Virus record (IMG/VR): IMGVR_UViG_3300028920_000076
Location: 1-61,141 of that record
Strand: one strand, 5' to 3'
Source: a virus
DNA length: 61,141 nucleotides
Part shown: in pieces, positions 1 to 61,141 of the stretch
Position numbering within the stretch: position 1 is the first letter of the stretch
How the letters are laid out: the number at the start of each line of letters is the position of its first letter
Notes under the pieces: model-generated
What the model saw: only the letters and a program-made list of their open reading frames with translations
What the model was told of the DNA's origin: nothing
Databases searched by the model: none
Made by a program: the position numbers and the translations under genes

Positions 1-375
1 GGGGGAGATGCGGTGCGTTTGTTGACAGCAAGAAATATTAGCAATCCAGTTCCGAAGGTTCCGACCGGTTGGGGCTGTATCAGACCGATTCCGTGAGGTT
101 CCGGCAGGTTCCGAAAAAGGTGGGGATGATCTGCTGGATTCTTGCGGAGCAATTACAAAAGGTTGTGCGGGATGGGTCAACCGGGGATCGTGGGATGATG
201 GGGTGTTCGAGCAGGGGCGAGCACTTCCGGTAGGGTGAATTGACCAATCATATACTTGACGAAACTATAGGTTACCTCTGGAAAAGTGGGAGGTCGGGGC
301 ATTTATAATTGGGGGTCAATAACAATCCGGTATAGACAATAAGGGATTGAAAATATAGGGTTAATACTTTGGGTT
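1..375. other. Non-coding left edge with short repeats
   Basis: No convincing gene lies here. AGGTTCCG occurs at 56-63, 96-103 and 106-113, with further TTCCG cores near 50 and 89, giving an iteron-like cluster. A degenerate copy of the phage promoter family (TTGACG at 256-261, no good -10) follows. The stretch could be an origin, a packaging site or a regulatory region; the sequence does not decide. Confidence 0.5.
56..113. repeat. AGGTTCCG short-repeat cluster
   Basis: Three exact AGGTTCCG copies at 56, 96 and 106, with looser TTCCG copies between them. The last two are 10 bp apart, about one helical turn, which fits binding of a protein on one face of the DNA. Function is not known. Confidence 0.45.
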
Positions 376-381
376 TTATAC

Positions 382-408
382 TTGACAAAACCTTTTAGAT
401 ATGATAGG
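382..408 (+). promoter_or_regulatory. Promoter of the left small-gene cluster
   Basis: TTGACA at 382-387, a 15-bp spacer and GATAGG at 403-408. It is a member of the phage promoter family, with the shared TTTATACTTGACAAAAC block. A dispersed palindrome copy at 420-433 falls in the first transcribed bases, a good operator position. Confidence 0.65.
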
Positions 409-419
409 TGGAGGGATAT

Positions 420-433
420 TGAAATCGATTGCA
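420..433. repeat. Dispersed palindrome, near copy
   Basis: TGAAATCGATTGCA, one mismatch from the symmetrical form. It lies just downstream of the -10 of the 382 promoter, where a bound protein would block initiation. Confidence 0.7.
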
Positions 434-482
434 ATTTGGGGAGTTGAAAGATGGGTGAATTTCGGGAAGGGGCGAAACGGGC

Positions 483-842
483 ATGAGGATGTGGATGGTT
501 GATCCTGTTCTGTTATGCAAGAAGCATCTGGGTGGGGAGCACTACGAGATGCACAAGCACCTGTGGGTGTTCCGTAAGGGATACAAGGTGTCGGGACGAT
601 TCCACCCCACGGTCCAGATTCAATTTCAGGGATACGTCGAGAGGCATGATCTGCTTGCCCGTGAGATAGAGAGGCGGGGAGGGAAACACAACAGTCCACT
701 CGTTGATGTTCCTGACTTCGAGACGATATACCCGCAATATTGGAACCGGCTGGTCGATGTGGAACTGAGCAAGATCGATCTGTGCGAACGTTGCCCAGAC
801 TGCCGGGAAAGGATTAGGGCTGCTGAAAGATGGGTGAATTGA
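483..842 (+). CDS. Pyrimidine dimer DNA glycosylase-like protein
   Basis: A 119-residue protein whose N-terminus (MRMWMVDP, then HLGGEHYEMH) and later RHD...RGGKHNSPL and CERCPDCRERI blocks match the Pyr_excise family, relatives of T4 endonuclease V found in many phages. Family members cut at UV photoproducts; activity here is inferred from resemblance only. A possible 11-codon upstream frame (451-486, MGEFREGAKRA) overlaps the start as ATGA and could couple translation. First gene after the 382 promoter. Confidence 0.75.
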   Translation: MRMWMVDPVLLCKKHLGGEHYEMHKHLWVFRKGYKVSGRFHPTVQIQFQGYVERHDLLAREIERRGGKHNSPLVDVPDFETIYPQYWNRLVDVELSKIDLCERCPDCRERIRAAERWVN

Positions 843-1024
843 CCAAAAAAGAGATTATGGATATTATCAGATCGGCGTACCGATTGAGGCCCAGAGATAT
901 TGCGGCTTTCGAGTTGTATGCGAAAGGTGTGACCGAGGTACAGGTTGCTGGAATTGATGGTCCTTTATGGATGCGGGTGGAGGTTGCGAACCGGCTCAGG
1001 GATCTTTACAGAAAGGAATTGTGA
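830..1024 (+). CDS. Small hypothetical protein
   Basis: 64 residues, mainly helical, overlapping the previous gene by 13 bp in another frame. Contains RPRDIAAFELYAKG. Its start region repeats a 17-bp stretch also present before the first gene (445-461 and 824-840). No family recognised; the gene is accepted because of tight packing. Confidence 0.65.
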   Translation: MGELTKKEIMDIIRSAYRLRPRDIAAFELYAKGVTEVQVAGIDGPLWMRVEVANRLRDLYRKEL

Positions 1025-1025
1025 T

Positions 1026-1265
1026 ATGGTAGATTATCAGTGGACGGAAGACGTGATGGAACAGTTGGGTTTGGGGATCGATCGTGCCCTTCGTGAGACC
1101 GTGGGGAAGATGGGCTTTGTGCTGTTGGTGTTTCCTCCCGGCAAGCCCGGTGTTTCTAATTATTTGAGTAACTGCGAAAGAGATATGATGATTTTAGCTC
1201 TGGAGGAAACGGTTGACAGGTTGAAAAAGAAGGCGGATATTCCGAGACCGATAGGGGAAGCCTGA
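1026..1265 (+). CDS. Small conserved phage-type hypothetical protein
   Basis: 79 residues from ATG 1026, one base after the upstream stop; the frame opens earlier but this start fits the spacing. The GFVLLVFPPG core and SNCERDMMILALEETVDRL tail resemble a small acidic protein often found in phage and plasmid accessory regions, of unknown function. Confidence 0.75.
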   Translation: MVDYQWTEDVMEQLGLGIDRALRETVGKMGFVLLVFPPGKPGVSNYLSNCERDMMILALEETVDRLKKKADIPRPIGEA

Positions 1266-1302
1266 TCGGGTAACGTTTAGACGAGCAAGGAGGTAATTTA
1301 CT

Positions 1303-1671
1303 ATGGCTGAACAAGCAGAGGTTGTGAGTTTAGGTGCCCACAAACGTAAGAAGGAAAAGAAGGAAAAGAAAGAGGAACTTGTAATCGTTGACTTTCTTGA
1401 GTTTGACGCTTATAGAGCAACGGTGCAGAGACTTGTGAGTACTCTGCGGATGCGGAACCGTTACCCGAAGGGTGCTTACGATACCAGTACCTTTTATATA
1501 GGACGGAGGGTGATGCGGATAAGCTTCCGACAGCTCTATGTATCACAGTTTCAGATGCAAAAGTTGCTGAGGCTCTTGAAATCGGAGTTCTCAGATGTGG
1601 CTTACAAGTATTACGTAGAAGGGACCGATCTGCACATCTACCTGCGTGGTGAGCGAAGGAAGGATGAGTAA
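1303..1671 (+). CDS. Hypothetical protein with lysine-rich N-terminus
   Basis: 122 residues, with a strong AAGGAGG site before ATG 1303. Residues 14-26 are a Lys/Glu run (RKKEKKEKKEE), likely disordered. The rest is a mixed, basic fold with many aromatic residues. The stop overlaps the next start. No family recognised. Confidence 0.8.
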   Translation: MAEQAEVVSLGAHKRKKEKKEKKEELVIVDFLEFDAYRATVQRLVSTLRMRNRYPKGAYDTSTFYIGRRVMRISFRQLYVSQFQMQKLLRLLKSEFSDVAYKYYVEGTDLHIYLRGERRKDE

Positions 1672-1976
1672 TGCTGATTGTAGTTAATTTGAAGAACTGT
1701 GGAGGTTGTCGGCATAGGGATCATTCGGGCTCTTTCACGCCGGGTGGTCCCAAACAGATATGCGCCCATCCTGAAGTTTCGGATGTGGTGTATAATACTG
1801 TACCTGATATGCTGTGTGACGATGCGAACGGTTTTCCATCAAAGCCTACGGGGAAGGAGCTGGAACGATTGGAGAAGCAATGCTACCACTGGAAAAATCG
1901 TATTGTGGATGAGTATGTGGATACCGACGATAAGTTTCCGATCTTTTGCCCGTTGAGGAATGGGAGTTTATACTAA
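1671..1976 (+). CDS. Cys/His-rich probable zinc-binding protein
   Basis: 101 residues with CGGCRHRDH near residues 10-18, a second Cys/His pair (CAHP) near 31 and further Cys in CDD, CYHW and FCP. The spacing suggests one or two zinc sites. Overlaps both neighbours by a base, so translation is coupled. No enzymatic motif. Confidence 0.8.
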   Translation: MLIVVNLKNCGGCRHRDHSGSFTPGGPKQICAHPEVSDVVYNTVPDMLCDDANGFPSKPTGKELERLEKQCYHWKNRIVDEYVDTDDKFPIFCPLRNGSLY

Positions 1977-2278
1977 TGAAGCTGTTAGTGATTATCATTA
2001 TGCTGTCGAAGTTGTCTACTCTCGCCACGATTGACGGTAAACCCACGTGGATCGATTGTCCCGAATGGGATTGGTCATTGGTGCCGGTGGAGTGTAGAGT
2101 TCCTGCGTTTAACTGTGTGCCGATCTGTGGTAAGTGGCCGGGAGATAAGGTGGATATCGGAGCCTATGAATACGTGCCGAATATTACGAGCGAGCAGCCG
2201 TGGGGAGCTTGGAAGGGAATACCTTTTAAATCCGCCCCCGGAGAAGTCACTGCTCCAGAGGGTTTTAGACGGAGGTAG
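1976..2278 (+). CDS. Small exported hypothetical protein
   Basis: 100 residues from ATG 1976, which overlaps the preceding TAA. MKLLVIIIMLSKLSTLA looks like a Sec signal peptide. The rest has four Cys (DCPEW, ECRVPAFNCVPIC) that could form disulfides outside the cytoplasm. Possibly a cell-envelope or superinfection-related product; that role is only a guess. Confidence 0.65.
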   Translation: MKLLVIIIMLSKLSTLATIDGKPTWIDCPEWDWSLVPVECRVPAFNCVPICGKWPGDKVDIGAYEYVPNITSEQPWGAWKGIPFKSAPGEVTAPEGFRRR

Positions 2279-2281
2279 GCA

Positions 2282-2590
2282 ATGAGAAAATGTCCGGTTT
2301 GCAGTAGCCTGATGGATCAGAGTGTGGACGACTATCCGAGTGGTGCTTGGGAGTGCTCTGTCTGTGGTTGTATCGAAAGGAACGACGAGGCTGAGGACTT
2401 TGATCCGGGTGATGAGCTTACAGAAGAAGAAGGGATCAAAGCAATCGTTAAACTTCAAGCTGTTGGAGGTATCGAGGAGAGCGAGGAAAGAGCGAGAATA
2501 GGATGGTCTCGGATGGGTGAGGCGGATAGAGCACAGACAATGGCAATGTATCGTTTGGTGATGGGATTTGAGGATATGGAGAAGTCATGA
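2282..2590 (+). CDS. Zinc-ribbon protein
   Basis: 102 residues. CPVC at residues 4-7 and CSVCGC at about 25-30 form a classic zinc ribbon, followed by an acidic stretch and a helical tail. Such ribbons bind nucleic acid or proteins. ATG 2282 lies three bases after the preceding stop with GGAGG upstream; the end overlaps the next ATG. Confidence 0.8.
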   Translation: MRKCPVCSSLMDQSVDDYPSGAWECSVCGCIERNDEAEDFDPGDELTEEEGIKAIVKLQAVGGIEESEERARIGWSRMGEADRAQTMAMYRLVMGFEDMEKS

Positions 2591-2856
2591 AACTCGCAAT
2601 AATATTCGAGGCGAAAGAACTGGAAGCCTTACAACCGGGTGTAGTTGTGGAGTCTTGGCGGAGAGTCATGTCTACCGGTACGGGAAAGCGGAAGCTTGCG
2701 GCTGCGTTTACGGCGGATGAGATCGAGAAGGTCAAGAAAGTCTATAAACTTTACTGCTGGTGGTACGGCAAGATGATGCCGAGTGAACACCGCTGCACGA
2801 TTGCCGAGTATGAGTTCATGCAGCGAGTAACCTACTTCTTTGGAACGTACGAATAG
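2587..2856 (+). CDS. Small hypothetical protein
   Basis: 89 residues overlapping the upstream gene as ATGA. Basic middle (GTGKRKLAAAFTADEIEK) and an aromatic C-terminal half (YKLYCWWYGKMMP). No family recognised; the gene is supported by coupling and codon pattern. Confidence 0.75.
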   Translation: MKLAIIFEAKELEALQPGVVVESWRRVMSTGTGKRKLAAAFTADEIEKVKKVYKLYCWWYGKMMPSEHRCTIAEYEFMQRVTYFFGTYE

Positions 2857-2864
2857 GAGGCTTG

Positions 2865-3080
2865 ATGGATAAGGACGCAAGAATCAAGGAACTGGAGCGA
2901 AGGAATGAGGAACTTGAAACGTGCCTGGCCTGGGTCCGAGATTTTATTGATACGTTGGAGTATAAAGGAGCCTTTACTATGGCGGTGACTCGGGAGGAGC
3001 GACGAGAGTTGTTCTCCCAATTATTAGATAGAGTAGTAAAGGCGGTGGGATACCGAGAGGTAGGTCAGGGCGATGAGTGA
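2865..3080 (+). CDS. Short coiled-coil protein
   Basis: 71 residues. ATG 2865 is preferred over TTG 2862 because AGGAGG ends at 2860. The first 30 residues (ARIKELERRNEELETCLAWV) form a charged heptad pattern. Overlaps the next gene by 8 bp. Function unknown. Confidence 0.7.
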   Translation: MDKDARIKELERRNEELETCLAWVRDFIDTLEYKGAFTMAVTREERRELFSQLLDRVVKAVGYREVGQGDE

Positions 3081-3387
3081 TTGTAAGAATTTGACGTTTC
3101 CTATTATAAAAGAAGCCATGATCGCTGCTTCTATTGAAAAACACGATAAGTATATGGAATTGATGGATAAAGTGACCGAATATGTGAAATCTCGTGGGCC
3201 TTGTGAATGGAGTCGATTGCCAACGCTCAGGGAGATCGGTAAAAAATTTAAAATTACGATAGGTCAGGCTGAATGGATCGTTGAGGATTGTGAGCAACTG
3301 GAGCTTATCGTTGGGATTAGAGCGGGAGGATCAATCTGTGAGTTTACCAGACAAGGTGACCAAAGAGCTGAATACGTCGAGGAGTGA
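3073..3387 (+). CDS. Possible helix-turn-helix protein
   Basis: 104 residues. LPTLREIGKKFKITIGQAEW, at about residues 49-68, reads like a helix-turn-helix, followed by a two-strand wing-like stretch (LELIVGIRAGGSICEF). One of the few DNA-binding candidates in the window, so a possible partner for the dispersed palindrome. The assignment rests on motif shape alone. Confidence 0.7.
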   Translation: MSDCKNLTFPIIKEAMIAASIEKHDKYMELMDKVTEYVKSRGPCEWSRLPTLREIGKKFKITIGQAEWIVEDCEQLELIVGIRAGGSICEFTRQGDQRAEYVEE

Positions 3388-3631
3388 TAACCCACTGTAT
3401 TTATTGGACTTTTGTGATTGGTGGGCCGAGAGTATGGATGCCGGGAGTATTGAACATTGCATTATGTTACTGGGCCAAAAGTTGTATGAAAACGAAAAGT
3501 TACTTGACGAGCTTGGAAAACTTCGATATACCGGTATTGAGAATGACCGTGCTGCACTCGAAGGTGATGTAGAAAGGCTCACTGCGGTAATTGGAAAATT
3601 GACAGCACGGAGAACAGAGCTAACTGGCTAA
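3338..3631 (+). CDS. Small hypothetical coiled-coil protein
   Basis: 97 residues from GTG 3338, with GGGAGGA seven bases upstream; this overlaps the previous gene by 50 bp in another frame. The C-terminal half (NEKLLDELGKL, then DVERLTAVIGKL) is helical with heptads. No family recognised. Confidence 0.65.
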   Translation: MSLPDKVTKELNTSRSDNPLYLLDFCDWWAESMDAGSIEHCIMLLGQKLYENEKLLDELGKLRYTGIENDRAALEGDVERLTAVIGKLTARRTELTG

Positions 3632-3643
3632 AGGAGGTGTACC

Positions 3644-3847
3644 ATGGACGCAAGACTCATAAAAGCTGCTGGCGGGAGAGCTGACCTTATTAGGAAAGGG
3701 AAGACGATGTTAGCTGCGGGATATCAGGTAGATACGGTGCTTGCTACGATCCGTAGGGATGCCGGTATTCGTGGAGCCTGTGTCGATGAGGATCGTTATG
3801 AACGAGGTATCAGGAAGATTAGAATTGGGAGGTATCAGCATGCCTGA
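3644..3847 (+). CDS. Small basic hypothetical protein
   Basis: 67 residues behind a perfect AAGGAGG. Basic and helical, ending RYERGIRKIRIGRYQHA. Overlaps the next gene by 8 bp. Function unknown. Confidence 0.75.
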   Translation: MDARLIKAAGGRADLIRKGKTMLAAGYQVDTVLATIRRDAGIRGACVDEDRYERGIRKIRIGRYQHA

Positions 3848-4409
3848 TAAGATCGCATGGCACTACACGTATGAATACAAGGCTACACCTATTTTAACGG
3901 ACGGACATCTGAGGCTTACTCCAGTAGAACCGTTGCCGGGAGAGCCTCAAGGTGTTTGGTTTTCAAAGAATCCTGTCTGGGAGGAGACCGTCCGCAAGAA
4001 GACCGTTATTGTGGATAAGGTAACTGGCGAATCTGTACTCTCGACCGAGCCGCTTGCTCGTGATGAATTTTATGAAGCGACCGGATTCCGGGCCATAAGA
4101 TTTGCAATCGATTGCAGACGTTTCCCTAACCAGCTTTGCGGGTGGAACAACTATCGCAAGAAACTTTTTAAGGTTGGTCATGCCGCCCATGCCAAGGCTC
4201 TTGCGGATACTGCTAAATTATGGAAGGCAGACCCGAAGGATTGGCTTGTCATTTACCGGGAAGTTACTCTATTCGAGCTGCTGAATGAGGTTGAGATCTG
4301 GGATCATGTAGGGGACCGTGGATGGATTCCAGCCGGATTGAAGGTAAATGAGGAGACACGTAAGGTAACCGTTGCTCCTTTAATTGAGATGGGAGGGATA
4401 GCTACGTGA
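3840..4409 (+). CDS. Conserved hypothetical protein, ART-like N-terminus
   Basis: 189 residues from ATG 3840 with GGGAGG upstream. The opening WHYTYEYKATPILTDGHLRL, followed by GVWFSKNPVWEETV, matches a pattern in phage and plasmid proteins and resembles the HxT...I..G.L...vwFS start of ADP-ribosyltransferase-like folds (DarT, KptA). Family function is not established and catalytic residues cannot be assigned. A perfect palindrome copy lies inside the gene at 4103-4116. Confidence 0.75.
   Translation: MPDKIAWHYTYEYKATPILTDGHLRLTPVEPLPGEPQGVWFSKNPVWEETVRKKTVIVDKVTGESVLSTEPLARDEFYEATGFRAIRFAIDCRRFPNQLCGWNNYRKKLFKVGHAAHAKALADTAKLWKADPKDWLVIYREVTLFELLNEVEIWDHVGDRGWIPAGLKVNEETRKVTVAPLIEMGGIAT
4103..4116. 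repeat. Dispersed palindrome, symmetrical form
   Basis: TGCAATCGATTGCA, a perfect 14-bp palindrome within the coding region 3840-4409, reading FAIDC. Confidence 0.9.
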
Positions 4410-4690
4410 AGATGCCGGAGAAGTGGACTAACCTGCGGTTTACAGAGGATAGTAGTCACACGCAAAGGATGAGGGTTCGTACTAAAGGAGGCTTTCTCGC
4501 TGCCCTTACTTGTTCTTATCGTGCCTACCATGATCGTATATTTAACCCGATTGACTCGGTTATCACACTCGTACTCAAATCAGGAAAAGAAGTTGTGTTT
4601 CATATCAGTGGTCGCATGGATGAGAAAAACTATAAGGTGTTGAAAAGACGAGTAAAACGACTACCGGCCAAGGATCTGTTAGGAGGGTAG
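4406..4690 (+). CDS. Small hypothetical protein
   Basis: 94 residues. GTG 4406 overlaps the preceding stop as GTGA with GGGAGGGA eight bases before; ATG 4412 is an alternative. A beta-rich middle (VITLVLKSGKEVVFHI) is followed by a basic helix (KVLKRRVKRLP). Unrecognised. Confidence 0.7.
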   Translation: MKMPEKWTNLRFTEDSSHTQRMRVRTKGGFLAALTCSYRAYHDRIFNPIDSVITLVLKSGKEVVFHISGRMDEKNYKVLKRRVKRLPAKDLLGG

Positions 4691-4692
4691 GG

Positions 4693-4905
4693 ATGGGTGA
4701 TCGAACGTGTGAACATAAAAATAAGAAAGGGATGGATTGGCCCGATGGTGGATATGTCGAGGTTTGCGAGGACTGTGGCTTCAGCCGACATTGTTGGGAG
4801 CAAGGGGAGAGTGATTGGATATGGGTTGAGGACATCGAGGCTTCCAAGAAAGCTGTCCAGAGAGGCATAGACAACATGGGAAAACCACGGAGGCTGGAGG
4901 GTTAG
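4693..4905 (+). CDS. Small Cys/His protein, likely zinc-binding
   Basis: 70 residues. CEHK at residues 6-9, CEDC at about 25-28 and HCW at 33-34 could hold a zinc ion. The rest is acidic and Trp-rich. Function unknown. Confidence 0.7.
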   Translation: MGDRTCEHKNKKGMDWPDGGYVEVCEDCGFSRHCWEQGESDWIWVEDIEASKKAVQRGIDNMGKPRRLEG

Positions 4906-4910
4906 GTGCT

Positions 4911-5108
4911 GTGAGAGACCATATCGAGACGTTGCTAATTATAGGTACACTGGCGATAGTCCTATGGGTTGCTACTGTTGCAGTTGACCGACAAAACGAA
5001 GTAATAAGGCTGGACCGGATTCGTTGTGAGAATGGAACCTACAGCCGATGCAATCCTAAGTGTGTACCATGGCTTAAATATCTGCAAGGGAAGTGTCGTG
5101 GCGAGTAG
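4911..5108 (+). CDS. Small membrane protein
   Basis: 65 residues from GTG 4911. IETLLIIGTLAIVLWVATVA is one membrane helix at about residues 5-24, followed by a soluble tail with four Cys. GGAGG sits upstream. Role unknown. Confidence 0.65.
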   Translation: MRDHIETLLIIGTLAIVLWVATVAVDRQNEVIRLDRIRCENGTYSRCNPKCVPWLKYLQGKCRGE

Positions 5109-5565
5109 AGCATGGATCGAAACAGTGTCAATCCTTGGTCTTGTCTCAGCTTGCACGGCGATGATCAAAGATTTGAATCCTGATATGGCCGGTGTAGAGG
5201 AGACATGCGATGCCTTGTACGTTGATACTCAAAGTATTTTGAGGATTTATATGGATCAACAACGCTGGACGAATCAGCTTCACAAGTTGATCGATAAGCG
5301 GATGAGAGCCATAGAGGGGGAGCTTGTAGTTAGATATGAAAGTAACCTTTTAGTGCAAGATATGATAGGAGCTATGATCGGACTCGTTTCGGACTTAGCT
5401 TTTAAAGTCTCTGAACCACGAAAGAGTATGCTATACAAGCTTACGGATGGTCTCGAAAACGTACTTGCTTTCTTTACAGATGAGTCGAATTTGGAGCATT
5501 TCAACGAGACTACTACTTTATTAGACATTACAGAGGTTATAGAAGTTGGAATTAAGAGTAAATGA
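5098..5565 (+). CDS. Helical hypothetical protein
   Basis: 155 residues from GTG 5098, overlapping the previous gene by 11 bp; the frame is open further upstream but lacks a better ribosome site. Mostly amphipathic helix. MASRAWIETVSILGLVSACTA at the start is hydrophobic. No family recognised. Confidence 0.6.
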   Translation: MASRAWIETVSILGLVSACTAMIKDLNPDMAGVEETCDALYVDTQSILRIYMDQQRWTNQLHKLIDKRMRAIEGELVVRYESNLLVQDMIGAMIGLVSDLAFKVSEPRKSMLYKLTDGLENVLAFFTDESNLEHFNETTTLLDITEVIEVGIKSK

Positions 5566-5693
5566 TAGAAATTCTGGAAGTCATATTCAACAAATTGTAT
5601 ACGTCTGGAGGGTTGCTATTCTCTGGTTTGGTGGCGTCTATCATACTTAGGACGTGGATGATAAGAAGACATAATAGTGGAAATAAAAGTTGA
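5562..5693 (+). CDS. Very small membrane protein
   Basis: 43 residues, starting as ATGA over the preceding stop and ending over the next start. GGLLFSGLVASIILRTW is a single membrane helix, followed by a basic tail (MIRRHNSGNKS), so the C-terminus is probably cytoplasmic. The coupling on both sides supports a real gene. Confidence 0.6.
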   Translation: MIEILEVIFNKLYTSGGLLFSGLVASIILRTWMIRRHNSGNKS

Positions 5694-5905
5694 TGTCAAG
5701 CAGAGATATCCATATCACTTTTAGAATAGAGTATGCATTTTGGCTGGAGACTATAACGGATTGGCCGGTAGGGGAAGCCTTAACCGTTGCTGGATTAGTA
5801 GCCCACCCCTTTTACTATTGGATTCGACGCAGTTCTGTCGATGCTATGTTTGAGTACTATTGGAGTCAAATGGAGTCTAAACGAGGAGGCCGAGACGATG
5901 GATGA
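5693..5905 (+). CDS. Small hypothetical protein
   Basis: 70 residues from ATG 5693, overlapping the stop of the small membrane protein by a base. Aromatic-rich with a hydrophobic stretch (ALTVAGLVAHPFYYWI) that may touch the membrane. Unrecognised. Confidence 0.6.
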   Translation: MSSRDIHITFRIEYAFWLETITDWPVGEALTVAGLVAHPFYYWIRRSSVDAMFEYYWSQMESKRGGRDDG

Positions 5906-6350
5906 GAAGCAAATAAAGGAATCTTTAAAGAAGTTTCTTGAGGAGAAAAGTAAAGAACTGGGTGATGACGTAAAATTTGGCGGAATCATATCGGTAGGCA
6001 ACAAGAGGGAGTTGTTGGATCTGGTGGAGGAGATCGCCAGAAGTAGTGGAAGTAGAGAGGATGGTGACAGGATAAAAGTCCTTGAGTGCCTACCATGCTT
6101 GGCTAAGACCTTTGCCAGAATTTATGCTAGGCTGCGAGGAGACCCGATAGCTTACACTGGAGCACTTACGGTTAGCCTTCTAAATTGCGTTATGCGACTT
6201 GACGCTAGTTCTAACGGTAGGCAGTATTGTGACGGACTTACGCTTACGCTACTGAAGTTTGCCGAGTTGATGGATCTGCTCGACGAGCCGGAATTAAAAA
6301 GGATCAGTGCCAGAGAGTATATGGATAGAGGACAGACACATGAATTTTAA
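5898..6350 (+). CDS. Helical hypothetical protein
   Basis: 150 residues. ATG 5898 is chosen for the GAGGAGG site at 5883-5889. The N-terminal 25 residues are highly charged helix (KQIKESLKKFLEEKSKEL), then an ordered domain with CLPCLAKTFARIYARL. No family recognised. Confidence 0.75.
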   Translation: MDEKQIKESLKKFLEEKSKELGDDVKFGGIISVGNKRELLDLVEEIARSSGSREDGDRIKVLECLPCLAKTFARIYARLRGDPIAYTGALTVSLLNCVMRLDASSNGRQYCDGLTLTLLKFAELMDLLDEPELKRISAREYMDRGQTHEF

Positions 6351-6633
6351 GTTCCCGTACCATTATATAGTGATCGGGATTACTATAGTATTGGGCATTG
6401 CAGTTCATCAGTCATTTTTTACCAGTGACCAGCGAGTAGTCTATCGGGCTGAGGTATTGGATGCTTCCGATAAGGCTGTGGATGAGATAGTTAGGATATA
6501 CAGGGCTCACGGAATGAGTGTGGATGAGGACGTGATCTTTAAAATGCGGGAGGCGAGTAGAGAGGCCTTGATAGGGATTTTGGAATCAAACGGTTATGTC
6601 GTTGAGATCAGGAAGACAGAGGAGCCTGACTGA
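6340..6633 (+). CDS. Membrane-anchored small protein
   Basis: 97 residues from ATG 6340, overlapping the upstream gene by 11 bp. YHYIVIGITIVLGIAVHQSF is an N-terminal membrane anchor; the rest is a soluble helical domain. Last gene of the left cluster. Confidence 0.7.
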   Translation: MNFKFPYHYIVIGITIVLGIAVHQSFFTSDQRVVYRAEVLDASDKAVDEIVRIYRAHGMSVDEDVIFKMREASREALIGILESNGYVVEIRKTEEPD

Positions 6634-6676
6634 CCCGGAGAAGTTGTATCTGATGGCCTACCTATAGTCTTGCAAG

Positions 6677-6707
6677 AAAAAAGGCTACCTTATTATAAGG
6701 CATAGCC
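6677..6707 (-). terminator. Hairpin that reads as a terminator on the - strand
   Basis: GGCTA and CCTTA (6683-6692) pair with TAAGG and TAGCC (6696-6707) around a 3-base loop and a 2-base bulge. On the - strand six T residues (6677-6682) follow the stem, the classic Rho-independent form; on the + strand there is no T run. It may stop antisense transcription entering the left cluster. Confidence 0.5.
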
Positions 6708-6786
6708 TCCCCGATGTTGGCTCTGTCGTTATACCTTTATTTATGTAGCTGCTTTCCTACGCAATCCCCTCGTGCCATTTTTATCC

Positions 6787-6813
6787 TTGACAAAACTTTC
6801 TATCTATTATAGT
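6787..6813 (+). promoter_or_regulatory. Family promoter, 15-bp spacer
   Basis: TTGACA 6787-6792 and TATAGT 6808-6813. The shared block CTTGACAAAACTT...CTATTATA and a downstream TCTGGAT box (6821-6827) recur at the 8212 and 10976 promoters. Leader of about 60 bases before the 6880 gene. Confidence 0.8.
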
Positions 6814-6879
6814 TTTGACTCTGGATATTTATCGAAAACTGGCACTGAAAACCTTTAACAGAAAGGAGGACGCTGACTG

Positions 6880-7971
6880 ATGCGGGATTTGGTAGACTTG
6901 TTGGCGGCGAATCGCCGAGGGGAATGGCCTACCGACGATGACACAATTTCCAATACAGTAAATTCGTTGTGTAACGAGGCTTCAGACATGACGGAGTTTG
7001 ATGACCTCGAACCTGAACCGTCAATTATAATAGAACGACAAACGGAGGACACCACCATGAGTAAAAGACAAAGTAAACCAAAGGCTCACATTCGATCTTA
7101 CGTGACTATCAATGACAAAGACTTCTATCTCGGCACCGGAACTTCCTTGGGTATCGCCAGAGGTCGTGCTGTGAAGTTGCTGAAACAGGCCGACCTGACT
7201 CCGGGTACTGATCCAGTGAGTGCCATTCGTACGACTACCAAGCAGAGGGAGTGGGCTGGCAAGGGAATCGATGCTATTCTCGCCCTCCTGACTGAGCCGG
7301 ATGCTGCTCCAGCCAAGAAGACCGCTGATGACAAAGCTTCCGAGAAGGAAACCAAGCCGGAAAAAGCTGATGCTAAAGGTGAGGAAGATGATCCCGATGT
7401 TATTATGGAGCTGTTGGAGGACGAATCGGCCACCCCCGATAAAAAGGAAGCCGATGAAAAGCCGGATGCCAAGGCCCAGAAGAAGAAAGTCGATGCCAAG
7501 AAGTCGGACACCAAGGCTAAGGATGCGAAGAAACCTGATGAGGAGCCGGAAACCGAAGTCAAGATTGACTCCGAACCTGAAAAGAAGTATGTTGCCGGGA
7601 AGGATATGGTGGATGTGCCCGACTATAAGCCGACCCATAAGAAATTGTTTGGCAGCATGTCGGCTGCGGAGCTGAAGAAACTGACAGAACGGGCTGTTGC
7701 CGAACTTGGAAAGTTGCTGAAAGAGGGTGACTCGGTTATCACCGTTGTCCGAACCGTGACCAAATCTAAGTTTAACGCCAAATGCCATATCTTTGCCAGA
7801 TCCGAGGATGGCGAACTCGTTAATATCACGGAGTATATCAAGAGCCTCGAAAACAAACGGCAGGATTCCAGTGATGTTTTCTTGCTTCGACCGGAGAACA
7901 ATGGCTGGATTCGTCTGATCTCCAAGGCTGTATTTGGAAAGGAAGATGCACTGGACGAGATGCGTATCTAA
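6880..7971 (+). CDS. Charged-linker protein with two possible starts
   Basis: 363 residues from ATG 6880 (GGAGGA site), or 304 from in-frame ATG 7057 (Met60), which has its own CGGAGGA. Residues 65-140 form a compact domain with IRSYVTINDKDFYLGTG. Residues about 145-235 are a disordered Lys/Asp/Glu/Ala linker, and a C-terminal domain (250-363) contains KCHIFARSEDGELVNITEYI. Possibly a DNA-associated or host-takeover protein; unrecognised. It ends 26 bases before a strong terminator, so it may be a single-gene transcript. Confidence 0.8.
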   Translation: MRDLVDLLAANRRGEWPTDDDTISNTVNSLCNEASDMTEFDDLEPEPSIIIERQTEDTTMSKRQSKPKAHIRSYVTINDKDFYLGTGTSLGIARGRAVKLLKQADLTPGTDPVSAIRTTTKQREWAGKGIDAILALLTEPDAAPAKKTADDKASEKETKPEKADAKGEEDDPDVIMELLEDESATPDKKEADEKPDAKAQKKKVDAKKSDTKAKDAKKPDEEPETEVKIDSEPEKKYVAGKDMVDVPDYKPTHKKLFGSMSAAELKKLTERAVAELGKLLKEGDSVITVVRTVTKSKFNAKCHIFARSEDGELVNITEYIKSLENKRQDSSDVFLLRPENNGWIRLISKAVFGKEDALDEMRI

Positions 7972-7996
7972 TGTAGGCTTCATACCGATTGTCCCT

Positions 7997-8040
7997 ATAG
8001 GGGAGTTGATGGAATTAATGTCAGCTCCCCTATTTTATGT
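7997..8040 (+). terminator. Rho-independent terminator
   Basis: ATAGGGGAGTTGA (7997-8009) pairs with TCAGCTCCCCTAT (8021-8033) over 13 positions with one G-T pair, then TTTATG. It ends the 6880 transcript. Confidence 0.8.
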
Positions 8041-8163
8041 GAGGTCACCTGCTGAGATCTGGCGGTTTGTACGGCGATATCCGGGTAGATCGTCTGGCAC
8101 CGAATACTGCAACATGCTTTTAATTGTGGTCGTCAGGAAACGGCTCTCCTTGGTTCTCAGCTT

Positions 8164-8177
8164 TGCAATCGCTTGCA
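8164..8177 (+). repeat. Dispersed palindrome, exact copy
   Basis: TGCAATCGCTTGCA, intergenic, 34 bp upstream of the -35 of the 8212 promoter. Confidence 0.9.
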
Positions 8178-8211
8178 CTCTGGCTTAATTGGTATCGCCC
8201 GTTTTATATAC

Positions 8212-8238
8212 TTGACAAAACTTGCTACCTATTATAGT
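8212..8238 (+). promoter_or_regulatory. Family promoter, 15-bp spacer
   Basis: TTGACA 8212-8217 and TATAGT 8233-8238, with the ACTTGCTACCTATTATA core shared with the 13293 promoter and TCTGGAT downstream. Leads the 8278-10946 cassette. Confidence 0.85.
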
Positions 8239-8277
8239 ATTTAATCTGGATTTGATTTTTAACCGGAGGTCACTACT

Positions 8278-8739
8278 ATGGGAGACGAGAAACAAGATAT
8301 TGAAAATGCTCGTGATTTGGTCAAAATGGTCGATGAGGAGTGTGCTCGAATGAATGAGATCGGCAATCCTTTCATCAATCAGTTTGTCAGAACGGCTCGA
8401 CGGCGTGTTCGCACCCATGCCCAACGGGTTGCGAGTTACCACCGAAAGCTCAAACGGTATCAGGACGATCCCGATTGGGTTGTGATCGTTTACGATGACG
8501 GTTATGAGGCGTACCATAAGGATTCGGAAACGGCCCGAAAAATTCGGGAGGAGCAACAACTCGCTAAATTTAAAGGAGAAAATCCGATTGAGTACGCTAT
8601 GGAACGATTTTTAAATCGGGATTCGGTTACCATGGTCGAAATTCGAGCTGCACTCGATACCACCATTGGTTTCTCCCCGGAGCTTCTGAAGGCTTGTCGT
8701 GACTTCCTCGTTGATGAGGGAGTTTCTATAGACAAATAA
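8278..8739 (+). CDS. Helical basic hypothetical protein
   Basis: 153 residues behind a strong GGAGG. Arg/His-rich helix (RTARRRVRTHAQRVASYHRK) at about residues 40-59, then a small beta segment (WVVIVYDDGYEAY) and a helical tail. First gene after the 8212 promoter. Nucleic-acid binding is possible but unproven. Confidence 0.8.
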   Translation: MGDEKQDIENARDLVKMVDEECARMNEIGNPFINQFVRTARRRVRTHAQRVASYHRKLKRYQDDPDWVVIVYDDGYEAYHKDSETARKIREEQQLAKFKGENPIEYAMERFLNRDSVTMVEIRAALDTTIGFSPELLKACRDFLVDEGVSIDK

Positions 8740-8759
8740 AAATTAAAGGAGATTAAAAA

Positions 8760-9005
8760 ATGGACGAAACGACGAAAACCAAATTAAAACAAGCGTTTGA
8801 GAATGGTAGTCTTGACTTTCTGACCCGGCCAACTGGTCATACTGCGCTGGAAATATTCAAAAAAGACAAGCCGCCCATCCTGCACCCGCTTGCTGATGCG
8901 GCTTTTGCGGCAATCGAGTTGCAGGCACCCGAAGCCATTGGGTTCTTAACCGTCGATACCATTAGTAATTTATGCTATGAATATCTTGAATGTGAGCTTG
9001 GCTAA
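8760..9005 (+). CDS. Small hypothetical protein
   Basis: 81 residues with AAAGGAG before ATG. Helical and acidic; no family recognised. A weak palindrome-like stretch (GCAATCGAGTTGCA, one base inserted) lies near 8910 and is not counted as a copy. Confidence 0.75.
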   Translation: MDETTKTKLKQAFENGSLDFLTRPTGHTALEIFKKDKPPILHPLADAAFAAIELQAPEAIGFLTVDTISNLCYEYLECELG

Positions 9006-9028
9006 CCTTAACTATGGGAGATTTAATC

Positions 9029-9415
9029 ATGGGAAAATTCGGATGGAGTTTACCACCGGGCGTTACTCATAGGATGATTGATGAGTCGATGGGGCTGCAT
9101 GAGCCCTGTGAGTGTTGCGGCTTAACCGTTGACGATTGTATCTGTGAGGAGTGCCCAACTTGCGGAGAGTATGGGAATCCGGGGTGTTACAAGGGGTACT
9201 TTAAAGAAGATCACGGGATGGAGTTTACCACCAAGCAATTAGAAGGTCGTCAGCTATTGGCTGATCAGATCGAGGCCGATCAAAAGGTTGACGATGCCTT
9301 GTATGAGGAGTGGAAACGAGACCGAGATGAGTTTGAGTTCGAGTCGGAGGAGTCAACTATCACCGGTTTGAAGTACGACGACCCCGAAATTTTCAGGGGT
9401 AATAATGACGATTAA
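9029..9415 (+). CDS. Cys-cluster phage protein
   Basis: 128 residues from ATG 9029 (GGGAGA seven bases before; ATG 9014 is less likely). The opening WSLPPGVTHRMID and the CECCGLTVDDCICEECPTCG cluster with GNPGCY match a small conserved phage/plasmid family of unknown function. Seven Cys within 30 residues suggest two zinc sites or an Fe-S cluster. The C-terminal half is acidic helix. Confidence 0.8.
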   Translation: MGKFGWSLPPGVTHRMIDESMGLHEPCECCGLTVDDCICEECPTCGEYGNPGCYKGYFKEDHGMEFTTKQLEGRQLLADQIEADQKVDDALYEEWKRDRDEFEFESEESTITGLKYDDPEIFRGNNDD

Positions 9416-9441
9416 TCTATTAATATACGGAGGACGCTGAA

Positions 9442-9612
9442 ATGAAAGAAAAAATCGAGCACCAGTTTCCCTACAAACACATGCAGATTTTGATCGTTCG
9501 CAAGATTCGTCGAGGGGAGAAGCCTGAGCGGGTGTTCCGTGTCGGAAACGTTGACTACCCTACGCTTCTGGGGGCCAAGGCCATAATCGATACCTGTCCG
9601 TGCAATCAATAG
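9442..9612 (+). CDS. Small hypothetical protein
   Basis: 56 residues behind ACGGAGGACGCTGAA. A beta-rich middle (HMQILIVRKIRRGEKPERVF) and a CPCNQ end. The good ribosome site and tight fit between neighbours support it; function unknown. Confidence 0.65.
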   Translation: MKEKIEHQFPYKHMQILIVRKIRRGEKPERVFRVGNVDYPTLLGAKAIIDTCPCNQ

Positions 9613-9621
9613 GAGGTCACA

Positions 9622-9951
9622 ATGAGTGATATCGAACGCATCGAACAAGAGGCAAGCGAGATAATCAGTTGGATTTCAAGTGCCTGTCAGGACATGGCAG
9701 GGTCGCACGAAGCTATGGTAACTGCTGGACTAATGAAGGCCAGTGAGAAAAAGTCTGCCGAGGAGCTATATGAAGACCTCGCAGCCATTCGGGAGTTGAT
9801 TTCACAGCGACTTGACTATGGTGATCCCGATATCCAGTTGTTGCTTATTGCGATTTATAAGGAAGCCGACGAGGATAGTGTTATTCAAAAAGCTGCCGGT
9901 CAGCTATATTATCTTGCGGAGGACATGCATGCGAAACGAAAAAACAGTTAA
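9622..9951 (+). CDS. Acidic helical hypothetical protein
   Basis: 109 residues behind AGGAGGTCACA. Nearly all helical and acidic, ending HAKRKNS. Overlaps the radical SAM gene by 23 bp, so they are probably translated together. Confidence 0.8.
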   Translation: MSDIERIEQEASEIISWISSACQDMAGSHEAMVTAGLMKASEKKSAEELYEDLAAIRELISQRLDYGDPDIQLLLIAIYKEADEDSVIQKAAGQLYYLAEDMHAKRKNS

Positions 9952-10669
9952 GCTTGACGACGTTATTATTGAAGTTACGAGGCGGTGCCAGCTTACCTGC
10001 CAGCACTGCTTGCGGGGTTCTTCGGAGCCTGTAGATATGGACATTGAAATAGTCCGCACGTTCCTTCGTAATGGAAACGTAACGGAGATTCGTAATATCA
10101 CGTTTAGTGGTGGGGAACCGTCACTGAGACCGGCTTTCATTCGTGAGGTTACCCAACTGTTTAGGGATGAGAACGTTGAGATCGGAAGTTTTTACATTGC
10201 CACTAATGCCGTAGAGGTTACTAAGGAGTTTATCTTTGCGGTGATGGAGTTATGGTGCTATTGTACGGACAACGAGATCAGCGGACTTGCATGGTCTAAT
10301 GACGTTTACCACTTGAAAGCCCCGCCGGAGAACGTTAAGATGCTTGAGGTTCTGAGCTTCGCCCATCCGAAATATCACGACTTGAAATCTCAAAATCTTT
10401 ATGGTGGGTCTGGGGTCATTGCAGAGGGTAATGCAATCGAGTGGGGAGGACGCCAGCAGTCTCCAGACAGTTATGAATGTGAGTCCTACGGAGGAGACGA
10501 TGAGGTGATCTATGTATCGGGTGGACAACTCTATGTCAACTGTGAGGGTATGGTCATAAAGGGTTGTGACTTCTCGTATGAGAGTCAACGTAACCCCGAA
10601 AATCAATTCTGCGCCGTTTCCGACTTCAAACCGAATCTAATCGAAAAATGGTGTTCTGAGGCAATCTGA
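9929..10669 (+). CDS. Radical SAM enzyme
   Basis: 246 residues from ATG 9929 with GCGGAGGA upstream. Cys20, Cys24 and Cys27 (CQLTCQHC) form the CxxxCxxC motif that binds the 4Fe-4S cluster, and SGGEP at 60-64 is the SAM-contact motif. The N-terminus (KLDDVIIEVTRRCQLTCQHC) resembles small phage and Clostridium radical SAM proteins of unknown substrate. Later Cys in VNCEGMVIKGCDF and NQFC may bind a second cluster. It is not viperin-like by motif. Co-transcribed with small helical genes that could be substrate or partner. Confidence 0.88.
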   Translation: MRNEKTVKLDDVIIEVTRRCQLTCQHCLRGSSEPVDMDIEIVRTFLRNGNVTEIRNITFSGGEPSLRPAFIREVTQLFRDENVEIGSFYIATNAVEVTKEFIFAVMELWCYCTDNEISGLAWSNDVYHLKAPPENVKMLEVLSFAHPKYHDLKSQNLYGGSGVIAEGNAIEWGGRQQSPDSYECESYGGDDEVIYVSGGQLYVNCEGMVIKGCDFSYESQRNPENQFCAVSDFKPNLIEKWCSEAI

Positions 10670-10772
10670 GCGGTCAGAATGGATGCATAGGTTTTATGCT
10701 ATCCACTATATTAAAGAATACGGGATCGGGTCACCTTCAGGTGATTACGAGTCCGGCATTGGGGAAGTCATT

Positions 10773-10946
10773 ATGATTAGGCTTATTAGGAAACTGGTTG
10801 GATGTAGCATTGGGCTTCTTGGCATATTGCTTGCATGGTCAGACGGGGGCTGGTTCCCATGGGTGAACTATGTAGGGCTTGGTATTTTCGGTATTATGAT
10901 ATACGTTGCCAATAGAAGTGAGGACCGGTGCAATCGCTTGCAATGA
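10773..10946 (+). CDS. Small membrane protein
   Basis: 57 residues from ATG 10773 (GGGGAAG upstream); the frame opens at 10683 but without a good ribosome site. Two hydrophobic stretches (CSIGLLGILLAW and VGLGIFGIMIYVA). The last codons (CNRLQ) are written by a dispersed palindrome copy. Function unknown. Confidence 0.6.
   Translation: MIRLIRKLVGCSIGLLGILLAWSDGGWFPWVNYVGLGIFGIMIYVANRSEDRCNRLQ
10929..10942 (+). repeat. Dispersed palindrome, exact copy
   Basis: TGCAATCGCTTGCA covers the last codons of the 10773 gene and sits 33 bp upstream of the -35 at 10976. Confidence 0.9.
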
Positions 10947-10975
10947 GAATATGGCCCGTCCGTGAGCTTTTATCC

Positions 10976-11002
10976 TTGACAAAACTTCATACCTATTATA
11001 AG
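10976..11002 (+). promoter_or_regulatory. Family promoter, 15-bp spacer
   Basis: TTGACA 10976-10981 and TATAAG 10997-11002, with TCTGGAT downstream. Leads the GHKL ATPase cassette with a leader of about 90 bases. Confidence 0.85.
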
Positions 11003-11100
11003 TTTAAGTCTGGATACAAAAAATTCATTTAAAAGGATGGCAGAAATTGACTAAAAACCACCAAAATAGCGAAAATCATAAGCAAAACGGAGGTCACATT

Positions 11101-12645
11101 ATGAATCAGCCCATTAGCGGAACAGTTGAAATTCCTCGTGATTACTTCTTTACGATGGCAACGAAGGATTACCGAGATTGGCAGAAAGCGTTGTGGAGAG
11201 AGTTTTTCCAGAATAGCATCGATGCGGGAGCTACGGAAATAAAGGTTGCCACCGACATCAAGGCCGGGAAAGTTACCATTTCTGATAACGGGACCGGTAT
11301 GACGCTGGATATCCTCCAGAACAAGTTGTTTTGTCTGGGCGGGACCGAGAAAGCATCTGGTTCTGTTGGTGCATTTGGAAAGGCTAAGGAGCTTTTATTT
11401 TTCTCTTGGCCGAACTATCGTATTAAAACGAAGTCTCTGGACGTAACCGGGGAGCACAACGAGTACACTATAAAGGAATCCGAGAAGAATGTCAACGGGA
11501 CTCGTTGTACCATCGAGCTTTCCGAGCAATCTCTGGAATCTACTACAATCGAGACGCTGATATCACACGGTAAATTTGTCGCTGGTCTGATGGAAACGCC
11601 ATGTAACATCAGCTTTGATGGACATCCCGTTGAAACCACATGGCATCGGGGCAGTTTTGTTCGGGATCTGGGGTGGTGTCAAATATTCCATACTAAAGAT
11701 GACACGGACGCCCGCTCCCTGCAAGTTAGAATCAACGGTGTTTGGATGTTTTCCAAATTTATCGGGTCGGATATCGGGGCTGTGACAATCGAGATTACGA
11801 AAAATAGTCTGGAATGTTTGACTTCCAATCGGGATGGTTTGCAGGAACGTTACCAAACAGAGCTTGACGAGTTTTTGAAGCGATTGATCGCTGATACTAC
11901 ACAGGCCTTGAAACCGGAGAAGCAGATAATTCGCCGGAAATATGAAGGAACCGGCGTGATCGAGCTTGCTGCGGCAAGAGAGGCGCTGGACGAGTCGCTC
12001 CAGAACGTTGTCAGATATGATGCTGGAGCTATTAACGATTCTATTCGTGATCTTTCAAAGGAAATGATTGCCCGATTGAATTTAGAGGGCCATGAGAGTA
12101 CACTGCTGGAGCATCGACTCGCACAGATCGGTGCTGCCGCCAAGAACTCTGATTATGCCGAGGACTGGTCTTACGATTATAAGGATAGAATGGCTTTGAT
12201 CGGATACCGGCCAGATTTCGTCACCAAATGTGAGTCTCAGGATGACGCCAAATGCAAGAAATTCATGCGGTCCCGAAAAGCTAATGTTCTTGCGCTTATG
12301 TGGACGGAAGTAGTTAAGGAAGTGTTGCTCTCAAGCGGAAATTTTGTATCCTTCACATGTGGTTTTACCTTAGAGTCTGATGTGGAGGCCCAGATAGAAC
12401 AGTTGGATGGAACGTACTACTTTTACTTGAATCCCGAACTCGTATTAAATGGAACGCCTTACCAAAAAGCCATTTTCAAAAAGCGACGGATACTGGTAGA
12501 AGACTTAAAAGATAAGGCCATACACGAAATCTCGCACATTCGTTATGAATATCACGACGAAGGTTTTGTGGCTCAGATGGCTCGGATACGGCTGACAACT
12601 TACGACAGCTATTTTGCATACCAGACTATTCAAAACATAAAATAA
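11101..12645 (+). CDS. GHKL ATPase with C-terminal HEISH motif
   Basis: 514 residues from ATG 11101 (CGGAGGTCAC site). The N-terminus is a GHKL/HSP90-type ATP-binding fold: EFFQNSIDAG at 34-43 is the N box that holds magnesium, DNGTGM at 62-67 the G1 box and GSVGAFGKAKEL at 87-98 the G2 lid. The middle is helical. Near the C-terminus, HEISH (475-479) followed by Glu487 has the HExxH pattern of zinc metallopeptidases. No histidine-kinase or MutL signature is visible. The domain pairing suggests an ATP-dependent clamp or remodeller with a peptidase-like tail; the peptidase idea is inference. Followed by a strong hairpin. Confidence 0.85.
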   Translation: MNQPISGTVEIPRDYFFTMATKDYRDWQKALWREFFQNSIDAGATEIKVATDIKAGKVTISDNGTGMTLDILQNKLFCLGGTEKASGSVGAFGKAKELLFFSWPNYRIKTKSLDVTGEHNEYTIKESEKNVNGTRCTIELSEQSLESTTIETLISHGKFVAGLMETPCNISFDGHPVETTWHRGSFVRDLGWCQIFHTKDDTDARSLQVRINGVWMFSKFIGSDIGAVTIEITKNSLECLTSNRDGLQERYQTELDEFLKRLIADTTQALKPEKQIIRRKYEGTGVIELAAAREALDESLQNVVRYDAGAINDSIRDLSKEMIARLNLEGHESTLLEHRLAQIGAAAKNSDYAEDWSYDYKDRMALIGYRPDFVTKCESQDDAKCKKFMRSRKANVLALMWTEVVKEVLLSSGNFVSFTCGFTLESDVEAQIEQLDGTYYFYLNPELVLNGTPYQKAIFKKRRILVEDLKDKAIHEISHIRYEYHDEGFVAQMARIRLTTYDSYFAYQTIQNIK

Positions 12646-12655
12646 TGGCTCCTGC

Positions 12656-12688
12656 GGCGGCTCCGGGGCTGACTTGGCCCCTGCCGCC
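12656..12688 (+). other. GC-rich stem-loop after the GHKL gene
   Basis: GGCGGC (12656-12661) pairs with GCCGCC (12683-12688), and GGGGC (12665-12669) with GCCCC (12677-12681). There is no T run after it, so it is not a standard terminator. It could protect the mRNA end or reduce expression of the next gene. Confidence 0.55.
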
Positions 12689-12710
12689 CATACCTATTAG
12701 AAGGGAAGGA

Positions 12711-13049
12711 ATGATATTAGATGACGTGTTGAGATTTAGGGGTTCTTCTTTCGTTGACGGACTAAGGTTTGCAGGTATCGAGGTAGATCAAGACGTGTAT
12801 AAACGGGTCATGATCTATTCTTGCTTGGAGTGTGGCGGATTACTCGCTGAGATTTCAGAGTTTTCTCTCGGTTTCAACGTTGAGAAATTCGAGGCGGAGA
12901 TCATAGATCGTCTGCGACCGGAAGTTGCCAAGCATCCTTGCTTTGTAAAGAGACGGAAGGAGCTGGAAGAAAAAGTTAAACAAACCAAACGAAAAAAACT
13001 TCGTGAGAATAGAGAGGTGCGAATGATTAGAATTAGGAGGAAACCGTGA
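12711..13049 (+). CDS. Small hypothetical protein, basic C-terminus
   Basis: 112 residues from ATG 12711 with GGGAAGGA upstream. The frame is open from ATG 12645, but that would translate the GC hairpin into a Pro/Ala-rich leader, so the later start is preferred. SCLECGG at about residues 42-48; the tail (KQTKRKKLRENREVRMI) is strongly basic. Confidence 0.65.
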   Translation: MILDDVLRFRGSSFVDGLRFAGIEVDQDVYKRVMIYSCLECGGLLAEISEFSLGFNVEKFEAEIIDRLRPEVAKHPCFVKRRKELEEKVKQTKRKKLRENREVRMIRIRRKP

Positions 13050-13258
13050 AACACTACGTATCTGATTCATATTGGTGCGACCGGGATGAGCAATTTAAGC
13101 ACTCATTAGTCTGTTTGTATAGGTGTACGGATCAGCCGTACTGCTCACATAGTCTAAAATTCGAGTATTCCTTGCGGATTAAGTTGCAATCGATTGCACT
13201 GGCCCGGATCGGAGGGAACGGTCAGCTTCCCGGCATGGAGAGTGATGAGAAGGAGTGA
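13046..13258 (+). CDS. Small Cys/His hypothetical protein
   Basis: 70 residues from GTG 13046, overlapping the preceding stop as GTGA with AGGAGG nearby. Cys at about residues 11, 23, 27 and 33 could bind zinc. A perfect palindrome copy lies inside (reads LQSIA). Confidence 0.6.
   Translation: MKHYVSDSYWCDRDEQFKHSLVCLYRCTDQPYCSHSLKFEYSLRIKLQSIALARIGGNGQLPGMESDEKE
13185..13198. repeat. Dispersed palindrome, symmetrical form
   Basis: TGCAATCGATTGCA in the 13046 gene, 94 bp upstream of the -35 at 13293. Confidence 0.9.
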
Positions 13259-13292
13259 TGATAAAACTTTGGTCCTGCGCCAGTTTTTATAC

Positions 13293-13319
13293 TTGACAAA
13301 ACTTGCTACCTATTATAAG
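13293..13319 (+). promoter_or_regulatory. Family promoter, 15-bp spacer
   Basis: TTGACA 13293-13298 and TATAAG 13314-13319, with the same TTATACTTGACAAAACTTGC block as the 8212 promoter. Leads the zinc-finger and ligase cassette. Confidence 0.85.
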
Positions 13320-13368
13320 TTTTAGATTGGATCTTATTAAAAACCACCATAAAACGGGAGGACACAAA

Positions 13369-13653
13369 ATGAAAATAGTCGGAATTAAAGGCAGACTGAG
13401 AAATGTAGCCGAGAGAAAGTTGATTTCAAAGTACGGACTGACCGCTTCGGAGGCTGCGGAAGTTGCTGCCATTCACTCTGAAAAAGACATGGAGGGGAAT
13501 CAGCGGATTTCCGGGTATTCGGGCGAGATAGCAGCCACCATCGAGTCTGTGCTTGCGGTTCGGGAGCGGATTGAATGTTCCAAATGCGGTGTCGATGGTA
13601 TATTTTCGGCTACTGGATTCTACTGCCCAAAATGCAACGAGCGGATATCATAG
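13369..13653 (+). CDS. Zinc-ribbon hypothetical protein
   Basis: 94 residues from ATG 13369 with CGGGAGGACAC upstream. Basic N-terminus, a helical middle, and a C-terminal ribbon: CSKCG and CPKCNE at about residues 70-92. Probably binds nucleic acid or protein. Confidence 0.8.
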   Translation: MKIVGIKGRLRNVAERKLISKYGLTASEAAEVAAIHSEKDMEGNQRISGYSGEIAATIESVLAVRERIECSKCGVDGIFSATGFYCPKCNERIS

Positions 13654-13667
13654 GTAATGGAGGTCAC

Positions 13668-14510
13668 ATGATCGAACGATATTCAAAGGAACAGTTTGAA
13701 AATGCGCTTCCCCGGCATAAGGAAACAGGCGAAGCGTTATGGATGGAGGCCGGAATTGTCGATGCGGAGTATACTTATCGACTGCCGATTCGAGAAGGGG
13801 TTGAAATCATGGTACGATCCAGTGTCAAACCGACCGGGATCGCTGCCGATACTGGTAAGGACAGCATACGAGCATGGCTTGTCAGCTCAGATCTCAGTCC
13901 TCTGGGGTCGAAAATCCTGAGTTACACGACAAGGATGCCCGGATGGGAGTTGAGAATGAAGGCTGTTTTGCAGGAATTGTGGCGACGAGGGCAGAATATT
14001 ATGGACTGCCCGAAATGTAACAATCCGATGGGCGTCTTTCAAGTTAAAAAGGAAGGCAAAAACAAGGGTCGCCTTTTCATGAAGTGTTGGGATCACGGTT
14101 TCTTCACTTGGATGGATGAAAATGGCGTACCGGAGCGGACTTGGAAGGCTTCCGAACGAAAGAAAATGGAAGCCGCCAGCGAAGACGTTATCATTGCTAT
14201 GCTCCGGGAGTGTACGTTAGTCAAGGAACGTGTTGAACTGCTACGGGAGACGTTGGCAGAAGATGAGGACGTTGCCCTGTTTGGCATGCACTTCCTATAT
14301 GACCACCAAACCTTTTCCGAGCAAGCTACCGGTACAACCGTCGAAAAGAATCGTGTTGGGTTTTCTGGCGTGGATGCTGAACTGCTGACATCGTTTACCG
14401 AACAGCATATTAAGAGTGAGACGCTCTCTCCGAAGCAGATGAAATACGTTTTTAAGAAATTGCCCAAATATGCACGTCAGATCGAGCGGATTTTACGGGC
14501 AAAATTGTAA
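13668..14510 (+). CDS. Zinc-finger protein, possibly DNA-binding
   Basis: 280 residues from ATG 13668 (TGGAGGTCAC). The middle holds CPKCNNPMGVFQVKKEG followed by GRLFMKCWDHGFFTW, a topoisomerase/GRF-type finger that usually grips single-stranded DNA. The C-terminal 110 residues are helical and end basic (KKLPKYARQIERILRAKL). Its place ahead of DNA ligase suggests a replication role; catalytic motifs are not seen. Confidence 0.8.
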   Translation: MIERYSKEQFENALPRHKETGEALWMEAGIVDAEYTYRLPIREGVEIMVRSSVKPTGIAADTGKDSIRAWLVSSDLSPLGSKILSYTTRMPGWELRMKAVLQELWRRGQNIMDCPKCNNPMGVFQVKKEGKNKGRLFMKCWDHGFFTWMDENGVPERTWKASERKKMEAASEDVIIAMLRECTLVKERVELLRETLAEDEDVALFGMHFLYDHQTFSEQATGTTVEKNRVGFSGVDAELLTSFTEQHIKSETLSPKQMKYVFKKLPKYARQIERILRAKL

Positions 14511-14538
14511 TTTAACCATAACAGGAGGCAATTAAATC

Positions 14539-14724
14539 ATGGAAAACGTTGAAATGACAGTATCTAAAAAGGGTATCTTGACGATTAGAGTTGACCTTAA
14601 TAGCGATTGTGGTCAGAGTAAGTCTGGGAAGTCGATTGTTATAGCTTCCACGAAGGGTAACAAACCGGTTCCGGGTGAAGGAAGGGATGAGATTATCGGC
14701 CTCAATGTTTATCGGAAGTGCTAA
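14539..14724 (+). CDS. Small conserved beta-rich protein
   Basis: 61 residues behind ACAGGAGGC. The line MTVSKKGILTIRVDL, then SGKSIVIAST and GLNVYRK, matches a short conserved family present in many phages and bacteria; its role is not known. Confidence 0.8.
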   Translation: MENVEMTVSKKGILTIRVDLNSDCGQSKSGKSIVIASTKGNKPVPGEGRDEIIGLNVYRKC

Positions 14725-14743
14725 CCATAGTGCTAACCAAAGG

Positions 14744-14785
14744 CCTCCCTCACTGCCGATAGTGGGGGAGGTACTGTTATTTAGT
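14744..14785 (+). terminator. Probable terminator before ligase
   Basis: CCTCCCTCACT (14744-14754) pairs with AGTGGGGGAGG (14761-14771), one mismatch, 6-base loop, followed by a T-rich tail (TACTGTTATTTA). The tail is weak, so partial read-through into ligase is likely. A short direct repeat (GTGCTAACC twice, about 14719-14738) lies before it. Confidence 0.55.
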
Positions 14786-14800
14786 AGGAGGGTGTGAGCT

Positions 14801-16360
14801 ATGCCGAACACGTTAGAACACGAGCAAATGCGGTGGGATTCTATGACTGCTGCACAATTAGCTACTCGGTTGAATAGAATACGAGACCCGCTGAAATTTA
14901 ACAACTTTTTGGCGTGTGCTCGTAATGCCCGTAATGCTTATCTATATACCGGATGCTTGCAGCGAATGGAGGAGTTTGGTGTCGGAGTTACCATCACTCG
15001 TGATGCGAGCCTCGATCTTAGGACTACTGGCCTGGGATCTGCTGAGGAGTTGTCGGACGGAGTTACCCACGTGACGGATGACGGACACCGTTTAAATGCA
15101 AGGGCTGATGACCTATCATTTGAGCGAGGTGTTGACCCTCATCCGACAGTTGACGAGGAAAGTCTCAGGGAATTGGCAGCACTGGGAGCAAGGAACGGCG
15201 CAAATTCAGCCGCAATTAAAAAACCCATACATAACCATAGGATTATAAGAATATCGGGCTCAAAAAAGCGGAAAAGGGCGTTGGAAAGGAAAACAACTAT
15301 GCGAGACTTACGTAACGAATTGGATATAGAGGCACCGAGGGCAAAAGGTGCCTATCTGGAGGACGCTCCAGACGTGATCTGGAATGATGCGGGGTGGGTT
15401 TTGGAAGACAAGGAAGACGCCATGCGGTGTACTATGCAGCTCGGTCCCGAACGGTCATTGCTTGTGGGCCGAAACAGAAAGGACTTTCTGAAGGGTGTTG
15501 AAAAAGCCGGATCGTTCATGTCATTAGATCATAAAAATCCGGTACTGGCTTTTGAAGTCAAATCCAAAGAGTTTGACGGGACCATTCTCGATGGGGAGTT
15601 GACAGAGACGTTTAAGAAAGTAACCAAGAAAACCCTCCTCGCCGGGAAGGGTATCGATACGAAGCTTGGAGTAATGGAGCATGACAAGTATACGGTGGAG
15701 AGAGCTGCTATTGGAGACCATATAGGGTACGTAGTGTGGGATTGCCTATTTTATAAGGGTGTTGACATACGGGACCGCCCTCTCTGGAAACGACGAAAGG
15801 CTGCCGAGCACGTAATTGAGAAAATCGGTGATCCCAGAATCCGTATCATTTTACAGGTCGAGGCAACGGAAGATAACATGCAAGCTATATTTGACCGTGG
15901 GAAGGAAGGAGCTATCGCCAAGAACGTGTTTCATACGATACCTGTGGATCACAAAGTTCATTCAGGGTACTGGAAATTGAAAGGAGACGACAAGCGGACA
16001 GTTGACGGGTTTATAACCGGAGTTCAAGAAGCTCTCGGTGGAGGATCAGGAGTTAAGGGGATTAAGCCGAAACCGACCGGTAAGGCTGCATCGTTTACGA
16101 TCTGCATGTTGGATATCAATGGCGAGCCACTGGAAGTTTGCAAGATGAAAGGGAACTTGACCGACGATATGGTAGACAACGGATACCGTGAATTTCACAG
16201 GTTTAAGGACTGTGTTGTCGAGATGAAAGTCTCTGGATGGGACGGGATTCGCTTCCGGTGGCCTCGATTCTACCGGTGGAGAGAAGACAAGACACCGGCA
16301 GACTGCACCGTACTGGAGCAGATCGGACGTGTAACCAAAAAGTCTAAAAAGAGGAAGTAA
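14801..16360 (+). CDS. ATP-dependent DNA ligase
   Basis: 519 residues behind GGAGGGTGTGAGCT. Ligase motifs appear in order: EDKEDAMR at 202-209 with Lys204 as the AMP acceptor (Ala replaces the usual Gly of KxDGxR), ILDGEL at 262-267, YVVWDCLFYKG at 310-320, EGAIAKN at 369-375 and WKLK at 391-394. An OB-fold end carries FRWPRFYRWREDKTP. It seals nicks during replication or repair. The first 185 residues are an extra N-terminal region of unknown job; an in-frame ATG at 15299 (Met167) could give a shorter ligase. Confidence 0.92.
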   Translation: MPNTLEHEQMRWDSMTAAQLATRLNRIRDPLKFNNFLACARNARNAYLYTGCLQRMEEFGVGVTITRDASLDLRTTGLGSAEELSDGVTHVTDDGHRLNARADDLSFERGVDPHPTVDEESLRELAALGARNGANSAAIKKPIHNHRIIRISGSKKRKRALERKTTMRDLRNELDIEAPRAKGAYLEDAPDVIWNDAGWVLEDKEDAMRCTMQLGPERSLLVGRNRKDFLKGVEKAGSFMSLDHKNPVLAFEVKSKEFDGTILDGELTETFKKVTKKTLLAGKGIDTKLGVMEHDKYTVERAAIGDHIGYVVWDCLFYKGVDIRDRPLWKRRKAAEHVIEKIGDPRIRIILQVEATEDNMQAIFDRGKEGAIAKNVFHTIPVDHKVHSGYWKLKGDDKRTVDGFITGVQEALGGGSGVKGIKPKPTGKAASFTICMLDINGEPLEVCKMKGNLTDDMVDNGYREFHRFKDCVVEMKVSGWDGIRFRWPRFYRWREDKTPADCTVLEQIGRVTKKSKKRK

Positions 16361-16364
16361 TACG

Positions 16365-16694
16365 ATGATCGTTAAATGTTCTATGTGCGAACGCAAGCTC
16401 GGTGAACTCAAACGTGAGGGAAACAAGCTGAAGGTTGAGGGTATCGAGTGTGAGATAACCGGACACGTCAAGGTACGATTTGACGATACTAGTAAGACGA
16501 TATCAGTTGAACCATGCGAAAAATGTTTGATGGCTTTGGTAGAGGAGCGGACGGAAAAAGTGTTATGGCTGATCAGTAAAAAAGCCCTGCGGTTGACAGA
16601 TGCCGAATGGAAAAAACAACTTCGTCAGGGACACTGGTACTGCAACGAGGAGAAACCCTATCACGCTGCTATTTCAGGCAAAAAGCGAGGTTAG
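16365..16694 (+). CDS. Double CxxC zinc protein
   Basis: 109 residues. CSMC at about residues 5-8 and CEKC at 52-55 form a zinc site; a Trp/Cys end (GHWYCNEEKPYH) may form another. The stop is directly followed by a palindrome copy and then the 16713 promoter. Function unknown. Confidence 0.75.
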   Translation: MIVKCSMCERKLGELKREGNKLKVEGIECEITGHVKVRFDDTSKTISVEPCEKCLMALVEERTEKVLWLISKKALRLTDAEWKKQLRQGHWYCNEEKPYHAAISGKKRG

Positions 16695-16708
16695 TGCAAT
16701 CGCTTTCA
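16695..16708 (+). repeat. Dispersed palindrome, near copy
   Basis: TGCAATCGCTTTCA, one mismatch. It begins at the base after a stop codon and ends four bases before the -35 hexamer at 16713, so a bound protein would contact RNA polymerase. Confidence 0.75.
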
Positions 16709-16712
16709 CCAC

Positions 16713-16741
16713 TTGACAAAACCAGTTGACTTTGTTATAAG
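16713..16741 (+). promoter_or_regulatory. Promoter with 17-bp spacer, close to start codon
   Basis: TTGACA 16713-16718 and TATAAG 16736-16741. It has the family's CTTGACAAAAC block but the standard 17-bp spacer, and no TCTGGAT box. The expected transcript start falls on or next to ATG 16747, so the mRNA is probably leaderless. Confidence 0.75.
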
Positions 16742-16746
16742 AGATT

Positions 16747-17106
16747 ATGGACTTAGTAACGACATACGTTGAAGAAATTGACATTAGGTATCGTGAGGCT
16801 AAACGAGATCGTATCCATCCCCGGCAAGACATAGCTTATCAGAAATGGGCTGCGAATATGAACCGTGCCATTTTAAATCACATCACTTCTGGGCACGAGG
16901 ACGCAGAGAGATTGAAGTATGTTCACGGGTATGGACTCGCCAAGACCCAACTCCTTGAGTTGCATATCAAGTCTCGAATTTTGAAAAAGGGACAGAAACG
17001 TAGACTGCGAGAGCACATCAAAGGCCTCCGTAAAATAATATTTGATCGAGAGGAGGCACAATGGGTATCGGACTTCATATCGTCGTTTCAAAAAAGTACG
17101 GACTAA
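16747..17106 (+). CDS. Hypothetical protein, probably leaderless
   Basis: 119 residues. No Shine-Dalgarno precedes ATG 16747, and the -10 box ends only five bases before it. Basic and helical (KSRILKKGQKRRLREHIKGL in the last third). A later Met has no better site. Overlaps the next gene by 46 bp. Unrecognised. Confidence 0.7.
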   Translation: MDLVTTYVEEIDIRYREAKRDRIHPRQDIAYQKWAANMNRAILNHITSGHEDAERLKYVHGYGLAKTQLLELHIKSRILKKGQKRRLREHIKGLRKIIFDREEAQWVSDFISSFQKSTD

Positions 17107-17537
17107 ACCCTTTGCCGATGTGCTGCCCTATTTGTGGTGAGAAGAATGGGTTTGAGGAAGCTGTTGGCGCTGTGCTGCGCTTTGCATGTGAGCACTGTGA
17201 GATGGAGTTCTTCATGCCACCGGGGGCAGCACTACCTATCCGGTGTCACCACTGCGGCTGTAACAAGTTTAAGAATAGGGGCGAAAAGTCGATGGCTAGT
17301 ATGAGTGTTCCGTCTCCTTTTCTATGTGAAAGTTGCTTAGGAATTGAGAGAGATATTGAGAAGGAAGTTGCTGCCGGGGGCTTGCGATGGGCTTGTGGCG
17401 AGTGCATGGCTTTTGGAGCATTGAGCCGGGAAAGTGAATTTACAATAGAATACCGGGAACGCTACGGTAAGCAAACCGTTGATTTTACCGGGACCGGTAA
17501 ATGCCCTAATTGTGGGAGGGGTGATGAGACAGGTTAG
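17061..17537 (+). CDS. Multi-zinc-ribbon phage protein
   Basis: 158 residues behind AGAGGAGGCACA. After MGIGLHIVVSKKYGLNPLPM come CCPICG, CEHC, CHHCG, CESC, CGEC and CPNCG, enough for three zinc ribbons. The opening matches phage proteins of unknown function. Probably a scaffold for nucleic-acid or protein contacts. Confidence 0.8.
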   Translation: MGIGLHIVVSKKYGLNPLPMCCPICGEKNGFEEAVGAVLRFACEHCEMEFFMPPGAALPIRCHHCGCNKFKNRGEKSMASMSVPSPFLCESCLGIERDIEKEVAAGGLRWACGECMAFGALSRESEFTIEYRERYGKQTVDFTGTGKCPNCGRGDETG

Positions 17538-18060
17538 GACAGTAGAACTCGAAGTTGCAACCGTGATTGCCTCTCACGTCACTGCTACACTGGAAAAATC
17601 GTCTTGCCGATACACCGTTTGTGGATCTATGAGGCGGTCTGATTTGGCGAATGTGGGCTCTATTCCGATTATATGTGATAGGACATCATTAAATAGGAGG
17701 TCCGTTGCACGGGCGCTACGGAGGCGAGGATTAAGCATAAGTAAACTTCCCGTTTCCAGAGGAGCTACTGTTGGGAGGGGCTTCTTGGCAAATGGGCTTC
17801 CGGTGTACTTGTACGACTCGGATGATAACGAGTGGGGTGCTGCTACGTTACTACATACCGGCAACTTATTATTTACTCGATTGATGCAGCAACATGCTGC
17901 GTCTTTGGAGTACACGCTTAACGGATACGGACTTTGGCTCGGAGATGATCAAATCGCTGGCAAGGATGAGAGGCAGATTTTCTTCGCTCTGGGAGTATCG
18001 CATGTTGCTCCAAAGTACCGAAACTTCAGGAAGGGAGATAGGCTCCCTATAATCTTATAA
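17524..18060 (+). CDS. DNA polymerase X-like protein lacking catalytic acids
   Basis: 178 residues from ATG 17524, behind GGGAGGG. The layout is that of small phage Pol beta-type nucleotidyltransferases: CGSMRR at 33-38, WGAATLLHTGNLLFTR at 104-119 and the IFFALGVSHVAPKYR end. The acidic pair that binds metal after GSxRR is replaced (NVGSIPII: Ser46 and Pro48), and the third acid in the next core strand reads VYLY. It therefore looks inactive as a polymerase and may act as a DNA-end binding subunit. Overlaps the preceding gene by 14 bp. Confidence 0.75.
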   Translation: MRQVRTVELEVATVIASHVTATLEKSSCRYTVCGSMRRSDLANVGSIPIICDRTSLNRRSVARALRRRGLSISKLPVSRGATVGRGFLANGLPVYLYDSDDNEWGAATLLHTGNLLFTRLMQQHAASLEYTLNGYGLWLGDDQIAGKDERQIFFALGVSHVAPKYRNFRKGDRLPIIL

Positions 18061-18069
18061 GGAGGTAAG

Positions 18070-18597
18070 ATGGATACACGGCAAATTAGAACTAAGAGGA
18101 AGACGAAGCCGACCCAAACCAAGAGCCAGAAATCAAGGTCTCGGACAGTTGCCCAGATTCATACTGCTATTGAACAGGCCGGGAAAACTGAGTCAAAATT
18201 GAAGGAATTGGCCGGGAGCCTGACAGACACCGAGATAGGTCTGTTGGCGGATCAGCATTTGCGTGACACAGAAAAGTCTGCGGAGATTAACAAGGGGATA
18301 TCGTGGATCAAACCGCTTCTTCACTTGTCAGCACGGGAGCAGAAGTGGAAGAAGAAGGAGGGTGATGTCTCTGAGGCAAAAGCCATGGCAGGGTCATCTA
18401 CTGAGTTCACCTGTACGGTCACACAGTTTGTTGCTCTCCTCAAAAAAGAAGGTAAACTCAAGCTGGCCGATGACATCCTTTCAATTCGGTTGGGTGATGC
18501 CAAGAAGTACCTTGGAGAAGCTGCAATAGCACCTGTTACGAAGAAGAAGTCGGACTCCATGGGCCGTTTTTCAATCGCCAGAAAGAAGGGTAAGTAG
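18070..18597 (+). CDS. Basic hypothetical protein
   Basis: 175 residues behind AAGGAGGTAAG. The first 27 residues are rich in Lys, Arg, Thr and Ser and probably disordered; the rest is helical with a basic end (SIARKKGK). Could bind nucleic acid. Last gene before the terminator that separates early and late regions. Confidence 0.75.
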   Translation: MDTRQIRTKRKTKPTQTKSQKSRSRTVAQIHTAIEQAGKTESKLKELAGSLTDTEIGLLADQHLRDTEKSAEINKGISWIKPLLHLSAREQKWKKKEGDVSEAKAMAGSSTEFTCTVTQFVALLKKEGKLKLADDILSIRLGDAKKYLGEAAIAPVTKKKSDSMGRFSIARKKGK

Positions 18598-18633
18598 ACC
18601 GGTCTAACCGTTTGTAAATACCAATCCCACCTC

Positions 18634-18680
18634 GTACCCCATTTGTGCCATACGTGTCCATTTGGGGTACATCTTTTTTC
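18634..18680 (+). terminator. Rho-independent terminator
   Basis: GTACCCCA (18634-18641) pairs with TGGGGTAC (18663-18670), then ATCTTTTTTC. The loop is long (21 bases), but the stem is perfect and the T run strong. Confidence 0.75.
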
Positions 18681-18848
18681 GTTAAAAACTTCCGTAAAAG
18701 CCCGCCGTTTCTGGGATCTCCTACTATAGTCAAATTTGGCTTTTCTCCTATAATACACCCTGACCTACATCGCCTGAAAAACAGAAGTAACCTGAGTTTT
18801 GTAAGTGGCTGATTTGGCAAGGAATATTCAGCTCTCCCAAAATTTTTT

Positions 18849-18863
18849 TGACCTATTATAAAA
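18849..18863 (+). promoter_or_regulatory. Orphan -10 element of the promoter family
   Basis: TGACCTATTATAAAAG matches the conserved CTACCTATTATAAG core, but no -35 hexamer is present upstream (CCCAAAATTTTT instead). It may need an activator, as late phage promoters do, or be a dead copy. Confidence 0.4.
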
Positions 18864-18871
18864 GAAAGTTC

Positions 18872-18900
18872 TTGACCTTGGTTGTGCGTCTGTATATGCT
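18872..18900 (+). promoter_or_regulatory. Promoter of the structural operon
   Basis: TTGACC 18872-18877, 17-bp spacer, TATGCT 18895-18900: a plain sigma70-type promoter unlike the family promoters. It precedes the head gene cluster by about 55 bases. Confidence 0.6.
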
Positions 18901-18963
18901 ATAGAGTGATGAGATATCCGCATGCTGTAAACGAGTTACTAAACAATAGTAAGGAGGTACACA

Positions 18964-19446
18964 ATGACATTGAGAAATAGATCATGTTCGTCATTTTACA
19001 AAGCTTTGCTTGTTTTGCTCACCACCGCCCTCGCCCTGTCACTTCTTGTTTCAATGGCCCATGCCTCAAGTCTACAATGGAATCCTGCCGCATCAGGTGA
19101 TGACCCAGATGGTTATATTGTCTACTACTGGGAGGGAGCCATAGACCGTTTTACTGCGGACGACTTGAAAACTCCGGTTCCTGCTGGTTTGGGAGTAATG
19201 CCGCCTGTGCCGTTTGTGTCTGGTCAGGCAACTTATATGGTTGCTGACATCGAAACGACATTAAATCTACCGAGAGGCCAAGACGTTAATTTTGCAGTAA
19301 CCGCCTATAACAGTACGGGACAGAGTGTTCCGGCAACTCTCAGCGAACCGTTCACTGTCCCGCAATTCTCGCCACCCGCAGAAGTTAAGTTGTGGGTGGA
19401 CCCTGATGAAGTACCTCTGTCGGCAGTCCAGCCGGAGGTGCAGTAA
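18964..19446 (+). CDS. Secreted fibronectin-III-like protein
   Basis: 160 residues behind TAAGGAGGTACACA. A long Sec signal peptide (ALLVLLTTALALSLLVSMAHA) is followed by LQWNPAASGDDPDGYIVYYW and INFAVTAYNS-type strands typical of FN3 domains. A secreted phage protein at the head of the structural operon is unusual; a second FN3 protein lies at 58538. Possibly surface adhesion or superinfection control, by inference. Confidence 0.75.
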   Translation: MTLRNRSCSSFYKALLVLLTTALALSLLVSMAHASSLQWNPAASGDDPDGYIVYYWEGAIDRFTADDLKTPVPAGLGVMPPVPFVSGQATYMVADIETTLNLPRGQDVNFAVTAYNSTGQSVPATLSEPFTVPQFSPPAEVKLWVDPDEVPLSAVQPEVQ

Positions 19447-19461
19447 GAGAAAAGCAATTCT

Positions 19462-20070
19462 ATGAGGGCTGAAAATATGCAATCGCTTGCAACTGGAAAA
19501 ATGGTAGTTAAGGATGAGAAACAACGAATCGTTTACGGGGAGGTATACTCCCCGTTTCGTCTGGATACAGACGGTGAGACCATGACGCAGGAGGACATCG
19601 GCATCATGGCTCAACGATTCATGGAGGATCACCTCGTTAGTAAGATTGACGTTGAGCATGACGAGGTGGAATCTGGAGCAGAAGTCATCCGATCATTTAT
19701 AGCAATGAAAAATGACCCAGATGGATTTGTCGCCGGATCATGGGTATTAGGAGTGAAAGTACATCCTGACCCGCTGTGGGAAAAAGTTATGAAGGGAGAA
19801 CTTAATGGGTTCTCCTTTTCTGGTTCTGTTGACCGAGTACCTGCCGAAGCCGTTGTTCAAATGGTTGTCAGGGCATACGGCGATACGGAGAAGTCTGAAG
19901 ATGGACCGTTGCCACCGCACATTCATAAATGCGATATTTCATTCGATGGGAATGGTCGAGTGCTGCCGGGGCAATTTACCGATTGGTCTTTGGACCACCA
20001 GCACCCCATAGAGAAAGCGACTGCTACCGGCTCCGAGATCGACCACGGACACCGGTTGGTCCTCATTTGA
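19462..20070 (+). CDS. Prohead protease, XkdF-like
   Basis: 202 residues from ATG 19462, or 197 from ATG 19477; neither has a strong ribosome site. KIDVEHDEV, then SFIAMKNDPDGFVAGSWVLG and VMKGELNGFSFSG are the conserved blocks of the XkdF serine protease family, with the His of EHDE and Ser of GFSFSG as likely catalytic residues. It would cleave scaffold and capsid during head maturation. A palindrome copy (19478-19491) starts inside the second ATG. Confidence 0.85.
   Translation: MRAENMQSLATGKMVVKDEKQRIVYGEVYSPFRLDTDGETMTQEDIGIMAQRFMEDHLVSKIDVEHDEVESGAEVIRSFIAMKNDPDGFVAGSWVLGVKVHPDPLWEKVMKGELNGFSFSGSVDRVPAEAVVQMVVRAYGDTEKSEDGPLPPHIHKCDISFDGNGRVLPGQFTDWSLDHQHPIEKATATGSEIDHGHRLVLI
19478..19491 (+). 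repeat. Dispersed palindrome at a start codon
   Basis: TGCAATCGCTTGCA exact. It begins in the ATG at 19477, so binding or RNA structure here could affect initiation of the protease. Confidence 0.9.
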
Positions 20071-20089
20071 TGATTAAGGAGTTACTGTT

Positions 20090-21217
20090 ATGGGCTTGAA
20101 TACCGAGACGGAAGAAGTCAAAAAGAGTATTACTTTACTAACTAACCCACGGGCTAACTTTGTTTCGCTGGTGAAGCATGCTGCGTCCCGGCAACCCTTC
20201 CGGGTTGTAAAAGCTGAGAAAGGAGGTAACAAAACTGTGAAAAGTATGGTCGTCCAGAGTATCCTGCTGCCGAACGGTACGACCATCGGGGATCTGTCTT
20301 CAAAGAGTGGAATGAATTGGCTGTCTGAGGTATCGGCTGAAAAGTCTGAATCCTTTGATAGCTTCACCAAGCTTACACAGGTTTCGGTCGAGAAGTTCGA
20401 TGAAGGGTCTATTAAACTGGTTAAGCTGGATGGCTCCGGGGCGTTTGCTCTTGCGGGTCAATTAATTCCTGACTCTGGGGTGGAGAACGTTATCACCTTG
20501 GGTGAGGAAGATACAGCTAAGGCAGCGGACCTCCCGACCGCCCCCATGGATGCTATTGTGGGGAATCCTGATGCTAACGCTGTCCTTGCCCAGAAGTTTG
20601 CTGATCTGTTTGACCGTGAGACTTATTCGATGCTGGATGTAGTCCATGGTCTGCTCCGTCAATCTGCCACCGATTCAAAGAAACGCAAGTCTGCGGTTCT
20701 GGCGGCAATCGACGGATACAAGTCATTCATTTCCATGGGTCTTGATGCGTTGGATAAGAACGCTGCCAAGCTCGACGGCAAACCCGACAAGTTTACCAAA
20801 CCGGCAGAGGATCAAAACCAACTAACTGACAAAGGAGAAGTTGAAATGTTTAAAACGAAAGACGAGTTCACGAACGCTGTGGTGACTATTCTCGATGCCC
20901 GTGATGCAAGAAAGCGGGAAACCGAGGACACCAAGGCACAGGAGGCTGCGGCCAAAAAACGTGACGAGGACTTCGCCACCCTGACGGATACGGTGCAGAA
21001 AATGGCCGAAACCGTCAACACTCTGGTCAAGAAGACGGAGAAGCTGGATGGTGAAAGTGACACGGACGCCGCCGCCAAGGACGGTGACACTGCGGACGCC
21101 GATGCTAAAAAGTCGGATACTGCGGACACCAAAGACGGTGACACCAAAGAGACCCCGGCCAAAACCTCCGGCGTTGACATGAGTGTCTTTTCGGGGCTGC
21201 TGACCGCAAAGGCTTAA
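20090..21217 (+). CDS. Capsid assembly protein with scaffold C-terminus
   Basis: 375 residues behind TTAAGGAG. The N-terminal part (ITLLTNPRANFVSLVKHAAS) recalls the second half of XkdF-type proteins, the region that follows the protease. The last 123 residues are a coiled, Lys/Asp/Thr-rich scaffold-like domain. Position between protease and major capsid supports a scaffold role. Met253 (20846) has its own ribosome site. Confidence 0.8.
   Translation: MGLNTETEEVKKSITLLTNPRANFVSLVKHAASRQPFRVVKAEKGGNKTVKSMVVQSILLPNGTTIGDLSSKSGMNWLSEVSAEKSESFDSFTKLTQVSVEKFDEGSIKLVKLDGSGAFALAGQLIPDSGVENVITLGEEDTAKAADLPTAPMDAIVGNPDANAVLAQKFADLFDRETYSMLDVVHGLLRQSATDSKKRKSAVLAAIDGYKSFISMGLDALDKNAAKLDGKPDKFTKPAEDQNQLTDKGEVEMFKTKDEFTNAVVTILDARDARKRETEDTKAQEAAAKKRDEDFATLTDTVQKMAETVNTLVKKTEKLDGESDTDAAAKDGDTADADAKKSDTADTKDGDTKETPAKTSGVDMSVFSGLLTAKA
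20846..21217 (+). CDS. Nested scaffold protein (internal start)
   Basis: 123 residues from in-frame ATG 20846, with AAAGGAGAAG five to six bases before. Starts MFKTKDEFTNAVVTILDARD, then heptad helix and an acidic, Thr-rich tail. Same-frame nested scaffold genes are known, for example lambda C/Nu3. Production from this start is inferred. Confidence 0.65.
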   Translation: MFKTKDEFTNAVVTILDARDARKRETEDTKAQEAAAKKRDEDFATLTDTVQKMAETVNTLVKKTEKLDGESDTDAAAKDGDTADADAKKSDTADTKDGDTKETPAKTSGVDMSVFSGLLTAKA

Positions 21218-21228
21218 TTTGGCTGCTC

Positions 21229-21242
21229 TGCAATCGCTTGCA
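21229..21242 (+). repeat. Dispersed palindrome, exact copy
   Basis: TGCAATCGCTTGCA between scaffold and major capsid genes, 12 bases after the stop. Confidence 0.9.
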
Positions 21243-21291
21243 CTTCTGAATTGAAGTCAAGGCAAATTCTTAAACAGGAGGTTTTATTACA

Positions 21292-22218
21292 ATGAAAGAA
21301 AGCAATCGATCCATTGTTGAAAAAGCCGACATTGCGGTCGGTGATCTCATCTCCAATGGCGGTTACCTAAATCCGATTCAGGCCAATACGTTTATCCGTA
21401 TGCTGATCGAACAGCCAACTCTTTTGAATGAGATCCGTGTGGTGCCGATGAACTCGCCCACCATGGAGATCAATAAAATCGGGTTCGCAGATCGAATCAT
21501 GCGGAGAGCCCCTGCTTCGGGCCAAGCTTTAGCCGCTGCCGACCGCACGAAACCGACCACTGACAAGGTAGAGCTTGCCACCAAGGAAGTCATTGCCGAA
21601 GTCCAGATTCCGTACGATGTGCTGGAAGACAACATCGAACGTGGATCTTTGGAGTCCACGATCATGACCCTCATCACCGAACGGGCTGCGCTCGATCTGG
21701 AGGAGTTGTTGATTCTGGGTGACACCGGCTCCGTTGATACCTACCTCAATCTGCTGGACGGGATTCTGGTACAGGCCACTTCCCATGTCGTTGATCACAC
21801 CGCCACACCGGTCGCCGTTGAGAAGACAGTCTTTAAGCAGATGCTTCGGGCCATGCCCAACAAGTACCTGCGAAACCGTGCTGCGATGCGTCACTATGTT
21901 TCCCCGCATGCGGAAATTGAGTATGCAGACAGCCTGTCTAACCGGGAAACCCCGTTGGGTGATCGGAAAGTTGTTGGATGGATGCCGAATTATGCTTACG
22001 GTATCCCCGTCAGACCTGCGGCTTTGATGCCGAACGCCAAGGGCATCTTCACGTACCCGAAAAACCTCATCATGGGTGTTCAACGCCAGATCATGATAGA
22101 GACCGACCGGGATATTCGTGCTCGTGTGCTGGTGGTTGTTTTGACCATGCGCCTCGATATGAAGTTCGAGGAGGAAGACGCTGTGGTCAAAGTTGACGGC
22201 CTTGACCCTGACTTATAA
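21292..22218 (+). CDS. Major capsid protein
   Basis: 308 residues behind ACAGGAGG. Located directly after protease and scaffold, with a helical N-arm, EVQIPYDVLEDNIERG and LDLEELLILGDTGS as seen in the spine helix and P-domain of HK97-fold capsids, and GWMPNYAYGIPV near the end. Forms the icosahedral shell. Codon use is clean, as for a highly expressed gene. Confidence 0.85.
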   Translation: MKESNRSIVEKADIAVGDLISNGGYLNPIQANTFIRMLIEQPTLLNEIRVVPMNSPTMEINKIGFADRIMRRAPASGQALAAADRTKPTTDKVELATKEVIAEVQIPYDVLEDNIERGSLESTIMTLITERAALDLEELLILGDTGSVDTYLNLLDGILVQATSHVVDHTATPVAVEKTVFKQMLRAMPNKYLRNRAAMRHYVSPHAEIEYADSLSNRETPLGDRKVVGWMPNYAYGIPVRPAALMPNAKGIFTYPKNLIMGVQRQIMIETDRDIRARVLVVVLTMRLDMKFEEEDAVVKVDGLDPDL

Positions 22219-22251
22219 AATCCAATCGGTTATCGATAAGGAGTGAGAGAT

Positions 22252-22548
22252 ATGCCACAAGTTACACTGCTCGGCAACGAGGGTAACACATACACCCTGT
22301 TTCAAGGCGTCAAGGAGTACTTCTTTGAGGCTGGTGTTCCGCAGGATGTCCCTGTGTCAGTTGCTCTCGAAGCCCAGAAAAAACGAAAGGCGAAAGATGA
22401 GCCGATGTTTGAGGTTTCAGACTTGCCTAATATCGTTGGTATTAAGGATGACGACCCACCGGTTGTACCGGAGGAAGCTATCCTTGCGAGTTCCGGGCAG
22501 AATGTAGATCGGAAGCTGACGAATTTGAGGTTTGAGACATGGCTTTGA
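22252..22548 (+). CDS. Small structural protein
   Basis: 98 residues from ATG 22252, TAAGGAG eight bases before; GTG 22243 is less likely. Starts PQVTLLGNEGNTYTLFQGV and is beta-rich then acidic. In this position head decoration or small connector proteins are common. Overlaps the next gene by 10 bp. Confidence 0.7.
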   Translation: MPQVTLLGNEGNTYTLFQGVKEYFFEAGVPQDVPVSVALEAQKKRKAKDEPMFEVSDLPNIVGIKDDDPPVVPEEAILASSGQNVDRKLTNLRFETWL

Positions 22549-23114
22549 TTACTACAGTTGGGGGCGCAGACTCCGACAGTTATGTGACACTGGTTGAAGC
22601 GGAAGCTACCCTTAAAAAGTTCTACCCAGAGCAATACGAACAATGGGTAGACATCGAAACGGACGAGGAGCGAGAAGTTCTCTTGCGAGGTTCTGCCGAA
22701 TTGATGGGGTATCTACCGCTGCGTGGGAGGAAAGTATATTGTGACCAAGCGTTGCACTTCCCACGTATGCTTAGGAGAGACCCTGATGACGCTGTGTATG
22801 ACAGCATCCCAGACGGTATAAAAGAGTGTCAAGCCCAGATAGCATTTAACGTGTTATTCCGGGCCTCCCTCTCTAACGCTGCTGTTGAGGATGGTGCTGT
22901 ATCAGGCTCACGGGTAACTCAGGTTTCTCTCGGAGGAGGTCTCTTAATGGTCTCCTTTTCAGGCGACAACGAAACGTCAGGGACTATACTGGATAGGATT
23001 ACTCGATCCGTAAACTACCAAAGTTATCTGTCAATAAAGAAATTTTTGTCACAGGTACGTGGTGGAATCGTCGAGGACGAAGGCTATAACGAACCATGTA
23101 GGGAGCTTGCCTAA
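22539..23114 (+). CDS. Head-tail adaptor, DnaT-like family
   Basis: 191 residues. GADSDSYVTLVEAEATLKKF and LMGYLPLRGRKVYCDQALHFPR match the phage protein group often named putative DnaT-like ssDNA-binding, which is an HK97 gp6-type adaptor placed under the portal. It bridges portal and stopper. Overlaps the next gene by a base. Confidence 0.75.
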   Translation: MALITTVGGADSDSYVTLVEAEATLKKFYPEQYEQWVDIETDEEREVLLRGSAELMGYLPLRGRKVYCDQALHFPRMLRRDPDDAVYDSIPDGIKECQAQIAFNVLFRASLSNAAVEDGAVSGSRVTQVSLGGGLLMVSFSGDNETSGTILDRITRSVNYQSYLSIKKFLSQVRGGIVEDEGYNEPCRELA

Positions 23115-23494
23115 TGAGCCTCTATACACAAGTTGCGGGACCGACTAAAGCCTTTCTGAATCAGCTCATGGCTGATAAAGACCTGTCTCGCCCAGTTACC
23201 TACAAGCGTCACAAAAAGACGACTTTTGATGAAACGAAGGGACATAACGTCACAACATGGGATTCGTTTCCCATGCCAGCAACTAAACTATTACATAACC
23301 AGCGCACGGTTGAAGTGTCGAACTCAAAGGTCGAGGTAGGTGATTCACTTTTCTTGATCCGTGGGGATGACTCGCCGGACGGCATGACCCTAAAGGACCA
23401 GATCGTTGACGAAGACGGTATGAAATTTCGGCTGAAGGGTATTGATAATATCTTCGGCATTGCCGTTTCTATAACAGTTGATGGGTGGAAGTAA
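23114..23494 (+). CDS. Head closure (stopper) protein
   Basis: 126 residues between adaptor and gp10-like protein. Mostly beta (VTYKRHKKTTFDETKGHNV, then SLFLIRG), like HK97/SPP1 stopper proteins that close the connector after packaging. The call rests on position and fold type. Confidence 0.65.
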   Translation: MSLYTQVAGPTKAFLNQLMADKDLSRPVTYKRHKKTTFDETKGHNVTTWDSFPMPATKLLHNQRTVEVSNSKVEVGDSLFLIRGDDSPDGMTLKDQIVDEDGMKFRLKGIDNIFGIAVSITVDGWK

Positions 23495-23908
23495 ATGATC
23501 CATTTTGAAATACCAAAAGAGTCATTAGAAGTGCTCGAACGTTTTACTACTGCATTGCGTGACATGCCAGAAGTTGCGGAAGGGGCGCTGAGTGACGTAC
23601 TGACCACCATAAAAAATCTGGTACAGGAGGAAACGCCTGTTGGGGAAACTGGAGATCTGAAAAGCGGATGGTCGTCCATTTCTCAGGTTGCCGGTGGATA
23701 CTCATTTGAGAATCGAACCCCGTATGCCTACGTTATTGAGGAAGGCAAATTTAGAGGGGTTGGTCCGAGAACCGTACGAACAGGAGACGGGATCTTTTCA
23801 AGACAAGCACCAAAAGGAATGACCGGTCCCGTATTGAGTGACGATGCGGCTATTAATAGAAGTATTCTGTTCGTGCTGGAGCGAATAACGAGAGCTTTGG
23901 AGGGATAA
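23495..23908 (+). CDS. HK97 gp10-like neck/tail protein
   Basis: 137 residues starting at the base after the preceding stop. ETPVGETGDLKSGWSS followed by NRTPYAYVIEEG is the signature of the HK97 gp10-like family (tail completion). Joins tail to connector. Confidence 0.8.
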   Translation: MIHFEIPKESLEVLERFTTALRDMPEVAEGALSDVLTTIKNLVQEETPVGETGDLKSGWSSISQVAGGYSFENRTPYAYVIEEGKFRGVGPRTVRTGDGIFSRQAPKGMTGPVLSDDAAINRSILFVLERITRALEG

Positions 23909-23911
23909 AAA

Positions 23912-24364
23912 TTGGAAGAACGAGAAGCTATAATCGTTGAATTGCAAAAGCGACTCGCTTCTGTTGAGGGTAACAATGCAGCAGACCGTAATCCTGAGTC
24001 TCCACCAGACGCTTCATCCATGCCCGTGATTAACTTCTATGAGCTGGACGATAACGTAGTAAAATCCAGCCAAAGAGGAGGGTATCCCGTTTATACTCGT
24101 GTGCTGAATGTTGTGATAGAGCCTTTCATACAAGGTGAGGAACGGGGCTCCGAGACCAAGGAGCTTCAAGCCTTTTGTCGAAAGTTGTATATCAAGTTGT
24201 ATGAGAAAGTCGGAAGTAATGCGCCTAACTCGCTCGGTGGTCTTTGCTCGTTTGTCGAGACCGCAAAAAGCCGTGTGCTGAGACCGGCAACTGGACCGAA
24301 AGTTGCTGGAATTGGTATCGCAATCGCAATAACCTACCTTGAGGATACAGGTAAGAACATATAA
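23912..24364 (+). CDS. Tail terminator-like protein
   Basis: 150 residues from TTG 23912 with GGAGGG seven bases upstream. A middle strand pair (PVYTRVLNVVIEPFIQG) and the position between gp10-like protein and tail tube fit the family that caps the tail tube (gpU type). Motif support is modest. Confidence 0.65.
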   Translation: MEEREAIIVELQKRLASVEGNNAADRNPESPPDASSMPVINFYELDDNVVKSSQRGGYPVYTRVLNVVIEPFIQGEERGSETKELQAFCRKLYIKLYEKVGSNAPNSLGGLCSFVETAKSRVLRPATGPKVAGIGIAIAITYLEDTGKNI

Positions 24365-24381
24365 CATGGGAGGAAAACGCT

Positions 24382-25359
24382 ATGACTCCGAGTACTGACA
24401 ATTATACTCTTGGGAAGGGCATTGTTTACTTCAATAAGAAGGAAACTGATGGCTCTTACAAGGGTGAACGTGATCTGGGGAACGCCCCCGAATTTACGTT
24501 CAATATTGAACTGGCGGCTCTGGAGCACTACTCCAGCCGGGGTGGACTCCGGGCCAAGGATAAGAAGGTGATTAACGAGATCACTCCGGGAGTTGCCTTC
24601 ACGCTGGATGAGATTACCGACGAAAACCTTGCGTTGCTCACAATGGGCGAGGTTGAGTCCGTAGTACAGGCCATTGCGGATTTTACGGATGACTTCACAG
24701 AAGTCACCCTTGACCGCTTTGTGGAGCTGTCCAAACGGGCCGTTGGGATCTTCGTCCTTCCCATTGAAAACACAGTCGGTGGCCCTTTCGAGATCGGGGA
24801 AACCGTAACCGGTGGGACCAGTGCTGCAACCGCTGTTGTTGCCGAGCAATCTGCTGATTCTCTGAAGCTTGTTACTGTGGTCGGAACTTTCCAAGCCGCA
24901 GAAGAAATTACAGGCGGGACCAGTTCTGCAACCGCTGATACCACCGGGGTTGGTGCCATTACTTCCGGTGTGCTGGCCGTTACGGACGATACCGAGACCA
25001 CGCAGTATGTGGCCGGGACCGACTACACCGTCGATGCTGCCGTAGGCCGTGTTAAACTGCTGGATACCGGTTCCATCGCTGCGGACTCTGATGTCAAGAT
25101 TAAGGGTTCGTGTGAGGCGTCCACCTACAAGAAGATCAAGGCTATTGCGGTCTCCGAGTTGGAAGGTGCTCTGCGTTTTGTATCTGACAATCCTGTTGGT
25201 AACAATATGGAGCTTCAGATACACCGTGCTTCTCTGACCCCTGCCGGTGATACGGCTATGATCGGTGAGGACTGGAGTACTCTTGGTTTTGAGGGGGAAG
25301 TCCTCAAAGATGAAACTGGCCATCCCGACAGCCCGTACTTCAATATTCTTATGACGTAG
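24382..25359 (+). CDS. Major tail tube protein
   Basis: 325 residues behind TGGGAGGAAAACG. TLGKGIVYFNK and the later LRFVSDNPVGNNMEL and SLTPAGDTAMIG blocks are typical of siphophage tube proteins, flanked by terminator and chaperone genes. Residues about 135-205 hold a tandem Ig-like or carbohydrate-like insert: ETVTGGTSAATA and EEITGGTSSATA repeat about 40 residues apart. The repeat may project from the tube surface. Confidence 0.8.
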   Translation: MTPSTDNYTLGKGIVYFNKKETDGSYKGERDLGNAPEFTFNIELAALEHYSSRGGLRAKDKKVINEITPGVAFTLDEITDENLALLTMGEVESVVQAIADFTDDFTEVTLDRFVELSKRAVGIFVLPIENTVGGPFEIGETVTGGTSAATAVVAEQSADSLKLVTVVGTFQAAEEITGGTSSATADTTGVGAITSGVLAVTDDTETTQYVAGTDYTVDAAVGRVKLLDTGSIAADSDVKIKGSCEASTYKKIKAIAVSELEGALRFVSDNPVGNNMELQIHRASLTPAGDTAMIGEDWSTLGFEGEVLKDETGHPDSPYFNILMT

Positions 25360-25393
25360 GGGTTGCCCTAACCGTTAATTTTTCTTTAATCGG

Positions 25394-25432
25394 AAAGGGG
25401 CCGGATGCAATCGCTTGCACGGCCCCTTTTTC
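25394..25432 (+). terminator. Terminator with dispersed palindrome as its loop
   Basis: AAAGGGGCCG (25394-25403) pairs perfectly with CGGCCCCTTT (25420-25429), then TTTCC. The loop is exactly the 14-bp palindrome plus flanking GA. The tube gene is made in large amounts and a terminator here would lower downstream tail genes. Confidence 0.8.
25406..25419 (+). repeat. Dispersed palindrome in terminator loop
   Basis: TGCAATCGCTTGCA exact, forming the loop of the 25394 terminator. The loop itself could also fold by its own symmetry. Confidence 0.92.
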
Positions 25433-25449
25433 CAAAAGGAGATACCAGA

Positions 25450-25920
25450 ATGAGTGACGATGCGAAACGTCTAACAGACGCAGATTGGGATTTACTTCTA
25501 CCAGAGAAAGTTGCTAAACTTGGTTCCACGGAGATTCCGATTAAACCGATGGGACTCGAAACGCTGGCCTCTGTCATCCGTGATGTCAAAAGCATCCAAG
25601 GTGAACTCACCGAGGCTGGTATCACTCTCCAGAACTACTCAGATATCGATAAGTTGATTGCTATGACTTCTGCGGTTCTTGACCGAATACCGGAAGCAAT
25701 GCAGAAAGCGTCTGGGATTCACGTCGATGACCTGAAGCGACTCCCGTTAAATGCTGCGGTTCATGTGTTAGGCGTTGTACTGGACGCTAACATCGACTCC
25801 CACGAGGGTTTGGAAAAAAACTTGCTGGACTTGGCGGGGAAGATCGGGAAGCTGACGGATACGGGCTTGGGAACGTCGTCCAGTTCCTCGTCAGATCAGG
25901 ACATGGGTGGCAAGAAATAA
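25450..25920 (+). CDS. Tail assembly chaperone, G-like
   Basis: 156 residues behind AAAAGGAG. Located between tail tube and tape measure, as lambda G. Conserved type of start (KRLTDADWDLLLPEKVAKLG) and a Ser-rich, disordered end. Codons 121-124 contain the slippery A AAA AAC (25815-25821), so only part of the ribosomes reach this stop. Confidence 0.85.
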   Translation: MSDDAKRLTDADWDLLLPEKVAKLGSTEIPIKPMGLETLASVIRDVKSIQGELTEAGITLQNYSDIDKLIAMTSAVLDRIPEAMQKASGIHVDDLKRLPLNAAVHVLGVVLDANIDSHEGLEKNLLDLAGKIGKLTDTGLGTSSSSSSDQDMGGKK

Positions 25921-26165
25921 AGAAGTACTCGCTCGGAGAGATCGGGGTATTTATCCGGGCATCGAGGGAAGCGGACGATCAAGAGTATAGCCGGATGCTA
26001 ATGGCAAATTGGATTGGCACACACGCATCCCAAAAGGGAATCAATAAGATAGTTTTAGAACCCCATAAAGTACGTAGGGCTAAAGCAATCGCAAAAGATC
26101 CGAAGGCGGTCCAGAACGAGTGGATGAGATTGGCCGCTTTCAATAGGAGCATAAAGCGTGGCTGA
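25450..26165 (+). CDS. G-T tail chaperone fusion by -1 frameshift
   Basis: A shift at A AAA AAC (25815-25821) joins 124 codons of G to a 114-codon frame ending at TGA 26163-26165, giving 238 residues. The T part has no other good start, has no stop between slip site and end, and holds HGWQEIKKYSLGEIGVFIRA, similar in style to T domains. It overlaps the tape measure start. The product should bind tape measure and recruit tube subunits, as in lambda GT. Confidence 0.8.
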
Positions 26166-29100
26166 CGTACTGACGAAAACAATTCGAGTTATTATCAAGG
26201 CGATTGACCAGACCGGGGGAATAGTCAAGTCAGTTGCCGGTGGTCTTGGCAAACTCGGCGATCAGGCTAAGAAGACAGGTAAAGATCAGGACGGTCTCAG
26301 AAAAGGCACGGAGAAGGCCACTGATGCTGTCCGAAAGCAGGGAGCCCAAGTCAAGAAGGGAGCAGGTGCCTTACGTCTTTTCGGATCGTCTTCCCAGAAG
26401 GCCCGGAGAGAAGTCACTGCTATGGGTACTGCTGCCAAGTCTGCCGGTGCCGGTATCGGAAGTCTTATCTCCAAGTTTACCACTGCCGCTGCGACTATAG
26501 GCACTATTGCTTTCCCGATTGCCAAGGCTGCTCAGTTCGAGAGGGCCATGGCAACTGTCGGTGCTGTATCGGGTGCCACCGGAAAAGACCTTGATTCGTT
26601 GACCATGAAAGCACGGGAGATGGGCGAGAAGACTGAGTTCTCTGCCACCCAAGCTGCGGACGGTCTCCGATTCTTGGCGATGGCCGGTCTTAATGTAGAA
26701 CAACAACTCGCCGCTCTCGAACCCGCCCTGAACCTTGCCCTTGCCGGTAATATCGAACTTGGACAAGCTGCTGATATAGCCACCAACATCATGACAGGTT
26801 TCGGTGCTTCAGTTTCCGAACTTCCCGGCATGATGGACGTACTGACCCAAGCCTTCACGAACAGTAATACAAACCTCACCGAACTCGGCCATGCAATGGC
26901 CTACGTTGCCCCTGTCGCTGCCGGGATGGGTGTAGAGTTCAACGACCTTGTATCTGCAATGTCAGCCCTTGCCAATGCTGGCCTGAAGGGGTCGATTGCT
27001 GGAACGGCTCTCAGAGGTACACTTGTTAAGCTATTCAAGCCGACCGCCAAATCTGAGAAGGTCATGCAATCGCTTGCACAACGTATCGGACAGACCAACA
27101 TTGAACTGCGAAATGCGGAAGGTGGATTCATTGGGTTTGCCGGACTTATTGACCAGTTTGCAGCCGCCAACGTTTCGGCTGCTGAGGCCATGGAGATATT
27201 TGGTCTACGTGCTGGACCCGCTTTCATTGCCTTGTTGAACCAAGGGTCTGCGGAGATGCGGAGATTCAACAAGTTGATGGATGAAGCTGGAGGTAGAACC
27301 GCTGAGATTGCAAAGGTTATGGGGAATAACTTTGTCGGTGCTACGAAACAGCTCCTATCCTCGTTGCAGGAACTCGCCATTAACTTTGGGTCTGCTTTTC
27401 TTGGTGATCTGAAGGAAGCTACTCTGTCGATACGAGATTTGGTTATCAGTATCAACACGTGGGTCAGTGCGAACAAGACGCTTGTTAAAAATGTCGGATA
27501 TGCTGTCGCTGCACTCGGAGCACTCTCGGCTGCGGCTGGACTTCTGGCAGTTTTCAAGACTCTTGCCGTTGTTGCATTGGGTCCATTTACTAGTGCTCTC
27601 AATTTGATCAAAGCTAAGGGTCTTGTTGCCGTTGCTGCCCTCGCTACCATCGCTGCTACGTGGGGAGAACTAATTTATGAGATGGTGAAGTCCAACGGAG
27701 ATCTTGAGAAATCCGTTGAGAACTGGGACTTTGCCAAGTGGCTCAATAACCTGACGTTGCCTTTCATCGAATCAAAGAAAACCATTGGTGACTTCGCCAC
27801 CTATGCAATCGCCTTCTGGGATAAGTTTTTCTCGAAGATCGGATATGGGTGGGCGTTGATCCCTGTGGCTATGAAATCTGCGTTTTCTGATGGGTTGGAT
27901 CTCATAGCAAATTTTGCACAAAATATCCTTAATACCATGAAGGAAGTTCCCGGCCTCGGACAGTTGTTAGGATGGAGCGGGGATGTAGACAGAATCCAGC
28001 AGTCTATCGATGGTATTCGAGCTGCGGCACAACGGCTGAATACCGAAGCACAGAACGGATACCGTGCTGCGAACAAAGCTTATCAACAGCAAATCAAATA
28101 TGCCAATGATACCCAAGCCGGTATCGAGCGGACTGCTGCGGCCAGAGAACGGGAAGCACAGCTTATTGATTACATGGGAAGGCGAGAATCAGCGGTTGCC
28201 CAACTCCGTGCCAATGCTCAGTCTGAGATTCGGGAAGCAACAAAGAGTGTTCGGGAGGAGATCGAGAAACAAAACAGAGTCCTCAAGGGTCTCTATGAAC
28301 GTGTCGGACAGGCATCTGAGAGATACAAGATATTTGTCGATCAAGCAAAATCTGCGCTCGAATCGCTTGGAAAAGCTACGAATAAGGCGCTTTCGAGTAT
28401 CTGGGAAAACGTTACCAATGATCAGGCTGTGGCTGATGTCGAGAGACAACTTCAGCAAATCCAAAGGCAATACGAAACGTACTCGGACCAAGGTGCTGCT
28501 GCCATAAGACGAGCAGAGAGTTCTATCTCAAAGGCCAGAATTGAGGCAACCAGAAATGGTGTTGATGAGTCACTCGCCCTTATTGAAGCCCAGAGGACTC
28601 GTGAGATTGCACTGCTTAACGAGACCAAAGAGAAAGAGGTTGCGGTTGCCAAGGCTACGATAAGTGATGTTGCCACGCAGAGGAAGCGTCTGGAGCAGAT
28701 CGAAAAGGATAGTCAGAGAAATATCGTTGCTGTTAATGAGAAAACTCTGGCCCAGAAGAAAGCGTTGTACGAGAAGGCTACCACGGCACTCAAGTCCGAA
28801 TTGGATAAATCGCTATCTGCCGAGCGTTCCATTGCCGATGAGATTATCGCTGTTCAAGACAAGATCCGAAATTCTAAAAAGTCCACCGAGGAGCTTGTTC
28901 GTGGACTGAGAAGGCAGGGATTGTCAGAGGAGAGAGCGTATGCTGACGAAGTTGCGGAAGTAGATGAGAAGATCGCTGCTGCGACTAAGTTGATGGCGAC
29001 CGACACGAAGAAGTCTATCCAACTGTTGCAAGAAGCCCAGAGACAAGCCTCTGGACTTGTGGGTGAAATTTCCAGTGGCGAGAAGATACTCGTCTCTGAA

Positions 29101-32100
29101 CAGCAAACGATCAACGAAGCTATTTCACAAGTTGAGAGAGCCCAGAGTGCAATCGAAGCTGGAGCTGCCTCTTACCAACAGAGTCTACAAGGACAGCTTC
29201 AGGCTCAGAAGCAAAACACGGATGGTATTGTCAAACAGCTTGATGCGGTCGGCGGGAAGCTGCAAGATACTCGTGATCAAATGCAGCAAGGCATCGAGAT
29301 CAGTATCAGGATCGAGCTTGGAGATTTTGAAGCTCGGCTGGAAGATATTACCAGACAGAGAGAAATTGTTGTCGGTCTCGAAACCCAGTTTGCGGAAGGA
29401 AAGCAGGAACTAACCGCTCTGCAAAAAGATCTGGCAGATACCACTGAAGTCGTCAAGATTAAATACGATGCGGAGATTGCCGATGCTATCCGTGCGATGG
29501 ACGAAGTTGAACGTAAGAAGCTTGGAATCGCAGAGATCAGAGACGTTATTAAGATAGACGCTGATAACCAAGCTGCTGTCGTGGCCCTGAATGTTCTCTA
29601 TGAGGACGGGGAACGTGTACGGAAAAAGCTTGAACAGCCCATGCCGATTTCACTGGAGACCGCCAAGGCTATCCAAGCTGCGAATGATCTCGATGATACG
29701 ATCAGTCCGATTATGGATGAGCTTAGGAGACAAGAGAAGTTAGGAATAGACGTTTCCGAGGCTAAGGTTGCAGTTGTCGAGTTCGGGGATGATATAGATG
29801 GTCTCACCCAGAAGCTTTCGGAAATGGGAGTTATCCGAATTGAGGGTGCTACGGAATCGTTTGTTGCTGCCGCCGAATCCGCTGCCGACCTCGAAGAACG
29901 TGTCAACTCATTAATCAACGTGACTGACGAGCATATTGTCGTGGATGTTTCAGCAGCCGGACAGGACGATGTGCAAGCGATTGCAGGGCTAGTAAAGCAA
30001 CTGCAAGAGGACACCGAAAAAGAACTGGCTATCCAATTTGGTGAGATCGAAGGGTTTGAGCAGTTTAAAGAAGTACAGGAACGTGCCGATAAGTTGAAAA
30101 ATGCCGTTGCTGCTCTCAATGCGGAGACCCCAGACGTTGAGGTTGAGGGTGGAGAAGAACTTGAACAGGTTGCGGAGGACGCATCTACGGCAGCCGACGG
30201 GGTTGCTGAATTAGCGGCTGCATCTGGTGAATTGGAGGATGTGGGAGTTGATGTAACCGTCGAGGGGATTGACGAAGCTAAGGAAAAGTTTGATGGATTC
30301 GTCGAGGACGTAGCTACTTCTGAGGCAACTGTCACGGTAGACGTTGATGACTCCGGTGTCGATGAGACTACCCAGAAAGTTTTGGGACTTAACGAGCTGG
30401 AATCTCAGTCTGCACATATCGTGAATCCTGAAGCTGATAAGGTGCTTGGAGTAATTTCCCAGATTAGAAAACCGACTTCCTCAACGCATACAATTTACGT
30501 CAAGAAGGTTGTCCAGAGTGCTGTTGGAGGCTTTGTTGACGGGATATCAGAATATGCCAAGGGTGGCCCAGTTGCGAAGCGATTTAAAAAGCTCACCCGG
30601 CCTTATATTCCGGGAGACGGAACCGAAGATGACGTACCGGCAATGCTAATGAGAGGCGAGTATGTTGTTCGTAAGGATGCCGTTAAGAAATATGGTATCG
30701 GGTTGTTGAATAAGATAAACGGAATGAATATTGATGTAGTGCCGAAGTTTGCCAAGGGTGGACCTGTGGGTATGTCTGCTGCGTTGAATTTGATACCGAC
30801 GATGGCATCCGGTGCTGTGACAAGACTTCTCGGAAGTGGAGGAGTCAACTTTAATTCAGGAACCGCCCAGAGAATAAGTACTCCCATGGGTAAGAACATA
30901 GCCAACGGACTTGCCAACCTTTTTACCAGTAGTGTCCAGAAGTTGCAGGGAGGCGGTTTCCTATCCCGATCCCGTTCTCTATTCGAGCAACAAAAGCAAT
31001 CCATCACGAAGCAATATGCTGCCCAGATGCAACTCGCCCGACTGAACGGCGAGGAGCAGATTGCTTATCTGCTTGAAGTGGAGCAAGAGGAGCTTCAGAG
31101 GATGGCAGATGAGCTTGCTACCGCTTTGGTGCAGATCCAGAATGAATACGAAGCTGCGATTGCCGAGTCTGACCTTGCTTTCGATGAGGAAAGGACAGAT
31201 ATCGAACGTGAACTTTCCGAGCTTCAGACGGATATCGAAAACGACCGTGAAGAACTCACGACATCCCATAGTAAGGAAGTCAATGAATTGCAGAGTAGGA
31301 TCGGTGAGCTACGATCCGACATAAAGGGTAATACCTTAAAGTCTAAACAGACCACCTTCAGCCTTCCCGGTGCTGGACGGTACACTCTCAGGCGTAATCC
31401 AGCACAGCAAGCAGCATTTGATCAGATCCCGAAAGACAAAGCTGAGATCGAAAAGCTTGAAAGGCAGCTCACTACGTCAGAACGTGCATTTCAAAGGAAG
31501 GAAGAATTTTATCAAAATCAGCTTGCCAAAGTTAGGAAGGAAGGTACTGAGGATTTGGAATATATTGGCAAGGAAAAAGCCGTTGCGGATAAAGGTGCCG
31601 AGAGGGATCGTGACTTCGGGACTGAGAAGGCAGAGAGCACTACTCTCCATGCCCAGAACAAGTTGAGAATAGAGACTAAACACCAAGTAGCACAGGTTGG
31701 GTTTGATACCCAGAAATCAGTACTCGAATTTGAGGGAAATTTACGAAGCGAGCTTCTCGATATAGAACGTGCCATGCTGGAGGAGGAGAAGCAAGCGGCG
31801 GCTGAGAGGGCTGCTGCTGCGAAGACCGGAGGGCTCAAGTATTTTCTTGCCGCTGGCGGAGCCATACCTCGTAAGGAAAAATGGATTCCCGGTGATGGTG
31901 TTACGGATTCCGTACCTGCTATGTTGATGAGAGGGGAGTATGTTGTCAATAAAAATGCAGTTAAGAAATTCGGAGTCGGATTCTTTGACATGCTAAACGC
32001 CGGGGCTTTGAACTTCTCCAAGTTTGCTTCTGGTGGTCTTGTGGGTATGAAACGACAGCTCGATTTACTGTTTAACTCCAGAGCGCCTTATACCAACGGT

Positions 32101-33516
32101 GATGGGATGGTCATGAACCTTAATAATCCCACGTTTATCGGCTCCATTAGGGATAGGGTGTCTGGACTATCAGAGATGGGCCAAAGACGCTCTGCGGGGC
32201 TTCTGAGCGCCTTTAATGGAGGTGTTACGAGGTTACAAGAGGGAGGGGCTATCGATCAGGCCCAATTAGACCTCGCAAAAGAGAAAGAACTTGTAACCGC
32301 ACAATATCAAGCCCAGATCGAAGCTGCCCGAAACGTTGGCGCTGTGGATATCGCTGCCTTACTGGAGGAGGAGAGATATGAGTTAGAATTACTGGCAAAC
32401 GACCTCCAGTTTCTACTACAAGAGCTTCAATCCGAGTACGAATATGAACGAGCACTACTGGCTGAAGAACTGGAAGCCGAGAAACAAGAGGCTGAGGCAG
32501 CTCTACAGCAGGAACTTAGTGATATCCGAGCGGCCAGAGCACAGGCTGCGATTGACTATGAAAATGCAAAACAGGAAGCAAAACGACTGAAGGTTCAATC
32601 TGGATATGACGCTGCCCATGCTTACAGATTGCCTACCCGATATCCAAGACCCGCTAACAAATACGCTGCCCTGAGCGAATTTCTGTCTGGAGGATTGACC
32701 GAGACCGAGAGAAAAGTTAAAGATGTTGAGTTCAGGGACAAAAGGAATGAGGCCAGAACTGAGGCCCGAAACATGCGTCAGGAAGGGATTGCACTGGAGA
32801 GAAGTGCTGAACTGGAGTATAAACGAGCACAGCAAGAGGGAAAAAGAGGCAAGGAACGGGCCGAGAAGGATAAGGCTAAGAGTGAGAGAAACGCCCAGAG
32901 GCGCTACCAGATAGACCTAAGACGTACCGATCAGACCTTCCAACGTGAGACTTCAAAAGCTGAGAAGGAAGCTGAGACCGAAACCGTCTCCATACAAAAC
33001 AAGAGTGTTATAAATGTTGAGAAGGCAAAGGTCGAGACTCAGGGTGAGATTGCAAAGCTTGAAGCAGATCTTGCTCTGGAGTTGTTCAAACTGGAGAAGG
33101 AATATCGTGACCAGAACAAGGCTAACATTGGTGGAGTAAGACACTTCTTGCGAGAAGGTGGATCTGTCGGGTTTCCTGCCGGTGCGAAAAGAGGAGCTGA
33201 CTCCATAAAGGCCATGCTGACACCGGGAGAATTTGTTATGCGACCGGAAGCAGTTAAGACATTTGGCCTGAAATTTATGGATGCTGTGAACCGCCTGAAG
33301 ATGCCAGCTATAAGATTTGCGGAAGGTGGGCTCGTACCGGGTAATGGGAATTTGCAATCGCTTGCACCCGCTCAGGCCATAGGACGTGACCCAGAATACG
33401 CTGCTAAACTCGTGCTCGAACTTGGAGGTAAGGAATACCCGATGCGTACGAAGACGGACGTTGGACAAGATCTCGTTAAACAATTTAGAACTCTTGGATT
33501 GGCGGTGGCCCGATGA
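26158..33516 (+). CDS. Tape measure protein
   Basis: 2452 residues from GTG 26158. Residues about 115-330 are a TP901/PhageMin_Tail domain (FERAMATVGAVSG, then LRFLAMAGLNVEQQLAAL). Hydrophobic segments follow at about 440-500. Long coiled coils (640-1300; 1600-1880; 2030-2320) set tail length. Three related modules with GGxx, PGDG, VPAMLMRGEYVV and AVKKYGIG lie at about 1457-1540, 1897-1965 and 2331-2391. By the usual 1.5 angstrom per residue rule the tail would exceed 300 nm. Three palindrome copies lie inside. Confidence 0.95.
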   Translation: MADVLTKTIRVIIKAIDQTGGIVKSVAGGLGKLGDQAKKTGKDQDGLRKGTEKATDAVRKQGAQVKKGAGALRLFGSSSQKARREVTAMGTAAKSAGAGIGSLISKFTTAAATIGTIAFPIAKAAQFERAMATVGAVSGATGKDLDSLTMKAREMGEKTEFSATQAADGLRFLAMAGLNVEQQLAALEPALNLALAGNIELGQAADIATNIMTGFGASVSELPGMMDVLTQAFTNSNTNLTELGHAMAYVAPVAAGMGVEFNDLVSAMSALANAGLKGSIAGTALRGTLVKLFKPTAKSEKVMQSLAQRIGQTNIELRNAEGGFIGFAGLIDQFAAANVSAAEAMEIFGLRAGPAFIALLNQGSAEMRRFNKLMDEAGGRTAEIAKVMGNNFVGATKQLLSSLQELAINFGSAFLGDLKEATLSIRDLVISINTWVSANKTLVKNVGYAVAALGALSAAAGLLAVFKTLAVVALGPFTSALNLIKAKGLVAVAALATIAATWGELIYEMVKSNGDLEKSVENWDFAKWLNNLTLPFIESKKTIGDFATYAIAFWDKFFSKIGYGWALIPVAMKSAFSDGLDLIANFAQNILNTMKEVPGLGQLLGWSGDVDRIQQSIDGIRAAAQRLNTEAQNGYRAANKAYQQQIKYANDTQAGIERTAAAREREAQLIDYMGRRESAVAQLRANAQSEIREATKSVREEIEKQNRVLKGLYERVGQASERYKIFVDQAKSALESLGKATNKALSSIWENVTNDQAVADVERQLQQIQRQYETYSDQGAAAIRRAESSISKARIEATRNGVDESLALIEAQRTREIALLNETKEKEVAVAKATISDVATQRKRLEQIEKDSQRNIVAVNEKTLAQKKALYEKATTALKSELDKSLSAERSIADEIIAVQDKIRNSKKSTEELVRGLRRQGLSEERAYADEVAEVDEKIAAATKLMATDTKKSIQLLQEAQRQASGLVGEISSGEKILVSEQQTINEAISQVERAQSAIEAGAASYQQSLQGQLQAQKQNTDGIVKQLDAVGGKLQDTRDQMQQGIEISIRIELGDFEARLEDITRQREIVVGLETQFAEGKQELTALQKDLADTTEVVKIKYDAEIADAIRAMDEVERKKLGIAEIRDVIKIDADNQAAVVALNVLYEDGERVRKKLEQPMPISLETAKAIQAANDLDDTISPIMDELRRQEKLGIDVSEAKVAVVEFGDDIDGLTQKLSEMGVIRIEGATESFVAAAESAADLEERVNSLINVTDEHIVVDVSAAGQDDVQAIAGLVKQLQEDTEKELAIQFGEIEGFEQFKEVQERADKLKNAVAALNAETPDVEVEGGEELEQVAEDASTAADGVAELAAASGELEDVGVDVTVEGIDEAKEKFDGFVEDVATSEATVTVDVDDSGVDETTQKVLGLNELESQSAHIVNPEADKVLGVISQIRKPTSSTHTIYVKKVVQSAVGGFVDGISEYAKGGPVAKRFKKLTRPYIPGDGTEDDVPAMLMRGEYVVRKDAVKKYGIGLLNKINGMNIDVVPKFAKGGPVGMSAALNLIPTMASGAVTRLLGSGGVNFNSGTAQRISTPMGKNIANGLANLFTSSVQKLQGGGFLSRSRSLFEQQKQSITKQYAAQMQLARLNGEEQIAYLLEVEQEELQRMADELATALVQIQNEYEAAIAESDLAFDEERTDIERELSELQTDIENDREELTTSHSKEVNELQSRIGELRSDIKGNTLKSKQTTFSLPGAGRYTLRRNPAQQAAFDQIPKDKAEIEKLERQLTTSERAFQRKEEFYQNQLAKVRKEGTEDLEYIGKEKAVADKGAERDRDFGTEKAESTTLHAQNKLRIETKHQVAQVGFDTQKSVLEFEGNLRSELLDIERAMLEEEKQAAAERAAAAKTGGLKYFLAAGGAIPRKEKWIPGDGVTDSVPAMLMRGEYVVNKNAVKKFGVGFFDMLNAGALNFSKFASGGLVGMKRQLDLLFNSRAPYTNGDGMVMNLNNPTFIGSIRDRVSGLSEMGQRRSAGLLSAFNGGVTRLQEGGAIDQAQLDLAKEKELVTAQYQAQIEAARNVGAVDIAALLEEERYELELLANDLQFLLQELQSEYEYERALLAEELEAEKQEAEAALQQELSDIRAARAQAAIDYENAKQEAKRLKVQSGYDAAHAYRLPTRYPRPANKYAALSEFLSGGLTETERKVKDVEFRDKRNEARTEARNMRQEGIALERSAELEYKRAQQEGKRGKERAEKDKAKSERNAQRRYQIDLRRTDQTFQRETSKAEKEAETETVSIQNKSVINVEKAKVETQGEIAKLEADLALELFKLEKEYRDQNKANIGGVRHFLREGGSVGFPAGAKRGADSIKAMLTPGEFVMRPEAVKTFGLKFMDAVNRLKMPAIRFAEGGLVPGNGNLQSLAPAQAIGRDPEYAAKLVLELGGKEYPMRTKTDVGQDLVKQFRTLGLAVAR
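27065..27078 (+). repeat. Dispersed palindrome, exact copy
   Basis: TGCAATCGCTTGCA in the tape measure gene, read as MQSLA. Confidence 0.9.
29972..29985 (-). repeat. Dispersed palindrome, reverse orientation
   Basis: TGCAAGCGATTGCA, reverse complement of the main form, in the tape measure gene, read as VQAIA. Confidence 0.9.
33353..33366 (+). repeat. Dispersed palindrome, exact copy
   Basis: TGCAATCGCTTGCA near the end of the tape measure gene, read as LQSLA. Confidence 0.9.
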
Positions 33517-33899
33517 TTACATTGGATACATTAGAGCTGCCGGATGAGCTGAGATGGGACGATGAGTATGCGTGGTCCGATCTGCGAAGTGCTATCCGGT
33601 ATACTTTACAAGGTAAGATGATTACGGAGAACTCAGTTGTTCTTGCCAGTAAGGGAAGGCCCATAACTCTGGGATCAGACGATGCGTGGATTGTTAAGGC
33701 TGATCTGGAAACCTTGCGGATTTGGTCTCAGATCGTGAACCATCAAATGTCTTTGACTTTGAATGATGGCCGAATCTTTATTGTTGCCTTTCGACTATGG
33801 GACGCTCCGGCGATTGTTACGGAGAGTCTTGTTCCCACGGCTCACCCAGACGATGATACGTTGTATAAGATTAATGAACTGAAGCTGGCGGTAGTATAA
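33513..33899 (+). CDS. Tail protein after tape measure
   Basis: 128 residues, start overlapping the tape measure stop as ATGA. Beta-rich: SVVLASKGRPITLGSDDAWI, then SLTLNDGRIFIVAF. By position a distal tail or tube-end protein; sequence family not recognised. Confidence 0.7.
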   Translation: MITLDTLELPDELRWDDEYAWSDLRSAIRYTLQGKMITENSVVLASKGRPITLGSDDAWIVKADLETLRIWSQIVNHQMSLTLNDGRIFIVAFRLWDAPAIVTESLVPTAHPDDDTLYKINELKLAVV

Positions 33900-34720
33900 T
33901 GGCTCAAGAAAAGTCAACAAATGTAAGTGTCCAATACGGTCATACCCAAGAGTGTTCCGGTGTTCTGTTTGAGCTGCCGGACTCTGAAGTACAAGCCGGG
34001 GATAACGTTGAGATGCGTCTCTGGGGAGGTACTATCGATCTTCTCTATCCTTATACGCTGTATAAAGGGACTGACACAATGGGTGCGGGTGAGATACTCG
34101 AAGCAATCGGACTTGAGCAAATTGAGCAAATCATTGACTTTCCTGAAAAGTTTAGTTTTCAGCTTGACTATCCGATTATCAGTATTGATGAAGTACTTGC
34201 CGTTACCGAAATATTCTATCAGGACGTGGATGGGGAGATCTATACGTGGGCCACGAAAGGTGAATTAATCACGAATAAGTTTTCACGGAACGGCTACTCG
34301 TGTATATTTGCTCTGGATAAGATAAATCTGTACGGCTCGATAAAAGCGATAATGACCCGCTCTCCGTGGTATAAAAGATGGTACTGGACTGTACCCGCTC
34401 AAGAACAAGGTCAACACTGGTTCTTTATTTGGAAGGGATCTGAGCTTACCAATAAGTTTTCAATAGAACTTCCAGACCTAATATCGCCTATAAAGTTGCC
34501 AAAGAACGTGACCCTGAAGATCGTCAACCGGCATACTGATGCTGGAATAGCCGGAGCGGAAGTAACTGTAGATGGTACACTCATGGGTACTACTGATGGT
34601 GATGGACGTATTTTCTTAGGTACTCTACTACAAGGCACCCACACGTTATTTTTACGAGCCGGGGGATTTATCGATTCGGACGAAGACGACTTGGCAAATG
34701 ATTCCTTTGAGGTCTATTAA
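33899..34720 (+). CDS. Tail protein with Ig-like C-terminal domain
   Basis: 273 residues. An N-terminal beta region, then RSPWYKRWYWTV, and a C-terminal domain (about 200-265) with ITDAGIAGAEVTVDG-type and GTTDGDGRIFLGTLLQGTH strands as in PEGA/carboxypeptidase-regulatory folds, often used to bind sugars. Likely baseplate or tail-tip. Overlaps the upstream stop by a base. Confidence 0.7.
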   Translation: MAQEKSTNVSVQYGHTQECSGVLFELPDSEVQAGDNVEMRLWGGTIDLLYPYTLYKGTDTMGAGEILEAIGLEQIEQIIDFPEKFSFQLDYPIISIDEVLAVTEIFYQDVDGEIYTWATKGELITNKFSRNGYSCIFALDKINLYGSIKAIMTRSPWYKRWYWTVPAQEQGQHWFFIWKGSELTNKFSIELPDLISPIKLPKNVTLKIVNRHTDAGIAGAEVTVDGTLMGTTDGDGRIFLGTLLQGTHTLFLRAGGFIDSDEDDLANDSFEVY

Positions 34721-34722
34721 CA

Positions 34723-36102
34723 ATGGCTGAGAACGAAGTACAAGAAGACAGTTTCAGGATGCGGGTTCGAGAGGATAAGAGTATCTCGATGCATCAAGAG
34801 AACTTTCTCGGCTCAGGCCCGATCCGTGGAGGGATCACGTACCATGACGGCAAGGGTGAGACTACGCCGGGAGTTGATGGACCGACTACTCCAGAACTCG
34901 GCGGGTGTGTCCGAGGCACTCATCCATCTTTAGAGCCTTCTTTCTATGACCCAGATGCGCCTGATATATGCTATGAAGTCCTTATGACTGACAGTCTAAT
35001 GGGTGAATATGTCGGTGTTTTGATGGAAAGAAGGGATTACGCCACTACCGTTCATAATCTGCACTGGTGGTCAACTTACGTACAGTGTGCTTTAAGTCAG
35101 GAAAACAAGGTTGTCTTCTACGGTGACCCTTCTTCGCATACACGACTTAACGTTGCTGATTGGGCACCCATAGATAAGTTGATACTGAGTCGATACAGTA
35201 GACTTTTTCAGGTCCAGAGTCCTATAATCGGGGTAAAATTTGGTGGAGGGTATGAAGGGACCATTGCCTATCAGGAGTACTACGTTGGAGGCAAGCTCAA
35301 ATGGTTTATGGATGAGGTATTGCCGACTATCCCGACAAATGCCGTTGATGTATTTATTGGAAATAATGCGCTTGAGGTATACTATATTCCGTCATCTCAA
35401 GACCGGGTTGTTTGGTACAGGGATGAGTCTGTTTTTATTGGTTATGATGCCCAGTTAAGATCTCTTTACAATCTTGCCGGGAGTTGGCAAACTACAATGT
35501 TGCAGAGTGGATATAACTGGACTAAGGGGTGGGTAGGACGGGACGATGGCGGAGCTGCCCTTTGGTTTATCTCGTCTAATTATTATATCCAAAAGGTTGA
35601 GTGGTCCGGGGGAGGTTGGAATACCCCGGTATGGCCCTTTTATCTGAAAACTCGTTACAACTTCCCGACTCAGGCTAGAGTTAGCGGACCAGAAGCTTTC
35701 TCTGGCGGAAGGGCCGGTTGTGTTGGTTATAATTCTTCAAATTACTGGATAGGTGAAGGATACAAATGGTTTTACGGAAGAAACCAAATTAACCTTGCCT
35801 TCCCGCCCAGTTGGGTTACCGAGGGAGGGGACGGAAACGTTAAAGCATTTGGCTATGACGATGCTACGGTTGTCTTCAATGGTGTCGGAAAAGTTAGATC
35901 GACAGGTCACACATTCGCAGATTGTTCCGTCTACACTGACGGTTTCCAAGACAACCAAAGTCTCACTCCGACTTCAGATGTAGTTTTAAGGTGCCTTTAC
36001 GCTGGAAATCCGGGTGTGACAGGTGCTTACGGAGTTAGCAATACGACAAGTAAGATCAAGAAGTACGGACACTTTGCAACTGAAGACATACAGTTTTATT
36101 AA
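34723..36102 (+). CDS. Large tail/baseplate protein
   Basis: 459 residues starting two bases after the preceding stop. Gly/Trp/Tyr-rich, beta (FGGGYEGTIAYQEYYVGGKL, SGYNWTKGWVGRDDGGAAL), the composition of tail-tip or fibre proteins. Family not recognised. Confidence 0.7.
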   Translation: MAENEVQEDSFRMRVREDKSISMHQENFLGSGPIRGGITYHDGKGETTPGVDGPTTPELGGCVRGTHPSLEPSFYDPDAPDICYEVLMTDSLMGEYVGVLMERRDYATTVHNLHWWSTYVQCALSQENKVVFYGDPSSHTRLNVADWAPIDKLILSRYSRLFQVQSPIIGVKFGGGYEGTIAYQEYYVGGKLKWFMDEVLPTIPTNAVDVFIGNNALEVYYIPSSQDRVVWYRDESVFIGYDAQLRSLYNLAGSWQTTMLQSGYNWTKGWVGRDDGGAALWFISSNYYIQKVEWSGGGWNTPVWPFYLKTRYNFPTQARVSGPEAFSGGRAGCVGYNSSNYWIGEGYKWFYGRNQINLAFPPSWVTEGGDGNVKAFGYDDATVVFNGVGKVRSTGHTFADCSVYTDGFQDNQSLTPTSDVVLRCLYAGNPGVTGAYGVSNTTSKIKKYGHFATEDIQFY

Positions 36103-36123
36103 AAAGCATAAGGAGGAAATGAA

Positions 36124-37107
36124 ATGTCAATCATCCCCGCAGAATTGAAATGGTATAAACCCCTCGTGGTGAATGACACCGATTCTAATGGTGGGCAGAT
36201 GAGTGCGAACCAGTCGATTTCGGGGATCAAGAATAATATCTTTCCCGATGTTTCGCAGGATGAGAGGGTTGCCGGGATTATTCGCCACCGGAAGTTGTTT
36301 GCCAAAGTTGCGAATGATGACGATGAAACGCTCTACAATGCTCGTATTCACCTCATCAGTATTACACCGGGCGAAGACTTTGTAACGTTCTTTGCCTGTG
36401 CTCCTGCCGATACCCAAGTTGATATCACTGGCTCGGAGAGGGAGTACGGAGCAGGAACGCTAAAGAATGATGTCAATGCCGGTGGCACTTCTGTCGTTGC
36501 GACTGTTGAGTCCTCATCCATGGCGGTCGTCTTTGTAGATACCGACAAGATATGGATTGGAGACGGTGTAAATTCAGAGTACCATGAGAATGTAACCGTT
36601 GCGAAAGTCGGAAACGACTATACGATCACGCTCGATGCTGGTGATACTCTGCTTAATAACTACGCTGCTGCCACGCCGACCTATGTAGCTTCTGTTTACG
36701 AGCCGTCAGATGTGGAGGCCTCAGTTGACAATGTTGTTAAAACGACTTCTGCTGGAACGGCTACTGACCCGCTGGACTGTGTAGCTGACAATATTGGAGC
36801 CATTGAGGATAGTATAACCATCACGTTTACGGATGATACGAATTTTACTGTATCGGGTGTCCGTGCCGGTTCCATGGGAAGTGGGAATATCAGCACGAAT
36901 CTTGAGCCGATAAACCCAGACTTTTCCAAACCGTATTTTGTCTTCAACGCTTCTAACTGGGGTGGGACATGGGCTGCTGGAGAAACGTTGACCTTTGACC
37001 TTCATCCGGCTTCCACGCCTGTATGGTTTAAACAACAGGCTTTGCCGGGAACCAACTCCTATAGCGGAGACAATTTTAGAGTACGTGTGGGTGGCGAATC
37101 CGCTTAA
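36124..37107 (+). CDS. Tail protein, conserved prophage type
   Basis: 327 residues behind TAAGGAGGAAATGAA. ELKWYKPLVVNDTDSNGGQM and NNIFPDVSQDERVAGIIRHRKLF match a tail/baseplate family seen in prophages of Gram-negative bacteria, which also supports the host guess. C-terminal VWFKQQALPG fits the same family. A palindrome copy directly follows the stop. Confidence 0.75.
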   Translation: MSIIPAELKWYKPLVVNDTDSNGGQMSANQSISGIKNNIFPDVSQDERVAGIIRHRKLFAKVANDDDETLYNARIHLISITPGEDFVTFFACAPADTQVDITGSEREYGAGTLKNDVNAGGTSVVATVESSSMAVVFVDTDKIWIGDGVNSEYHENVTVAKVGNDYTITLDAGDTLLNNYAAATPTYVASVYEPSDVEASVDNVVKTTSAGTATDPLDCVADNIGAIEDSITITFTDDTNFTVSGVRAGSMGSGNISTNLEPINPDFSKPYFVFNASNWGGTWAAGETLTFDLHPASTPVWFKQQALPGTNSYSGDNFRVRVGGESA

Positions 37108-37121
37108 TGCAATCGCTTGCA
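37108..37121 (+). repeat. Dispersed palindrome, exact copy
   Basis: TGCAATCGCTTGCA starting at the base after the stop of the 36124 gene, 15 bases before the next ATG. Confidence 0.92.
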
Positions 37122-37136
37122 CGATAGGTATCGATA

Positions 37137-38633
37137 ATGGGAATTTTTCTATTTGGCAAGGCCGCAAACAGGCCGGTAGATTCTGAAGACCATGTAGGTG
37201 TTTGGTACATCCGTGAGTCCCTTGATCTGGGGGATCTGACAGCTTTGTACGCCCTTGCTCCGTTGGAGTTCGATAACTATGCCAGTTACTCTATAAGGTT
37301 TGAGATACATAACGATTTCGAGAGTGACCATACCATTATTTCAGGTCCGGTAGAAGATGACCACGAGGCAGGATGGGCAATCGGAATTTCCGCCGACCAC
37401 GAAGCACCCTATAGAATTATTGATAGTGTAGAAGTAGATCTTGAGGCACCTTACTTGCTGTCTATCACGGTAGAGGCAGGACTCGCATCTTCCTATGATA
37501 TTAAAGAGGAGTATGAAGTAGAAGCTGATTTTAAGGGTATCTGGGTGATTGTGAGCTTTATTTCGGAGCAAATTGACAACTCTGTTGCGGGTGTTGTTGC
37601 GAGTGAGGATGTTGAGTTCTTCCGAGTACAGCTTACGGGAGATGACGATTCGTACTGTATTACGCTTAATGCGGATATGGCAAGTGTCGAAGATTGGTCA
37701 AAATGCCTGCCGGGACTTCCGATTGACATTACCGTGAACGGGACAGAGTTTAAAATGCTCATCGACTCTCGTAAAAGACAGAGGGCTTTTCAGGGCTCAT
37801 CGTATGCAATCGAGGGGCGTTCGATTACTGCGTTGCTTGGAAAGGGAAACGCCTCACCGATCACCAAAACATGGCCCTCTCAGACGGCCAAGGAGGTTGT
37901 TGAGGAGCTTTGTTTGCCTGACGGGATATCTACCCTATTCGAGCTGACAGATTGGATTATACCGGCCAATACACTCGTTGCTGAGTCTATTTTTCCTATT
38001 CAGATCATAGACCAAATCGCTAAGGCTGCTGGAGGTATTGTCCAGACCAAACCGGACGGAACGCTCGTCATCCGACCGAAGTACCCGATACCGCCACCCG
38101 AATACGAAGCTGCCACTCCTGAGCTTGGAATATCGGACGTGGATGATATCTACTCAATCGATGAGTCGAAAGTTGTCAAACCGAAGTATAATGCTGTTCG
38201 TGTAATGGATGAGCCTGATGCATCTGGAGGTGACTTTGGAATCAGGGAAGTTGACTATGATCCAACGACAAGGACGTATACTCTGGCAGTGACTTCTACT
38301 CCTTATGATCCAGCCATGGCATTGAAATTTAAACATTCCAATGCAGTTGATCATGTAACCGTGGATTATAACGGGATAACCCAAAAGGAAATTACGGAAA
38401 CAGTAGAAATCGTCAATGGAAAGGGCAACACGGAATGGATTGTTGACTCCGTTGTCAGTTATGATTATACTATTAATACTGACTTAGGGGTAATCACTCC
38501 CGGCACTGGAGCAGAGATAGTCTGTAACGTTGCCGGACAAAGTATTGTAGACGTGACATACCAAACCTCTTATCATGAGTTCACTGTCAGTGACGATTAT
38601 GACGAGAAGGTACAGGTATACGTGGAGGACTAA
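37137..38633 (+). CDS. Tail hub / baseplate protein
   Basis: 498 residues from ATG 37137 with a weak ribosome site. The middle (AKEVVEELCLPDGISTLFEL, then QIIDQIAKAAGGIVQTKPDG) is the pattern of gpD/gp27-like hub proteins that cap the tail tube. The N-terminal 150 residues have tandem xxxDHEAPYxI strands. The C-terminus is beta-rich. Confidence 0.75.
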   Translation: MGIFLFGKAANRPVDSEDHVGVWYIRESLDLGDLTALYALAPLEFDNYASYSIRFEIHNDFESDHTIISGPVEDDHEAGWAIGISADHEAPYRIIDSVEVDLEAPYLLSITVEAGLASSYDIKEEYEVEADFKGIWVIVSFISEQIDNSVAGVVASEDVEFFRVQLTGDDDSYCITLNADMASVEDWSKCLPGLPIDITVNGTEFKMLIDSRKRQRAFQGSSYAIEGRSITALLGKGNASPITKTWPSQTAKEVVEELCLPDGISTLFELTDWIIPANTLVAESIFPIQIIDQIAKAAGGIVQTKPDGTLVIRPKYPIPPPEYEAATPELGISDVDDIYSIDESKVVKPKYNAVRVMDEPDASGGDFGIREVDYDPTTRTYTLAVTSTPYDPAMALKFKHSNAVDHVTVDYNGITQKEITETVEIVNGKGNTEWIVDSVVSYDYTINTDLGVITPGTGAEIVCNVAGQSIVDVTYQTSYHEFTVSDDYDEKVQVYVED

Positions 38634-38636
38634 ACG

Positions 38637-39125
38637 ATGGGAGCACAGGCAACTCTGGTTATTGACTTTGGTGCTGCTGGAGCCGATGCGGTTCTGGAAG
38701 CAGAACTGGATAGTGGACTGAATTTCGGCAAGTCCAGCTTCAATGCCGGGGATGTAGTCTTCTTCCGGGTATACTCTGATGTCTCGTATGAGATTGAAGT
38801 GACTTCTGGGATCGTTTCTGAGGAAGGCTCGAACCCGCATACTGAGGCCGTGGAGGGAGAAGTATTCCAGTTTATAAAAGAAAAATCCGTCAATACCAGT
38901 AAGGTTGTCAAGGCCGGAGAAGCAATCACTCCGACTTGGTATGGACCAGTGTTGGGATCGTTGTCAAAAACCGGTACGAAGCAGATCACTGTCGATAGTG
39001 TTTCTCAGACGCCTTTCGGAGTGTGCAGTGCTGACTATGTGACTGAGTACGACCTGTGGAGGTTGACTCCTCCGGGCGGGATGCCTGAGACGTATTCAAT
39101 TATCGTTCTCATAAAGGCTACTTAA
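38637..39125 (+). CDS. Baseplate-region hypothetical protein
   Basis: 162 residues, mainly beta (LVIDFGAAGADAVLEAELD; TGTKQITVDSVSQTPFGVC). Between hub and small tail proteins, so probably part of the tail tip. Family not recognised. Confidence 0.7.
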   Translation: MGAQATLVIDFGAAGADAVLEAELDSGLNFGKSSFNAGDVVFFRVYSDVSYEIEVTSGIVSEEGSNPHTEAVEGEVFQFIKEKSVNTSKVVKAGEAITPTWYGPVLGSLSKTGTKQITVDSVSQTPFGVCSADYVTEYDLWRLTPPGGMPETYSIIVLIKAT

Positions 39126-39126
39126 T

Positions 39127-39450
39127 ATGAAAGTAATCGTTAGAAGAAGCACTGGAGACAAGCAATCCTCGGAAGCAATCGTGGATGTGCTTTGTAATAC
39201 GCTGACCCCTGCGGTTGCCAGAGGTCAGAATTATCTGTACCAAGAGGGCTTTGATAAGTTGTTATACGACCTCGTGATTCCTTTTCGAGCGCCTCTAATA
39301 TGTGGTGATACTGTCCAGATGGACGATGCTTCAATCGGGGAGAGTTTTAAATCAAGGCTTTCCGGCTGGTCTATCTCCGCCGACTTGCAAAATGATACCA
39401 TTCAGATTGATCAGCAACTATCGCTGGAAAGGAGTATTGTCGATGAGTAA
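39127..39450 (+). CDS. Baseplate-region hypothetical protein
   Basis: 107 residues starting a base after the previous stop. Beta-rich with DLVIPFRAPLICGDTVQM and a C-terminal helix. Overlaps the next gene by 8 bp. Unrecognised. Confidence 0.7.
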   Translation: MKVIVRRSTGDKQSSEAIVDVLCNTLTPAVARGQNYLYQEGFDKLLYDLVIPFRAPLICGDTVQMDDASIGESFKSRLSGWSISADLQNDTIQIDQQLSLERSIVDE

Positions 39451-39673
39451 TCCTTTCACAGAGTTGAGAGATCAGCTATCGATACCAGAGGAGAGATTCG
39501 ATATAGCTCTGGTGACAGACGTGTCTGCGGATAAGCTTACCATAGAGACTGAGGATGGTATTGTGAAAACCGTCTGGGGAACTGCGGCTCCCGGTGACTA
39601 CGTGATTGTTCAGGGCAAGACAGTGCTCGGTAGGGTCAACGATGAGAACACTATAACGGCTTACGTGCCTTAA
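39443..39673 (+). CDS. Small OB-fold-like tail protein
   Basis: 76 residues from ATG 39443 with AAAGGAG eight bases upstream. Strands RFDIALVTDVSADKLTIET and GDYVIVQGKTVLGRV resemble the small OB-like domain of baseplate proteins. Function by position only. Confidence 0.7.
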   Translation: MSNPFTELRDQLSIPEERFDIALVTDVSADKLTIETEDGIVKTVWGTAAPGDYVIVQGKTVLGRVNDENTITAYVP

Positions 39674-39686
39674 AGGAGGTTTTGAT

Positions 39687-40163
39687 ATGTCACTTACGAT
39701 TTTATTTGCGGCTGGTGGACAACCGGCTCCTCTCTTGCCTGAGATTCACGTACGGGATACGTTGACCCTTGTGGATATACCAGTAGCTTGTATTCAAGGT
39801 CAGGATGAGGACTATATCCAAACGACTACCATCGGGTTTGCACCACTGGCCTTTTCCACAGCGGAAGTATTGGCTGCTGGCGCACGGTCTGGGGAGTACT
39901 GGACAAGGCGTTTGTCGAAATTACTTCTGAACGGTCGATTTTCTGCGTCTGGAGCAAACGCAGTTGTTCGAGTTCTTTTCTTTGACACAAACAGTGTTAA
40001 GGCATTGTCCGAATCGTTCACCCTTAATGCTACAGCATTCCAAGATGGTTCGGATTACATAGCTGAAATAGTAGAGGTCGGAACGATGGGCGCAAAGAAA
40101 GTTGCTGTGGAGGTCATCTCGGTTTCTGCCGGAACTTTCTCACTTCTGCTCGCTGGAGTATAA
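39687..40163 (+). CDS. Tail-region hypothetical protein
   Basis: 158 residues behind AAAGGAGG. Small, hydrophobic and beta (VRVLFFDTNSVKALSESFTL; VSAGTFSLLLAGV). Probably a structural tail or fibre-base protein; unrecognised. Confidence 0.7.
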   Translation: MSLTILFAAGGQPAPLLPEIHVRDTLTLVDIPVACIQGQDEDYIQTTTIGFAPLAFSTAEVLAAGARSGEYWTRRLSKLLLNGRFSASGANAVVRVLFFDTNSVKALSESFTLNATAFQDGSDYIAEIVEVGTMGAKKVAVEVISVSAGTFSLLLAGV

Positions 40164-40193
40164 TTTTAAAACGTACAATTAGGAGGTATTACC

Positions 40194-40904
40194 ATGGCTG
40201 AAAAAAGTACGAGAGTGCCGGACGGGAGCGAGGGTGAATACATTGCGACCCGTGACGGTGTAGAAAACGATGAGGGAGCAAATGCTCGTGTAGTTCAGTT
40301 GACAGATGAGGCTTTCCGAGCACTGACCATCGACATTACTTCGGACACGCCGGAAAGAGAGTTTCTCGATATCAATGGTCTTGGCGATGTCGCAGACCTT
40401 GCTGATTTAGCTGGACAGTCATCAAAATTTAACAACTCTGGTTTGATCATCGGAGATAAGACCAAACTGGTTGCTTGCATGCGCTGGACTATCTCGTCTA
40501 TAGGAAACCCGTCGATTTATGTCACGCCGATTATCTATGACGATGATGATATACCGATTGGATCGTTGCAGACAAGGAAAATACAGACAGTGTGTCCCGA
40601 AGCGACTGTCATGAATGAGCCTCTGCACTATAACGACGCACTGATTAACTATATGCTGGCTCCTATGATGTCGTGGCATATCGAAGGTGGATATAAAGTC
40701 AGACTGCATATTACTTTTGACGCAACTGATTGGGGCGGAGCCGGTAACGAATCCAACCAAATCAAAGTTTGGGCAGAGATGGTCAGTGGGCCTCCGCAAG
40801 CACCTAATTGGTGGAGTGAGGACGGTGGAGTCTGGGGCGGAAACGACCCTGTCGCTTCTTCTTCTGGTGGATCTGGAAGCAGTGGTGGTGGTGGTGGCGG
40901 TTAA
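40194..40904 (+). CDS. Tail protein with glycine-rich tail
   Basis: 236 residues behind TTAGGAGG. A beta domain (RWTISSIGNPSIYVTPIIYD; KVRLHITFDATDWGGAG) is followed by SSSGGSGSSGGGGGG, a flexible end. Its stop is directly followed by a palindrome copy. Probable virion surface protein. Confidence 0.75.
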   Translation: MAEKSTRVPDGSEGEYIATRDGVENDEGANARVVQLTDEAFRALTIDITSDTPEREFLDINGLGDVADLADLAGQSSKFNNSGLIIGDKTKLVACMRWTISSIGNPSIYVTPIIYDDDDIPIGSLQTRKIQTVCPEATVMNEPLHYNDALINYMLAPMMSWHIEGGYKVRLHITFDATDWGGAGNESNQIKVWAEMVSGPPQAPNWWSEDGGVWGGNDPVASSSGGSGSSGGGGGG

Positions 40905-40905
40905 T

Positions 40906-40919
40906 TGCAATCGATTGCA
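40906..40919. repeat. Dispersed palindrome, symmetrical form
   Basis: TGCAATCGATTGCA one base after a stop codon and 11 bases before ATG 40931; it abuts the GAGGAG ribosome site of the sulfotransferase gene. Confidence 0.92.
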
Positions 40920-40930
40920 GAGGAGTAGAA

Positions 40931-41644
40931 ATGCTGGTTGTTGATAGAAAAGTCTTTTTGCACATGCCACGATGCGCTGGATCATCGGTGAGATGGGCGA
41001 TCAAAAAATTGCATCCACGGATAAATTTTTCGTGTGAGCATTGCCATATTAAGGTGTTGCCTCAGAAGTATTATGGATCGCACTTGTTTTTCGCCTTTAC
41101 TCGTGATCCTCTGGAGTGGTATGTTAGTATGTATTTCTACGCTTTAGCGAATCATAACAGGACGGGGAAGTCAGACCCTTTCGTGTATACTCTAAGCGAG
41201 GGGTTTGACTCCTTTGAGACCTTTTTTACTAATGCGCTCAATATGCCGAGTTTCTACGCTACTCATCCTGACAGACTTTTGCAGCTTAGATCACGGGTTG
41301 AAAATATTATCATGAACACGTACAACTGCTGGCTTGTATCGTACTGGGATGACCTTAACGATATAGTACCGGATAAGTTGGATGACTCGCTCATGAAATT
41401 TTATGCTAACCGAATAGGCCTTTTCAAAGAAGGGTATTGCTTAAACGTCTACAGGATGGAGGAAGTTGAGCAAGTAATGAAAAAAATATTTGGCCCGGAG
41501 ATCCAACTGGGTCATCGAAATGGCAATAGAGATCGGCAGAGAATGGCCGAGTACAGAGATCGTCTGGACTTACGTACCCGGATTAGGATTTCTGGAGAGC
41601 CGGGGATTCACCTATACGAAGATAAGTATGATGACACGTTTTGA
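40931..41644 (+). CDS. Sulfotransferase
   Basis: 237 residues behind GAGGAG. FLHMPRCAGSS at 9-19 is the PAPS 5'-phosphosulfate loop, and FAFTRDPLEWYVSMY at about 54-68 the 3'-phosphate-binding motif (Arg58, Ser66). The enzyme would transfer sulfate from PAPS to a hydroxyl, most likely on a sugar. It overlaps the sugar-transferase gene and sits just after tail genes, so target may be a tail protein glycan or the host surface polysaccharide. Confidence 0.85.
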   Translation: MLVVDRKVFLHMPRCAGSSVRWAIKKLHPRINFSCEHCHIKVLPQKYYGSHLFFAFTRDPLEWYVSMYFYALANHNRTGKSDPFVYTLSEGFDSFETFFTNALNMPSFYATHPDRLLQLRSRVENIIMNTYNCWLVSYWDDLNDIVPDKLDDSLMKFYANRIGLFKEGYCLNVYRMEEVEQVMKKIFGPEIQLGHRNGNRDRQRMAEYRDRLDLRTRIRISGEPGIHLYEDKYDDTF

Positions 41645-42374
41645 CTTCATAGTATGCTATCCGTGGCTCCAAAATGGTAAATGGGGTGAGGAACTCAAGT
41701 ACTCCATTCGTTCTCTGGAGAAGTACCTTGAAGGGCGTTATCGGATCTGGATGTTTATCAATTTAGGTCATCCAATACCGCACTGGATCAAGGGTGTGGA
41801 AGTACACAATGAAAACTGGCAGAGGGAGAAAGCTAAAGGATGTAAGCAGATTAACAAGGCTCGACAACTTTATGTTGCGAACCGTACTCGACTACCGTTT
41901 GTGTGGATGAACGATGATATATACTTGTTGAAACCGTCTACACTGTTGGATCTTAAACAAAACTACGTAACAAGTCTAAATGAAATAGATAAGTGGGATA
42001 AGAACAGGAGAAGATCGTGGTATTTTACGTTGGAACTAACTGACCGATTGCTAAAGCGGAAAGGTATTCAAACTTCGTACTGTGCGGATACGCACTGCCC
42101 ATACGTTTACGAGCCTTCGCTCTACCGTAACATGATAGACGTTGCGGGGTATGCTCAACAGTTTGCTTCTCAAACGTTTTATTATAACCTATATCTGGAT
42201 GGTACGCCTCCCATGGTGGACCATGAGGTGAAAGCTGGATTTTACGGTCCAGCTAAACCTTTTGAGATTCGTGATTCACATAGGTATTTCAATCACAATG
42301 ATGCTGCATTGGTGCCGGAAATGATAGATTTTTTGAAGGCAAGGTTTCCTGACCAATCACGCTTCGAGAAGTAA
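41628..42374 (+). CDS. Stealth-like sugar-phosphate transferase
   Basis: 248 residues from ATG 41628 (or 41631), overlapping the sulfotransferase by 17 bp. EELKYSIRSLEKYLEGRYRI near 21-40 and PFVWMNDDIYLLKP at 90-103 follow the Stealth family (conserved regions 1 and 2) of bacterial hexose-1-phosphate transferases, with NDD (95-97) as the likely metal site. It would modify a polysaccharide or glycoprotein. His/Asn-rich C-terminus (RYFNHNDAALVP) is family-like. Confidence 0.75.
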   Translation: MMTRFDFIVCYPWLQNGKWGEELKYSIRSLEKYLEGRYRIWMFINLGHPIPHWIKGVEVHNENWQREKAKGCKQINKARQLYVANRTRLPFVWMNDDIYLLKPSTLLDLKQNYVTSLNEIDKWDKNRRRSWYFTLELTDRLLKRKGIQTSYCADTHCPYVYEPSLYRNMIDVAGYAQQFASQTFYYNLYLDGTPPMVDHEVKAGFYGPAKPFEIRDSHRYFNHNDAALVPEMIDFLKARFPDQSRFEK

Positions 42375-42393
42375 TCAGAAAGAGAGCAGACAA

Positions 42394-42840
42394 ATGGGTA
42401 ATGGAGATGACATTAATGGTACTGGAAACCGGTGCCGGTTTCTGAATCCGTCTTCTTATAAGGCTGATTGTGACATAGAGGAGCGGTCAAGGATATACGC
42501 TGACCTGATAAAGAGCCTGATAGAGCAAAGAATATCCGGGATGGATAGGGCAGCAGTCCTAAAAGCCAGTGAGATTGACAGAAGGCTGGAGGAGCATAAC
42601 GAGCTTAGAAAGGAAGTATTGGAGGACAGAGAGTCGTTTGTGCGTAAGAACATTTACGCAGAGCATACCAAGGCACAGGATTTGTGGAAGGTAGAAGTAA
42701 ACGATGCAATCACAAAGCTGATGACCCAGTATCAGAGTAGGATGTCAACAGCAAATTATATATCGTTAGGAGCAATGGTGATAGCTCTCATTAATGTTGT
42801 CATACTAATTCTCGTTTTCGCTACAAAGAATCCAGCATAA
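42394..42840 (+). CDS. Coiled-coil membrane protein, lysis region
   Basis: 148 residues behind AAAGAGAGC. A charged helix (AAVLKASEIDRRLEEHNELR) runs from 20 to 110, and ISLGAMVIALINVVILILVF is a C-terminal membrane anchor. Small anchored coiled-coil proteins next to lysis genes are common in phages; holin or anti-holin activity is possible but not shown. Confidence 0.75.
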   Translation: MGNGDDINGTGNRCRFLNPSSYKADCDIEERSRIYADLIKSLIEQRISGMDRAAVLKASEIDRRLEEHNELRKEVLEDRESFVRKNIYAEHTKAQDLWKVEVNDAITKLMTQYQSRMSTANYISLGAMVIALINVVILILVFATKNPA

Positions 42841-42854
42841 CCGGAGGTATCCAG

Positions 42855-43382
42855 ATGGAAAAAGAAGAAGTGAAACTCGAAAAGGGTGATTTCTTTTGCA
42901 GTAAGAATCCCATGGCTCTCGGCAAAATCATTAATGCTGTCCAGTGGTTCTGGTCAACTGATAACGAGTCGAGATATACGCATGCCGGGATTATTGTTGC
43001 CGAGGACGGTACTACACTGGAGTCTTTGTGGACCGTCAAGAATCAAAATCTCTGGGAAGCTTATGCCGGTGAGAGAGTTATCATTGGACGTTACGAAAAG
43101 ATGACCCCTGAGATTTTTGAGAAGGGGATGCAAGCGATTGCAGAACATAAGGGTAAGATTTATCCAGTTCTTCGGCTACTACTATTTGGCATACCACCCG
43201 TTGCCAAATTTCTATATATAGGACTCGTGGTGTGTTCCGAGTTGACTGCCAAGTTTTTGTGCTCGATGGGAGCACTTAACTATTGGAAAGGCAAGATGCC
43301 CGACAATATCCATGACGCTATGAAATATCGTCGAGGGTTCAAAGTCGTGGCAGAACTTGAAATCCCTAAAAAGGAGGTTTAA
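42855..43382 (+). CDS. Permuted papain-like hydrolase, possible endolysin
   Basis: 175 residues behind CCGGAGGT. GDFFCSKNP opens the domain, RYTHAGIIVAEDG holds His43, and VVCSELTAKF holds Cys127. This order, His before Cys, is that of permuted NlpC/P60 (YiiX-like) peptidases and amidases. Neighbouring membrane proteins suggest cell-wall or lipid-linked action. A palindrome copy is inside. Confidence 0.75.
   Translation: MEKEEVKLEKGDFFCSKNPMALGKIINAVQWFWSTDNESRYTHAGIIVAEDGTTLESLWTVKNQNLWEAYAGERVIIGRYEKMTPEIFEKGMQAIAEHKGKIYPVLRLLLFGIPPVAKFLYIGLVVCSELTAKFLCSMGALNYWKGKMPDNIHDAMKYRRGFKVVAELEIPKKEV
43129..43142 (-). repeat. Dispersed palindrome, reverse orientation
   Basis: TGCAAGCGATTGCA in the hydrolase gene, read as MQAIA. 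Confidence 0.9.
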
Positions 43383-43384
43383 AG

Positions 43385-43744
43385 ATGGCATTAGTACTCG
43401 AAGCAAAAAAGAAATTGTTAGCTCACTCTCTGTCTAGTCTTTTATCGTTTCTGGATAAAGGCCTACTGGACTTATTCGCTGATCGTATGCTGGATTGGAT
43501 CGAGAACAAAGTTCTGGGATCAGCATCGAAAATCGATGACAGGTTAATTCTGCCGATCTGTAAGGGTATCCGAAGCGGGTTTAATATCCCTGACAATGAC
43601 GAGCCAAAACCGCCACCGGGAGGATCGGGAGGAGAACTGCCTGACGCCAAGCCGCCATCCACCGAGCCGGATAACGAGCCGGATATTAATCCTTTAATCA
43701 AAAAAGAGGCCGGGGAGAGGAAAGCGTCTGATGAGAAAGCCTAA
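43385..43744 (+). CDS. Amphipathic protein of the lysis region
   Basis: 119 residues behind AAAGGAGG. An amphipathic N-terminal half (SLLSFLDKGLLDLFADRMLD), then SKIDDRLILPICKGIR, and a Pro/Gly/Asp-rich disordered end. Similar short proteins occur in phage lysis regions with unknown role. Overlaps the lipoprotein gene by 14 bp. Confidence 0.7.
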   Translation: MALVLEAKKKLLAHSLSSLLSFLDKGLLDLFADRMLDWIENKVLGSASKIDDRLILPICKGIRSGFNIPDNDEPKPPPGGSGGELPDAKPPSTEPDNEPDINPLIKKEAGERKASDEKA

Positions 43745-44081
43745 CTACGTAGCTGTGCTTTTGGTTATCACTTTCGTCTTTGTGGGTTGTGCTGGAATAG
43801 GCCTGTCTCCAGAGGACACCGACAAGGCTTACCTCGCTGCCTTGAAAGAGTACACCCAGACAGCGGAGAAGTACAACGTCTACTATGCAAGTGCGGACGA
43901 AACGACAAAAGCCGAATGGAAAGAAAATATTGACCCGTACTTCATCAAGGCAAATTCGGCTTTGGAAGTCTGGAAACTGGCCCTTAAACGTCAGGAAGCC
44001 CCTGATGTCGCTGAGAGTGAATACCTGTTAGTTAAGCAACAGTTATTTTCTCTGCTTGTAGAGGTCTTTAACAAGGAGTGA
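43731..44081 (+). CDS. Small lipoprotein, possible outer spanin
   Basis: 116 residues. VAVLLVITFVFVGC with Cys20 is a lipoprotein signal and lipobox. The rest is helical with few hydrophobic residues. In the lysis region a small lipoprotein fits an outer spanin, but no embedded inner-spanin frame was found, so another envelope role is possible. Confidence 0.75.
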   Translation: MRKPNYVAVLLVITFVFVGCAGIGLSPEDTDKAYLAALKEYTQTAEKYNVYYASADETTKAEWKENIDPYFIKANSALEVWKLALKRQEAPDVAESEYLLVKQQLFSLLVEVFNKE

Positions 44082-44103
44082 CCGGGAAGGGGGTGAGACT
44101 TAA

Positions 44104-44277
44104 ATGGCTTTAACGACAGCGCACATTATGTTGATTGACATCTTGACCGACCGTATCATAACGGCCACCCATACAATGAAACGCCTTAAAGACATGGACG
44201 AGGAGCAAGTCAAAGAGGAAACCGCCAAATGGGAAAGCCGGAAAGAAGCTGCGGTTGACGCAATAAAGAACCATTAA
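44104..44277 (+). CDS. Small helical hypothetical protein
   Basis: 57 residues behind GGGAAGGGGGTGAG. TAHIMLIDILTDRIITATHT then an acidic/basic helix (DMDEEQVKEETAKWESRKEA). A good ribosome site and position support it; function unknown. Confidence 0.65.
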   Translation: MALTTAHIMLIDILTDRIITATHTMKRLKDMDEEQVKEETAKWESRKEAAVDAIKNH

Positions 44278-44311
44278 TCACCACGGCCCCGGCTGTGTCG
44301 AGGAGTAGACG

Positions 44312-44761
44312 ATGTTAGTAGATATTCCTGCTGGAGTAAAGACAAAAGTTGCCGAAGACGGCATCCTTGCTATTTTCGATTCCAGTAGAGATAAATGGCT
44401 CAGTGCGGAACGTTTTAGATTAATGTTCAGTCTGACCCATCGTGATATTCAAGGTCTTCGATACCTCCGCACTGCCGGGGAGCCTGTTTCTAATATGACC
44501 GGACACCGGATAGTAAGGGATGCCATAATCACAGCCGTAGCCGTTCAAACAAGCTCTGATGATAGTGGAACATTCACAATTAAGGTCAGGCGAGGAGCAT
44601 CTGTGGTCGATTTGTATAGTATTTCCTTGTCAGGCGAGAAAGGTAAAACAGAAAGTAATCTGAATACCGACCTTGATGCCGCTGACGAGTTGATTTCACT
44701 AATTACATCTGGACAAGTAGATGCTCCCGTTTTGACTGTGGAGCTTGCATGGCGTTTCTAA
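44312..44761 (+). CDS. Tail-fibre paralog, short form
   Basis: 149 residues behind GAGGAG. AIFDSSRDKWLSAERFRLMF starts a C-terminal module found also in the two next large fibre genes (x-D-x-x-R-x-KWLS ... LDAADEL ... VELAWRF). Here it is nearly the whole protein, so probably a stand-alone receptor-binding or fibre-tip subunit. Confidence 0.75.
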   Translation: MLVDIPAGVKTKVAEDGILAIFDSSRDKWLSAERFRLMFSLTHRDIQGLRYLRTAGEPVSNMTGHRIVRDAIITAVAVQTSSDDSGTFTIKVRRGASVVDLYSISLSGEKGKTESNLNTDLDAADELISLITSGQVDAPVLTVELAWRF

Positions 44762-44788
44762 TAACTAAATTATGAGGAGGTACAAGCT

Positions 44789-46399
44789 ATGGCGATGTGG
44801 GTATTTATAGCAAAGAATAGTTCCGGGTCCGATCAGTTGATTGAAGACCTCGGAATATCAATTCCTGATTCTGGTCAGGAAACGTTATCATTACAATTTA
44901 CTTACGATGAGCTTGCCGGGAGTGACGATCTCAGGGCTTTAGTAGCTTCCGGCGATCTCGTTGCAAATGATGGTTCTGCGGACCTGTCGGCTGCGGATGG
45001 TGTTGACTACCTTACCATAGTCCAGCAAGATCACCTGACAGAAAACCACTGGACCAAGACACAACTCGCTGCCACTGGAGGCTCAAGCGACCGAGTTGAT
45101 TGGAGTCAAGTAGCCAATGCTCCAGCGTTCGGAACTCCTGAGTGGGGAGACCCGGTTTTATATAGAGCTAGTGCTATCCAGAGTGCAGCACCGGCAGCGA
45201 CTCATGTAGGGCAGATCTACGTCAATACAACTGAGGATAAGTACTACAAGTGGAGTGGTGTTGCGTGGGTAGATCAGTCGGATGTAGCTGATGGTGACCT
45301 CGTTATTAACCTTGCCAATGCACAGGAAGACGTTTACCAATTCGTCACTGATACTTGGGTAGAACAAGCTCAGTCGGCTGACAATGAGGCACGTCTTGTC
45401 AAGGATGACGGAGACGGTAAGCAAGCTCAATACGTCTACTCGACCGTTACCGGATCGTGGAAAAAGATCGGAGACGTTGACTTTGGGGATCACGTAGATG
45501 ACTTAGCCAATAGGCATAATGCGGATCAAATCAAAGTTGAAAATGCCTATACTAATATTGGTAGTCTCGCAGACGAGGACTTGGAAACAGTACTTGGAGA
45601 CATCGACACCGTAGTCGGTGCCAACGCTACTGCTGCTGGTGATGCTGCAACCGCTGCGAGTGATGCTCAGTCTGACATTGACGATCATATTGACGGGGCA
45701 GCAAGCAAACACGATGCGTCCGAAATTGACGTTGAGACAGCCTACGCAAATATAGGTAGCGATGCCGACGATGACCTCGAAACTGTACTTAGTGACATTG
45801 ACACGGTATTAGGAGGTCTTGACTCTGGAGGAAGTCTGGACGATTCGTACGACTTCGGAGGGGCTGGATTAGGCAGATCTGTCACGGTAGACTCTGGACC
45901 GGTCAAGTTAGATGCTTCAGGAGGGACGGACGCTCCTCTGGAGTTGACACCGAAGGCTTCTGCCCCGACTACCAATCTGGCCGGTGGGCAGTTGGATGTG
46001 ATCGGTGGAGAACTGTACGTCTACGATGCTACCCGAAGCAAGTGGCTGTCAGTTACCAGACACACGTTTGCTTTCGGCAGGAAAGGGAAGTCGAAAAACC
46101 AGTATCTCAATTTCTGGGCTGGAGAACTCCCGTCGAACAATACCGGCATCAGGCTCCCGTGGAACTGTACCGTTACCATGCTGAGTGCTCAAATAGATGC
46201 TACCGGGACCGGTACTTTTACCGTACGGGAATCAGGTGGGACCAGAACGATCAATCTCGCTATCACTGCGGCTCTGGGAAACGAGAATGTGGCTGCGAGT
46301 CTGGATCTCAACGCTGGTGATCTGCTGGAGTGCTACCTTTCGTCAACTGCGGGAGTTAATGATCCAGTAATCCTTATCGAGATTGCCAAACGTAAGTAG
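44789..46399 (+). CDS. Tail fibre protein
   Basis: 536 residues behind TGAGGAGG. N-terminal module (LIEDLGISIPDSGQETL, then DLSAADGVDYL) is shared with the next gene. The middle holds two copies of a trimer-type repeat, IKVENAYTNIGSLADEDLET and IDVETAYANIGSDADDDLET, 85 residues apart. The last 130 residues are the YDATRSKWLSV...LDLNAGDLLE...LIEIAKRK module. Probably the host-recognition fibre. Confidence 0.85.
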   Translation: MAMWVFIAKNSSGSDQLIEDLGISIPDSGQETLSLQFTYDELAGSDDLRALVASGDLVANDGSADLSAADGVDYLTIVQQDHLTENHWTKTQLAATGGSSDRVDWSQVANAPAFGTPEWGDPVLYRASAIQSAAPAATHVGQIYVNTTEDKYYKWSGVAWVDQSDVADGDLVINLANAQEDVYQFVTDTWVEQAQSADNEARLVKDDGDGKQAQYVYSTVTGSWKKIGDVDFGDHVDDLANRHNADQIKVENAYTNIGSLADEDLETVLGDIDTVVGANATAAGDAATAASDAQSDIDDHIDGAASKHDASEIDVETAYANIGSDADDDLETVLSDIDTVLGGLDSGGSLDDSYDFGGAGLGRSVTVDSGPVKLDASGGTDAPLELTPKASAPTTNLAGGQLDVIGGELYVYDATRSKWLSVTRHTFAFGRKGKSKNQYLNFWAGELPSNNTGIRLPWNCTVTMLSAQIDATGTGTFTVRESGGTRTINLAITAALGNENVAASLDLNAGDLLECYLSSTAGVNDPVILIEIAKRK

Positions 46400-46409
46400 G
46401 AGAGAGTAG

Positions 46410-47693
46410 ATGACCACGATTATTGCTAAGAACGTTGACATCATTGACTTGCTGATAGAAGAACTCGGCATCACCATACCAGCCTCGATGCAAGAGACAC
46501 TTAGCGATCTGTTTACGCTTGCAGACATAGCTGATTCTGAGACGTTAAAAACCCACGTTTCCGGGTTAAGCATTGTAATCAACGATGGAAGTCAGGATTT
46601 ATCGGCTGAGGAGGGGATTCGGCATGTATCACTACAGTCTGAATATGAAGATGCCGTCGAGGAGTCAGGCTTGGGCGGTGGTGGACAGGCCACTCAAGCC
46701 TTCGACGCCTATTCCGCTGTTGCACAGGCTATCGGGACTTCATGGGGAGATTTATCGTTAGATACTCAGCGGCAAAAGACCGGAGCATTTGATTTTACTG
46801 CTCCGTCCGCTGAGGTAGAAATCGCTACAGGAACCACGACACAGCGGTTTCTCGTTCTCGGACGTTGCACTACTCGTGTAACATCCGGTACAAGTAGATC
46901 AGAAGCAGAACTGAAATGTCTGATTGATACCGGTTCGGGATACGCCGACCTTGCCGGTACTGCCGGGGAGATGTACCTCCGACAGTTGAACTATGGGGCG
47001 TCTTGCTCATTTTTGGCTGTAATAACCCTTGCAGCCGGTGACAAGCTGAAAATGCAAGCAATGAGGACATGGGGAACCTCTACAATACAGGCTGTGGCGA
47101 ACGGAACGGCCCTTGTACTGGTCGCTTTGCGTGGGGAGAAGGGAGACCAAGGACCGCAAGGAGATCAGGGCATACAGGGCGACTTAGGGCCTCAAGGGGA
47201 GCAAGGAATACAGGGACCACCGGGAGAACCAAATTGGGTGGCTCAGGAAACCGCTCCGACTTCTCCGTCTTCTGGCGATGGGTGGTATGTACCGTCAGAG
47301 GGACTGCTCTATATTTATGATGGCACTCGAAGTAAGTGGCTATCTGTGGATCGTCAACTCTGGGAGTTTGGGACAGAAGGTCTCGCAGATAATGAGTACC
47401 TGCAAATCGCTAATCAGATTGACGATGACGAGCAGGGACATACGTTTTACCGGGATTTTACCGTATTGGGAATCCGTGTGTTTGCCCCGTCTGGAAACCA
47501 GACAAAAGCAATGGCTATTGAGAAGGATCGCTCATCCGTACATGCTTTTAGTTTAACAGCCGGGGCCTATGAAAAAAGTGATCTGGACTTGGATTTTGAC
47601 GCTGGTGAGCTTCTTCAACTTTTTGTTGAAAGTGCCGGGACCGGAGCCAGAGATACTCACGCTAAACTTGAAATAGCATGGAGGAAAAGTTAA
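46410..47693 (+). CDS. Tail fibre with collagen-like repeat
   Basis: 427 residues. The N-terminal module matches the upstream fibre (LIEELGITIPASMQETL, then DLSAEEGIRHV). Residues about 240-272 are eleven Gly-X-Y triplets (GEKGDQGPQGDQGIQGDLG and on), a collagen-like triple helix. The end has YDGTRSKWLSV and DLDFDAGELLQLF...EIAWRK. Fibre shaft and tip. Confidence 0.85.
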   Translation: MTTIIAKNVDIIDLLIEELGITIPASMQETLSDLFTLADIADSETLKTHVSGLSIVINDGSQDLSAEEGIRHVSLQSEYEDAVEESGLGGGGQATQAFDAYSAVAQAIGTSWGDLSLDTQRQKTGAFDFTAPSAEVEIATGTTTQRFLVLGRCTTRVTSGTSRSEAELKCLIDTGSGYADLAGTAGEMYLRQLNYGASCSFLAVITLAAGDKLKMQAMRTWGTSTIQAVANGTALVLVALRGEKGDQGPQGDQGIQGDLGPQGEQGIQGPPGEPNWVAQETAPTSPSSGDGWYVPSEGLLYIYDGTRSKWLSVDRQLWEFGTEGLADNEYLQIANQIDDDEQGHTFYRDFTVLGIRVFAPSGNQTKAMAIEKDRSSVHAFSLTAGAYEKSDLDLDFDAGELLQLFVESAGTGARDTHAKLEIAWRKS

Positions 47694-49147
47694 TGCAAAA
47701 GTTTTTGAAGAACGTTACCACTGGACGCCTCCGAGTTGGAGATGTTGGTAAGAAAATCGATGCCGGTGAAGTACGCCGGATTGACGGCAAGGACATTCAT
47801 CGCTGGCTGAACAGTGACGACACACTTGACTACATACGTGCTGGTGATCTGCAAGTCGGTGCTGCGATTGATTTCTTTTACTCCGATGCGCTGGAGGGAG
47901 AGCTTTATTTCAATTCGCTGTTTGACGATGATGCATACGTGCTGGATGGAAGTACACTGGAGGAGGTCACTCCTGCCGTTGTTACAGACAGTATTACCGG
48001 GAAGAAGTCAACCACTGAGTTCTTTGCTATTCAATCCATGATGCGTGAACTCTACAACGCTACGTCCAATCCGTTTTATCATGCCAGTGTCACCCCGATT
48101 CTGGGTGCCGGGGGAATCCTCGAAACCATGGCAGGTAGAACGTTAAATCTGGAGACCATCTTGGGTAAGACCGGATGGTACACACAGGAAGTAAAAGAGT
48201 GGGCATACCAGAAACCGTATGCCATCCTGTTTTACTACGGCTGGCCCAACGCCTTCAACTCCGCTCAGAATGGGTGGGATAATGAGAAGGTTGCTCAGGA
48301 AATGTCCAAGTACCGGATTGTCGTTTTTGGGAATGGGCTGGAGCTTCCTACTCATGGAGACCACGCCAATCTGCAAGCGATTGCAACGAGGATTAAGGCC
48401 CTCAACTCAAACACGCAAATATTCGGGTATGCCTCTGTAAACCAGACGCAGACTGCGTTCGAGACACAGGTGGACAACTGGAAGGACAACATCGGTGTCC
48501 ACGGCATCTTCATGGATGAGGCCGGATACGATTACGGCAAGACCAGACAGGAGTTCAATACTGCGGTGGATTACGTCCACGACGAAGGCTTGATCTGCTT
48601 CGCAAACGCATGGAATATGAACCATGTTCTGGGAACCGCCAACGATCCAAGCTACCCGAACACCACATATAACCCGTCTGCGGACGAGTCGAATCTGGCA
48701 CAGACTGATTGGTATCTGATGGAGTCCCTTGCCGTCAATACCCTTGTCTACTCTGGAGACGGAGTTGCCCCGAAAGCGGACTTTGTGGCTCGTGTGAATA
48801 CCATGACCACGCTCCGTGCGACCTACGGGATCAACGTTGCTGCTATCAACGTGATTAACGACTCACACGCACAGGGACAGGCACTTTTCGACTTCGCCTT
48901 TATCGCTGCCTGTATTGCATCTCTGGAGGGAGTGGGATCGTCAGACGATTACTACGGGGCCTCCAGTGCGAAGACGAAGTTCTGGGACCGACCGGATGTC
49001 AGTGAGATCGGGAGGCTCTGGGACTTGTGGCCCATGCTATCAGCAGACAACAATGATGCGGACAAGGTGCTTCGCTTTCTCGACTTTGGACGCCTGATGC
49101 TGGACTTCTCCACAGGAGCGGTTGATAGTGACATTCTGAAATACTAA
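47693..49147 (+). CDS. Spherulin-4-like glycoside hydrolase fibre
   Basis: 484 residues from ATG 47693, which overlaps the upstream TAA, GGAGG before it. After an N-terminal 140-residue attachment region, AILFYYGWPNAFNSAQNGWD, FGYASVNQTQTAFETQVDNW and GVHGIFMDEAGYDY give the TIM-barrel layout of spherulin-4/GH135-type hydrolases, with Asp/Glu of FMDEAGYD as likely catalytic. Probably cuts a host polysaccharide. A palindrome copy lies inside. Confidence 0.8.
   Translation: MQKFLKNVTTGRLRVGDVGKKIDAGEVRRIDGKDIHRWLNSDDTLDYIRAGDLQVGAAIDFFYSDALEGELYFNSLFDDDAYVLDGSTLEEVTPAVVTDSITGKKSTTEFFAIQSMMRELYNATSNPFYHASVTPILGAGGILETMAGRTLNLETILGKTGWYTQEVKEWAYQKPYAILFYYGWPNAFNSAQNGWDNEKVAQEMSKYRIVVFGNGLELPTHGDHANLQAIATRIKALNSNTQIFGYASVNQTQTAFETQVDNWKDNIGVHGIFMDEAGYDYGKTRQEFNTAVDYVHDEGLICFANAWNMNHVLGTANDPSYPNTTYNPSADESNLAQTDWYLMESLAVNTLVYSGDGVAPKADFVARVNTMTTLRATYGINVAAINVINDSHAQGQALFDFAFIAACIASLEGVGSSDDYYGASSAKTKFWDRPDVSEIGRLWDLWPMLSADNNDADKVLRFLDFGRLMLDFSTGAVDSDILKY
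48372..48385 (-). repeat. Dispersed palindrome, reverse orientation
   Basis: TGCAAGCGATTGCA in the hydrolase fibre gene, read as LQAIA. Confidence 0.9.
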
Positions 49148-49166
49148 TCTCTGGAGGTTAAAGTTA

Positions 49167-49631
49167 ATGATTTTAGGGAGAACTGGGCAAGTTGTCAAAG
49201 AAGACTTTACGGTGGTGGACGATGCGGACGCTCCCATTCCCGGTATCGATACGGGAGAGTTCACACATAAGCTATATACTCCAGCCGGGGCAGAATCTGT
49301 GTTGCCCGTGACTTACTTGGAGTTGGGGAGTGGGAGCTATCGTTTATCTTTTACGCCGGACACTGCCGGTGTGTGGTATCTGATCGTCTACCACGGAACT
49401 TACTTTCCCAGAGGCAAGATAGGAACCGTCGAGGTCTATGATAGTGATTTTGACACGCTCGGTGTGGACGTAACATTCATTAAGGACATCGAAGGTGGCC
49501 GGTGGAGAATCGTCGGAAATCAGATGATCTTTTTCAAGGAAGATGGTATAACTGAAGTCGCCCGATTTAATCTGTTTGACGAGTCAGGCACACCGACTAT
49601 GGATAGTGTGTTTGAACGTCAGAGAGCCTGA
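49167..49631 (+). CDS. Beta-rich virion-associated protein
   Basis: 154 residues behind TGGAGG. A middle beta-sandwich (GSYRLSFTPDTAGVWYLIVY) with Ig-like spacing, then DVTFIKDIEGGRWRIVGNQM. Similar short Ig-like proteins often follow fibre genes. Unrecognised family. Confidence 0.7.
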   Translation: MILGRTGQVVKEDFTVVDDADAPIPGIDTGEFTHKLYTPAGAESVLPVTYLELGSGSYRLSFTPDTAGVWYLIVYHGTYFPRGKIGTVEVYDSDFDTLGVDVTFIKDIEGGRWRIVGNQMIFFKEDGITEVARFNLFDESGTPTMDSVFERQRA

Positions 49632-49671
49632 TGTGTATAGGATTGAAAATTATGAAAGGAGGTGATACTAT

Positions 49672-49986
49672 ATGAGCGAAAGAAGGATGATAATGCCGCC
49701 GCCGAAACCAGCGGCAATGACGGTTACATTTGCATTTCCGATTGGAAGCTTGGTGCAGTTGAAGAATACGAGTTTTCAGGGAGTAGTGACTCGATGCAGT
49801 TGTCATAGCTGGAGTTCAAAGTTTTATATGGTAGACTCCGGCTACGGTGATCCAAAGAGATTGGCAGAAGACGTGCTTCAGAGAGTTGACGACCCTTATC
49901 CTCCATGGAAGCCGTTTCCTCCCATCAAACCCTTGTACCGTGATGCTGACGGGTGTTTGACCGAAGACCCGCCAGAGGGAGCATAG
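49672..49986 (+). CDS. Small Pro-rich hypothetical protein
   Basis: 104 residues behind AAAGGAGG. IGSLVQLKNTSFQGVVTRCS is an SH3-like or KOW-like strand run; the end is Pro-rich (DPYPPWKPFPPIKPL). Function unknown. Confidence 0.7.
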   Translation: MSERRMIMPPPKPAAMTVTFAFPIGSLVQLKNTSFQGVVTRCSCHSWSSKFYMVDSGYGDPKRLAEDVLQRVDDPYPPWKPFPPIKPLYRDADGCLTEDPPEGA

Positions 49987-49987
49987 C

Positions 49988-50125
49988 TTGAAAGAAAGAA
50001 GGAATGGTACGGACAGGAGAGTAGGCAATCCTTACACATCAGTTTTTCCTGAGCGGAGAAGCGGGAAAGACCGTAGGAGAAAAAAAGTTGAATACGATAA
50101 TAACAAGAGGTCTAGGCCAAAATAA
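49988..50125 (+). CDS. Arg-rich small protein
   Basis: 45 residues from TTG 49988, with GAGGGA upstream. RRNGTDRRVGNPYTSVFPER and RRSGKDRRRKK follow the ERRxGxDRR motif of small phage proteins. Highly basic, so RNA or DNA contact is likely. Overlaps the next gene by 38 bp in another frame. Confidence 0.55.
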   Translation: MKERRNGTDRRVGNPYTSVFPERRSGKDRRRKKVEYDNNKRSRPK

Positions 50126-50258
50126 TAAAATCGTAACCCGTGGATACGGAGGGCTTGCCTCTTATTTTCATATAGCTTATAAATTTAAACGGACTGTGGC
50201 CCGGATATTTAAACACGGTCCAATCAAAAGGGTATTTAAGGAAGATGGCGTCGAATAA
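50088..50258 (+). CDS. Small phage structural-type protein
   Basis: 56 residues from TTG 50088 with AGGAGA seven bases before. IITRGLGQNNKIVTRGYGG is a short signature seen in phage tail-region proteins (ITRGxG repeated). Basic end. Overlaps both neighbours, a chain of coupled small genes. Confidence 0.6.
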   Translation: MNTIITRGLGQNNKIVTRGYGGLASYFHIAYKFKRTVARIFKHGPIKRVFKEDGVE

Positions 50259-50400
50259 AAAGATAGTAAAACATGAAGCTGTGAAGCGTGTCTATTCGAG
50301 AGAACAGAAAACTGAGTTTACTGCACCCGTGCGGAAATCAGTCTTCTCGAAGATCGCACCTCTCAGGGTATTTAAGGAGGTAACACCGAATGGTAGATAA
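50245..50400 (+). CDS. Small basic protein
   Basis: 51 residues from ATG 50245 with AAGGAAG upstream. Basic (KKIVKHEAVKRVYSREQK) and ending FKEVTPNGR. Its last codons encode the ribosome site of the following gene. Function unknown. Confidence 0.55.
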   Translation: MASNKKIVKHEAVKRVYSREQKTEFTAPVRKSVFSKIAPLRVFKEVTPNGR

Positions 50401-50713
50401 CATCGTGATCGAGGAGTTTGAAAAACAGCCATACGAGGAGTTCTTTGTTGCCGGTGACTACTCGACCGTTCTGGATGATGATGAAACATTGGTACTGGCT
50501 CAGTGTGTTGTATCCGCTGTGGACAAAGGCGGAACTGATGCAAGCAGTGCAGTTCTGGACCTTCCCACGATGGATGTAGACGGTCCATATTTGAAGGTCA
50601 GATGCCGTGCTGGAGATCCGTCATTGTCGAAGTACAAGATTACCTTTCGATGCGTGACGAGTGAAGGGAACAAGTGGGAAATCGATGTAAAGATGAAGGT
50701 GAAAGAGTACTAA
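50390..50713 (+). CDS. Small structural-type protein
   Basis: 107 residues behind TAAGGAGG. DNIVIEEFEKQPYEEFFVAG and a beta end (YKITFRCVTSEGNKWEI) fit a small Ig-like virion protein found next to fibres. A palindrome copy follows the stop. Confidence 0.7.
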   Translation: MVDNIVIEEFEKQPYEEFFVAGDYSTVLDDDETLVLAQCVVSAVDKGGTDASSAVLDLPTMDVDGPYLKVRCRAGDPSLSKYKITFRCVTSEGNKWEIDVKMKVKEY

Positions 50714-50715
50714 GC

Positions 50716-50729
50716 TGCAATCGCTTGCA
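50716..50729 (+). repeat. Dispersed palindrome, exact copy
   Basis: TGCAATCGCTTGCA two bases after a stop codon; it touches CGGAGG, the ribosome site of the gene at 50741. Confidence 0.92.
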
Positions 50730-50740
50730 CCGGAGGTATC

Positions 50741-51145
50741 ATGACTGACTCTGATTTTTTGCAGAACTTTATGAAAGCATTTGAGGAAAGAGTTTTACTA
50801 CCGGGTCTTTTGTCAATGAGGCTCGGAAAAATCGAGGACATTTCCGTTGCGAATGGAAAGCTCTCGAAAACCGTCTTCGGTAAGACAATCGGGCTTGTTT
50901 TACCGGATGCTGGAGACGCCCTTGTTGCCGTGAACTATTACGGTCATCTGAAGAAATCATTATCTTTTGTCAAGGCGGCTGAAACTACGACTGCCCGAAC
51001 GATTCCATGCAGAGTTGTTCACTTTGCATCATTGCGGATCGAGTATATTGCAAAGGCTACGGATGAACTCGAACTGATCGCCGGATTTGCGTTGTTTAAA
51101 GAGAAAATCCTTACTATTCGTGGCTTCAAACATTCACAACCGTAA
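50741..51145 (+). CDS. Hypothetical protein
   Basis: 134 residues behind CGGAGGTATC. Helical start (FLQNFMKAFEERVLLPGLLS), then beta strands (KTIGLVLPDAGDALVAVNYYG). Unrecognised; codon use like the structural genes. Confidence 0.7.
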   Translation: MTDSDFLQNFMKAFEERVLLPGLLSMRLGKIEDISVANGKLSKTVFGKTIGLVLPDAGDALVAVNYYGHLKKSLSFVKAAETTTARTIPCRVVHFASLRIEYIAKATDELELIAGFALFKEKILTIRGFKHSQP

Positions 51146-51174
51146 CATCAACCGTAACACAAGGAGGAAGCAAA

Positions 51175-51588
51175 ATGGCTAAAGGAACGAGAAGTGGAAA
51201 CATTGGTAGAGCAGGGAAAGGTAGTGGCCGACATTATGGGAGCAGCTCGGCTACTGCAAGGGACGCTGCCAAATCGGGCCTGCCAGCCGAGGCTTGGTTT
51301 GAAGATCCCGTTGACGATGTGACCGTTGAGAATGCGGTTGCTACGTATGATGTTGTAGGGGCTGTTACCACGGGTCTCTTGGCAGCAATCGGGAGTGGGA
51401 GTCTGAATTATACCGTTTCAGGGGATGGTTCCGGCTCCGGCTCCTGCGTGATCGACCCTGCTACCGGGAGATTCGCCATTGATGACTTAGCTCTGGCTGT
51501 GGGTGATAACATTCTTACCATTGATGACGATTCGGGTGATGACCCTCAGTCGATCAGTGAGACAGTTACCATCACCCGTGAAGCATAA
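51175..51588 (+). CDS. Gly/Ser-rich Ig-like protein
   Basis: 137 residues behind CAAGGAGG. A basic Gly/Ser/Ala N-terminus (KGTRSGNIGRAGKGSGRHYG) precedes a beta domain with VSGDGSGSGSCVIDPATGRF, like cadherin or Ig-type modules in phage surface proteins. Last gene before the 51751 promoter. Confidence 0.7.
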   Translation: MAKGTRSGNIGRAGKGSGRHYGSSSATARDAAKSGLPAEAWFEDPVDDVTVENAVATYDVVGAVTTGLLAAIGSGSLNYTVSGDGSGSGSCVIDPATGRFAIDDLALAVGDNILTIDDDSGDDPQSISETVTITREA

Positions 51589-51754
51589 CCCTGATCAAGT
51601 TGGCTGGCCGGTCGGAATAGGCGGGATACCACCCGTCTTCCGACTCGGTGCAGTCGCTTGCGTTCAGGAAGTAGTAGAGGCGGAGCCGTTGCGAAATCCC
51701 GTGGACGAGGACTCTCCAGTTGAGGGTTTAGAACCAAACCCGTTTTCCCCTTGA
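51578..51754 (+). CDS. Possible small protein
   Basis: 58 residues from GTG 51578 with no good ribosome site: KHNPDQVGWPVGIGGIPPVF then an acidic Pro-rich tail. It would end inside the -35 hexamer of the next promoter. Doubtful. Confidence 0.25.
   Translation: MKHNPDQVGWPVGIGGIPPVFRLGAVACVQEVVEAEPLRNPVDEDSPVEGLEPNPFSP
51649..51662 (+). repeat. Dispersed palindrome, degenerate copy
   Basis: TGCAGTCGCTTGCG, two mismatches, 88 bp upstream of the -35 at 51751. Confidence 0.5.
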
Positions 51755-51777
51755 CAAACCCAGTTACCTATGATACA
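51751..51777 (+). promoter_or_regulatory. Family promoter of the polymerase-portal cluster
   Basis: TTGACA 51751-51756, 15-bp spacer, GATACA 51772-51777, with AGTTACCTATGATA close to the family core. Leader of about 50 bases. Confidence 0.7.
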
Positions 51778-51830
51778 ACGGGATAGGCTCAGAAAACGTA
51801 CCCAAAACACGTAACAGGAGGAGATCGAAA

Positions 51831-52559
51831 ATGGCTCTACAGAAACAGGACTTGATCGCCTTGTCTAAGGCTGATCCAAAGACTATGGCGCTTGACTTTA
51901 ATAATCGGGCGATCATGACTGACCCCGAATCGAGGAATCGGTTGGTCGCTGAGGAGTTGATTATTAAGGGTGGGAAGCTTACCGCTAAAGGACAGAAGCA
52001 ATTTGAAAAACTCTATGAAAAGCTCCAAGCCCTGCGTGACGGAATCTCACTGAGATTACGGAAAGCCGCTGATCCCAAAGCTATCTTCGACGGAGAAGAC
52101 GGAGAATGGTTTATGGGAGAGGCATCCAAGAAACCGTGGGTTGCCAATACTGAAGTACTTTTCATCGGACGTAAACCAGACCCGCAATTCAATGCGTCAA
52201 AAGGAACGCCCAAGCAGAGAAAGGCTGTCCCGTCTACTCTGCGAAGTATCTTGAAAGGGAAGTCGGATGCTACCATTGAGCTGAAGCCGTATGCTTTCCA
52301 GCGAGATGAGTTTGATGGTATTGAACTGATTTGGTTCAGAGATGACGACGAGACCCTGTTCGTTCCCCTTCAAGCCAAATACTTTGACTACATTACAGAC
52401 CGTTTCCCCAAAGCCACCTACCATGTTGATGAGAACAGTGACGGACAAACGGCTGTCCAGATACGAGTGAAAAACCAAGGCATCAAATTTAACTGTGTCG
52501 GCCTAGTTATGCCGGTAAAGGTAGAAGACTTTATTCCAATACCAAACGTGAAAGGGTAA
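51831..52559 (+). CDS. Hypothetical protein upstream of DNA polymerase
   Basis: 242 residues behind CAGGAGGAG. Helical N-terminus, a middle beta region and an end (VPLQAKYFDYITDRFPKATY, then CVGLVMPVKV) that resembles phage proteins ending in a conserved VMPxxV strand. It may assist the polymerase, for example as a clamp-like factor; this is inference from position. Confidence 0.75.
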   Translation: MALQKQDLIALSKADPKTMALDFNNRAIMTDPESRNRLVAEELIIKGGKLTAKGQKQFEKLYEKLQALRDGISLRLRKAADPKAIFDGEDGEWFMGEASKKPWVANTEVLFIGRKPDPQFNASKGTPKQRKAVPSTLRSILKGKSDATIELKPYAFQRDEFDGIELIWFRDDDETLFVPLQAKYFDYITDRFPKATYHVDENSDGQTAVQIRVKNQGIKFNCVGLVMPVKVEDFIPIPNVKG

Positions 52560-52562
52560 GAA

Positions 52563-55154
52563 ATGGGAGCATGCCAATTAGATTCCTGTCCGCTGCACAA
52601 CCAGCCACGGAATCGGGAAGTTCCCTATCAAGGCTCTACACGTGCTAAGGTTATACTTGTCGGAGAGTCTCCCGGCTTTCAAGAGCTGCGGATGGGGTTA
52701 CCTTTCTGTTCGGACGGAGACTCTGGCAAACTACTTCGTAAGGGATGCAGCACTGTTGGGCTGCCGTGGTCTTCTTTGTTTCTCTGCAATGCTGCTCGTT
52801 GCCGGATTAATACAAAAAAGATGACCATCAAGGAGATCAGTAAAACTCTGGCCCACTGCCGTAGGCATCTTGAACGAGTGATAAAGGCTCTGAAGCCTAA
52901 AATCATAGTGAACCTTGGCAACTACGCACTGCAACAAGTGCAAAAAAGAAAGGGAATAACGAAAGCCCGTGGCAGGTGGACGTGGAACAAAGAGTTTAAC
53001 TGTTGGGTTTACTCCATGTTTCATCCTGCGTACATCTTACGGAACATGGCACTTGAACCACTGTTCGTTGAAGACTTAAAAGGGTTGAAAGACGCAATAG
53101 ACAATGACTACTCGCCGGAGTTCGATGAGGAGTTAGATTGGAAGGAAATCCCCCGATTGAAAGGGGCTTTTACGTTACCCCAACTGCATGAAGGTGTAGG
53201 CATCGATACCGAATGTCAGGGTCTTGAGTGGACGGACGAGGACTATGTTGTAATCGGTTATTCGATAAGCGCCCAGAAAGGTAAAGGCTACTTCGTCCGA
53301 CTGTACGAGGAGACAGTTGATCCCGATGAAGCAGACTTTACTATTCAATGGATGCGTGCTCCAGAGGGCAAGAAAAAGAAAGAGCTTGTGGATGTCCATG
53401 TCCGCAAGGCTCCGCTATTCGATGAGAAATTGAGAGAATTGCGGATCGTGCTGGAGAGCAAGGATATCAAGCTTTACATGCACAACGGCAACTTTGATCT
53501 GCATACTCTCAATACGTTTTTTCGTAATGCTGGAAAGGCTCCACCGACCGTACGATCTTATGCGATGGATACCCAAGCAGCGGCTCAACTACTGGAGGAA
53601 AATATATTTGTCCAATGTAAGTTGTCGCAGCTCCAGCGTACCTACACGAGCATTAAAAGTGATTATGATGAGGCTCTTGCGAGGAAGTATGGAAAGGATG
53701 ATATGCTTGCCGTGCCAGCAGAGGAGTTGGGATACTACGCTGGCGGTGATGCCGATGTGACAAGACGTGTTGCCCTGCGGCTGAAAGAGGAGCTTCTCAA
53801 AGAGCCTGACCTCGCTCGTTACCTTGTAAAATTTGTTATGCCGACTTTGCAATCGCTTGCAACAATGGAGGAAAACGGTGCATACGTCGATCAAGAGCAA
53901 CTGCCGATTGCTACGGAATCAATCAAGGGATTGATGGAACAAGCAACTCGTGACTGCCTTCGTTACATCCCGGTGAAGGTCAGAGCACGTCATAAAGAAT
54001 TAGGACTGAAATTCACTCGTGATGCACTCGTTAGGGATACACTGTTTGCCAATGATGGCTACAGTTTGAAAATCGTCAGGAAAACGAAAAGTGGAACTCC
54101 ATCAGTTGACAAAGACGTACGGAAAATGCTTCTGGAGAGACGGCTGACAAAAAAGTGCCGAGCTTTCCTAACGTATCTGGATGACTTCAAAAGATACCAT
54201 ACGCTCTACACTCGTTATCTGAAGGGATTTAAGAAGTCGATCAAAAGCGATCAGCTTATTCATACCAAGTATTCATTATGTAAGGCAAAGACAGGAAGGG
54301 CTGCTTCGTCAGATCCCAACCTAATGAATATACCGAATCGTGGACCGGATGCGCCTGTCGTACGGAAGTTGATTGCTGCTCCGAAGGGATGGCTTCTGAT
54401 GGCTGCGGATGAAGGCCAATCCGAACTCAGGTGGGCTGCGGATATCGCTAATGACAGAGCGATGAAAGAAGTCTTCCAGCAAGGCAAGGATATTCATACT
54501 GCAACCGCTGTTGCCCTTAGCCAGAGGACTGAAGCTGTCTATTTGAAGTTGCCGGAAAAGGAGCAGAAAACACTCCGTAGAAATGCGAAGCCTGTGAACT
54601 TTGGTCTGCTATACGGGATGGGTGCTGATGGATTCGTCTTGTATGCTAAGTTGGAATACGGGATTGACTTAACGATCCCCGAAGCAGAGCTGTGGATCAG
54701 TATCTTTTTCCGTACTTATAAAGCTTTGCCTGTATACCATAAGAAGACCATAGCTTTTGGCCGACGACATGGATATGTAGTCTCCCCGATTGGTCGGAGA
54801 CGGCATCTTCCAGAGATCAGTAGCAGTGATCCCTTTCTGCGATCACAAGCCGAGAGGATGGCGATCAATCACCCGATTCAATCAGTCTCGTCGGATACCG
54901 TACTGATTGCTAATAATGAGATCGAGGCGCAAGACCATAACCCAGAGGAGTTTAAATCATCGCTGTTCATCCACGATGAGCTTGTCTATCTGGTTCGTGA
55001 CAATTCAAAAGTTGAGGACTATGGAAGGGTACTCAAGGAAGCCATGGAAAATCCTCCGTTCGAGAGGGACTATGGGTATAAACTTTCAGTTCCTTTGATA
55101 TCCGATGTGAAAGTCGGAAAAAACCTCGTTGAGATGACTAAGTTGGAATTATAG
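52563..55154 (+). CDS. Uracil-DNA glycosylase / DNA polymerase A fusion
   Basis: 863 residues. Residues 1-180 form a family-4 uracil-DNA glycosylase domain: GESPGFQE 34-41, GLPFCSDGDSG 45-55, FHPAYIL 153-159, and Cys4, Cys9, Cys80 and Cys99 as possible Fe-S ligands. Then the proofreading exonuclease: DTE at 215-217, HNGNFD near 305, YYAGGDADVT near 389. The polymerase has motif A DEGQSELR (about 616), motif B RRNAKPVNFGLLYG (about 671; Phe at the E. coli 762 position) and motif C HDE (about 803). It would copy the genome and remove or sense uracil. A palindrome copy lies inside. Confidence 0.92.
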   Translation: MGACQLDSCPLHNQPRNREVPYQGSTRAKVILVGESPGFQELRMGLPFCSDGDSGKLLRKGCSTVGLPWSSLFLCNAARCRINTKKMTIKEISKTLAHCRRHLERVIKALKPKIIVNLGNYALQQVQKRKGITKARGRWTWNKEFNCWVYSMFHPAYILRNMALEPLFVEDLKGLKDAIDNDYSPEFDEELDWKEIPRLKGAFTLPQLHEGVGIDTECQGLEWTDEDYVVIGYSISAQKGKGYFVRLYEETVDPDEADFTIQWMRAPEGKKKKELVDVHVRKAPLFDEKLRELRIVLESKDIKLYMHNGNFDLHTLNTFFRNAGKAPPTVRSYAMDTQAAAQLLEENIFVQCKLSQLQRTYTSIKSDYDEALARKYGKDDMLAVPAEELGYYAGGDADVTRRVALRLKEELLKEPDLARYLVKFVMPTLQSLATMEENGAYVDQEQLPIATESIKGLMEQATRDCLRYIPVKVRARHKELGLKFTRDALVRDTLFANDGYSLKIVRKTKSGTPSVDKDVRKMLLERRLTKKCRAFLTYLDDFKRYHTLYTRYLKGFKKSIKSDQLIHTKYSLCKAKTGRAASSDPNLMNIPNRGPDAPVVRKLIAAPKGWLLMAADEGQSELRWAADIANDRAMKEVFQQGKDIHTATAVALSQRTEAVYLKLPEKEQKTLRRNAKPVNFGLLYGMGADGFVLYAKLEYGIDLTIPEAELWISIFFRTYKALPVYHKKTIAFGRRHGYVVSPIGRRRHLPEISSSDPFLRSQAERMAINHPIQSVSSDTVLIANNEIEAQDHNPEEFKSSLFIHDELVYLVRDNSKVEDYGRVLKEAMENPPFERDYGYKLSVPLISDVKVGKNLVEMTKLEL
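53848..53861 (+). repeat. Dispersed palindrome, exact copy
   Basis: TGCAATCGCTTGCA in the DNA polymerase gene, read as LQSLA. Confidence 0.9.
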
Positions 55155-55164
55155 GAGGGAAGAC

Positions 55165-56883
55165 ATGGCTAGAAAAGAAAGCAGTGGAGAGAAAAAGAGT
55201 AGGATGAAAAATCGGTCCTACAAGCGGACACAAATACGTCACGCCCTCCTTGCAACCAAAGCAGAGGAGGATGCGCTTTTCTCCCGGCAGGTCGAGGACG
55301 AACGTGACCCTTTCGATGGAATGTATGATCGCAACTCATTGATCGTTCCCCACTATGACTTTGACCGGCTCTACCGGATTTATGAGGAGAGTGATGTTGT
55401 TCAGTCATGTGTCGAGGCAATGCAGAACAATATTGATGGATTTGGCTATCAACTCCAGTTTCTCGGAGATGACAAAACGGAGAAGGATACTCCGGCTGCT
55501 AAAGCTGAATATACACGTGCTCAAAACTTCTTTGACCAGATTAACGAAAATCAGTCATTTATGACAGTCAGGAAGGACAGACGTGAAGACATCGAGGTTC
55601 TCGGCAACGGAGCTTTCGAGGTAATCCGAAATAAGCTAGGCAGTATCCAAATGATGTATCAGATGCCGTTCAAGAGACTACGGCTGTCCCTCGTTGATCA
55701 GAAGCCTATTCCGGTGCGAGTAGCTATAATGCGGGATGGGAAGCCTACCATGGTAACGGTCAGGAAGCATTTTCGTCGATTTGCCCAGATCTCATCTACC
55801 GGCAGAAAGTTGCGATGGTTTAAGGAGTACGGAGATCCTCGTACACTATCAGCTATCACGGGAGAGTTTGTTACCGGGACGCCGAAATTGAAGGCCTCCG
55901 AAATTATGCACTACAAGCTTTCGTTTGGCGGGATGCCGTACGGTCTGCCTCGTTGGATAGGAGCCATTCTGGACGCTATGGGAAGGCGCTCGGCCTCTTA
56001 CGTCAACTATGATCTGTTTGAGTCTCAGGGTATCCCTCCAATGGCTATCATGGTATCCGGTGGAGTACTAACCGACGAATCGTTGGATGAACTGGAAGAC
56101 ATTATCCGTTCCCTGCGAGGAGTCGGAAAATGGAATAAGATCATGCTGCTTGAGTCCAACGTCGAATCTGTTGGATTGGAGGATAAGGGATCAGCCAAGA
56201 TCGAGCTTAAAAATCTGGCCGAATACCGGAAAGAAGACCAGATGTTTAACCAGTACCTTGAGTCAACTGAAAAGCATGTACGGCATAGATTCCGCCTACC
56301 TCCCTTGTATGTCGGAGCGGCTGAGACTTTCACACACGCCACTGCTAAAGCTGCTCAGACAGTGGCAGAGGAACAAGTCTTTATTCCTGAGCGGATGCAG
56401 CAGGATGAAATCATCAATACCCAGATCGTACGTCGAGAACTCGGCATAACGATGTGGAAGTATAAATCAAAGGGTCCGAAGATAGTCGGATCGACCGACA
56501 TCCCGAAGGGTGTTGAAATCTTCTCGAAGTCCGGGGCGTTCTCAATTAACCATGCAATCGAACAGGCCAATGCTGTATTTGGCCTTGAAATGTCGAAGTA
56601 TAAAGAGGAGTGGGCAGACTATCCGATCACGATGGTCACCGAACTTCTCAAGGCTGGTCGGCTCAAGGGTATGGATACAATCGCTGATGCAGTAAAGGAA
56701 GTCAATACCGCTGTTTCGACTGCTACCCAGAGACAACCGGCTGCGATTAAAAATCTGAAGTTGCCGGGACAGGTCACCAAGTCTGCTTTTGAACCGCAGG
56801 AAATAGAGCTTTATCAATCTTTGAAGACTATTCAGGCGACTATTGAAGCTCATTCGGAGTGTGCTCACGATGCTACCCTATAA
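55165..56883 (+). CDS. Portal protein
   Basis: 572 residues behind AGGAGGG. YEESDVVQSCVEAMQNNIDG, DIEVLGNGAFEVIRN, HYKLSFGGMPYGLPRWIGAI and a stem/wing region with RHRFRLPPLYVG are typical of siphophage (PBSX-type) portal proteins. It forms the 12-mer DNA channel. It is placed about 30 kb after the capsid gene, a split head cluster. Overlaps the MuF gene by 14 bp. Confidence 0.88.
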   Translation: MARKESSGEKKSRMKNRSYKRTQIRHALLATKAEEDALFSRQVEDERDPFDGMYDRNSLIVPHYDFDRLYRIYEESDVVQSCVEAMQNNIDGFGYQLQFLGDDKTEKDTPAAKAEYTRAQNFFDQINENQSFMTVRKDRREDIEVLGNGAFEVIRNKLGSIQMMYQMPFKRLRLSLVDQKPIPVRVAIMRDGKPTMVTVRKHFRRFAQISSTGRKLRWFKEYGDPRTLSAITGEFVTGTPKLKASEIMHYKLSFGGMPYGLPRWIGAILDAMGRRSASYVNYDLFESQGIPPMAIMVSGGVLTDESLDELEDIIRSLRGVGKWNKIMLLESNVESVGLEDKGSAKIELKNLAEYRKEDQMFNQYLESTEKHVRHRFRLPPLYVGAAETFTHATAKAAQTVAEEQVFIPERMQQDEIINTQIVRRELGITMWKYKSKGPKIVGSTDIPKGVEIFSKSGAFSINHAIEQANAVFGLEMSKYKEEWADYPITMVTELLKAGRLKGMDTIADAVKEVNTAVSTATQRQPAAIKNLKLPGQVTKSAFEPQEIELYQSLKTIQATIEAHSECAHDATL

Positions 56884-58435
56884 GATGCCAGATATACAGG
56901 CTCCAGAGGAGCTTGACAGCTTCGATACGGCCTTTTTAGTGCTGATAGGGACTCTGACCCTTATAGACGGAGAAGAAGCCCTTGAATCGGCTCTGAAGGT
57001 CTCAAAAGATGTTGTTTTGTGGGGTCCAGAAGCCTTCCTACTCAATTCAGTGCTGTATAAGGGTTGGAAGGATGCTGGTGGCGATGATTTTACCGATGCG
57101 TTGAGATCTGCGTTTGATCTTAAAGACGATATCGGTGTTGATCTGGAAGCCCTCGACGATGCGTATGAGAAGTACTATGCCACTGGACGAAAGGCATGGA
57201 AGATCGTCAAAAAGAAAGTTGCTGAGGTACTGGAAAAGACTTCGGACTCATCCGAGAGTTATTTTCTCAAGCAATACAAAAAGGCCCAAAAGGATGCAGC
57301 TCTCGATAACTGGAAAAAGTTTGTGGAGTCTGCCAGTTATGAACACATAGAAAAATTTATCGACACGTACCCGGATCGTGTGCTGCACAGCCAGATTGGT
57401 ACTCTTGCCAAGCAAGCAGCACTGAATCCGAATATGCGTACTATTGACAAAGCTGATTTGGTGCGTAGGATTAAAGAGATCGAGAAGTTGCCGAAAGAGT
57501 ATATCAAAAACGTTTCGGATATACATGCCGGGAGAGTTTGGAATTTTACCGGATTGACGATGGCTCGTCAGAGAAACGTTACCGAATTTCAGATTATAGC
57601 AAACTTGGATAAGAAGACGTGTCCGGTGTGCAAGCGATTGCACGGGACTCGCTTTAATGTCGAGGCTGTGATCGAAAAAATGATCCCGTTGTTGACGGAG
57701 GAGGGTAACGAGGACGCTATTGCTAAGGCGTTTCCCTTCCCCCGGTTGCCTGATGTAGATAACGTCTCCTCAGCGGAGAAACGGGGTCTCCAAACAATGC
57801 CTCCTTTTCATGGGCGGTGCCGGTGTGATACGGCAATGTTATGGACGAAGACGGACACGGAGCTTCCAGAGTTACCGAAGAAGCCACCGACTATTCCAGA
57901 AACGTTTGTCTCTAAGAGGAACCGTCTTGAGAGGAGCATCTACAACCGTAAGACTGAAAAGTGTTACTGTTTTGATAAAAAGGGAAATGTGACCGTTGTT
58001 AAAGAAGGTCACGAGCGAGGAATACTTTTTACTTCTGATGAGTTAAATGCAATGCCGGAAGGCTCTGTCTTTACGCATAACCATCCGGCTTCTACAAGTT
58101 TTAGTCCTGAAGATCTATTTCTGACTATCAGAAATAGGTTTAAGGAGATGAGGGCAGTCAGCAAGAAATACGTATACTCCTTTAAGCCTGATTGGAAGTA
58201 CTGGACAGAGACCATCGGGTATACCGAAACGCAAGATATTGCAGACTCGTTTCTCACTGCGTTTCAGAAAGCTGATGGTGCTGTCCGTAAGAAAATTCAA
58301 TCGTTGCTTAACAGTGGAAAAATTGCACTCGAAACAGCCAATGCTACTCATGCACACGAAGTCATGCTGGAGATGTCCAAAATGACAAAAGGTCAAGGAT
58401 TCAAGTATTCACGGAGGAAACCGCCATGGTCTTAA
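56870..58435 (+). CDS. MuF-type minor head protein with JAMM-like C-terminus
   Basis: 521 residues from ATG 56870, overlapping the portal stop. The MuF core holds WNFTGLTMARQRNVTEFQII, TCPVCKRLHGT near 250 and MPPFHGRCRC near 312. After residue 345 a different domain begins: FTHNHPASTSFSPEDL near 399-414 fits HxHP...SxxD of JAMM/MPN zinc peptidases. MuF proteins carry variable C-terminal domains, sometimes toxins, that enter the host with DNA. The peptidase activity is inferred. A reverse palindrome copy overlaps the CPVCKRLH codons. Confidence 0.85.
   Translation: MLPYKMPDIQAPEELDSFDTAFLVLIGTLTLIDGEEALESALKVSKDVVLWGPEAFLLNSVLYKGWKDAGGDDFTDALRSAFDLKDDIGVDLEALDDAYEKYYATGRKAWKIVKKKVAEVLEKTSDSSESYFLKQYKKAQKDAALDNWKKFVESASYEHIEKFIDTYPDRVLHSQIGTLAKQAALNPNMRTIDKADLVRRIKEIEKLPKEYIKNVSDIHAGRVWNFTGLTMARQRNVTEFQIIANLDKKTCPVCKRLHGTRFNVEAVIEKMIPLLTEEGNEDAIAKAFPFPRLPDVDNVSSAEKRGLQTMPPFHGRCRCDTAMLWTKTDTELPELPKKPPTIPETFVSKRNRLERSIYNRKTEKCYCFDKKGNVTVVKEGHERGILFTSDELNAMPEGSVFTHNHPASTSFSPEDLFLTIRNRFKEMRAVSKKYVYSFKPDWKYWTETIGYTETQDIADSFLTAFQKADGAVRKKIQSLLNSGKIALETANATHAHEVMLEMSKMTKGQGFKYSRRKPPWS
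57629..57642 (-). repeat. Dispersed palindrome, reverse orientation
   Basis: TGCAAGCGATTGCA in the MuF gene, here in a different reading frame (codons for CKRLH) from the other gene-internal copies. Confidence 0.9.
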
Positions 58436-58581
58436 AAGCAAAACCAGTGCCGGAAAGAGAGTGGGATGTCGAGTCTGAGAATAACCTCACGCTAGATAAA
58501 TCGCACCATGTACCGGTATACGAGGAGGTCAAAAAGGATGAAAAGAGCACCAGAGAGCATCGGAAGGGGAGGAGCAAGTAG
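58426..58581 (+). CDS. Small hypothetical protein
   Basis: 51 residues from ATG 58426 with GGAGG eight bases before. Charged, ending TREHRKGRSK. Overlaps the MuF end by 10 bp and the next gene by 44 bp. Function unknown. Confidence 0.55.
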   Translation: MVLKAKPVPEREWDVESENNLTLDKSHHVPVYEEVKKDEKSTREHRKGRSK

Positions 58582-59092
58582 ATTTTATGGGTATTTATTA
58601 GTATTTATCTCATTGTTCTTAGCTTCACATTGGAGCACTGGGATAGACGATAGGAGGGCGTCAGCGAACGGAGAGGAAGTACCGCCACCTCAAGAGTTAT
58701 CTGCAAGTGTAATTGCACCGTGTCCCGAAGGGGATGCATGCTTGTTCGTTGCTTGGGACGCAAACACGGAGCCGGACTTAGCTGGATACATTGTCCATCG
58801 AGGCAGGGAGAGCGGGAAGTACACCGAGAGCTTTAAGGTGGCAGAACTTCCCGGACAGTGGACAAATCCAGACTGCAAGGCACCGTATGACCCGTTTAAA
58901 ACACAGTGCTGCGAGTTCACGATAATAGGACACAAGGAACCGGGAGTTTACTACTACGCTGCCACAGCATACGACGAAGATGGTAATGAGAGTGACTACT
59001 CTGAGGAGTTAGAGCACACGTTTATAATTCATAAACCGTCTGGACTGTTAATGCCAGAGGGGTTAATAGTAAAACCTGATAACGACGAATAG
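58538..59092 (+). CDS. Secreted fibronectin-III protein
   Basis: 184 residues from ATG 58538 with AGGAGG upstream. A signal or anchor segment (YGYLLVFISLFLASHW) at about 17-32, then an FN3 domain: CLFVAWDANTEPDLAGYIVH and YYYAATAYDEDGNESDYSEE. Two Cys pairs suggest disulfides. Second secreted FN3 protein of the phage; likely acts at the cell surface. Confidence 0.75.
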   Translation: MKRAPESIGRGGASRFYGYLLVFISLFLASHWSTGIDDRRASANGEEVPPPQELSASVIAPCPEGDACLFVAWDANTEPDLAGYIVHRGRESGKYTESFKVAELPGQWTNPDCKAPYDPFKTQCCEFTIIGHKEPGVYYYAATAYDEDGNESDYSEELEHTFIIHKPSGLLMPEGLIVKPDNDE

Positions 59093-59102
59093 GAGGTAAG
59101 TA

Positions 59103-59288
59103 ATGGCTGAGAATGAGTTTACGAATGAGGCAAACGACCCGATCCGCAAGCCACCGGCAAGCGGAGTGATGACCAGCGAGCTTCCACAGGAACGGGAAAT
59201 ACGTGAGACTCCGTTGCCTGAAGGGTATACACCGGGAGGCTTGATGAGTGGGGAAAACGATCTCGACAGAGACTTTCCCGTCAAATAG
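59103..59288 (+). CDS. Small disordered acidic protein
   Basis: 61 residues behind ATAGGAGGTAAGT. Rich in Glu, Pro and Gly (REIRETPLPEGYTPGGLMSG), no clear fold. The start mirrors that of the 34723 gene (MAENE). Ends before a terminator. Confidence 0.65.
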   Translation: MAENEFTNEANDPIRKPPASGVMTSELPQEREIRETPLPEGYTPGGLMSGENDLDRDFPVK

Positions 59289-59323
59289 CTTTTATCGGTT
59301 GTCAATCAGGGTTCTGGAGCCTT

Positions 59324-59370
59324 CGGGGGTTACGGTTAAAAGGTGCGCTGTAACCCTCGAACTCTTTTTA
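59324..59370 (+). terminator. Rho-independent terminator
   Basis: CGGGGGTTAC (59324-59333) pairs with GTAACCCTCG (59350-59359), one mismatch, then AACTCTTTTTA. Ends the polymerase-portal transcript. Confidence 0.75.
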
Positions 59371-59407
59371 CTCAAAGAGTAATAAAATCAGGCATTTATA
59401 AAAACTC

Positions 59408-59434
59408 TTGACAAAATTTTTTATCTGTTATATA
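59408..59434 (+). promoter_or_regulatory. Family promoter, 15-bp spacer
   Basis: TTGACA 59408-59413 and TATATA 59429-59434 with the AAACTCTTGACAAAAT block. Leads the right-edge cassette. Confidence 0.75.
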
Positions 59435-59473
59435 TAAAATTATCGATATTATTTTTTGACAGGAGACGCCGCC

Positions 59474-59989
59474 ATGCATAAATTCAAATTTACGGGAGGG
59501 GTTGCCAATCCTGAACCGAGACGAAATGAGAAGTTTCTCTTGTTTTTCGTTGTCGGCGGAAACGAGATCCCTCTGTATCAGATGGTCAACGATGGATTGG
59601 TACAGAGGACCGGCTACGAGCGGGATGAGTTCTCGACCAAGCACAAGATTGCCAAGGTGTTTATCAGTCAGCAGGGATTCGGCATCCAGAAACGCTACCA
59701 CTCCTTTTATATAGAGTTTCGGGATTCTACCGCATCCCCCACGGTGACTGTAGTTCCCTTCTCCGGGCCAGATACCCAATTTCAATTCGTTGGGAATTTT
59801 CGTTTCCTGAAAAAAGATGAAATCTTGGAAGTGCTGGATAGTGAATCAACAAGTTACAAGTTCGCCCAGATCCAGCAACCACTTCCGGTTAAGACGCTGA
59901 ATAGTCTTGTTACTGTGGATCGTTCTCATGTTCGCAAGGGAGTGCGGCATGTTCGGATCGGACGCAAAACCCAAAAGGTAGGAATTTGA
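59474..59989 (+). CDS. Hypothetical protein of the right-edge cassette
   Basis: 171 residues from ATG 59474, CAGGAGA site. Beta-rich (KFLLFFVVGGNEIPLYQMV; YHSFYIEFRDSTASPTVTVV) with a basic end (HVRKGVRHVRIGRKTQKV). First gene after the 59408 promoter. Unrecognised. Confidence 0.75.
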   Translation: MHKFKFTGGVANPEPRRNEKFLLFFVVGGNEIPLYQMVNDGLVQRTGYERDEFSTKHKIAKVFISQQGFGIQKRYHSFYIEFRDSTASPTVTVVPFSGPDTQFQFVGNFRFLKKDEILEVLDSESTSYKFAQIQQPLPVKTLNSLVTVDRSHVRKGVRHVRIGRKTQKVGI

Positions 59990-60011
59990 CCTACAGACAG
60001 GAGGTATCACT

Positions 60012-60407
60012 ATGTCATTTTGGACCCAGATCGGAACCGTGATCACTGACGTTACAATGTTCAAGAAGTCGTGTGAACAGCATAATGTCGAGTATCAGCG
60101 GAACCACGACAAGAACTTTAAGATGCAAGGGCTCGAAGTCCATGCAACGTTGACTGACAGTGGCTCACGGAGCGGCATGCGTGGGCAAGCTTTTCTCTGC
60201 AAGGATGGAGGAGCGTTCAAGATCGTTATGGACAATGACATCAACTACTCGTCTTTCTCAAATCGCATCGGACGTAACGGTGGGGTGCTTGTTAGAGACT
60301 ACACCAGAGGTGTGATTCTGGACAACGTGAGAAAAACTGGTGGGATGGTAACCAAACAAGAAGAACTGAAGGATGGCAGTGTTCTATTAAGAGTTGCCAA
60401 CTTCTAA
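60012..60407 (+). CDS. DUF1257 (Ycf35-like) protein
   Basis: 131 residues behind CAGGAGGTATCACT. SFWTQIGTVITDVTMFKKSC is the opening of the DUF1257/Ycf35 family, known from cyanobacteria, plastids and phages, role unresolved. It is followed by a DUF2997-type gene, an arrangement known elsewhere, often next to a MoxR-type ATPase, which may lie beyond the edge. Confidence 0.75.
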   Translation: MSFWTQIGTVITDVTMFKKSCEQHNVEYQRNHDKNFKMQGLEVHATLTDSGSRSGMRGQAFLCKDGGAFKIVMDNDINYSSFSNRIGRNGGVLVRDYTRGVILDNVRKTGGMVTKQEELKDGSVLLRVANF

Positions 60408-60427
60408 TCTGTATGAGGAGTGACAAA

Positions 60428-60631
60428 ATGACGGAGAAACCCGAAGTAGTTATCAAAATCAGTCCAGATGGATCTAATGTGGACGTAGACGGTAAGAACT
60501 TTACGGGCGGGGCTTGTAAGACAGTTATCGAGACTCTAACCAAGGGTGTCGGGATTGTCGAGGAGTCAAAGAAGAAGCCCGAATTTTACGTAATCGAGCA
60601 GCATCATACCACTCTCGGTGGTAGTACGTGA
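60428..60631 (+). CDS. DUF2997-like protein
   Basis: 67 residues from ATG 60428, TGAGGAGTG site. VVIKISPDGSNVDVDGKNFTG is the short beta pattern of DUF2997 partners of DUF1257, followed by a helical part and YVIEQHHT. Next to the DUF1257 gene. A palindrome copy starts at the base after the stop. Confidence 0.7.
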   Translation: MTEKPEVVIKISPDGSNVDVDGKNFTGGACKTVIETLTKGVGIVEESKKKPEFYVIEQHHTTLGGST

Positions 60632-60645
60632 TGCAATCGCTTGCA
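60632..60645 (+). repeat. Dispersed palindrome, exact copy
   Basis: TGCAATCGCTTGCA directly after a stop codon and three bases before a hairpin (60649-60675). Confidence 0.92.
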
Positions 60646-60648
60646 ATG

Positions 60649-60682
60649 GGGCATCCTTGCACTACAGGGATGCCCTTCGTGT
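60649..60682 (+). terminator. Weak terminator-like hairpin
   Basis: GGGCATCC (60649-60656) pairs with GGATGCCC (60668-60675), 11-base loop, tail TTCGTGTTT. Weak T run. It lies directly after a palindrome copy, like the 25394 terminator. Confidence 0.5.
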
Positions 60683-60697
60683 TTAAGGAGGTCAAAT

Positions 60698-61015
60698 ATG
60701 GAGAACAGAGAAGTATTGATTAAGATCGCCCCGGATGGGCATGCATCGTTTTTCCTGCACCACGACGACAACCCGCTATTTGATCAAGCAGAAGCCACGA
60801 TTATTAGAGCATCCAATGTTAGATTTGACAATACCGAAAAGCTTTGGTTTGTCTGGGAACGTCAACCTGACGGGTCCGAAGTTATCCTTCCCAAAGGTCA
60901 CATAAGACGTGCTGATGCTATTGCGTATGAAATTGAAATGTTGAATCAGAAGCTGAGGGATGAGCCGGGATATGTCGAACAGAGGTTCGAGAGTATTACT
61001 ACCGGTTCCGAGTAA
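60698..61015 (+). CDS. Hypothetical protein, DUF2997-like start
   Basis: 105 residues behind TAAGGAGGTC. EVLIKIAPDGHASFFL repeats the beta pattern of the preceding gene (VVIKISPDG), suggesting they are related. The rest is helical. Last complete gene. Confidence 0.7.
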   Translation: MENREVLIKIAPDGHASFFLHHDDNPLFDQAEATIIRASNVRFDNTEKLWFVWERQPDGSEVILPKGHIRRADAIAYEIEMLNQKLRDEPGYVEQRFESITTGSE

Positions 61016-61141
61016 AAAGAAACGGCCCGAAGTGGATGAGTCTCCGAGCCGAATCCACGGAGGCCACTCAAAACGTGACCAATGACAAGAGAAACCCCAA
61101 ACCAGCAAAGGGCGTGAGTGTCTCTATAGTAGGACATTGAG
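61016..61141. other. Right edge, no supported gene
   Basis: A short frame from ATG 61036 to TGA 61140 (34 codons) has no ribosome site. GTGGAT/ATCCAC form a short hairpin. Nothing else is seen. Confidence 0.3.

What the first reader, a model, noticed from the sequence alone, without database searches (positions are those of the whole stretch)
420..60645. Evenly spaced 14-bp near-palindrome across the whole window
TGCAATCGCTTGCA (11 copies), its reverse complement (4) and the symmetrical TGCAATCGATTGCA (3) occur 18 times exactly, plus 3 near copies (420, 16695, 51649). About 0.001 exact copies would be expected by chance in 61 kb. Starts: 420, 4103, 8164, 10929, 13185, 16695, 19478, 21229, 25406, 27065, 29972, 33353, 37108, 40906, 43129, 48372, 50716, 51649, 53848, 57629, 60632. 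The mean gap is 3.0 kb and only one of 20 gaps is under 1.6 kb, where about 8 would be expected for random placement. The central CG and TGCAA arms fit LacI-family operators. The even spread over early, structural and replication genes suggests a stoperator-like silencing system, or a site for a condensing, partition or packaging protein.
Basis: partly seen in the sequence, partly recalled or inferred. Interest (0 to 1): 0.95.

Follow-up and report, generated by a model that had tools for sequence, protein, structure and literature searches.

The report
Phage-wide palindrome array with its reader
This virus of bacteria, and dozens of its relatives, carry a short mirror-like DNA word placed at regular steps along the genome, each lineage with its own version, and a so far unnamed phage protein whose DNA-reading part resembles that of chromosome-partition proteins probably reads it to control, and perhaps to organise, the viral genome.

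Summary
In detail: 18 exact and 2 one-mismatch copies, evenly spaced (CV of gaps 0.28). It is not a private oddity: 22 of 23 compared relatives score above null sequences for their own dispersed 14-bp palindrome (one doubtful). Half-sites change between lineages (TGCAATC, TGCAAAC, TGAAATY, CGCAAAC; in later records TCCAAYY, TGACATT). In two bacterial genomes the palindrome occurs only on the contig carrying the phage genes. The likely reader is phrog_17202, function unknown, present in all 21 compared records that hold RecA. Structure comparison ranks ParB/Noc DNA-binding domains first; it has no ParB CTPase domain. Its recognition-helix Arg is kept in 46 of 46 genomes with base G2 and lost in both without. 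A copy lies at its own gene start in 32 of 54 genomes (chance 0.12), before its operon in 40. A subset sits exactly 8 bp before a sigma70-like promoter; most have none, and about three fifths lie inside called genes. Best reading: a stoperator-like operator array read by an autoregulated ParB-type protein, perhaps with an architectural role. LacI is not supported. The window's own reader gene lies outside this partial record. Binding and function are untested.

The parts
420..433 (.). site TGAAATCGATTGCA (1 mismatch), downstream of the promoter-like TTGACA at 382
4103..4116 (.). site TGCAATCGATTGCA, inside ORF 3741-4409
8164..8177 (.). site TGCAATCGCTTGCA, 34 bp upstream of TTGACA at 8212
10929..10942 (.). 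site TGCAATCGCTTGCA, 33 bp upstream of TTGACA at 10976
13185..13198 (.). site TGCAATCGATTGCA, 94 bp upstream of TTGACA at 13293
16695..16708 (.). site TGCAATCGCTTTCA (1 mismatch), 4 bp upstream of TTGACA at 16713, right after a stop codon
19478..19491 (.). site at the start of the XkdF-like protease ORF 19462-20070 (head operon); the same gene has a site just upstream in 11 of 21 genomes
21229..21242 (.). site in the gap before the major capsid gene 21292-22218
25406..25419 (.). site TGCAATCGCTTGCA within a longer inverted repeat (AGGGGCCGGA...CGGCCCCTTT)
27065..27078 (.). site inside the 2452-aa tape-measure-like ORF 26158-33516
29972..29985 (.). site (TGCAAGCGATTGCA) inside the tape-measure-like ORF
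33353..33366 (.). site inside the tape-measure-like ORF, near its end
37108..37121 (.). site between stop (37107) and the next start (37137), no room for a promoter
40906..40919 (.). site between stop (40904) and an ATG at 40931
43129..43142 (.). site inside ORF 42855-43382
48372..48385 (.). site inside ORF 47678-49147
50716..50729 (.). site between stop (50713) and the next start (50741)
51649..51662 (.). weak copy TGCAGTCGCTTGCG (2 mismatches), doubtful member
53848..53861 (.). site inside the DNA polymerase I ORF 52563-55154
57629..57642 (.). site inside ORF 56843-58435 (Mu F-like, below the Pfam cut-off)
60632..60645 (.). site just before ORF 60641-61015
8212..8238 (+). promoter-like repeat TTGACAAAAC...TATAGT, one of six TTGACAAAAC places (382, 6787, 8212, 10976, 13293, 16713); five of the six have a site within about 110 bp

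Best explanation
The palindromes are the genome-wide operators of one phage-encoded DNA-binding protein, the phrog_17202 family (here p17202). The protein carries a ParB/Noc-type DNA-binding domain but no ParB CTPase domain, and by analogy binds each palindrome as a dimer, one half-site per subunit. Copies linked to promoters, including one in front of its own operon, set transcription initiation, so the protein controls its own level. The promoterless copies, evenly spread in short gaps and inside genes, act like stoperators: bound protein blocks or dampens transcription passing through, and may also help to fold the genome. Protein and sites drift together, so each lineage has its own specificity, as in immunity groups. 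Shown: the sites, their spacing, the lineage-specific versions, the conserved family, the fold match, the association of helix residues with bases, the site before its own operon, the fixed 8-bp promoter phasing of a subset. Inferred: binding itself, dimer form, repression rather than activation, roadblock function, and that contig G069 carries the window phage's own p17202. The odds given here and for the rivals are not exclusive: the first two rivals share the same reader.
For: p17202 occurs in 21 of 24 compared genomes; the three without it also lack RecA, being partial records. AlphaFold model mean pLDDT 82, 95 or more in each block of ten over residues 51-150. VIA-align 2: the top 11 rows are all ParB, Spo0J or Noc, Z 7.8-9.6, top row rmsd 2.2 over 97 residues, several solved with parS or NBS; I had noted this likeness by eye before. 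Covariation over 48 genomes or loci: recognition-helix Arg in 46 of 46 with G2, Ser in both without; the R-G2 rule was written down before the second case, L264, was found; it is the highest of 12,173 column-by-base tests in 8 families. K of the same helix: 36 of 38 with C3, 2 of 6 with A3, four mixed genomes set aside. Residue x of GWxK (seen after the fact): not Thr in 7 of 9 with A6 or C6, in 4 of 38 with T6 or G/T6, one mixed set aside. A site lies -250..+120 of the p17202 ORF start in 32 of 54 (chance for one such stretch 0.12), and before its operon in 40 of 54 (two stretches can count there, so chance is higher); MerR-like neighbour 0 of 43, RecA 9 of 54. Promoter offset peak: 32 of 114 promoter-like hits at exactly 8 bp. 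Sites are about 3 to 8 times enriched in intergenic gaps. A chromosomal region with a tyrosine integrase carries an array; relative DLP5 is reported as temperate (PMC5834331, part 1 of 2 of the text read).
Against: No binding data. The R-G2 association rests on two departures, and the tests are only partly corrected for kinship; RecA distance as a whole follows the palindrome at least as well as p17202 distance does. The K-C3 rule failed in two new loci, L231 and L289. Foldseek itself gave no match with E below 0.001, and Z under about 13 can be a common arrangement for helical proteins. 543 of 657 sites have no sigma70-like promoter at the threshold used. Asymmetric sites are not oriented with transcription (1 of 19 genomes P<0.05), unlike L5 stoperators. 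Relatives R21Y and LV6 are described as lytic (abstract start and title in a listing), which a pure lysogeny repressor does not explain. p17202 lies in the replication region. In 14 of 54 no site was found before its operon. The window record lacks the gene.
Confidence: 0.6

Rival explanations
1. Phage chromatin: p17202 is mainly an architectural protein, like Noc with its scattered sites. Evenly spaced dimers, perhaps bridging, fold, segregate or mark the phage genome for replication or packaging; promoter effects are secondary.
For: Even spacing in 22 of 26 genomes, also within single long genes (window tape-measure-like ORF, three sites); fold nearest to Noc and ParB; gene in the RecA region, in several genomes right after an AAA+ gene; no consistent orientation; present in all 21 compared records with RecA.
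Against: Site before its own operon and fixed 8-bp promoter phasing point to transcription; no CTPase domain, hence no ParB-type spreading expected; gap enrichment.
Confidence: 0.27
2. The palindromes are activator sites for phage promoters: protein bound about 15 bp (centre) upstream of the -35 box recruits RNA polymerase.
For: Fixed 8-bp gap (32 of 114 hits); V-YDF132 cassettes often have a weak -10.
Against: Most sites have no detectable promoter; in the window the gap varies (4, 33, 34, 94 bp) and site 420 lies downstream of its TTGACA.
Confidence: 0.2
3. Another phage protein reads the sites: the MerR-like regulator (phrog_19880) or the ParB_N protein before the terminase.
For: Both are of DNA-binding type and widespread.
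Against: ParB_N was not found in 10 of 24 genomes, six of them with the terminase, and none is annotated before the terminase of LV6, which has an array. MerR-like was not found in 9 of 24, among them G037, RcZahn and G017 which have arrays and the region. MerR-like: no column-by-base value above 0.3 and no site at its gene (0 of 43). ParB_N: no site just upstream in 14; its own covariation was not tested.
Confidence: 0.1
4. A LacI-family repressor binds the sites.
For: Central CG in this window and likeness to LacI-type operators (recalled).
Against: No fixed CG centre in 34 of 48 genomes or loci; PF00356 over cut-off in 0 of 20 records.
Confidence: 0.02

Closest known systems
Stoperators of Cluster A mycobacteriophages (L5, Bxb1; PMC6550527, passages read)
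   Same: 20-30 dispersed sites per genome, a few in promoters, most not; the motif drifts together with the regulator; lineages have their own versions.
   Different: L5-type sites are 13 bp and run mostly with transcription; these are 14-bp palindromes without consistent orientation and evenly spaced. The candidate reader has a ParB-type domain and sits in the replication region. Elongation block not shown here.
Noc with its scattered NBS sites; ParB with parS (PMC7383237, passages read; PMC4331003, abstract start in a listing)
   Same: 14-16 bp palindromes, scattered for Noc, read by the DNA-binding fold that ranks first for p17202; few residues switch specificity.
   Different: p17202 has no CTPase domain; the sites form a regular array on a phage genome; versions change from phage to phage; site before its own operon.
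SPbeta repeated element and MrpR (PMC10516654, passages read)
   Same: A repeated short element spread over a prophage and read by one phage master repressor.
   Different: About ten promoter-linked 15-bp sites, read by a recombinase-like protein.

Membership tests
Cluster A-type stoperator system | 20-30 copies dispersed over the phage genome, most not at promoters | tested here: met
   15-52 copies in the 11 relatives; 114 of 657 with a promoter-like element
Cluster A-type stoperator system | Some copies are operators in promoters | tested here: met
   by sequence only: 8-bp phased promoter cassettes; site before the p17202 operon in 40 of 54
Cluster A-type stoperator system | Copies oriented with transcription | tested here: not met
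   1 of 19 genomes with P<0.05
Cluster A-type stoperator system | Site specificity drifts with the regulator | tested here: met
   kinship only partly controlled, whole-protein distance not distinctive
Cluster A-type stoperator system | Bound protein blocks elongation and maintains lysogeny | not testable with these tools
   needs RNA-seq and lysogens
Cluster A-type stoperator system | Repressor homologous to L5 Rep | not tested
   no comparison with L5 Rep was run
ParB/Noc family | ParB-type helix-turn-helix DNA-binding domain | tested here: met
   VIA-align 2 top 11 rows ParB, Spo0J or Noc, Z up to 9.6; Foldseek E-values not significant; sequence-profile search of PDB listed none of them
ParB/Noc family | N-terminal CTP-binding ParB_N domain | tested here: not met
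   no ParB_N hit in 8 p17202 proteins
ParB/Noc family | Palindromic target of 14-16 bp | tested here: inconclusive
   the arrays are 14-bp palindromes, but binding by p17202 is inferred
LacI family | LacI HTH gene in the phage | tested here: not met
   0 of 20 records over cut-off, two weak sub-threshold hits in one, G035; records may be fragments
LacI family | Central CpG in the operator | tested here: not met
   present in the window, but no fixed CG centre in 34 of 48 genomes or loci

The most novel reading that the evidence does not exclude
A phage chromatin system: a ParB-type DNA-binding domain freed from its CTPase binds an evenly spaced array over the whole viral genome, giving each phage lineage a private, co-drifting address code that folds its DNA, tells self from rival phages, and couples this to transcription.
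Probability: 0.25. Interest if true: 0.92.

Novelty: new variant of a known kind. Interest (0 to 1): 0.8.

Why it matters
A group of phages (arrays seen in phages of Vibrio, Stenotrophomonas, Pseudomonas, Rhizobium, Rhodobacter and Aeromonas, and in many uncultured ones) appears to share a genome-wide control system that my searches did not find described. It suggests a function for a conserved hypothetical protein, offers dozens of natural protein-site pairs for studying how DNA-binding specificity evolves, and makes it directly testable whether evenly spaced operators silence, pace or fold a phage genome. It may also predict which of these phages are immune to one another.

Tried and rejected
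LacI reader: rejected. ParB_N protein upstream of the terminase: first favoured, set aside because it was not found in six genomes that hold the terminase and its HTH-like helix is acidic by eye. MerR-like protein: set aside. RNA hairpin reading: not favoured, since the centre is symmetrical too in many relatives (inference). Single-protein scans with p17202 gave 2, 1 and 3 loci; RecA alignments worked. PDB sequence-profile search for p17202: nothing relevant. Foldseek: no match below 0.001. K-C3 rule: proposed, then broken by two new loci with A3 (L231, L289). Relatives without a clear array: G023 (not above null) and G038 (GC-rich, doubtful); G041, G052, G053, G054 (weak) and G057. The covariation set of 48 leaves out p17202 loci with no called palindrome, duplicates and doubtful calls (L224, L238, L263, L294, G038), from 88 proteins given to the alignment; consensus half-sites were chosen by me from the scans. 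In one search the reversed-sequence score equals the forward score by construction and says nothing, and no null was run for those six phages. Whole-protein distance does not single out p17202. In one search some control columns also score high at rare letters (AAA column 252 at base 1, r 0.92, n 30; my reading is that a single genome causes it), and the AAA family has more values above 0.3 per 1000 tests (23.3) than p17202 (10.9). Of 11 bacterial-genome loci, four gave a palindrome set I took as an array (L431, L434, L435, L437), one a weak one (L429); the rest gave none.
Full report
The window is the whole of a 61,141-bp virus record, classed linear and therefore perhaps a fragment. It encodes a major capsid protein of PHROG 1623, a portal protein, DNA polymerase I with a UDG domain and a 2452-aa ORF related to a tape measure protein; megablast of its first 25 kb found no named phage. 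At one mismatch there are 20 copies with gap CV 0.28 and P below 0.0001 against uniform placement. The palindrome is far above null sequences (score 136 against at most 9 in four).

Relatives were found through the capsid protein (138 stretches encode a relative, the best 80 kept; 216 named phage records by protein search). Of 23 relatives scanned, 22 score above their four null sequences; G023 does not, and G038 is GC-rich and doubtful. Versions: TGCAAACGTTTGCA (G006, 20 copies at one mismatch), TGCAATYRATTGCA (DLP5, 35), TGCAATTAATTGCA (V-YDF132, 32; G037, 48), TGAAATYRATTTCA (G028, 34), CGCAAACGTTTGCG (G024, 22) and others. Sixteen more records, some only in part, added TCCAATYRATTGGA (G060, 43), TGAAATCAATTTCA (G058, 38), TGACATTAATGTCA (G064, 9), TGCACTTAAGTGCA (G063, 13) and TGCAACCCGTTGCA (G051, 22); five of the sixteen had none clear. 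Stretches of six more named phages, SIO-2, SM1, L338C, HJ05, TM16 and LV6, gave scores of 33 to 180 with 5 to 23 copies; no null was run there. Spacing is more even than random (P<0.05) in 22 of 26 genomes tested; not in G031, G033, G034 and G048. Copies are about 3 to 8 times enriched in gaps between called genes and, in most genomes, near gene starts (0.50 against 0.21 in the window; not in G030), yet 13 of the window's 20 and 402 of 657 counted over 25 genomes lie inside called genes.

The arrays belong to the phages, not to their hosts, where this could be tested. In a Hyphomicrobium MAG all 36 places with up to one mismatch lie between 113 and 264 kb of one contig and none elsewhere in 4.5 Mb. 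In Roseococcus pinisoli all 18 places lie within 95 kb of one contig and none elsewhere in 4.8 Mb, with a tyrosine integrase gene in that stretch. So at least some of the group are probably temperate; DLP5 is reported as a temperate phagemid (PMC5834331, part 1 of 2 of the text read). The main text of the DLP3 paper holds no word beginning with palindrom (PMC7326821, passages).

I built gene families over 24 genomes. One family without known function, phrog_17202, is present in 21; the three without it (the window among them) also lack RecA. I noted that its middle looked like a ParB DNA-binding domain. The predicted model of one member gave no Foldseek match below 0.001, but VIA-align 2, a second look at Foldseek's own candidates, put ParB, Spo0J and Noc in the first 11 rows, Z 7.8 to 9.6, then Raf1 entries from 7.7 down to 5.8 and other rows below 5. 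Z under about 13 can be a common arrangement in helical proteins, so I rely on the consistency of the rows and the prior expectation. Pfam finds no ParB_N domain in 8 members.

Covariation. From the first genomes I wrote down that helix residues R and K follow bases G2 and C3. New loci came from RecA alignments; 68 of the 165 loci then scanned hold the gene, known contigs included. In 48 genomes or loci with a called palindrome the Arg is present in 46 of 46 with G2 and replaced by Ser in both without (A2 in G030, C2 in L264), the highest of 12,173 column-by-base tests over eight families (Fisher 0.0009 without correction for kinship). The K rule held only in part: 36 of 38 with C3, 2 of 6 with A3, four mixed. 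The residue after GW, noticed after the fact, departs from Thr in 7 of 9 genomes with A or C at base 6 against 4 of 38 with T or G/T. In ParB and Noc, G201 and R186 read a base called position 6, the second from the centre by my own counting (PMC7383237, passages); that GWxK matches this residue is my reading of the sequences, not a computed alignment. The MerR-like family shows no value above 0.3. Against this, whole-protein distances do not single out p17202, and the AAA+ family has more moderately high values, on fewer genomes.

Autoregulation. In 54 genomes or loci with a called palindrome, a copy lies within -250..+120 of the p17202 ORF start in 32, against 0.12 for a random point, and before its operon (counting an adjacent AAA+ gene ahead of it) in 40; neighbours: AAA+ 15 of 35, RecA 9 of 54, SF2 helicase 11 of 53, nuclease 4 of 53, small conserved protein 3 of 54, primase 6 of 50, MerR-like 0 of 43. 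The copies often precede a clear TTGACA-N17 promoter. Over 25 genomes, 114 of 657 copies have a promoter-like element within 45 bp downstream (33 expected at 5%; intergenic copies 63 of 255 against 0.10 for random intergenic points; copies in genes 51 of 402), and 32 of the 114 start exactly 8 bp after the palindrome. V-YDF132 (11) and G015 (6) repeat such cassettes. In the window the fit is looser: of six TTGACAAAAC places, most followed by a TATA-like -10 at 15-17 bp, five have a copy within about 110 bp, at 4, 33, 34 and 94 bp upstream and once downstream. Head operons also tend to begin with a copy (before the XkdF-like protease in 11 of 21; the window's copy at 19478 lies at that gene's start).

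The window's own reader gene is not in the record. Contig G069 (26 kb) has eight exact copies of the same kinds, none with two G halves; by its name it comes from the same metagenome as L010, which is 99.2% identical to window 11292-27586; it is nearest in tetranucleotides (0.077; two parts of the window 0.092; next relative 0.155). It carries p17202 with a one-mismatch copy (TGAAATCGCTTGCA) about 87 bp before it and another copy about 48 bp before the adjacent AAA+ gene. No shared stretch of 20 bases joins the two contigs, so this is likely but not proven.

Function. A few promoter-linked operators, a site before the regulator's own operon and many promoterless copies fit stoperators best (PMC6550527, passages), but the palindromes show no consistent orientation (1 of 19 genomes), the spacing is unusually even, the protein fold is different, and relatives described as lytic have the system as well (R21Y and LV6, listing; p17202 in both). 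I therefore call it a new variant: a stoperator-like array read by a ParB-type protein without CTPase, with an architectural role left open.

Prior art. Searches of the open-access library for stoperator with palindrome, evenly distributed palindromes in phage genomes, the exact word TGCAATTAATTGCA, phage ParB with terminase and parS, dispersed ParB sites, operator sites with ParB, and promoter-motif palindromes in siphoviruses showed in their listings no description of this array. Only listings and the passages named above were read; most subscription papers are not held.

Noticed in passing
window 382, 6787, 8212, 10976, 13293, 16713: Six promoter-like TTGACAAAAC places; four of them (6787, 8212, 10976, 13293) are near-identical repeats.
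   Followed up: partly
window 25406-25419 with flanks: This copy sits in a longer inverted repeat (AGGGGCCGGA...CGGCCCCTTT) that looks like a terminator.
   Followed up: no
window 52563-55154: DNA polymerase I with an N-terminal uracil DNA glycosylase domain; the same pairing is annotated in Pseudomonas phage SM1.
   Followed up: no
window 11047-12645 and 17479-18060: A protein with an Hsp90/MutL-type ATPase domain and a small protein with a DNA polymerase beta thumb domain.
   Followed up: no
L091-L099, L101, L102 and named relatives: A ParB_N-domain protein just upstream of the large terminase in many relatives, not annotated there in LV6; role unknown.
   Followed up: partly
G008, G006, G015, G007, G024, G026, G028 (alignment): Several p17202 proteins end in an acidic, hydrophobic tip (such as DIDDLLG), like partner-binding tails of SSB (recalled); in some genomes the gene follows an AAA+ ATPase gene.
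   Followed up: no
G028 47522-50440: The AAA+ gene holds a large insertion that looks like an intein (by eye).
   Followed up: no
named phages: p17202 is labelled putative ribonuclease E/G family or putative single-stranded DNA binding protein in some records, which the fold match does not suggest.
   Followed up: partly
Hyphomicrobium MAG G073 contig C4, 229-264 kb: A second cluster of the same palindrome some 60 kb beyond the first, perhaps a second related phage piece.
   Followed up: no

What the first reader, a model, noticed from the sequence alone, without database searches (positions are those of the whole stretch)
25394..25432. Palindrome copy is the exact loop of a terminator
A perfect 10-bp GC-rich stem and T run enclose the 14-bp site. 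A protein bound to the DNA, or to the loop RNA, could change termination between the tail tube and tail chaperone genes. A second copy (60632) sits three bases before another hairpin. This links the repeat to transcription control.
Basis: partly seen in the sequence, partly recalled or inferred. Interest (0 to 1): 0.75.

Follow-up and report, generated by a model that had tools for sequence, protein, structure and literature searches.

The report
Evenly spaced palindrome array across phages
The palindrome inside this terminator hairpin is one of about twenty nearly identical 14-letter sites spaced every three thousand bases along a phage genome; most related phages carry such an array, often with their own version of the sequence, which points to a DNA-binding protein that dresses the whole phage genome rather than to a switch at this one terminator.

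Summary
A 10-bp stem with a T run encloses TGCAATCGCTTGCA at 25406-25419, and a second copy lies at 60632. In RNA the palindrome is not an open loop: it continues the hairpin with a 5-bp stem and a UCGC tetraloop. The terminator is not what the repeat is about. The window has 20 copies (18 with perfect arms, about 2 expected), spaced more evenly than any of 20,000 random placements; one sits in a terminator. Relatives carry comparable genome-wide arrays of TGCAA-N4-TTGCA, with a 4-bp core particular to the genome and sometimes changed arms. Between phages DLP5 and DLP3 (84.6% identical), 30 aligned sites show 0/300 arm mismatches against 15.4% in flanks. Of 441 distinct sites, 9 are enclosed by a hairpin stem. 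Best reading: binding sites of a phage-encoded dimeric protein that organises or silences the whole genome. The binder is not identified; ParB-like, MerR-like and phrog_17202 proteins are candidates and none passes every test. I found no description in the papers held. The array is a much stronger finding than the terminator.

The parts
25394..25431 (+). Rho-independent-terminator-like hairpin between tail-tube gene (24382-25359) and tail-chaperone gene (start 25450); palindrome is its apical part
   Evidence: tail proteins by PHROGs
25406..25419 (+). array site TGCAATCGCTTGCA inside the terminator
60632..60645 (+). array site TGCAATCGCTTGCA, intergenic, 3-4 bases before a hairpin without a good T run
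420..433 (+). array site, one mismatch (TGAAATCGATTGCA), just downstream of a TTGACA promoter at 381
4103..4116 (.). array site TGCAATCGATTGCA
8164..8177 (+). array site TGCAATCGCTTGCA, 47 bp upstream of a TTGACA promoter
10929..10942 (+). array site TGCAATCGCTTGCA, 46 bp upstream of a TTGACA promoter
13185..13198 (.). array site TGCAATCGATTGCA, 107 bp upstream of a TTGACA promoter
16695..16708 (+). array site, one mismatch (TGCAATCGCTTTCA), flush after a stop codon and 17 bp upstream of a TTGACA promoter
19478..19491 (+). array site TGCAATCGCTTGCA
21229..21242 (+). array site TGCAATCGCTTGCA, intergenic before the major capsid gene
27065..27078 (+). array site inside the tape-measure gene
29972..29985 (-). 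array site inside the tape-measure gene
33353..33366 (+). array site inside the tape-measure gene
37108..37121 (+). array site flush after a stop codon
40906..40919 (.). array site TGCAATCGATTGCA, intergenic
43129..43142 (-). array site inside a gene
48372..48385 (-). array site inside a gene
50716..50729 (+). array site, intergenic, right after a stop codon
53848..53861 (+). array site inside the DNA polymerase gene
57629..57642 (-). array site inside a minor head/morphogenesis-like gene

Best explanation
Shown: the palindrome is one member of a genome-wide array of 14-bp palindromes (T-G-N10-C-A type, here TGCAA-TCGC/TCGA-TTGCA), about one per 3 kb, under strong purifying selection, and shared as an array, not as fixed positions, by a large clade of tailed phages. 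Inferred: each copy is the binding site of a phage-encoded dimeric helix-turn-helix protein that decorates the whole phage genome, working like Noc/NBS, KorB or RacA/ram sites on chromosomes and plasmids, to compact, partition or silence the phage DNA. Sites are put where they cost least, preferably in gaps between genes, and one of those gaps here holds the terminator after the tail-tube gene; the palindrome happens also to lengthen that hairpin. Which protein binds is not shown. Candidates are the ParB-like protein upstream of the large terminase (phrog_26387), a MerR-type HTH protein and phrog_17202, both of the replication module.
For: 20 copies, min gap 1659, CV 0.29, 0 of 20,000 random placements as even; in 27 genomes 33 gaps under 700 bp against 113 expected. 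Arrays in DLP5, DLP3, SM1, P11VFA, HJ05, JP1, RcTiptonus, RHph_TM16, V-YDF132, PG28, KarBoss, LV6 and many IMG/VR contigs, core varying by genome. DLP5 vs DLP3: 30/30 aligned sites kept, arms 0/300 mismatches, core 6/120, flanks 15.4%. Sites in coding sequence too: 23 of 31 in annotated DLP3. ParB-like gene is the best phyletic match of all V-YDF132 and LV6 genes (13/15 array genomes, 0/3 array-less clade members), lies upstream of the large terminase gene and its profile hits ParB, Noc and KorB structures (E 1e-15 to 2e-7). The likely missing part of the window's phage (G008) has 8 more sites and this gene.
Against: No binder passes all tests. 6 of 27 array genomes lack a detectable ParB-like protein and Arthrobacter phages have it without an array. 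ParB-like and MerR-like divergence does not track motif divergence. phrog_17202 and the MerR-like protein also occur in the array-less VHS1, HC and 1.215.A. AlphaFold models were too poor to use (pLDDT 42-43). Association with promoter gaps and partial strand bias fit a transcription role as well.
Confidence: 0.5

Rival explanations
1. Stoperator-like repressor array: a phage repressor binds all sites in lysogeny, blocks promoters and stops elongating RNA polymerase, so the genome is silenced; the variable core gives each phage its own immunity type.
For: Number and spread of sites and change of consensus between relatives resemble L5 stoperators (24 sites, PMC5712189). DLP5 is temperate and plasmid-like (PMC5834331). 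5 of 7 promoter gaps in the window hold a palindrome. Asymmetric cores in gaps favour one strand in several genomes: G000 7:0, DLP3 9:0, JP1 8:0.
Against: Sites are palindromic, even in spacing and often inside genes (23 of 31 in DLP3). No strand bias in SM1, G011 or G018. No repressor identified. Lifestyles of most array phages were not examined.
Confidence: 0.25
2. Replication or packaging sites: the palindromes are entry or loading points for a replication or packaging factor, used many times along the genome.
For: Motif distance correlates best with replication-module proteins (SSB, DnaB, AAA, primase) and not with capsid, portal or terminase. The ParB-like gene lies upstream of the large terminase, where a small terminase is often found.
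Against: Correlations are modest (0.2-0.4), uncorrected for many tests and may only reflect shared ancestry of the replication module. No phage known to me uses 20-30 such sites.
Confidence: 0.13
3. Protein-controlled terminator: binding to the palindrome modulates termination between tail tube and tail chaperone.
For: Hairpin and T run are real. L297 and L304 hold their own palindrome in a hairpin at the same place. Sites enclosed by a stem are 2.9-fold above shifted controls.
Against: 98% of sites are in no hairpin. Several relatives keep a terminator there without a palindrome, or a palindrome without enclosing terminator. The palindrome also strengthens the hairpin by itself.
Confidence: 0.05
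4. Chance or neutral repeat, for example a mobile short repeat or an effect of composition.
For: None found.
Against: Dinucleotide shuffles and reversed-pattern controls and 0/300 arm changes against 15.4% flank divergence.
Confidence: 0.01

Closest known systems
Mycobacteriophage L5 / Cluster A stoperators
   Same: About 24 short repressor sites spread over a phage genome; consensus differs among relatives (PMC5712189).
   Different: Stoperators are asymmetric 13-mers, mostly intergenic and oriented with transcription. These are 14-bp palindromes, evenly spaced, often inside genes, with only partial strand bias.
Bacillus Noc and NBS sites (ParB family)
   Same: Palindromic sites of similar length scattered over a whole replicon and bound by a ParB-family CTPase; about 70 sites (PMC4331003). 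A ParB-family protein is in most of these phages and was auto-annotated 'nucleoid occlusion protein' in V-YDF132 and PG28.
   Different: Different sequence; replicon only 80-120 kb with a site every 3 kb; ParB-like protein missing in some array genomes; binding not shown.
RacA and ram sites of Bacillus subtilis
   Same: ram sites are spread over the chromosome and bound by the N-terminal helix-turn-helix of RacA (PMC6593407). From memory: a 14-bp inverted repeat and a MerR-type HTH. A MerR-type HTH protein is conserved in the phage replication module.
   Different: MerR-like phage protein is also in array-less relatives and its divergence does not track the motif.
SPbeta repeated element (SPBRE) and MrpR
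   Same: Repeated operator spread over a prophage and bound by a master repressor (PMC10516654).
   Different: SPBRE is a 15-bp motif in about ten promoter regions, not an evenly spaced array running through genes.
Rho-independent terminators
   Same: The hairpin at 25394 has a GC-rich stem and a T run.
   Different: Its apical part is a copy of the array palindrome.

Membership tests
Rho-independent terminator (25394-25431) | GC-rich stem followed by a T run | tested here: met
   10-bp stem, five T at 25427-25431, -23.7 kcal/mol; termination itself not measured
Cluster A stoperators | asymmetric site | tested here: not met
   arms TGCAA/TTGCA are perfectly inverted in all exact sites
Cluster A stoperators | oriented with transcription | tested here: inconclusive
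   strong in gaps of G000, DLP3, JP1; absent in SM1, G011, G018
Cluster A stoperators | predominantly intergenic | tested here: inconclusive
   enriched in gaps (DLP3 8 of 31 against 4.6% expected) but 23 of 31 are in genes
Cluster A stoperators | bound by a phage repressor that blocks transcription | not testable with these tools
   needs binding and reporter assays
ParB/Noc site system | dispersed palindromic sites on the replicon | tested here: met
ParB/Noc site system | ParB-family protein in every genome with sites | tested here: not met
   21 of 27 array genomes; absent in G002, LV6, G015, G016, G022, G024
ParB/Noc site system | ParB N-terminal fold | tested here: met
   PF02195 E 1e-9 to 1e-13; hits to ParB, Noc, KorB chains
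ParB/Noc site system | central HTH that reads the site | tested here: inconclusive
   no Pfam HTH hit; structure model too poor
ParB/Noc site system | protein binds these sites | not testable with these tools
   needs EMSA or ChIP-seq
RacA/ram | MerR-type HTH protein present | tested here: inconclusive
   found in most but not all array genomes and also in array-less ones
SPBRE | sites confined to promoter regions | tested here: not met
   9 of 20 window sites lie in called genes; 23 of 31 in annotated DLP3 genes

The most novel reading that the evidence does not exclude
A large clade of tailed phages (proteobacterial hosts among those named) carries a previously undescribed whole-genome site array: one palindrome about every 3 kb, placed through genes as well as between them, read by a phage protein whose specificity changes from phage to phage. 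It would be a viral counterpart of dispersed centromere, nucleoid-occlusion or stoperator systems, with site and reader evolving together.
Probability: 0.55. Interest if true: 0.85.

Novelty: new variant of a known kind. Interest (0 to 1): 0.74.

Why it matters
Evenly spaced, strongly conserved binding sites over a whole viral genome imply that a protein acts on the entire phage chromosome. The arms are nearly fixed while the core, and sometimes the arms, differ between close relatives, giving a natural series for studying how a DNA reader changes specificity. The sites are exact and easy to find, and cultured members exist (DLP3, DLP5, SM1, JP1, RcTiptonus, V-YDF132), so the binder can be fished out directly. 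It also supplies a simple sequence signature for recognising this clade in metagenomes.

Tried and rejected
Palindrome as terminator loop with a regulatory role: rejected as the general role. ParB-like protein as the proven binder: best phyletic match, but six array genomes lack it, Arthrobacter phages have it without an array, and it does not track the motif. Proteins found by presence/absence alone (gp32-like SSB, RecB-like, phrog_17202) turned out to be general parts of the replication module, also present in array-less members. Host factor: not tested directly; thought unlikely because the core differs between closely related phages. AlphaFold on ParB-like and phrog_17202: too low confidence, not searched further. 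Direct nucleotide relatives in the phage collection: none; DNA polymerase as a probe in IMG/VR: none. Paper searches for the exact palindromes: two hits, neither on phages; other wordings found nothing.

Full report
What was checked. The hairpin at 25394-25431 is in the sequence as described. The 14-mer TGCAATCGCTTGCA is enclosed by the 10-bp stem AAAGGGGCCG/CGGCCCCTTT with a GA bulge on the left, followed by T. Folded as RNA the palindrome is not a free loop: it pairs with itself and leaves a UCGC tetraloop. The flanking genes are a major tail protein and a tail assembly chaperone by PHROGs. The ORF finder's first ATG of the chaperone frame (25405) lies in the palindrome, but the start at 25450 has the AAGGAG signal.

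One of many. The window holds 18 exact TGCAA-N4-TTGCA sites plus two with one mismatch at 420 and 16695, against 2.0 expected for up to one mismatch. Their spacing is even: mean 3169 bp, smallest 1659 bp, CV 0.29; none of 20,000 random placements is as even. Three lie inside the tape-measure gene and one inside the DNA polymerase gene. The reversed pattern gives no match in the genome search. With my own gene of the 20 copies lie in gaps.

The window is a fragment. Contig G009 (27 kb) matches it at 99.5% with the same site spacing. G008, from the same metagenome as G009, continues the gene order that relative G001 shows beyond the window's right end, carries eight more sites of the same type and encodes terminase, SSB, a phrog_17202 protein and a ParB-like protein. 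That G008 belongs to the same phage is an inference from synteny and shared site type.

A clade-wide array. Relatives found by capsid and polymerase carry arrays with their own core: DLP5 31 sites (TCAA/TTGA), DLP3 31, SM1 30 (ACGC/GCGT/GCGC), P11VFA 47, HJ05 16 (CTGG/CCGG), JP1 33 (ACGT/ACAT), RcTiptonus 27 (TCGA), V-YDF132 25 (TTAA), G012 29 (TAAA-type). Without any preset motif, TGCAA-N4-TTGCA or a close variant is the most enriched palindrome family in most genomes; some have switched arms: TGCAGT..ACTGCA in G019, GCACT..AGTGC in G020, TGATCT/TGAACT in G018, TCCAA..TTGGA in L293, L297 and L304. Three Vibrio phages of the clade, VHS1, HC and 1.215.A, have no comparable array.

Selection. 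DLP5 and DLP3 are 84.6% identical over 88.8 kb. All 30 aligned sites are kept, with 0 of 300 arm bases changed and 6 of 120 core bases, against 15.4% in the flanking 30 bp on each side. In annotated DLP3, 23 of 31 sites are inside genes; the 8 in gaps exceed expectation (p = 6e-5). Across 27 genomes there are 33 gaps under 700 bp where random placement gives 113. Sites are therefore both preferred between genes and kept at a distance from each other.

The terminator question. Nine of 441 distinct sites (2.0%) have an enclosing stem of at least 6 bp, against 0.7% at shifted positions. Relatives with a terminator after the tail-tube gene mostly have unrelated loops; others have a palindrome in that gap without an enclosing terminator; two have their own palindrome inside a hairpin there. 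I read this as use of permissive sequence between genes, with a possible small advantage of putting a self-complementary site into a hairpin.

Links to transcription. Seven plus-strand copies of a CTTGACAAAA...TATTAT-like promoter occur in the window. Five of the seven gaps that hold one also hold a palindrome, against 4 of 22 other gaps (p = 0.016). Asymmetric cores in gaps favour one strand in G000, DLP3 and JP1 but not in SM1, G011 or G018. These are the best arguments for a repressor-type role.

Who binds. Ranking all genes of V-YDF132 and LV6 by presence in array genomes and absence from the three array-less ones puts the ParB-like protein first (13 of 15 against 0 of 3); that count includes ParB_N proteins of other architecture in SM1, HJ05, G007 and P11VFA. 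It lies upstream of the large terminase and next to or near a glycosyltransferase in several genomes, and its profile matches ParB, Noc and KorB. With more genomes the link weakens: 21 of 27. A MerR-type protein of the replication module and phrog_17202 (26 of 27) are alternatives, but both also occur in array-less relatives. Comparing motif distance with protein distance, replication-module proteins track the motif modestly, capsid, terminase, ParB-like and MerR-like do not. The binder is open.

Mechanism. Shown: array, spacing, selection, change of core and arms between genomes. Inferred: a dimeric reader, genome-wide coating, and its purpose (compaction, partition or silencing). DLP5 lives as a plasmid-like prophage (PMC5834331; PMC7326821), which suits partition or silencing; whether the other phages do was not examined.

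Known or not. None of the six exact motif strings searched appears in a phage paper in the held library, and other wordings found no description. Most subscription papers are not held, so this is weak evidence of novelty. The nearest known kinds are stoperators, SPBRE, Noc sites and ram sites.

Limits. Many relatives are IMG/VR fragments; gene calls for unannotated genomes are my own script; correlation tests are uncorrected for multiple testing; the array set was found partly through the motif itself, so the share of phages with arrays is not an unbiased estimate.

Noticed in passing
window 381, 6786, 8211, 10975, 13292, 16712, 59407: Seven plus-strand copies of a repeated sigma70-like promoter (CTTGACAAAA, about 17 bp, TATTAT/TATAAT-like); five share their gap with an array palindrome.
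   Followed up: partly
window array sites in gaps; DLP3, JP1: Asymmetric cores of intergenic sites point one way relative to transcription in several genomes (7:0, 9:0, 8:0) but not in SM1, G011 or G018.
   Followed up: partly
L348/L349 (G008), 26 kb: Contig from the same metagenome as the window's 99.5% twin G009, continuing the gene order past the window's right end; probably the missing part of the same phage.
   Followed up: partly
L348:19567-19980, L418:42427-42828, L174:11370-11777: Conserved MerR-type HTH protein with a basic N-terminus in the replication module of this clade, present in array and array-less members.
   Followed up: partly
L021:2054-4480 (G001 16751-19177): AAA ATPase of 808 aa where relatives have about 544 aa; the extra stretch breaks the P-loop and looks like an intein with an HNH-type endonuclease part.
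   Followed up: no
SM1, HJ05, G007 ParB_N gene pairs: Tandem ParB_N genes, the second fused to a methyltransferase-like domain, in place of the terminase-linked ParB-like protein.
   Followed up: no
L418/L419 and L204, ParB-like neighbourhood: Glycosyltransferase next to or near the ParB-like protein and large terminase; DLP5 DNA resists most restriction enzymes (PMC5834331), so a DNA-modification role of this cluster is possible.
   Followed up: no
G018 7375-8230 and 32721-33491: Both the ParB-like gene and the phrog_17202 gene are split into two frames in this contig.
   Followed up: no
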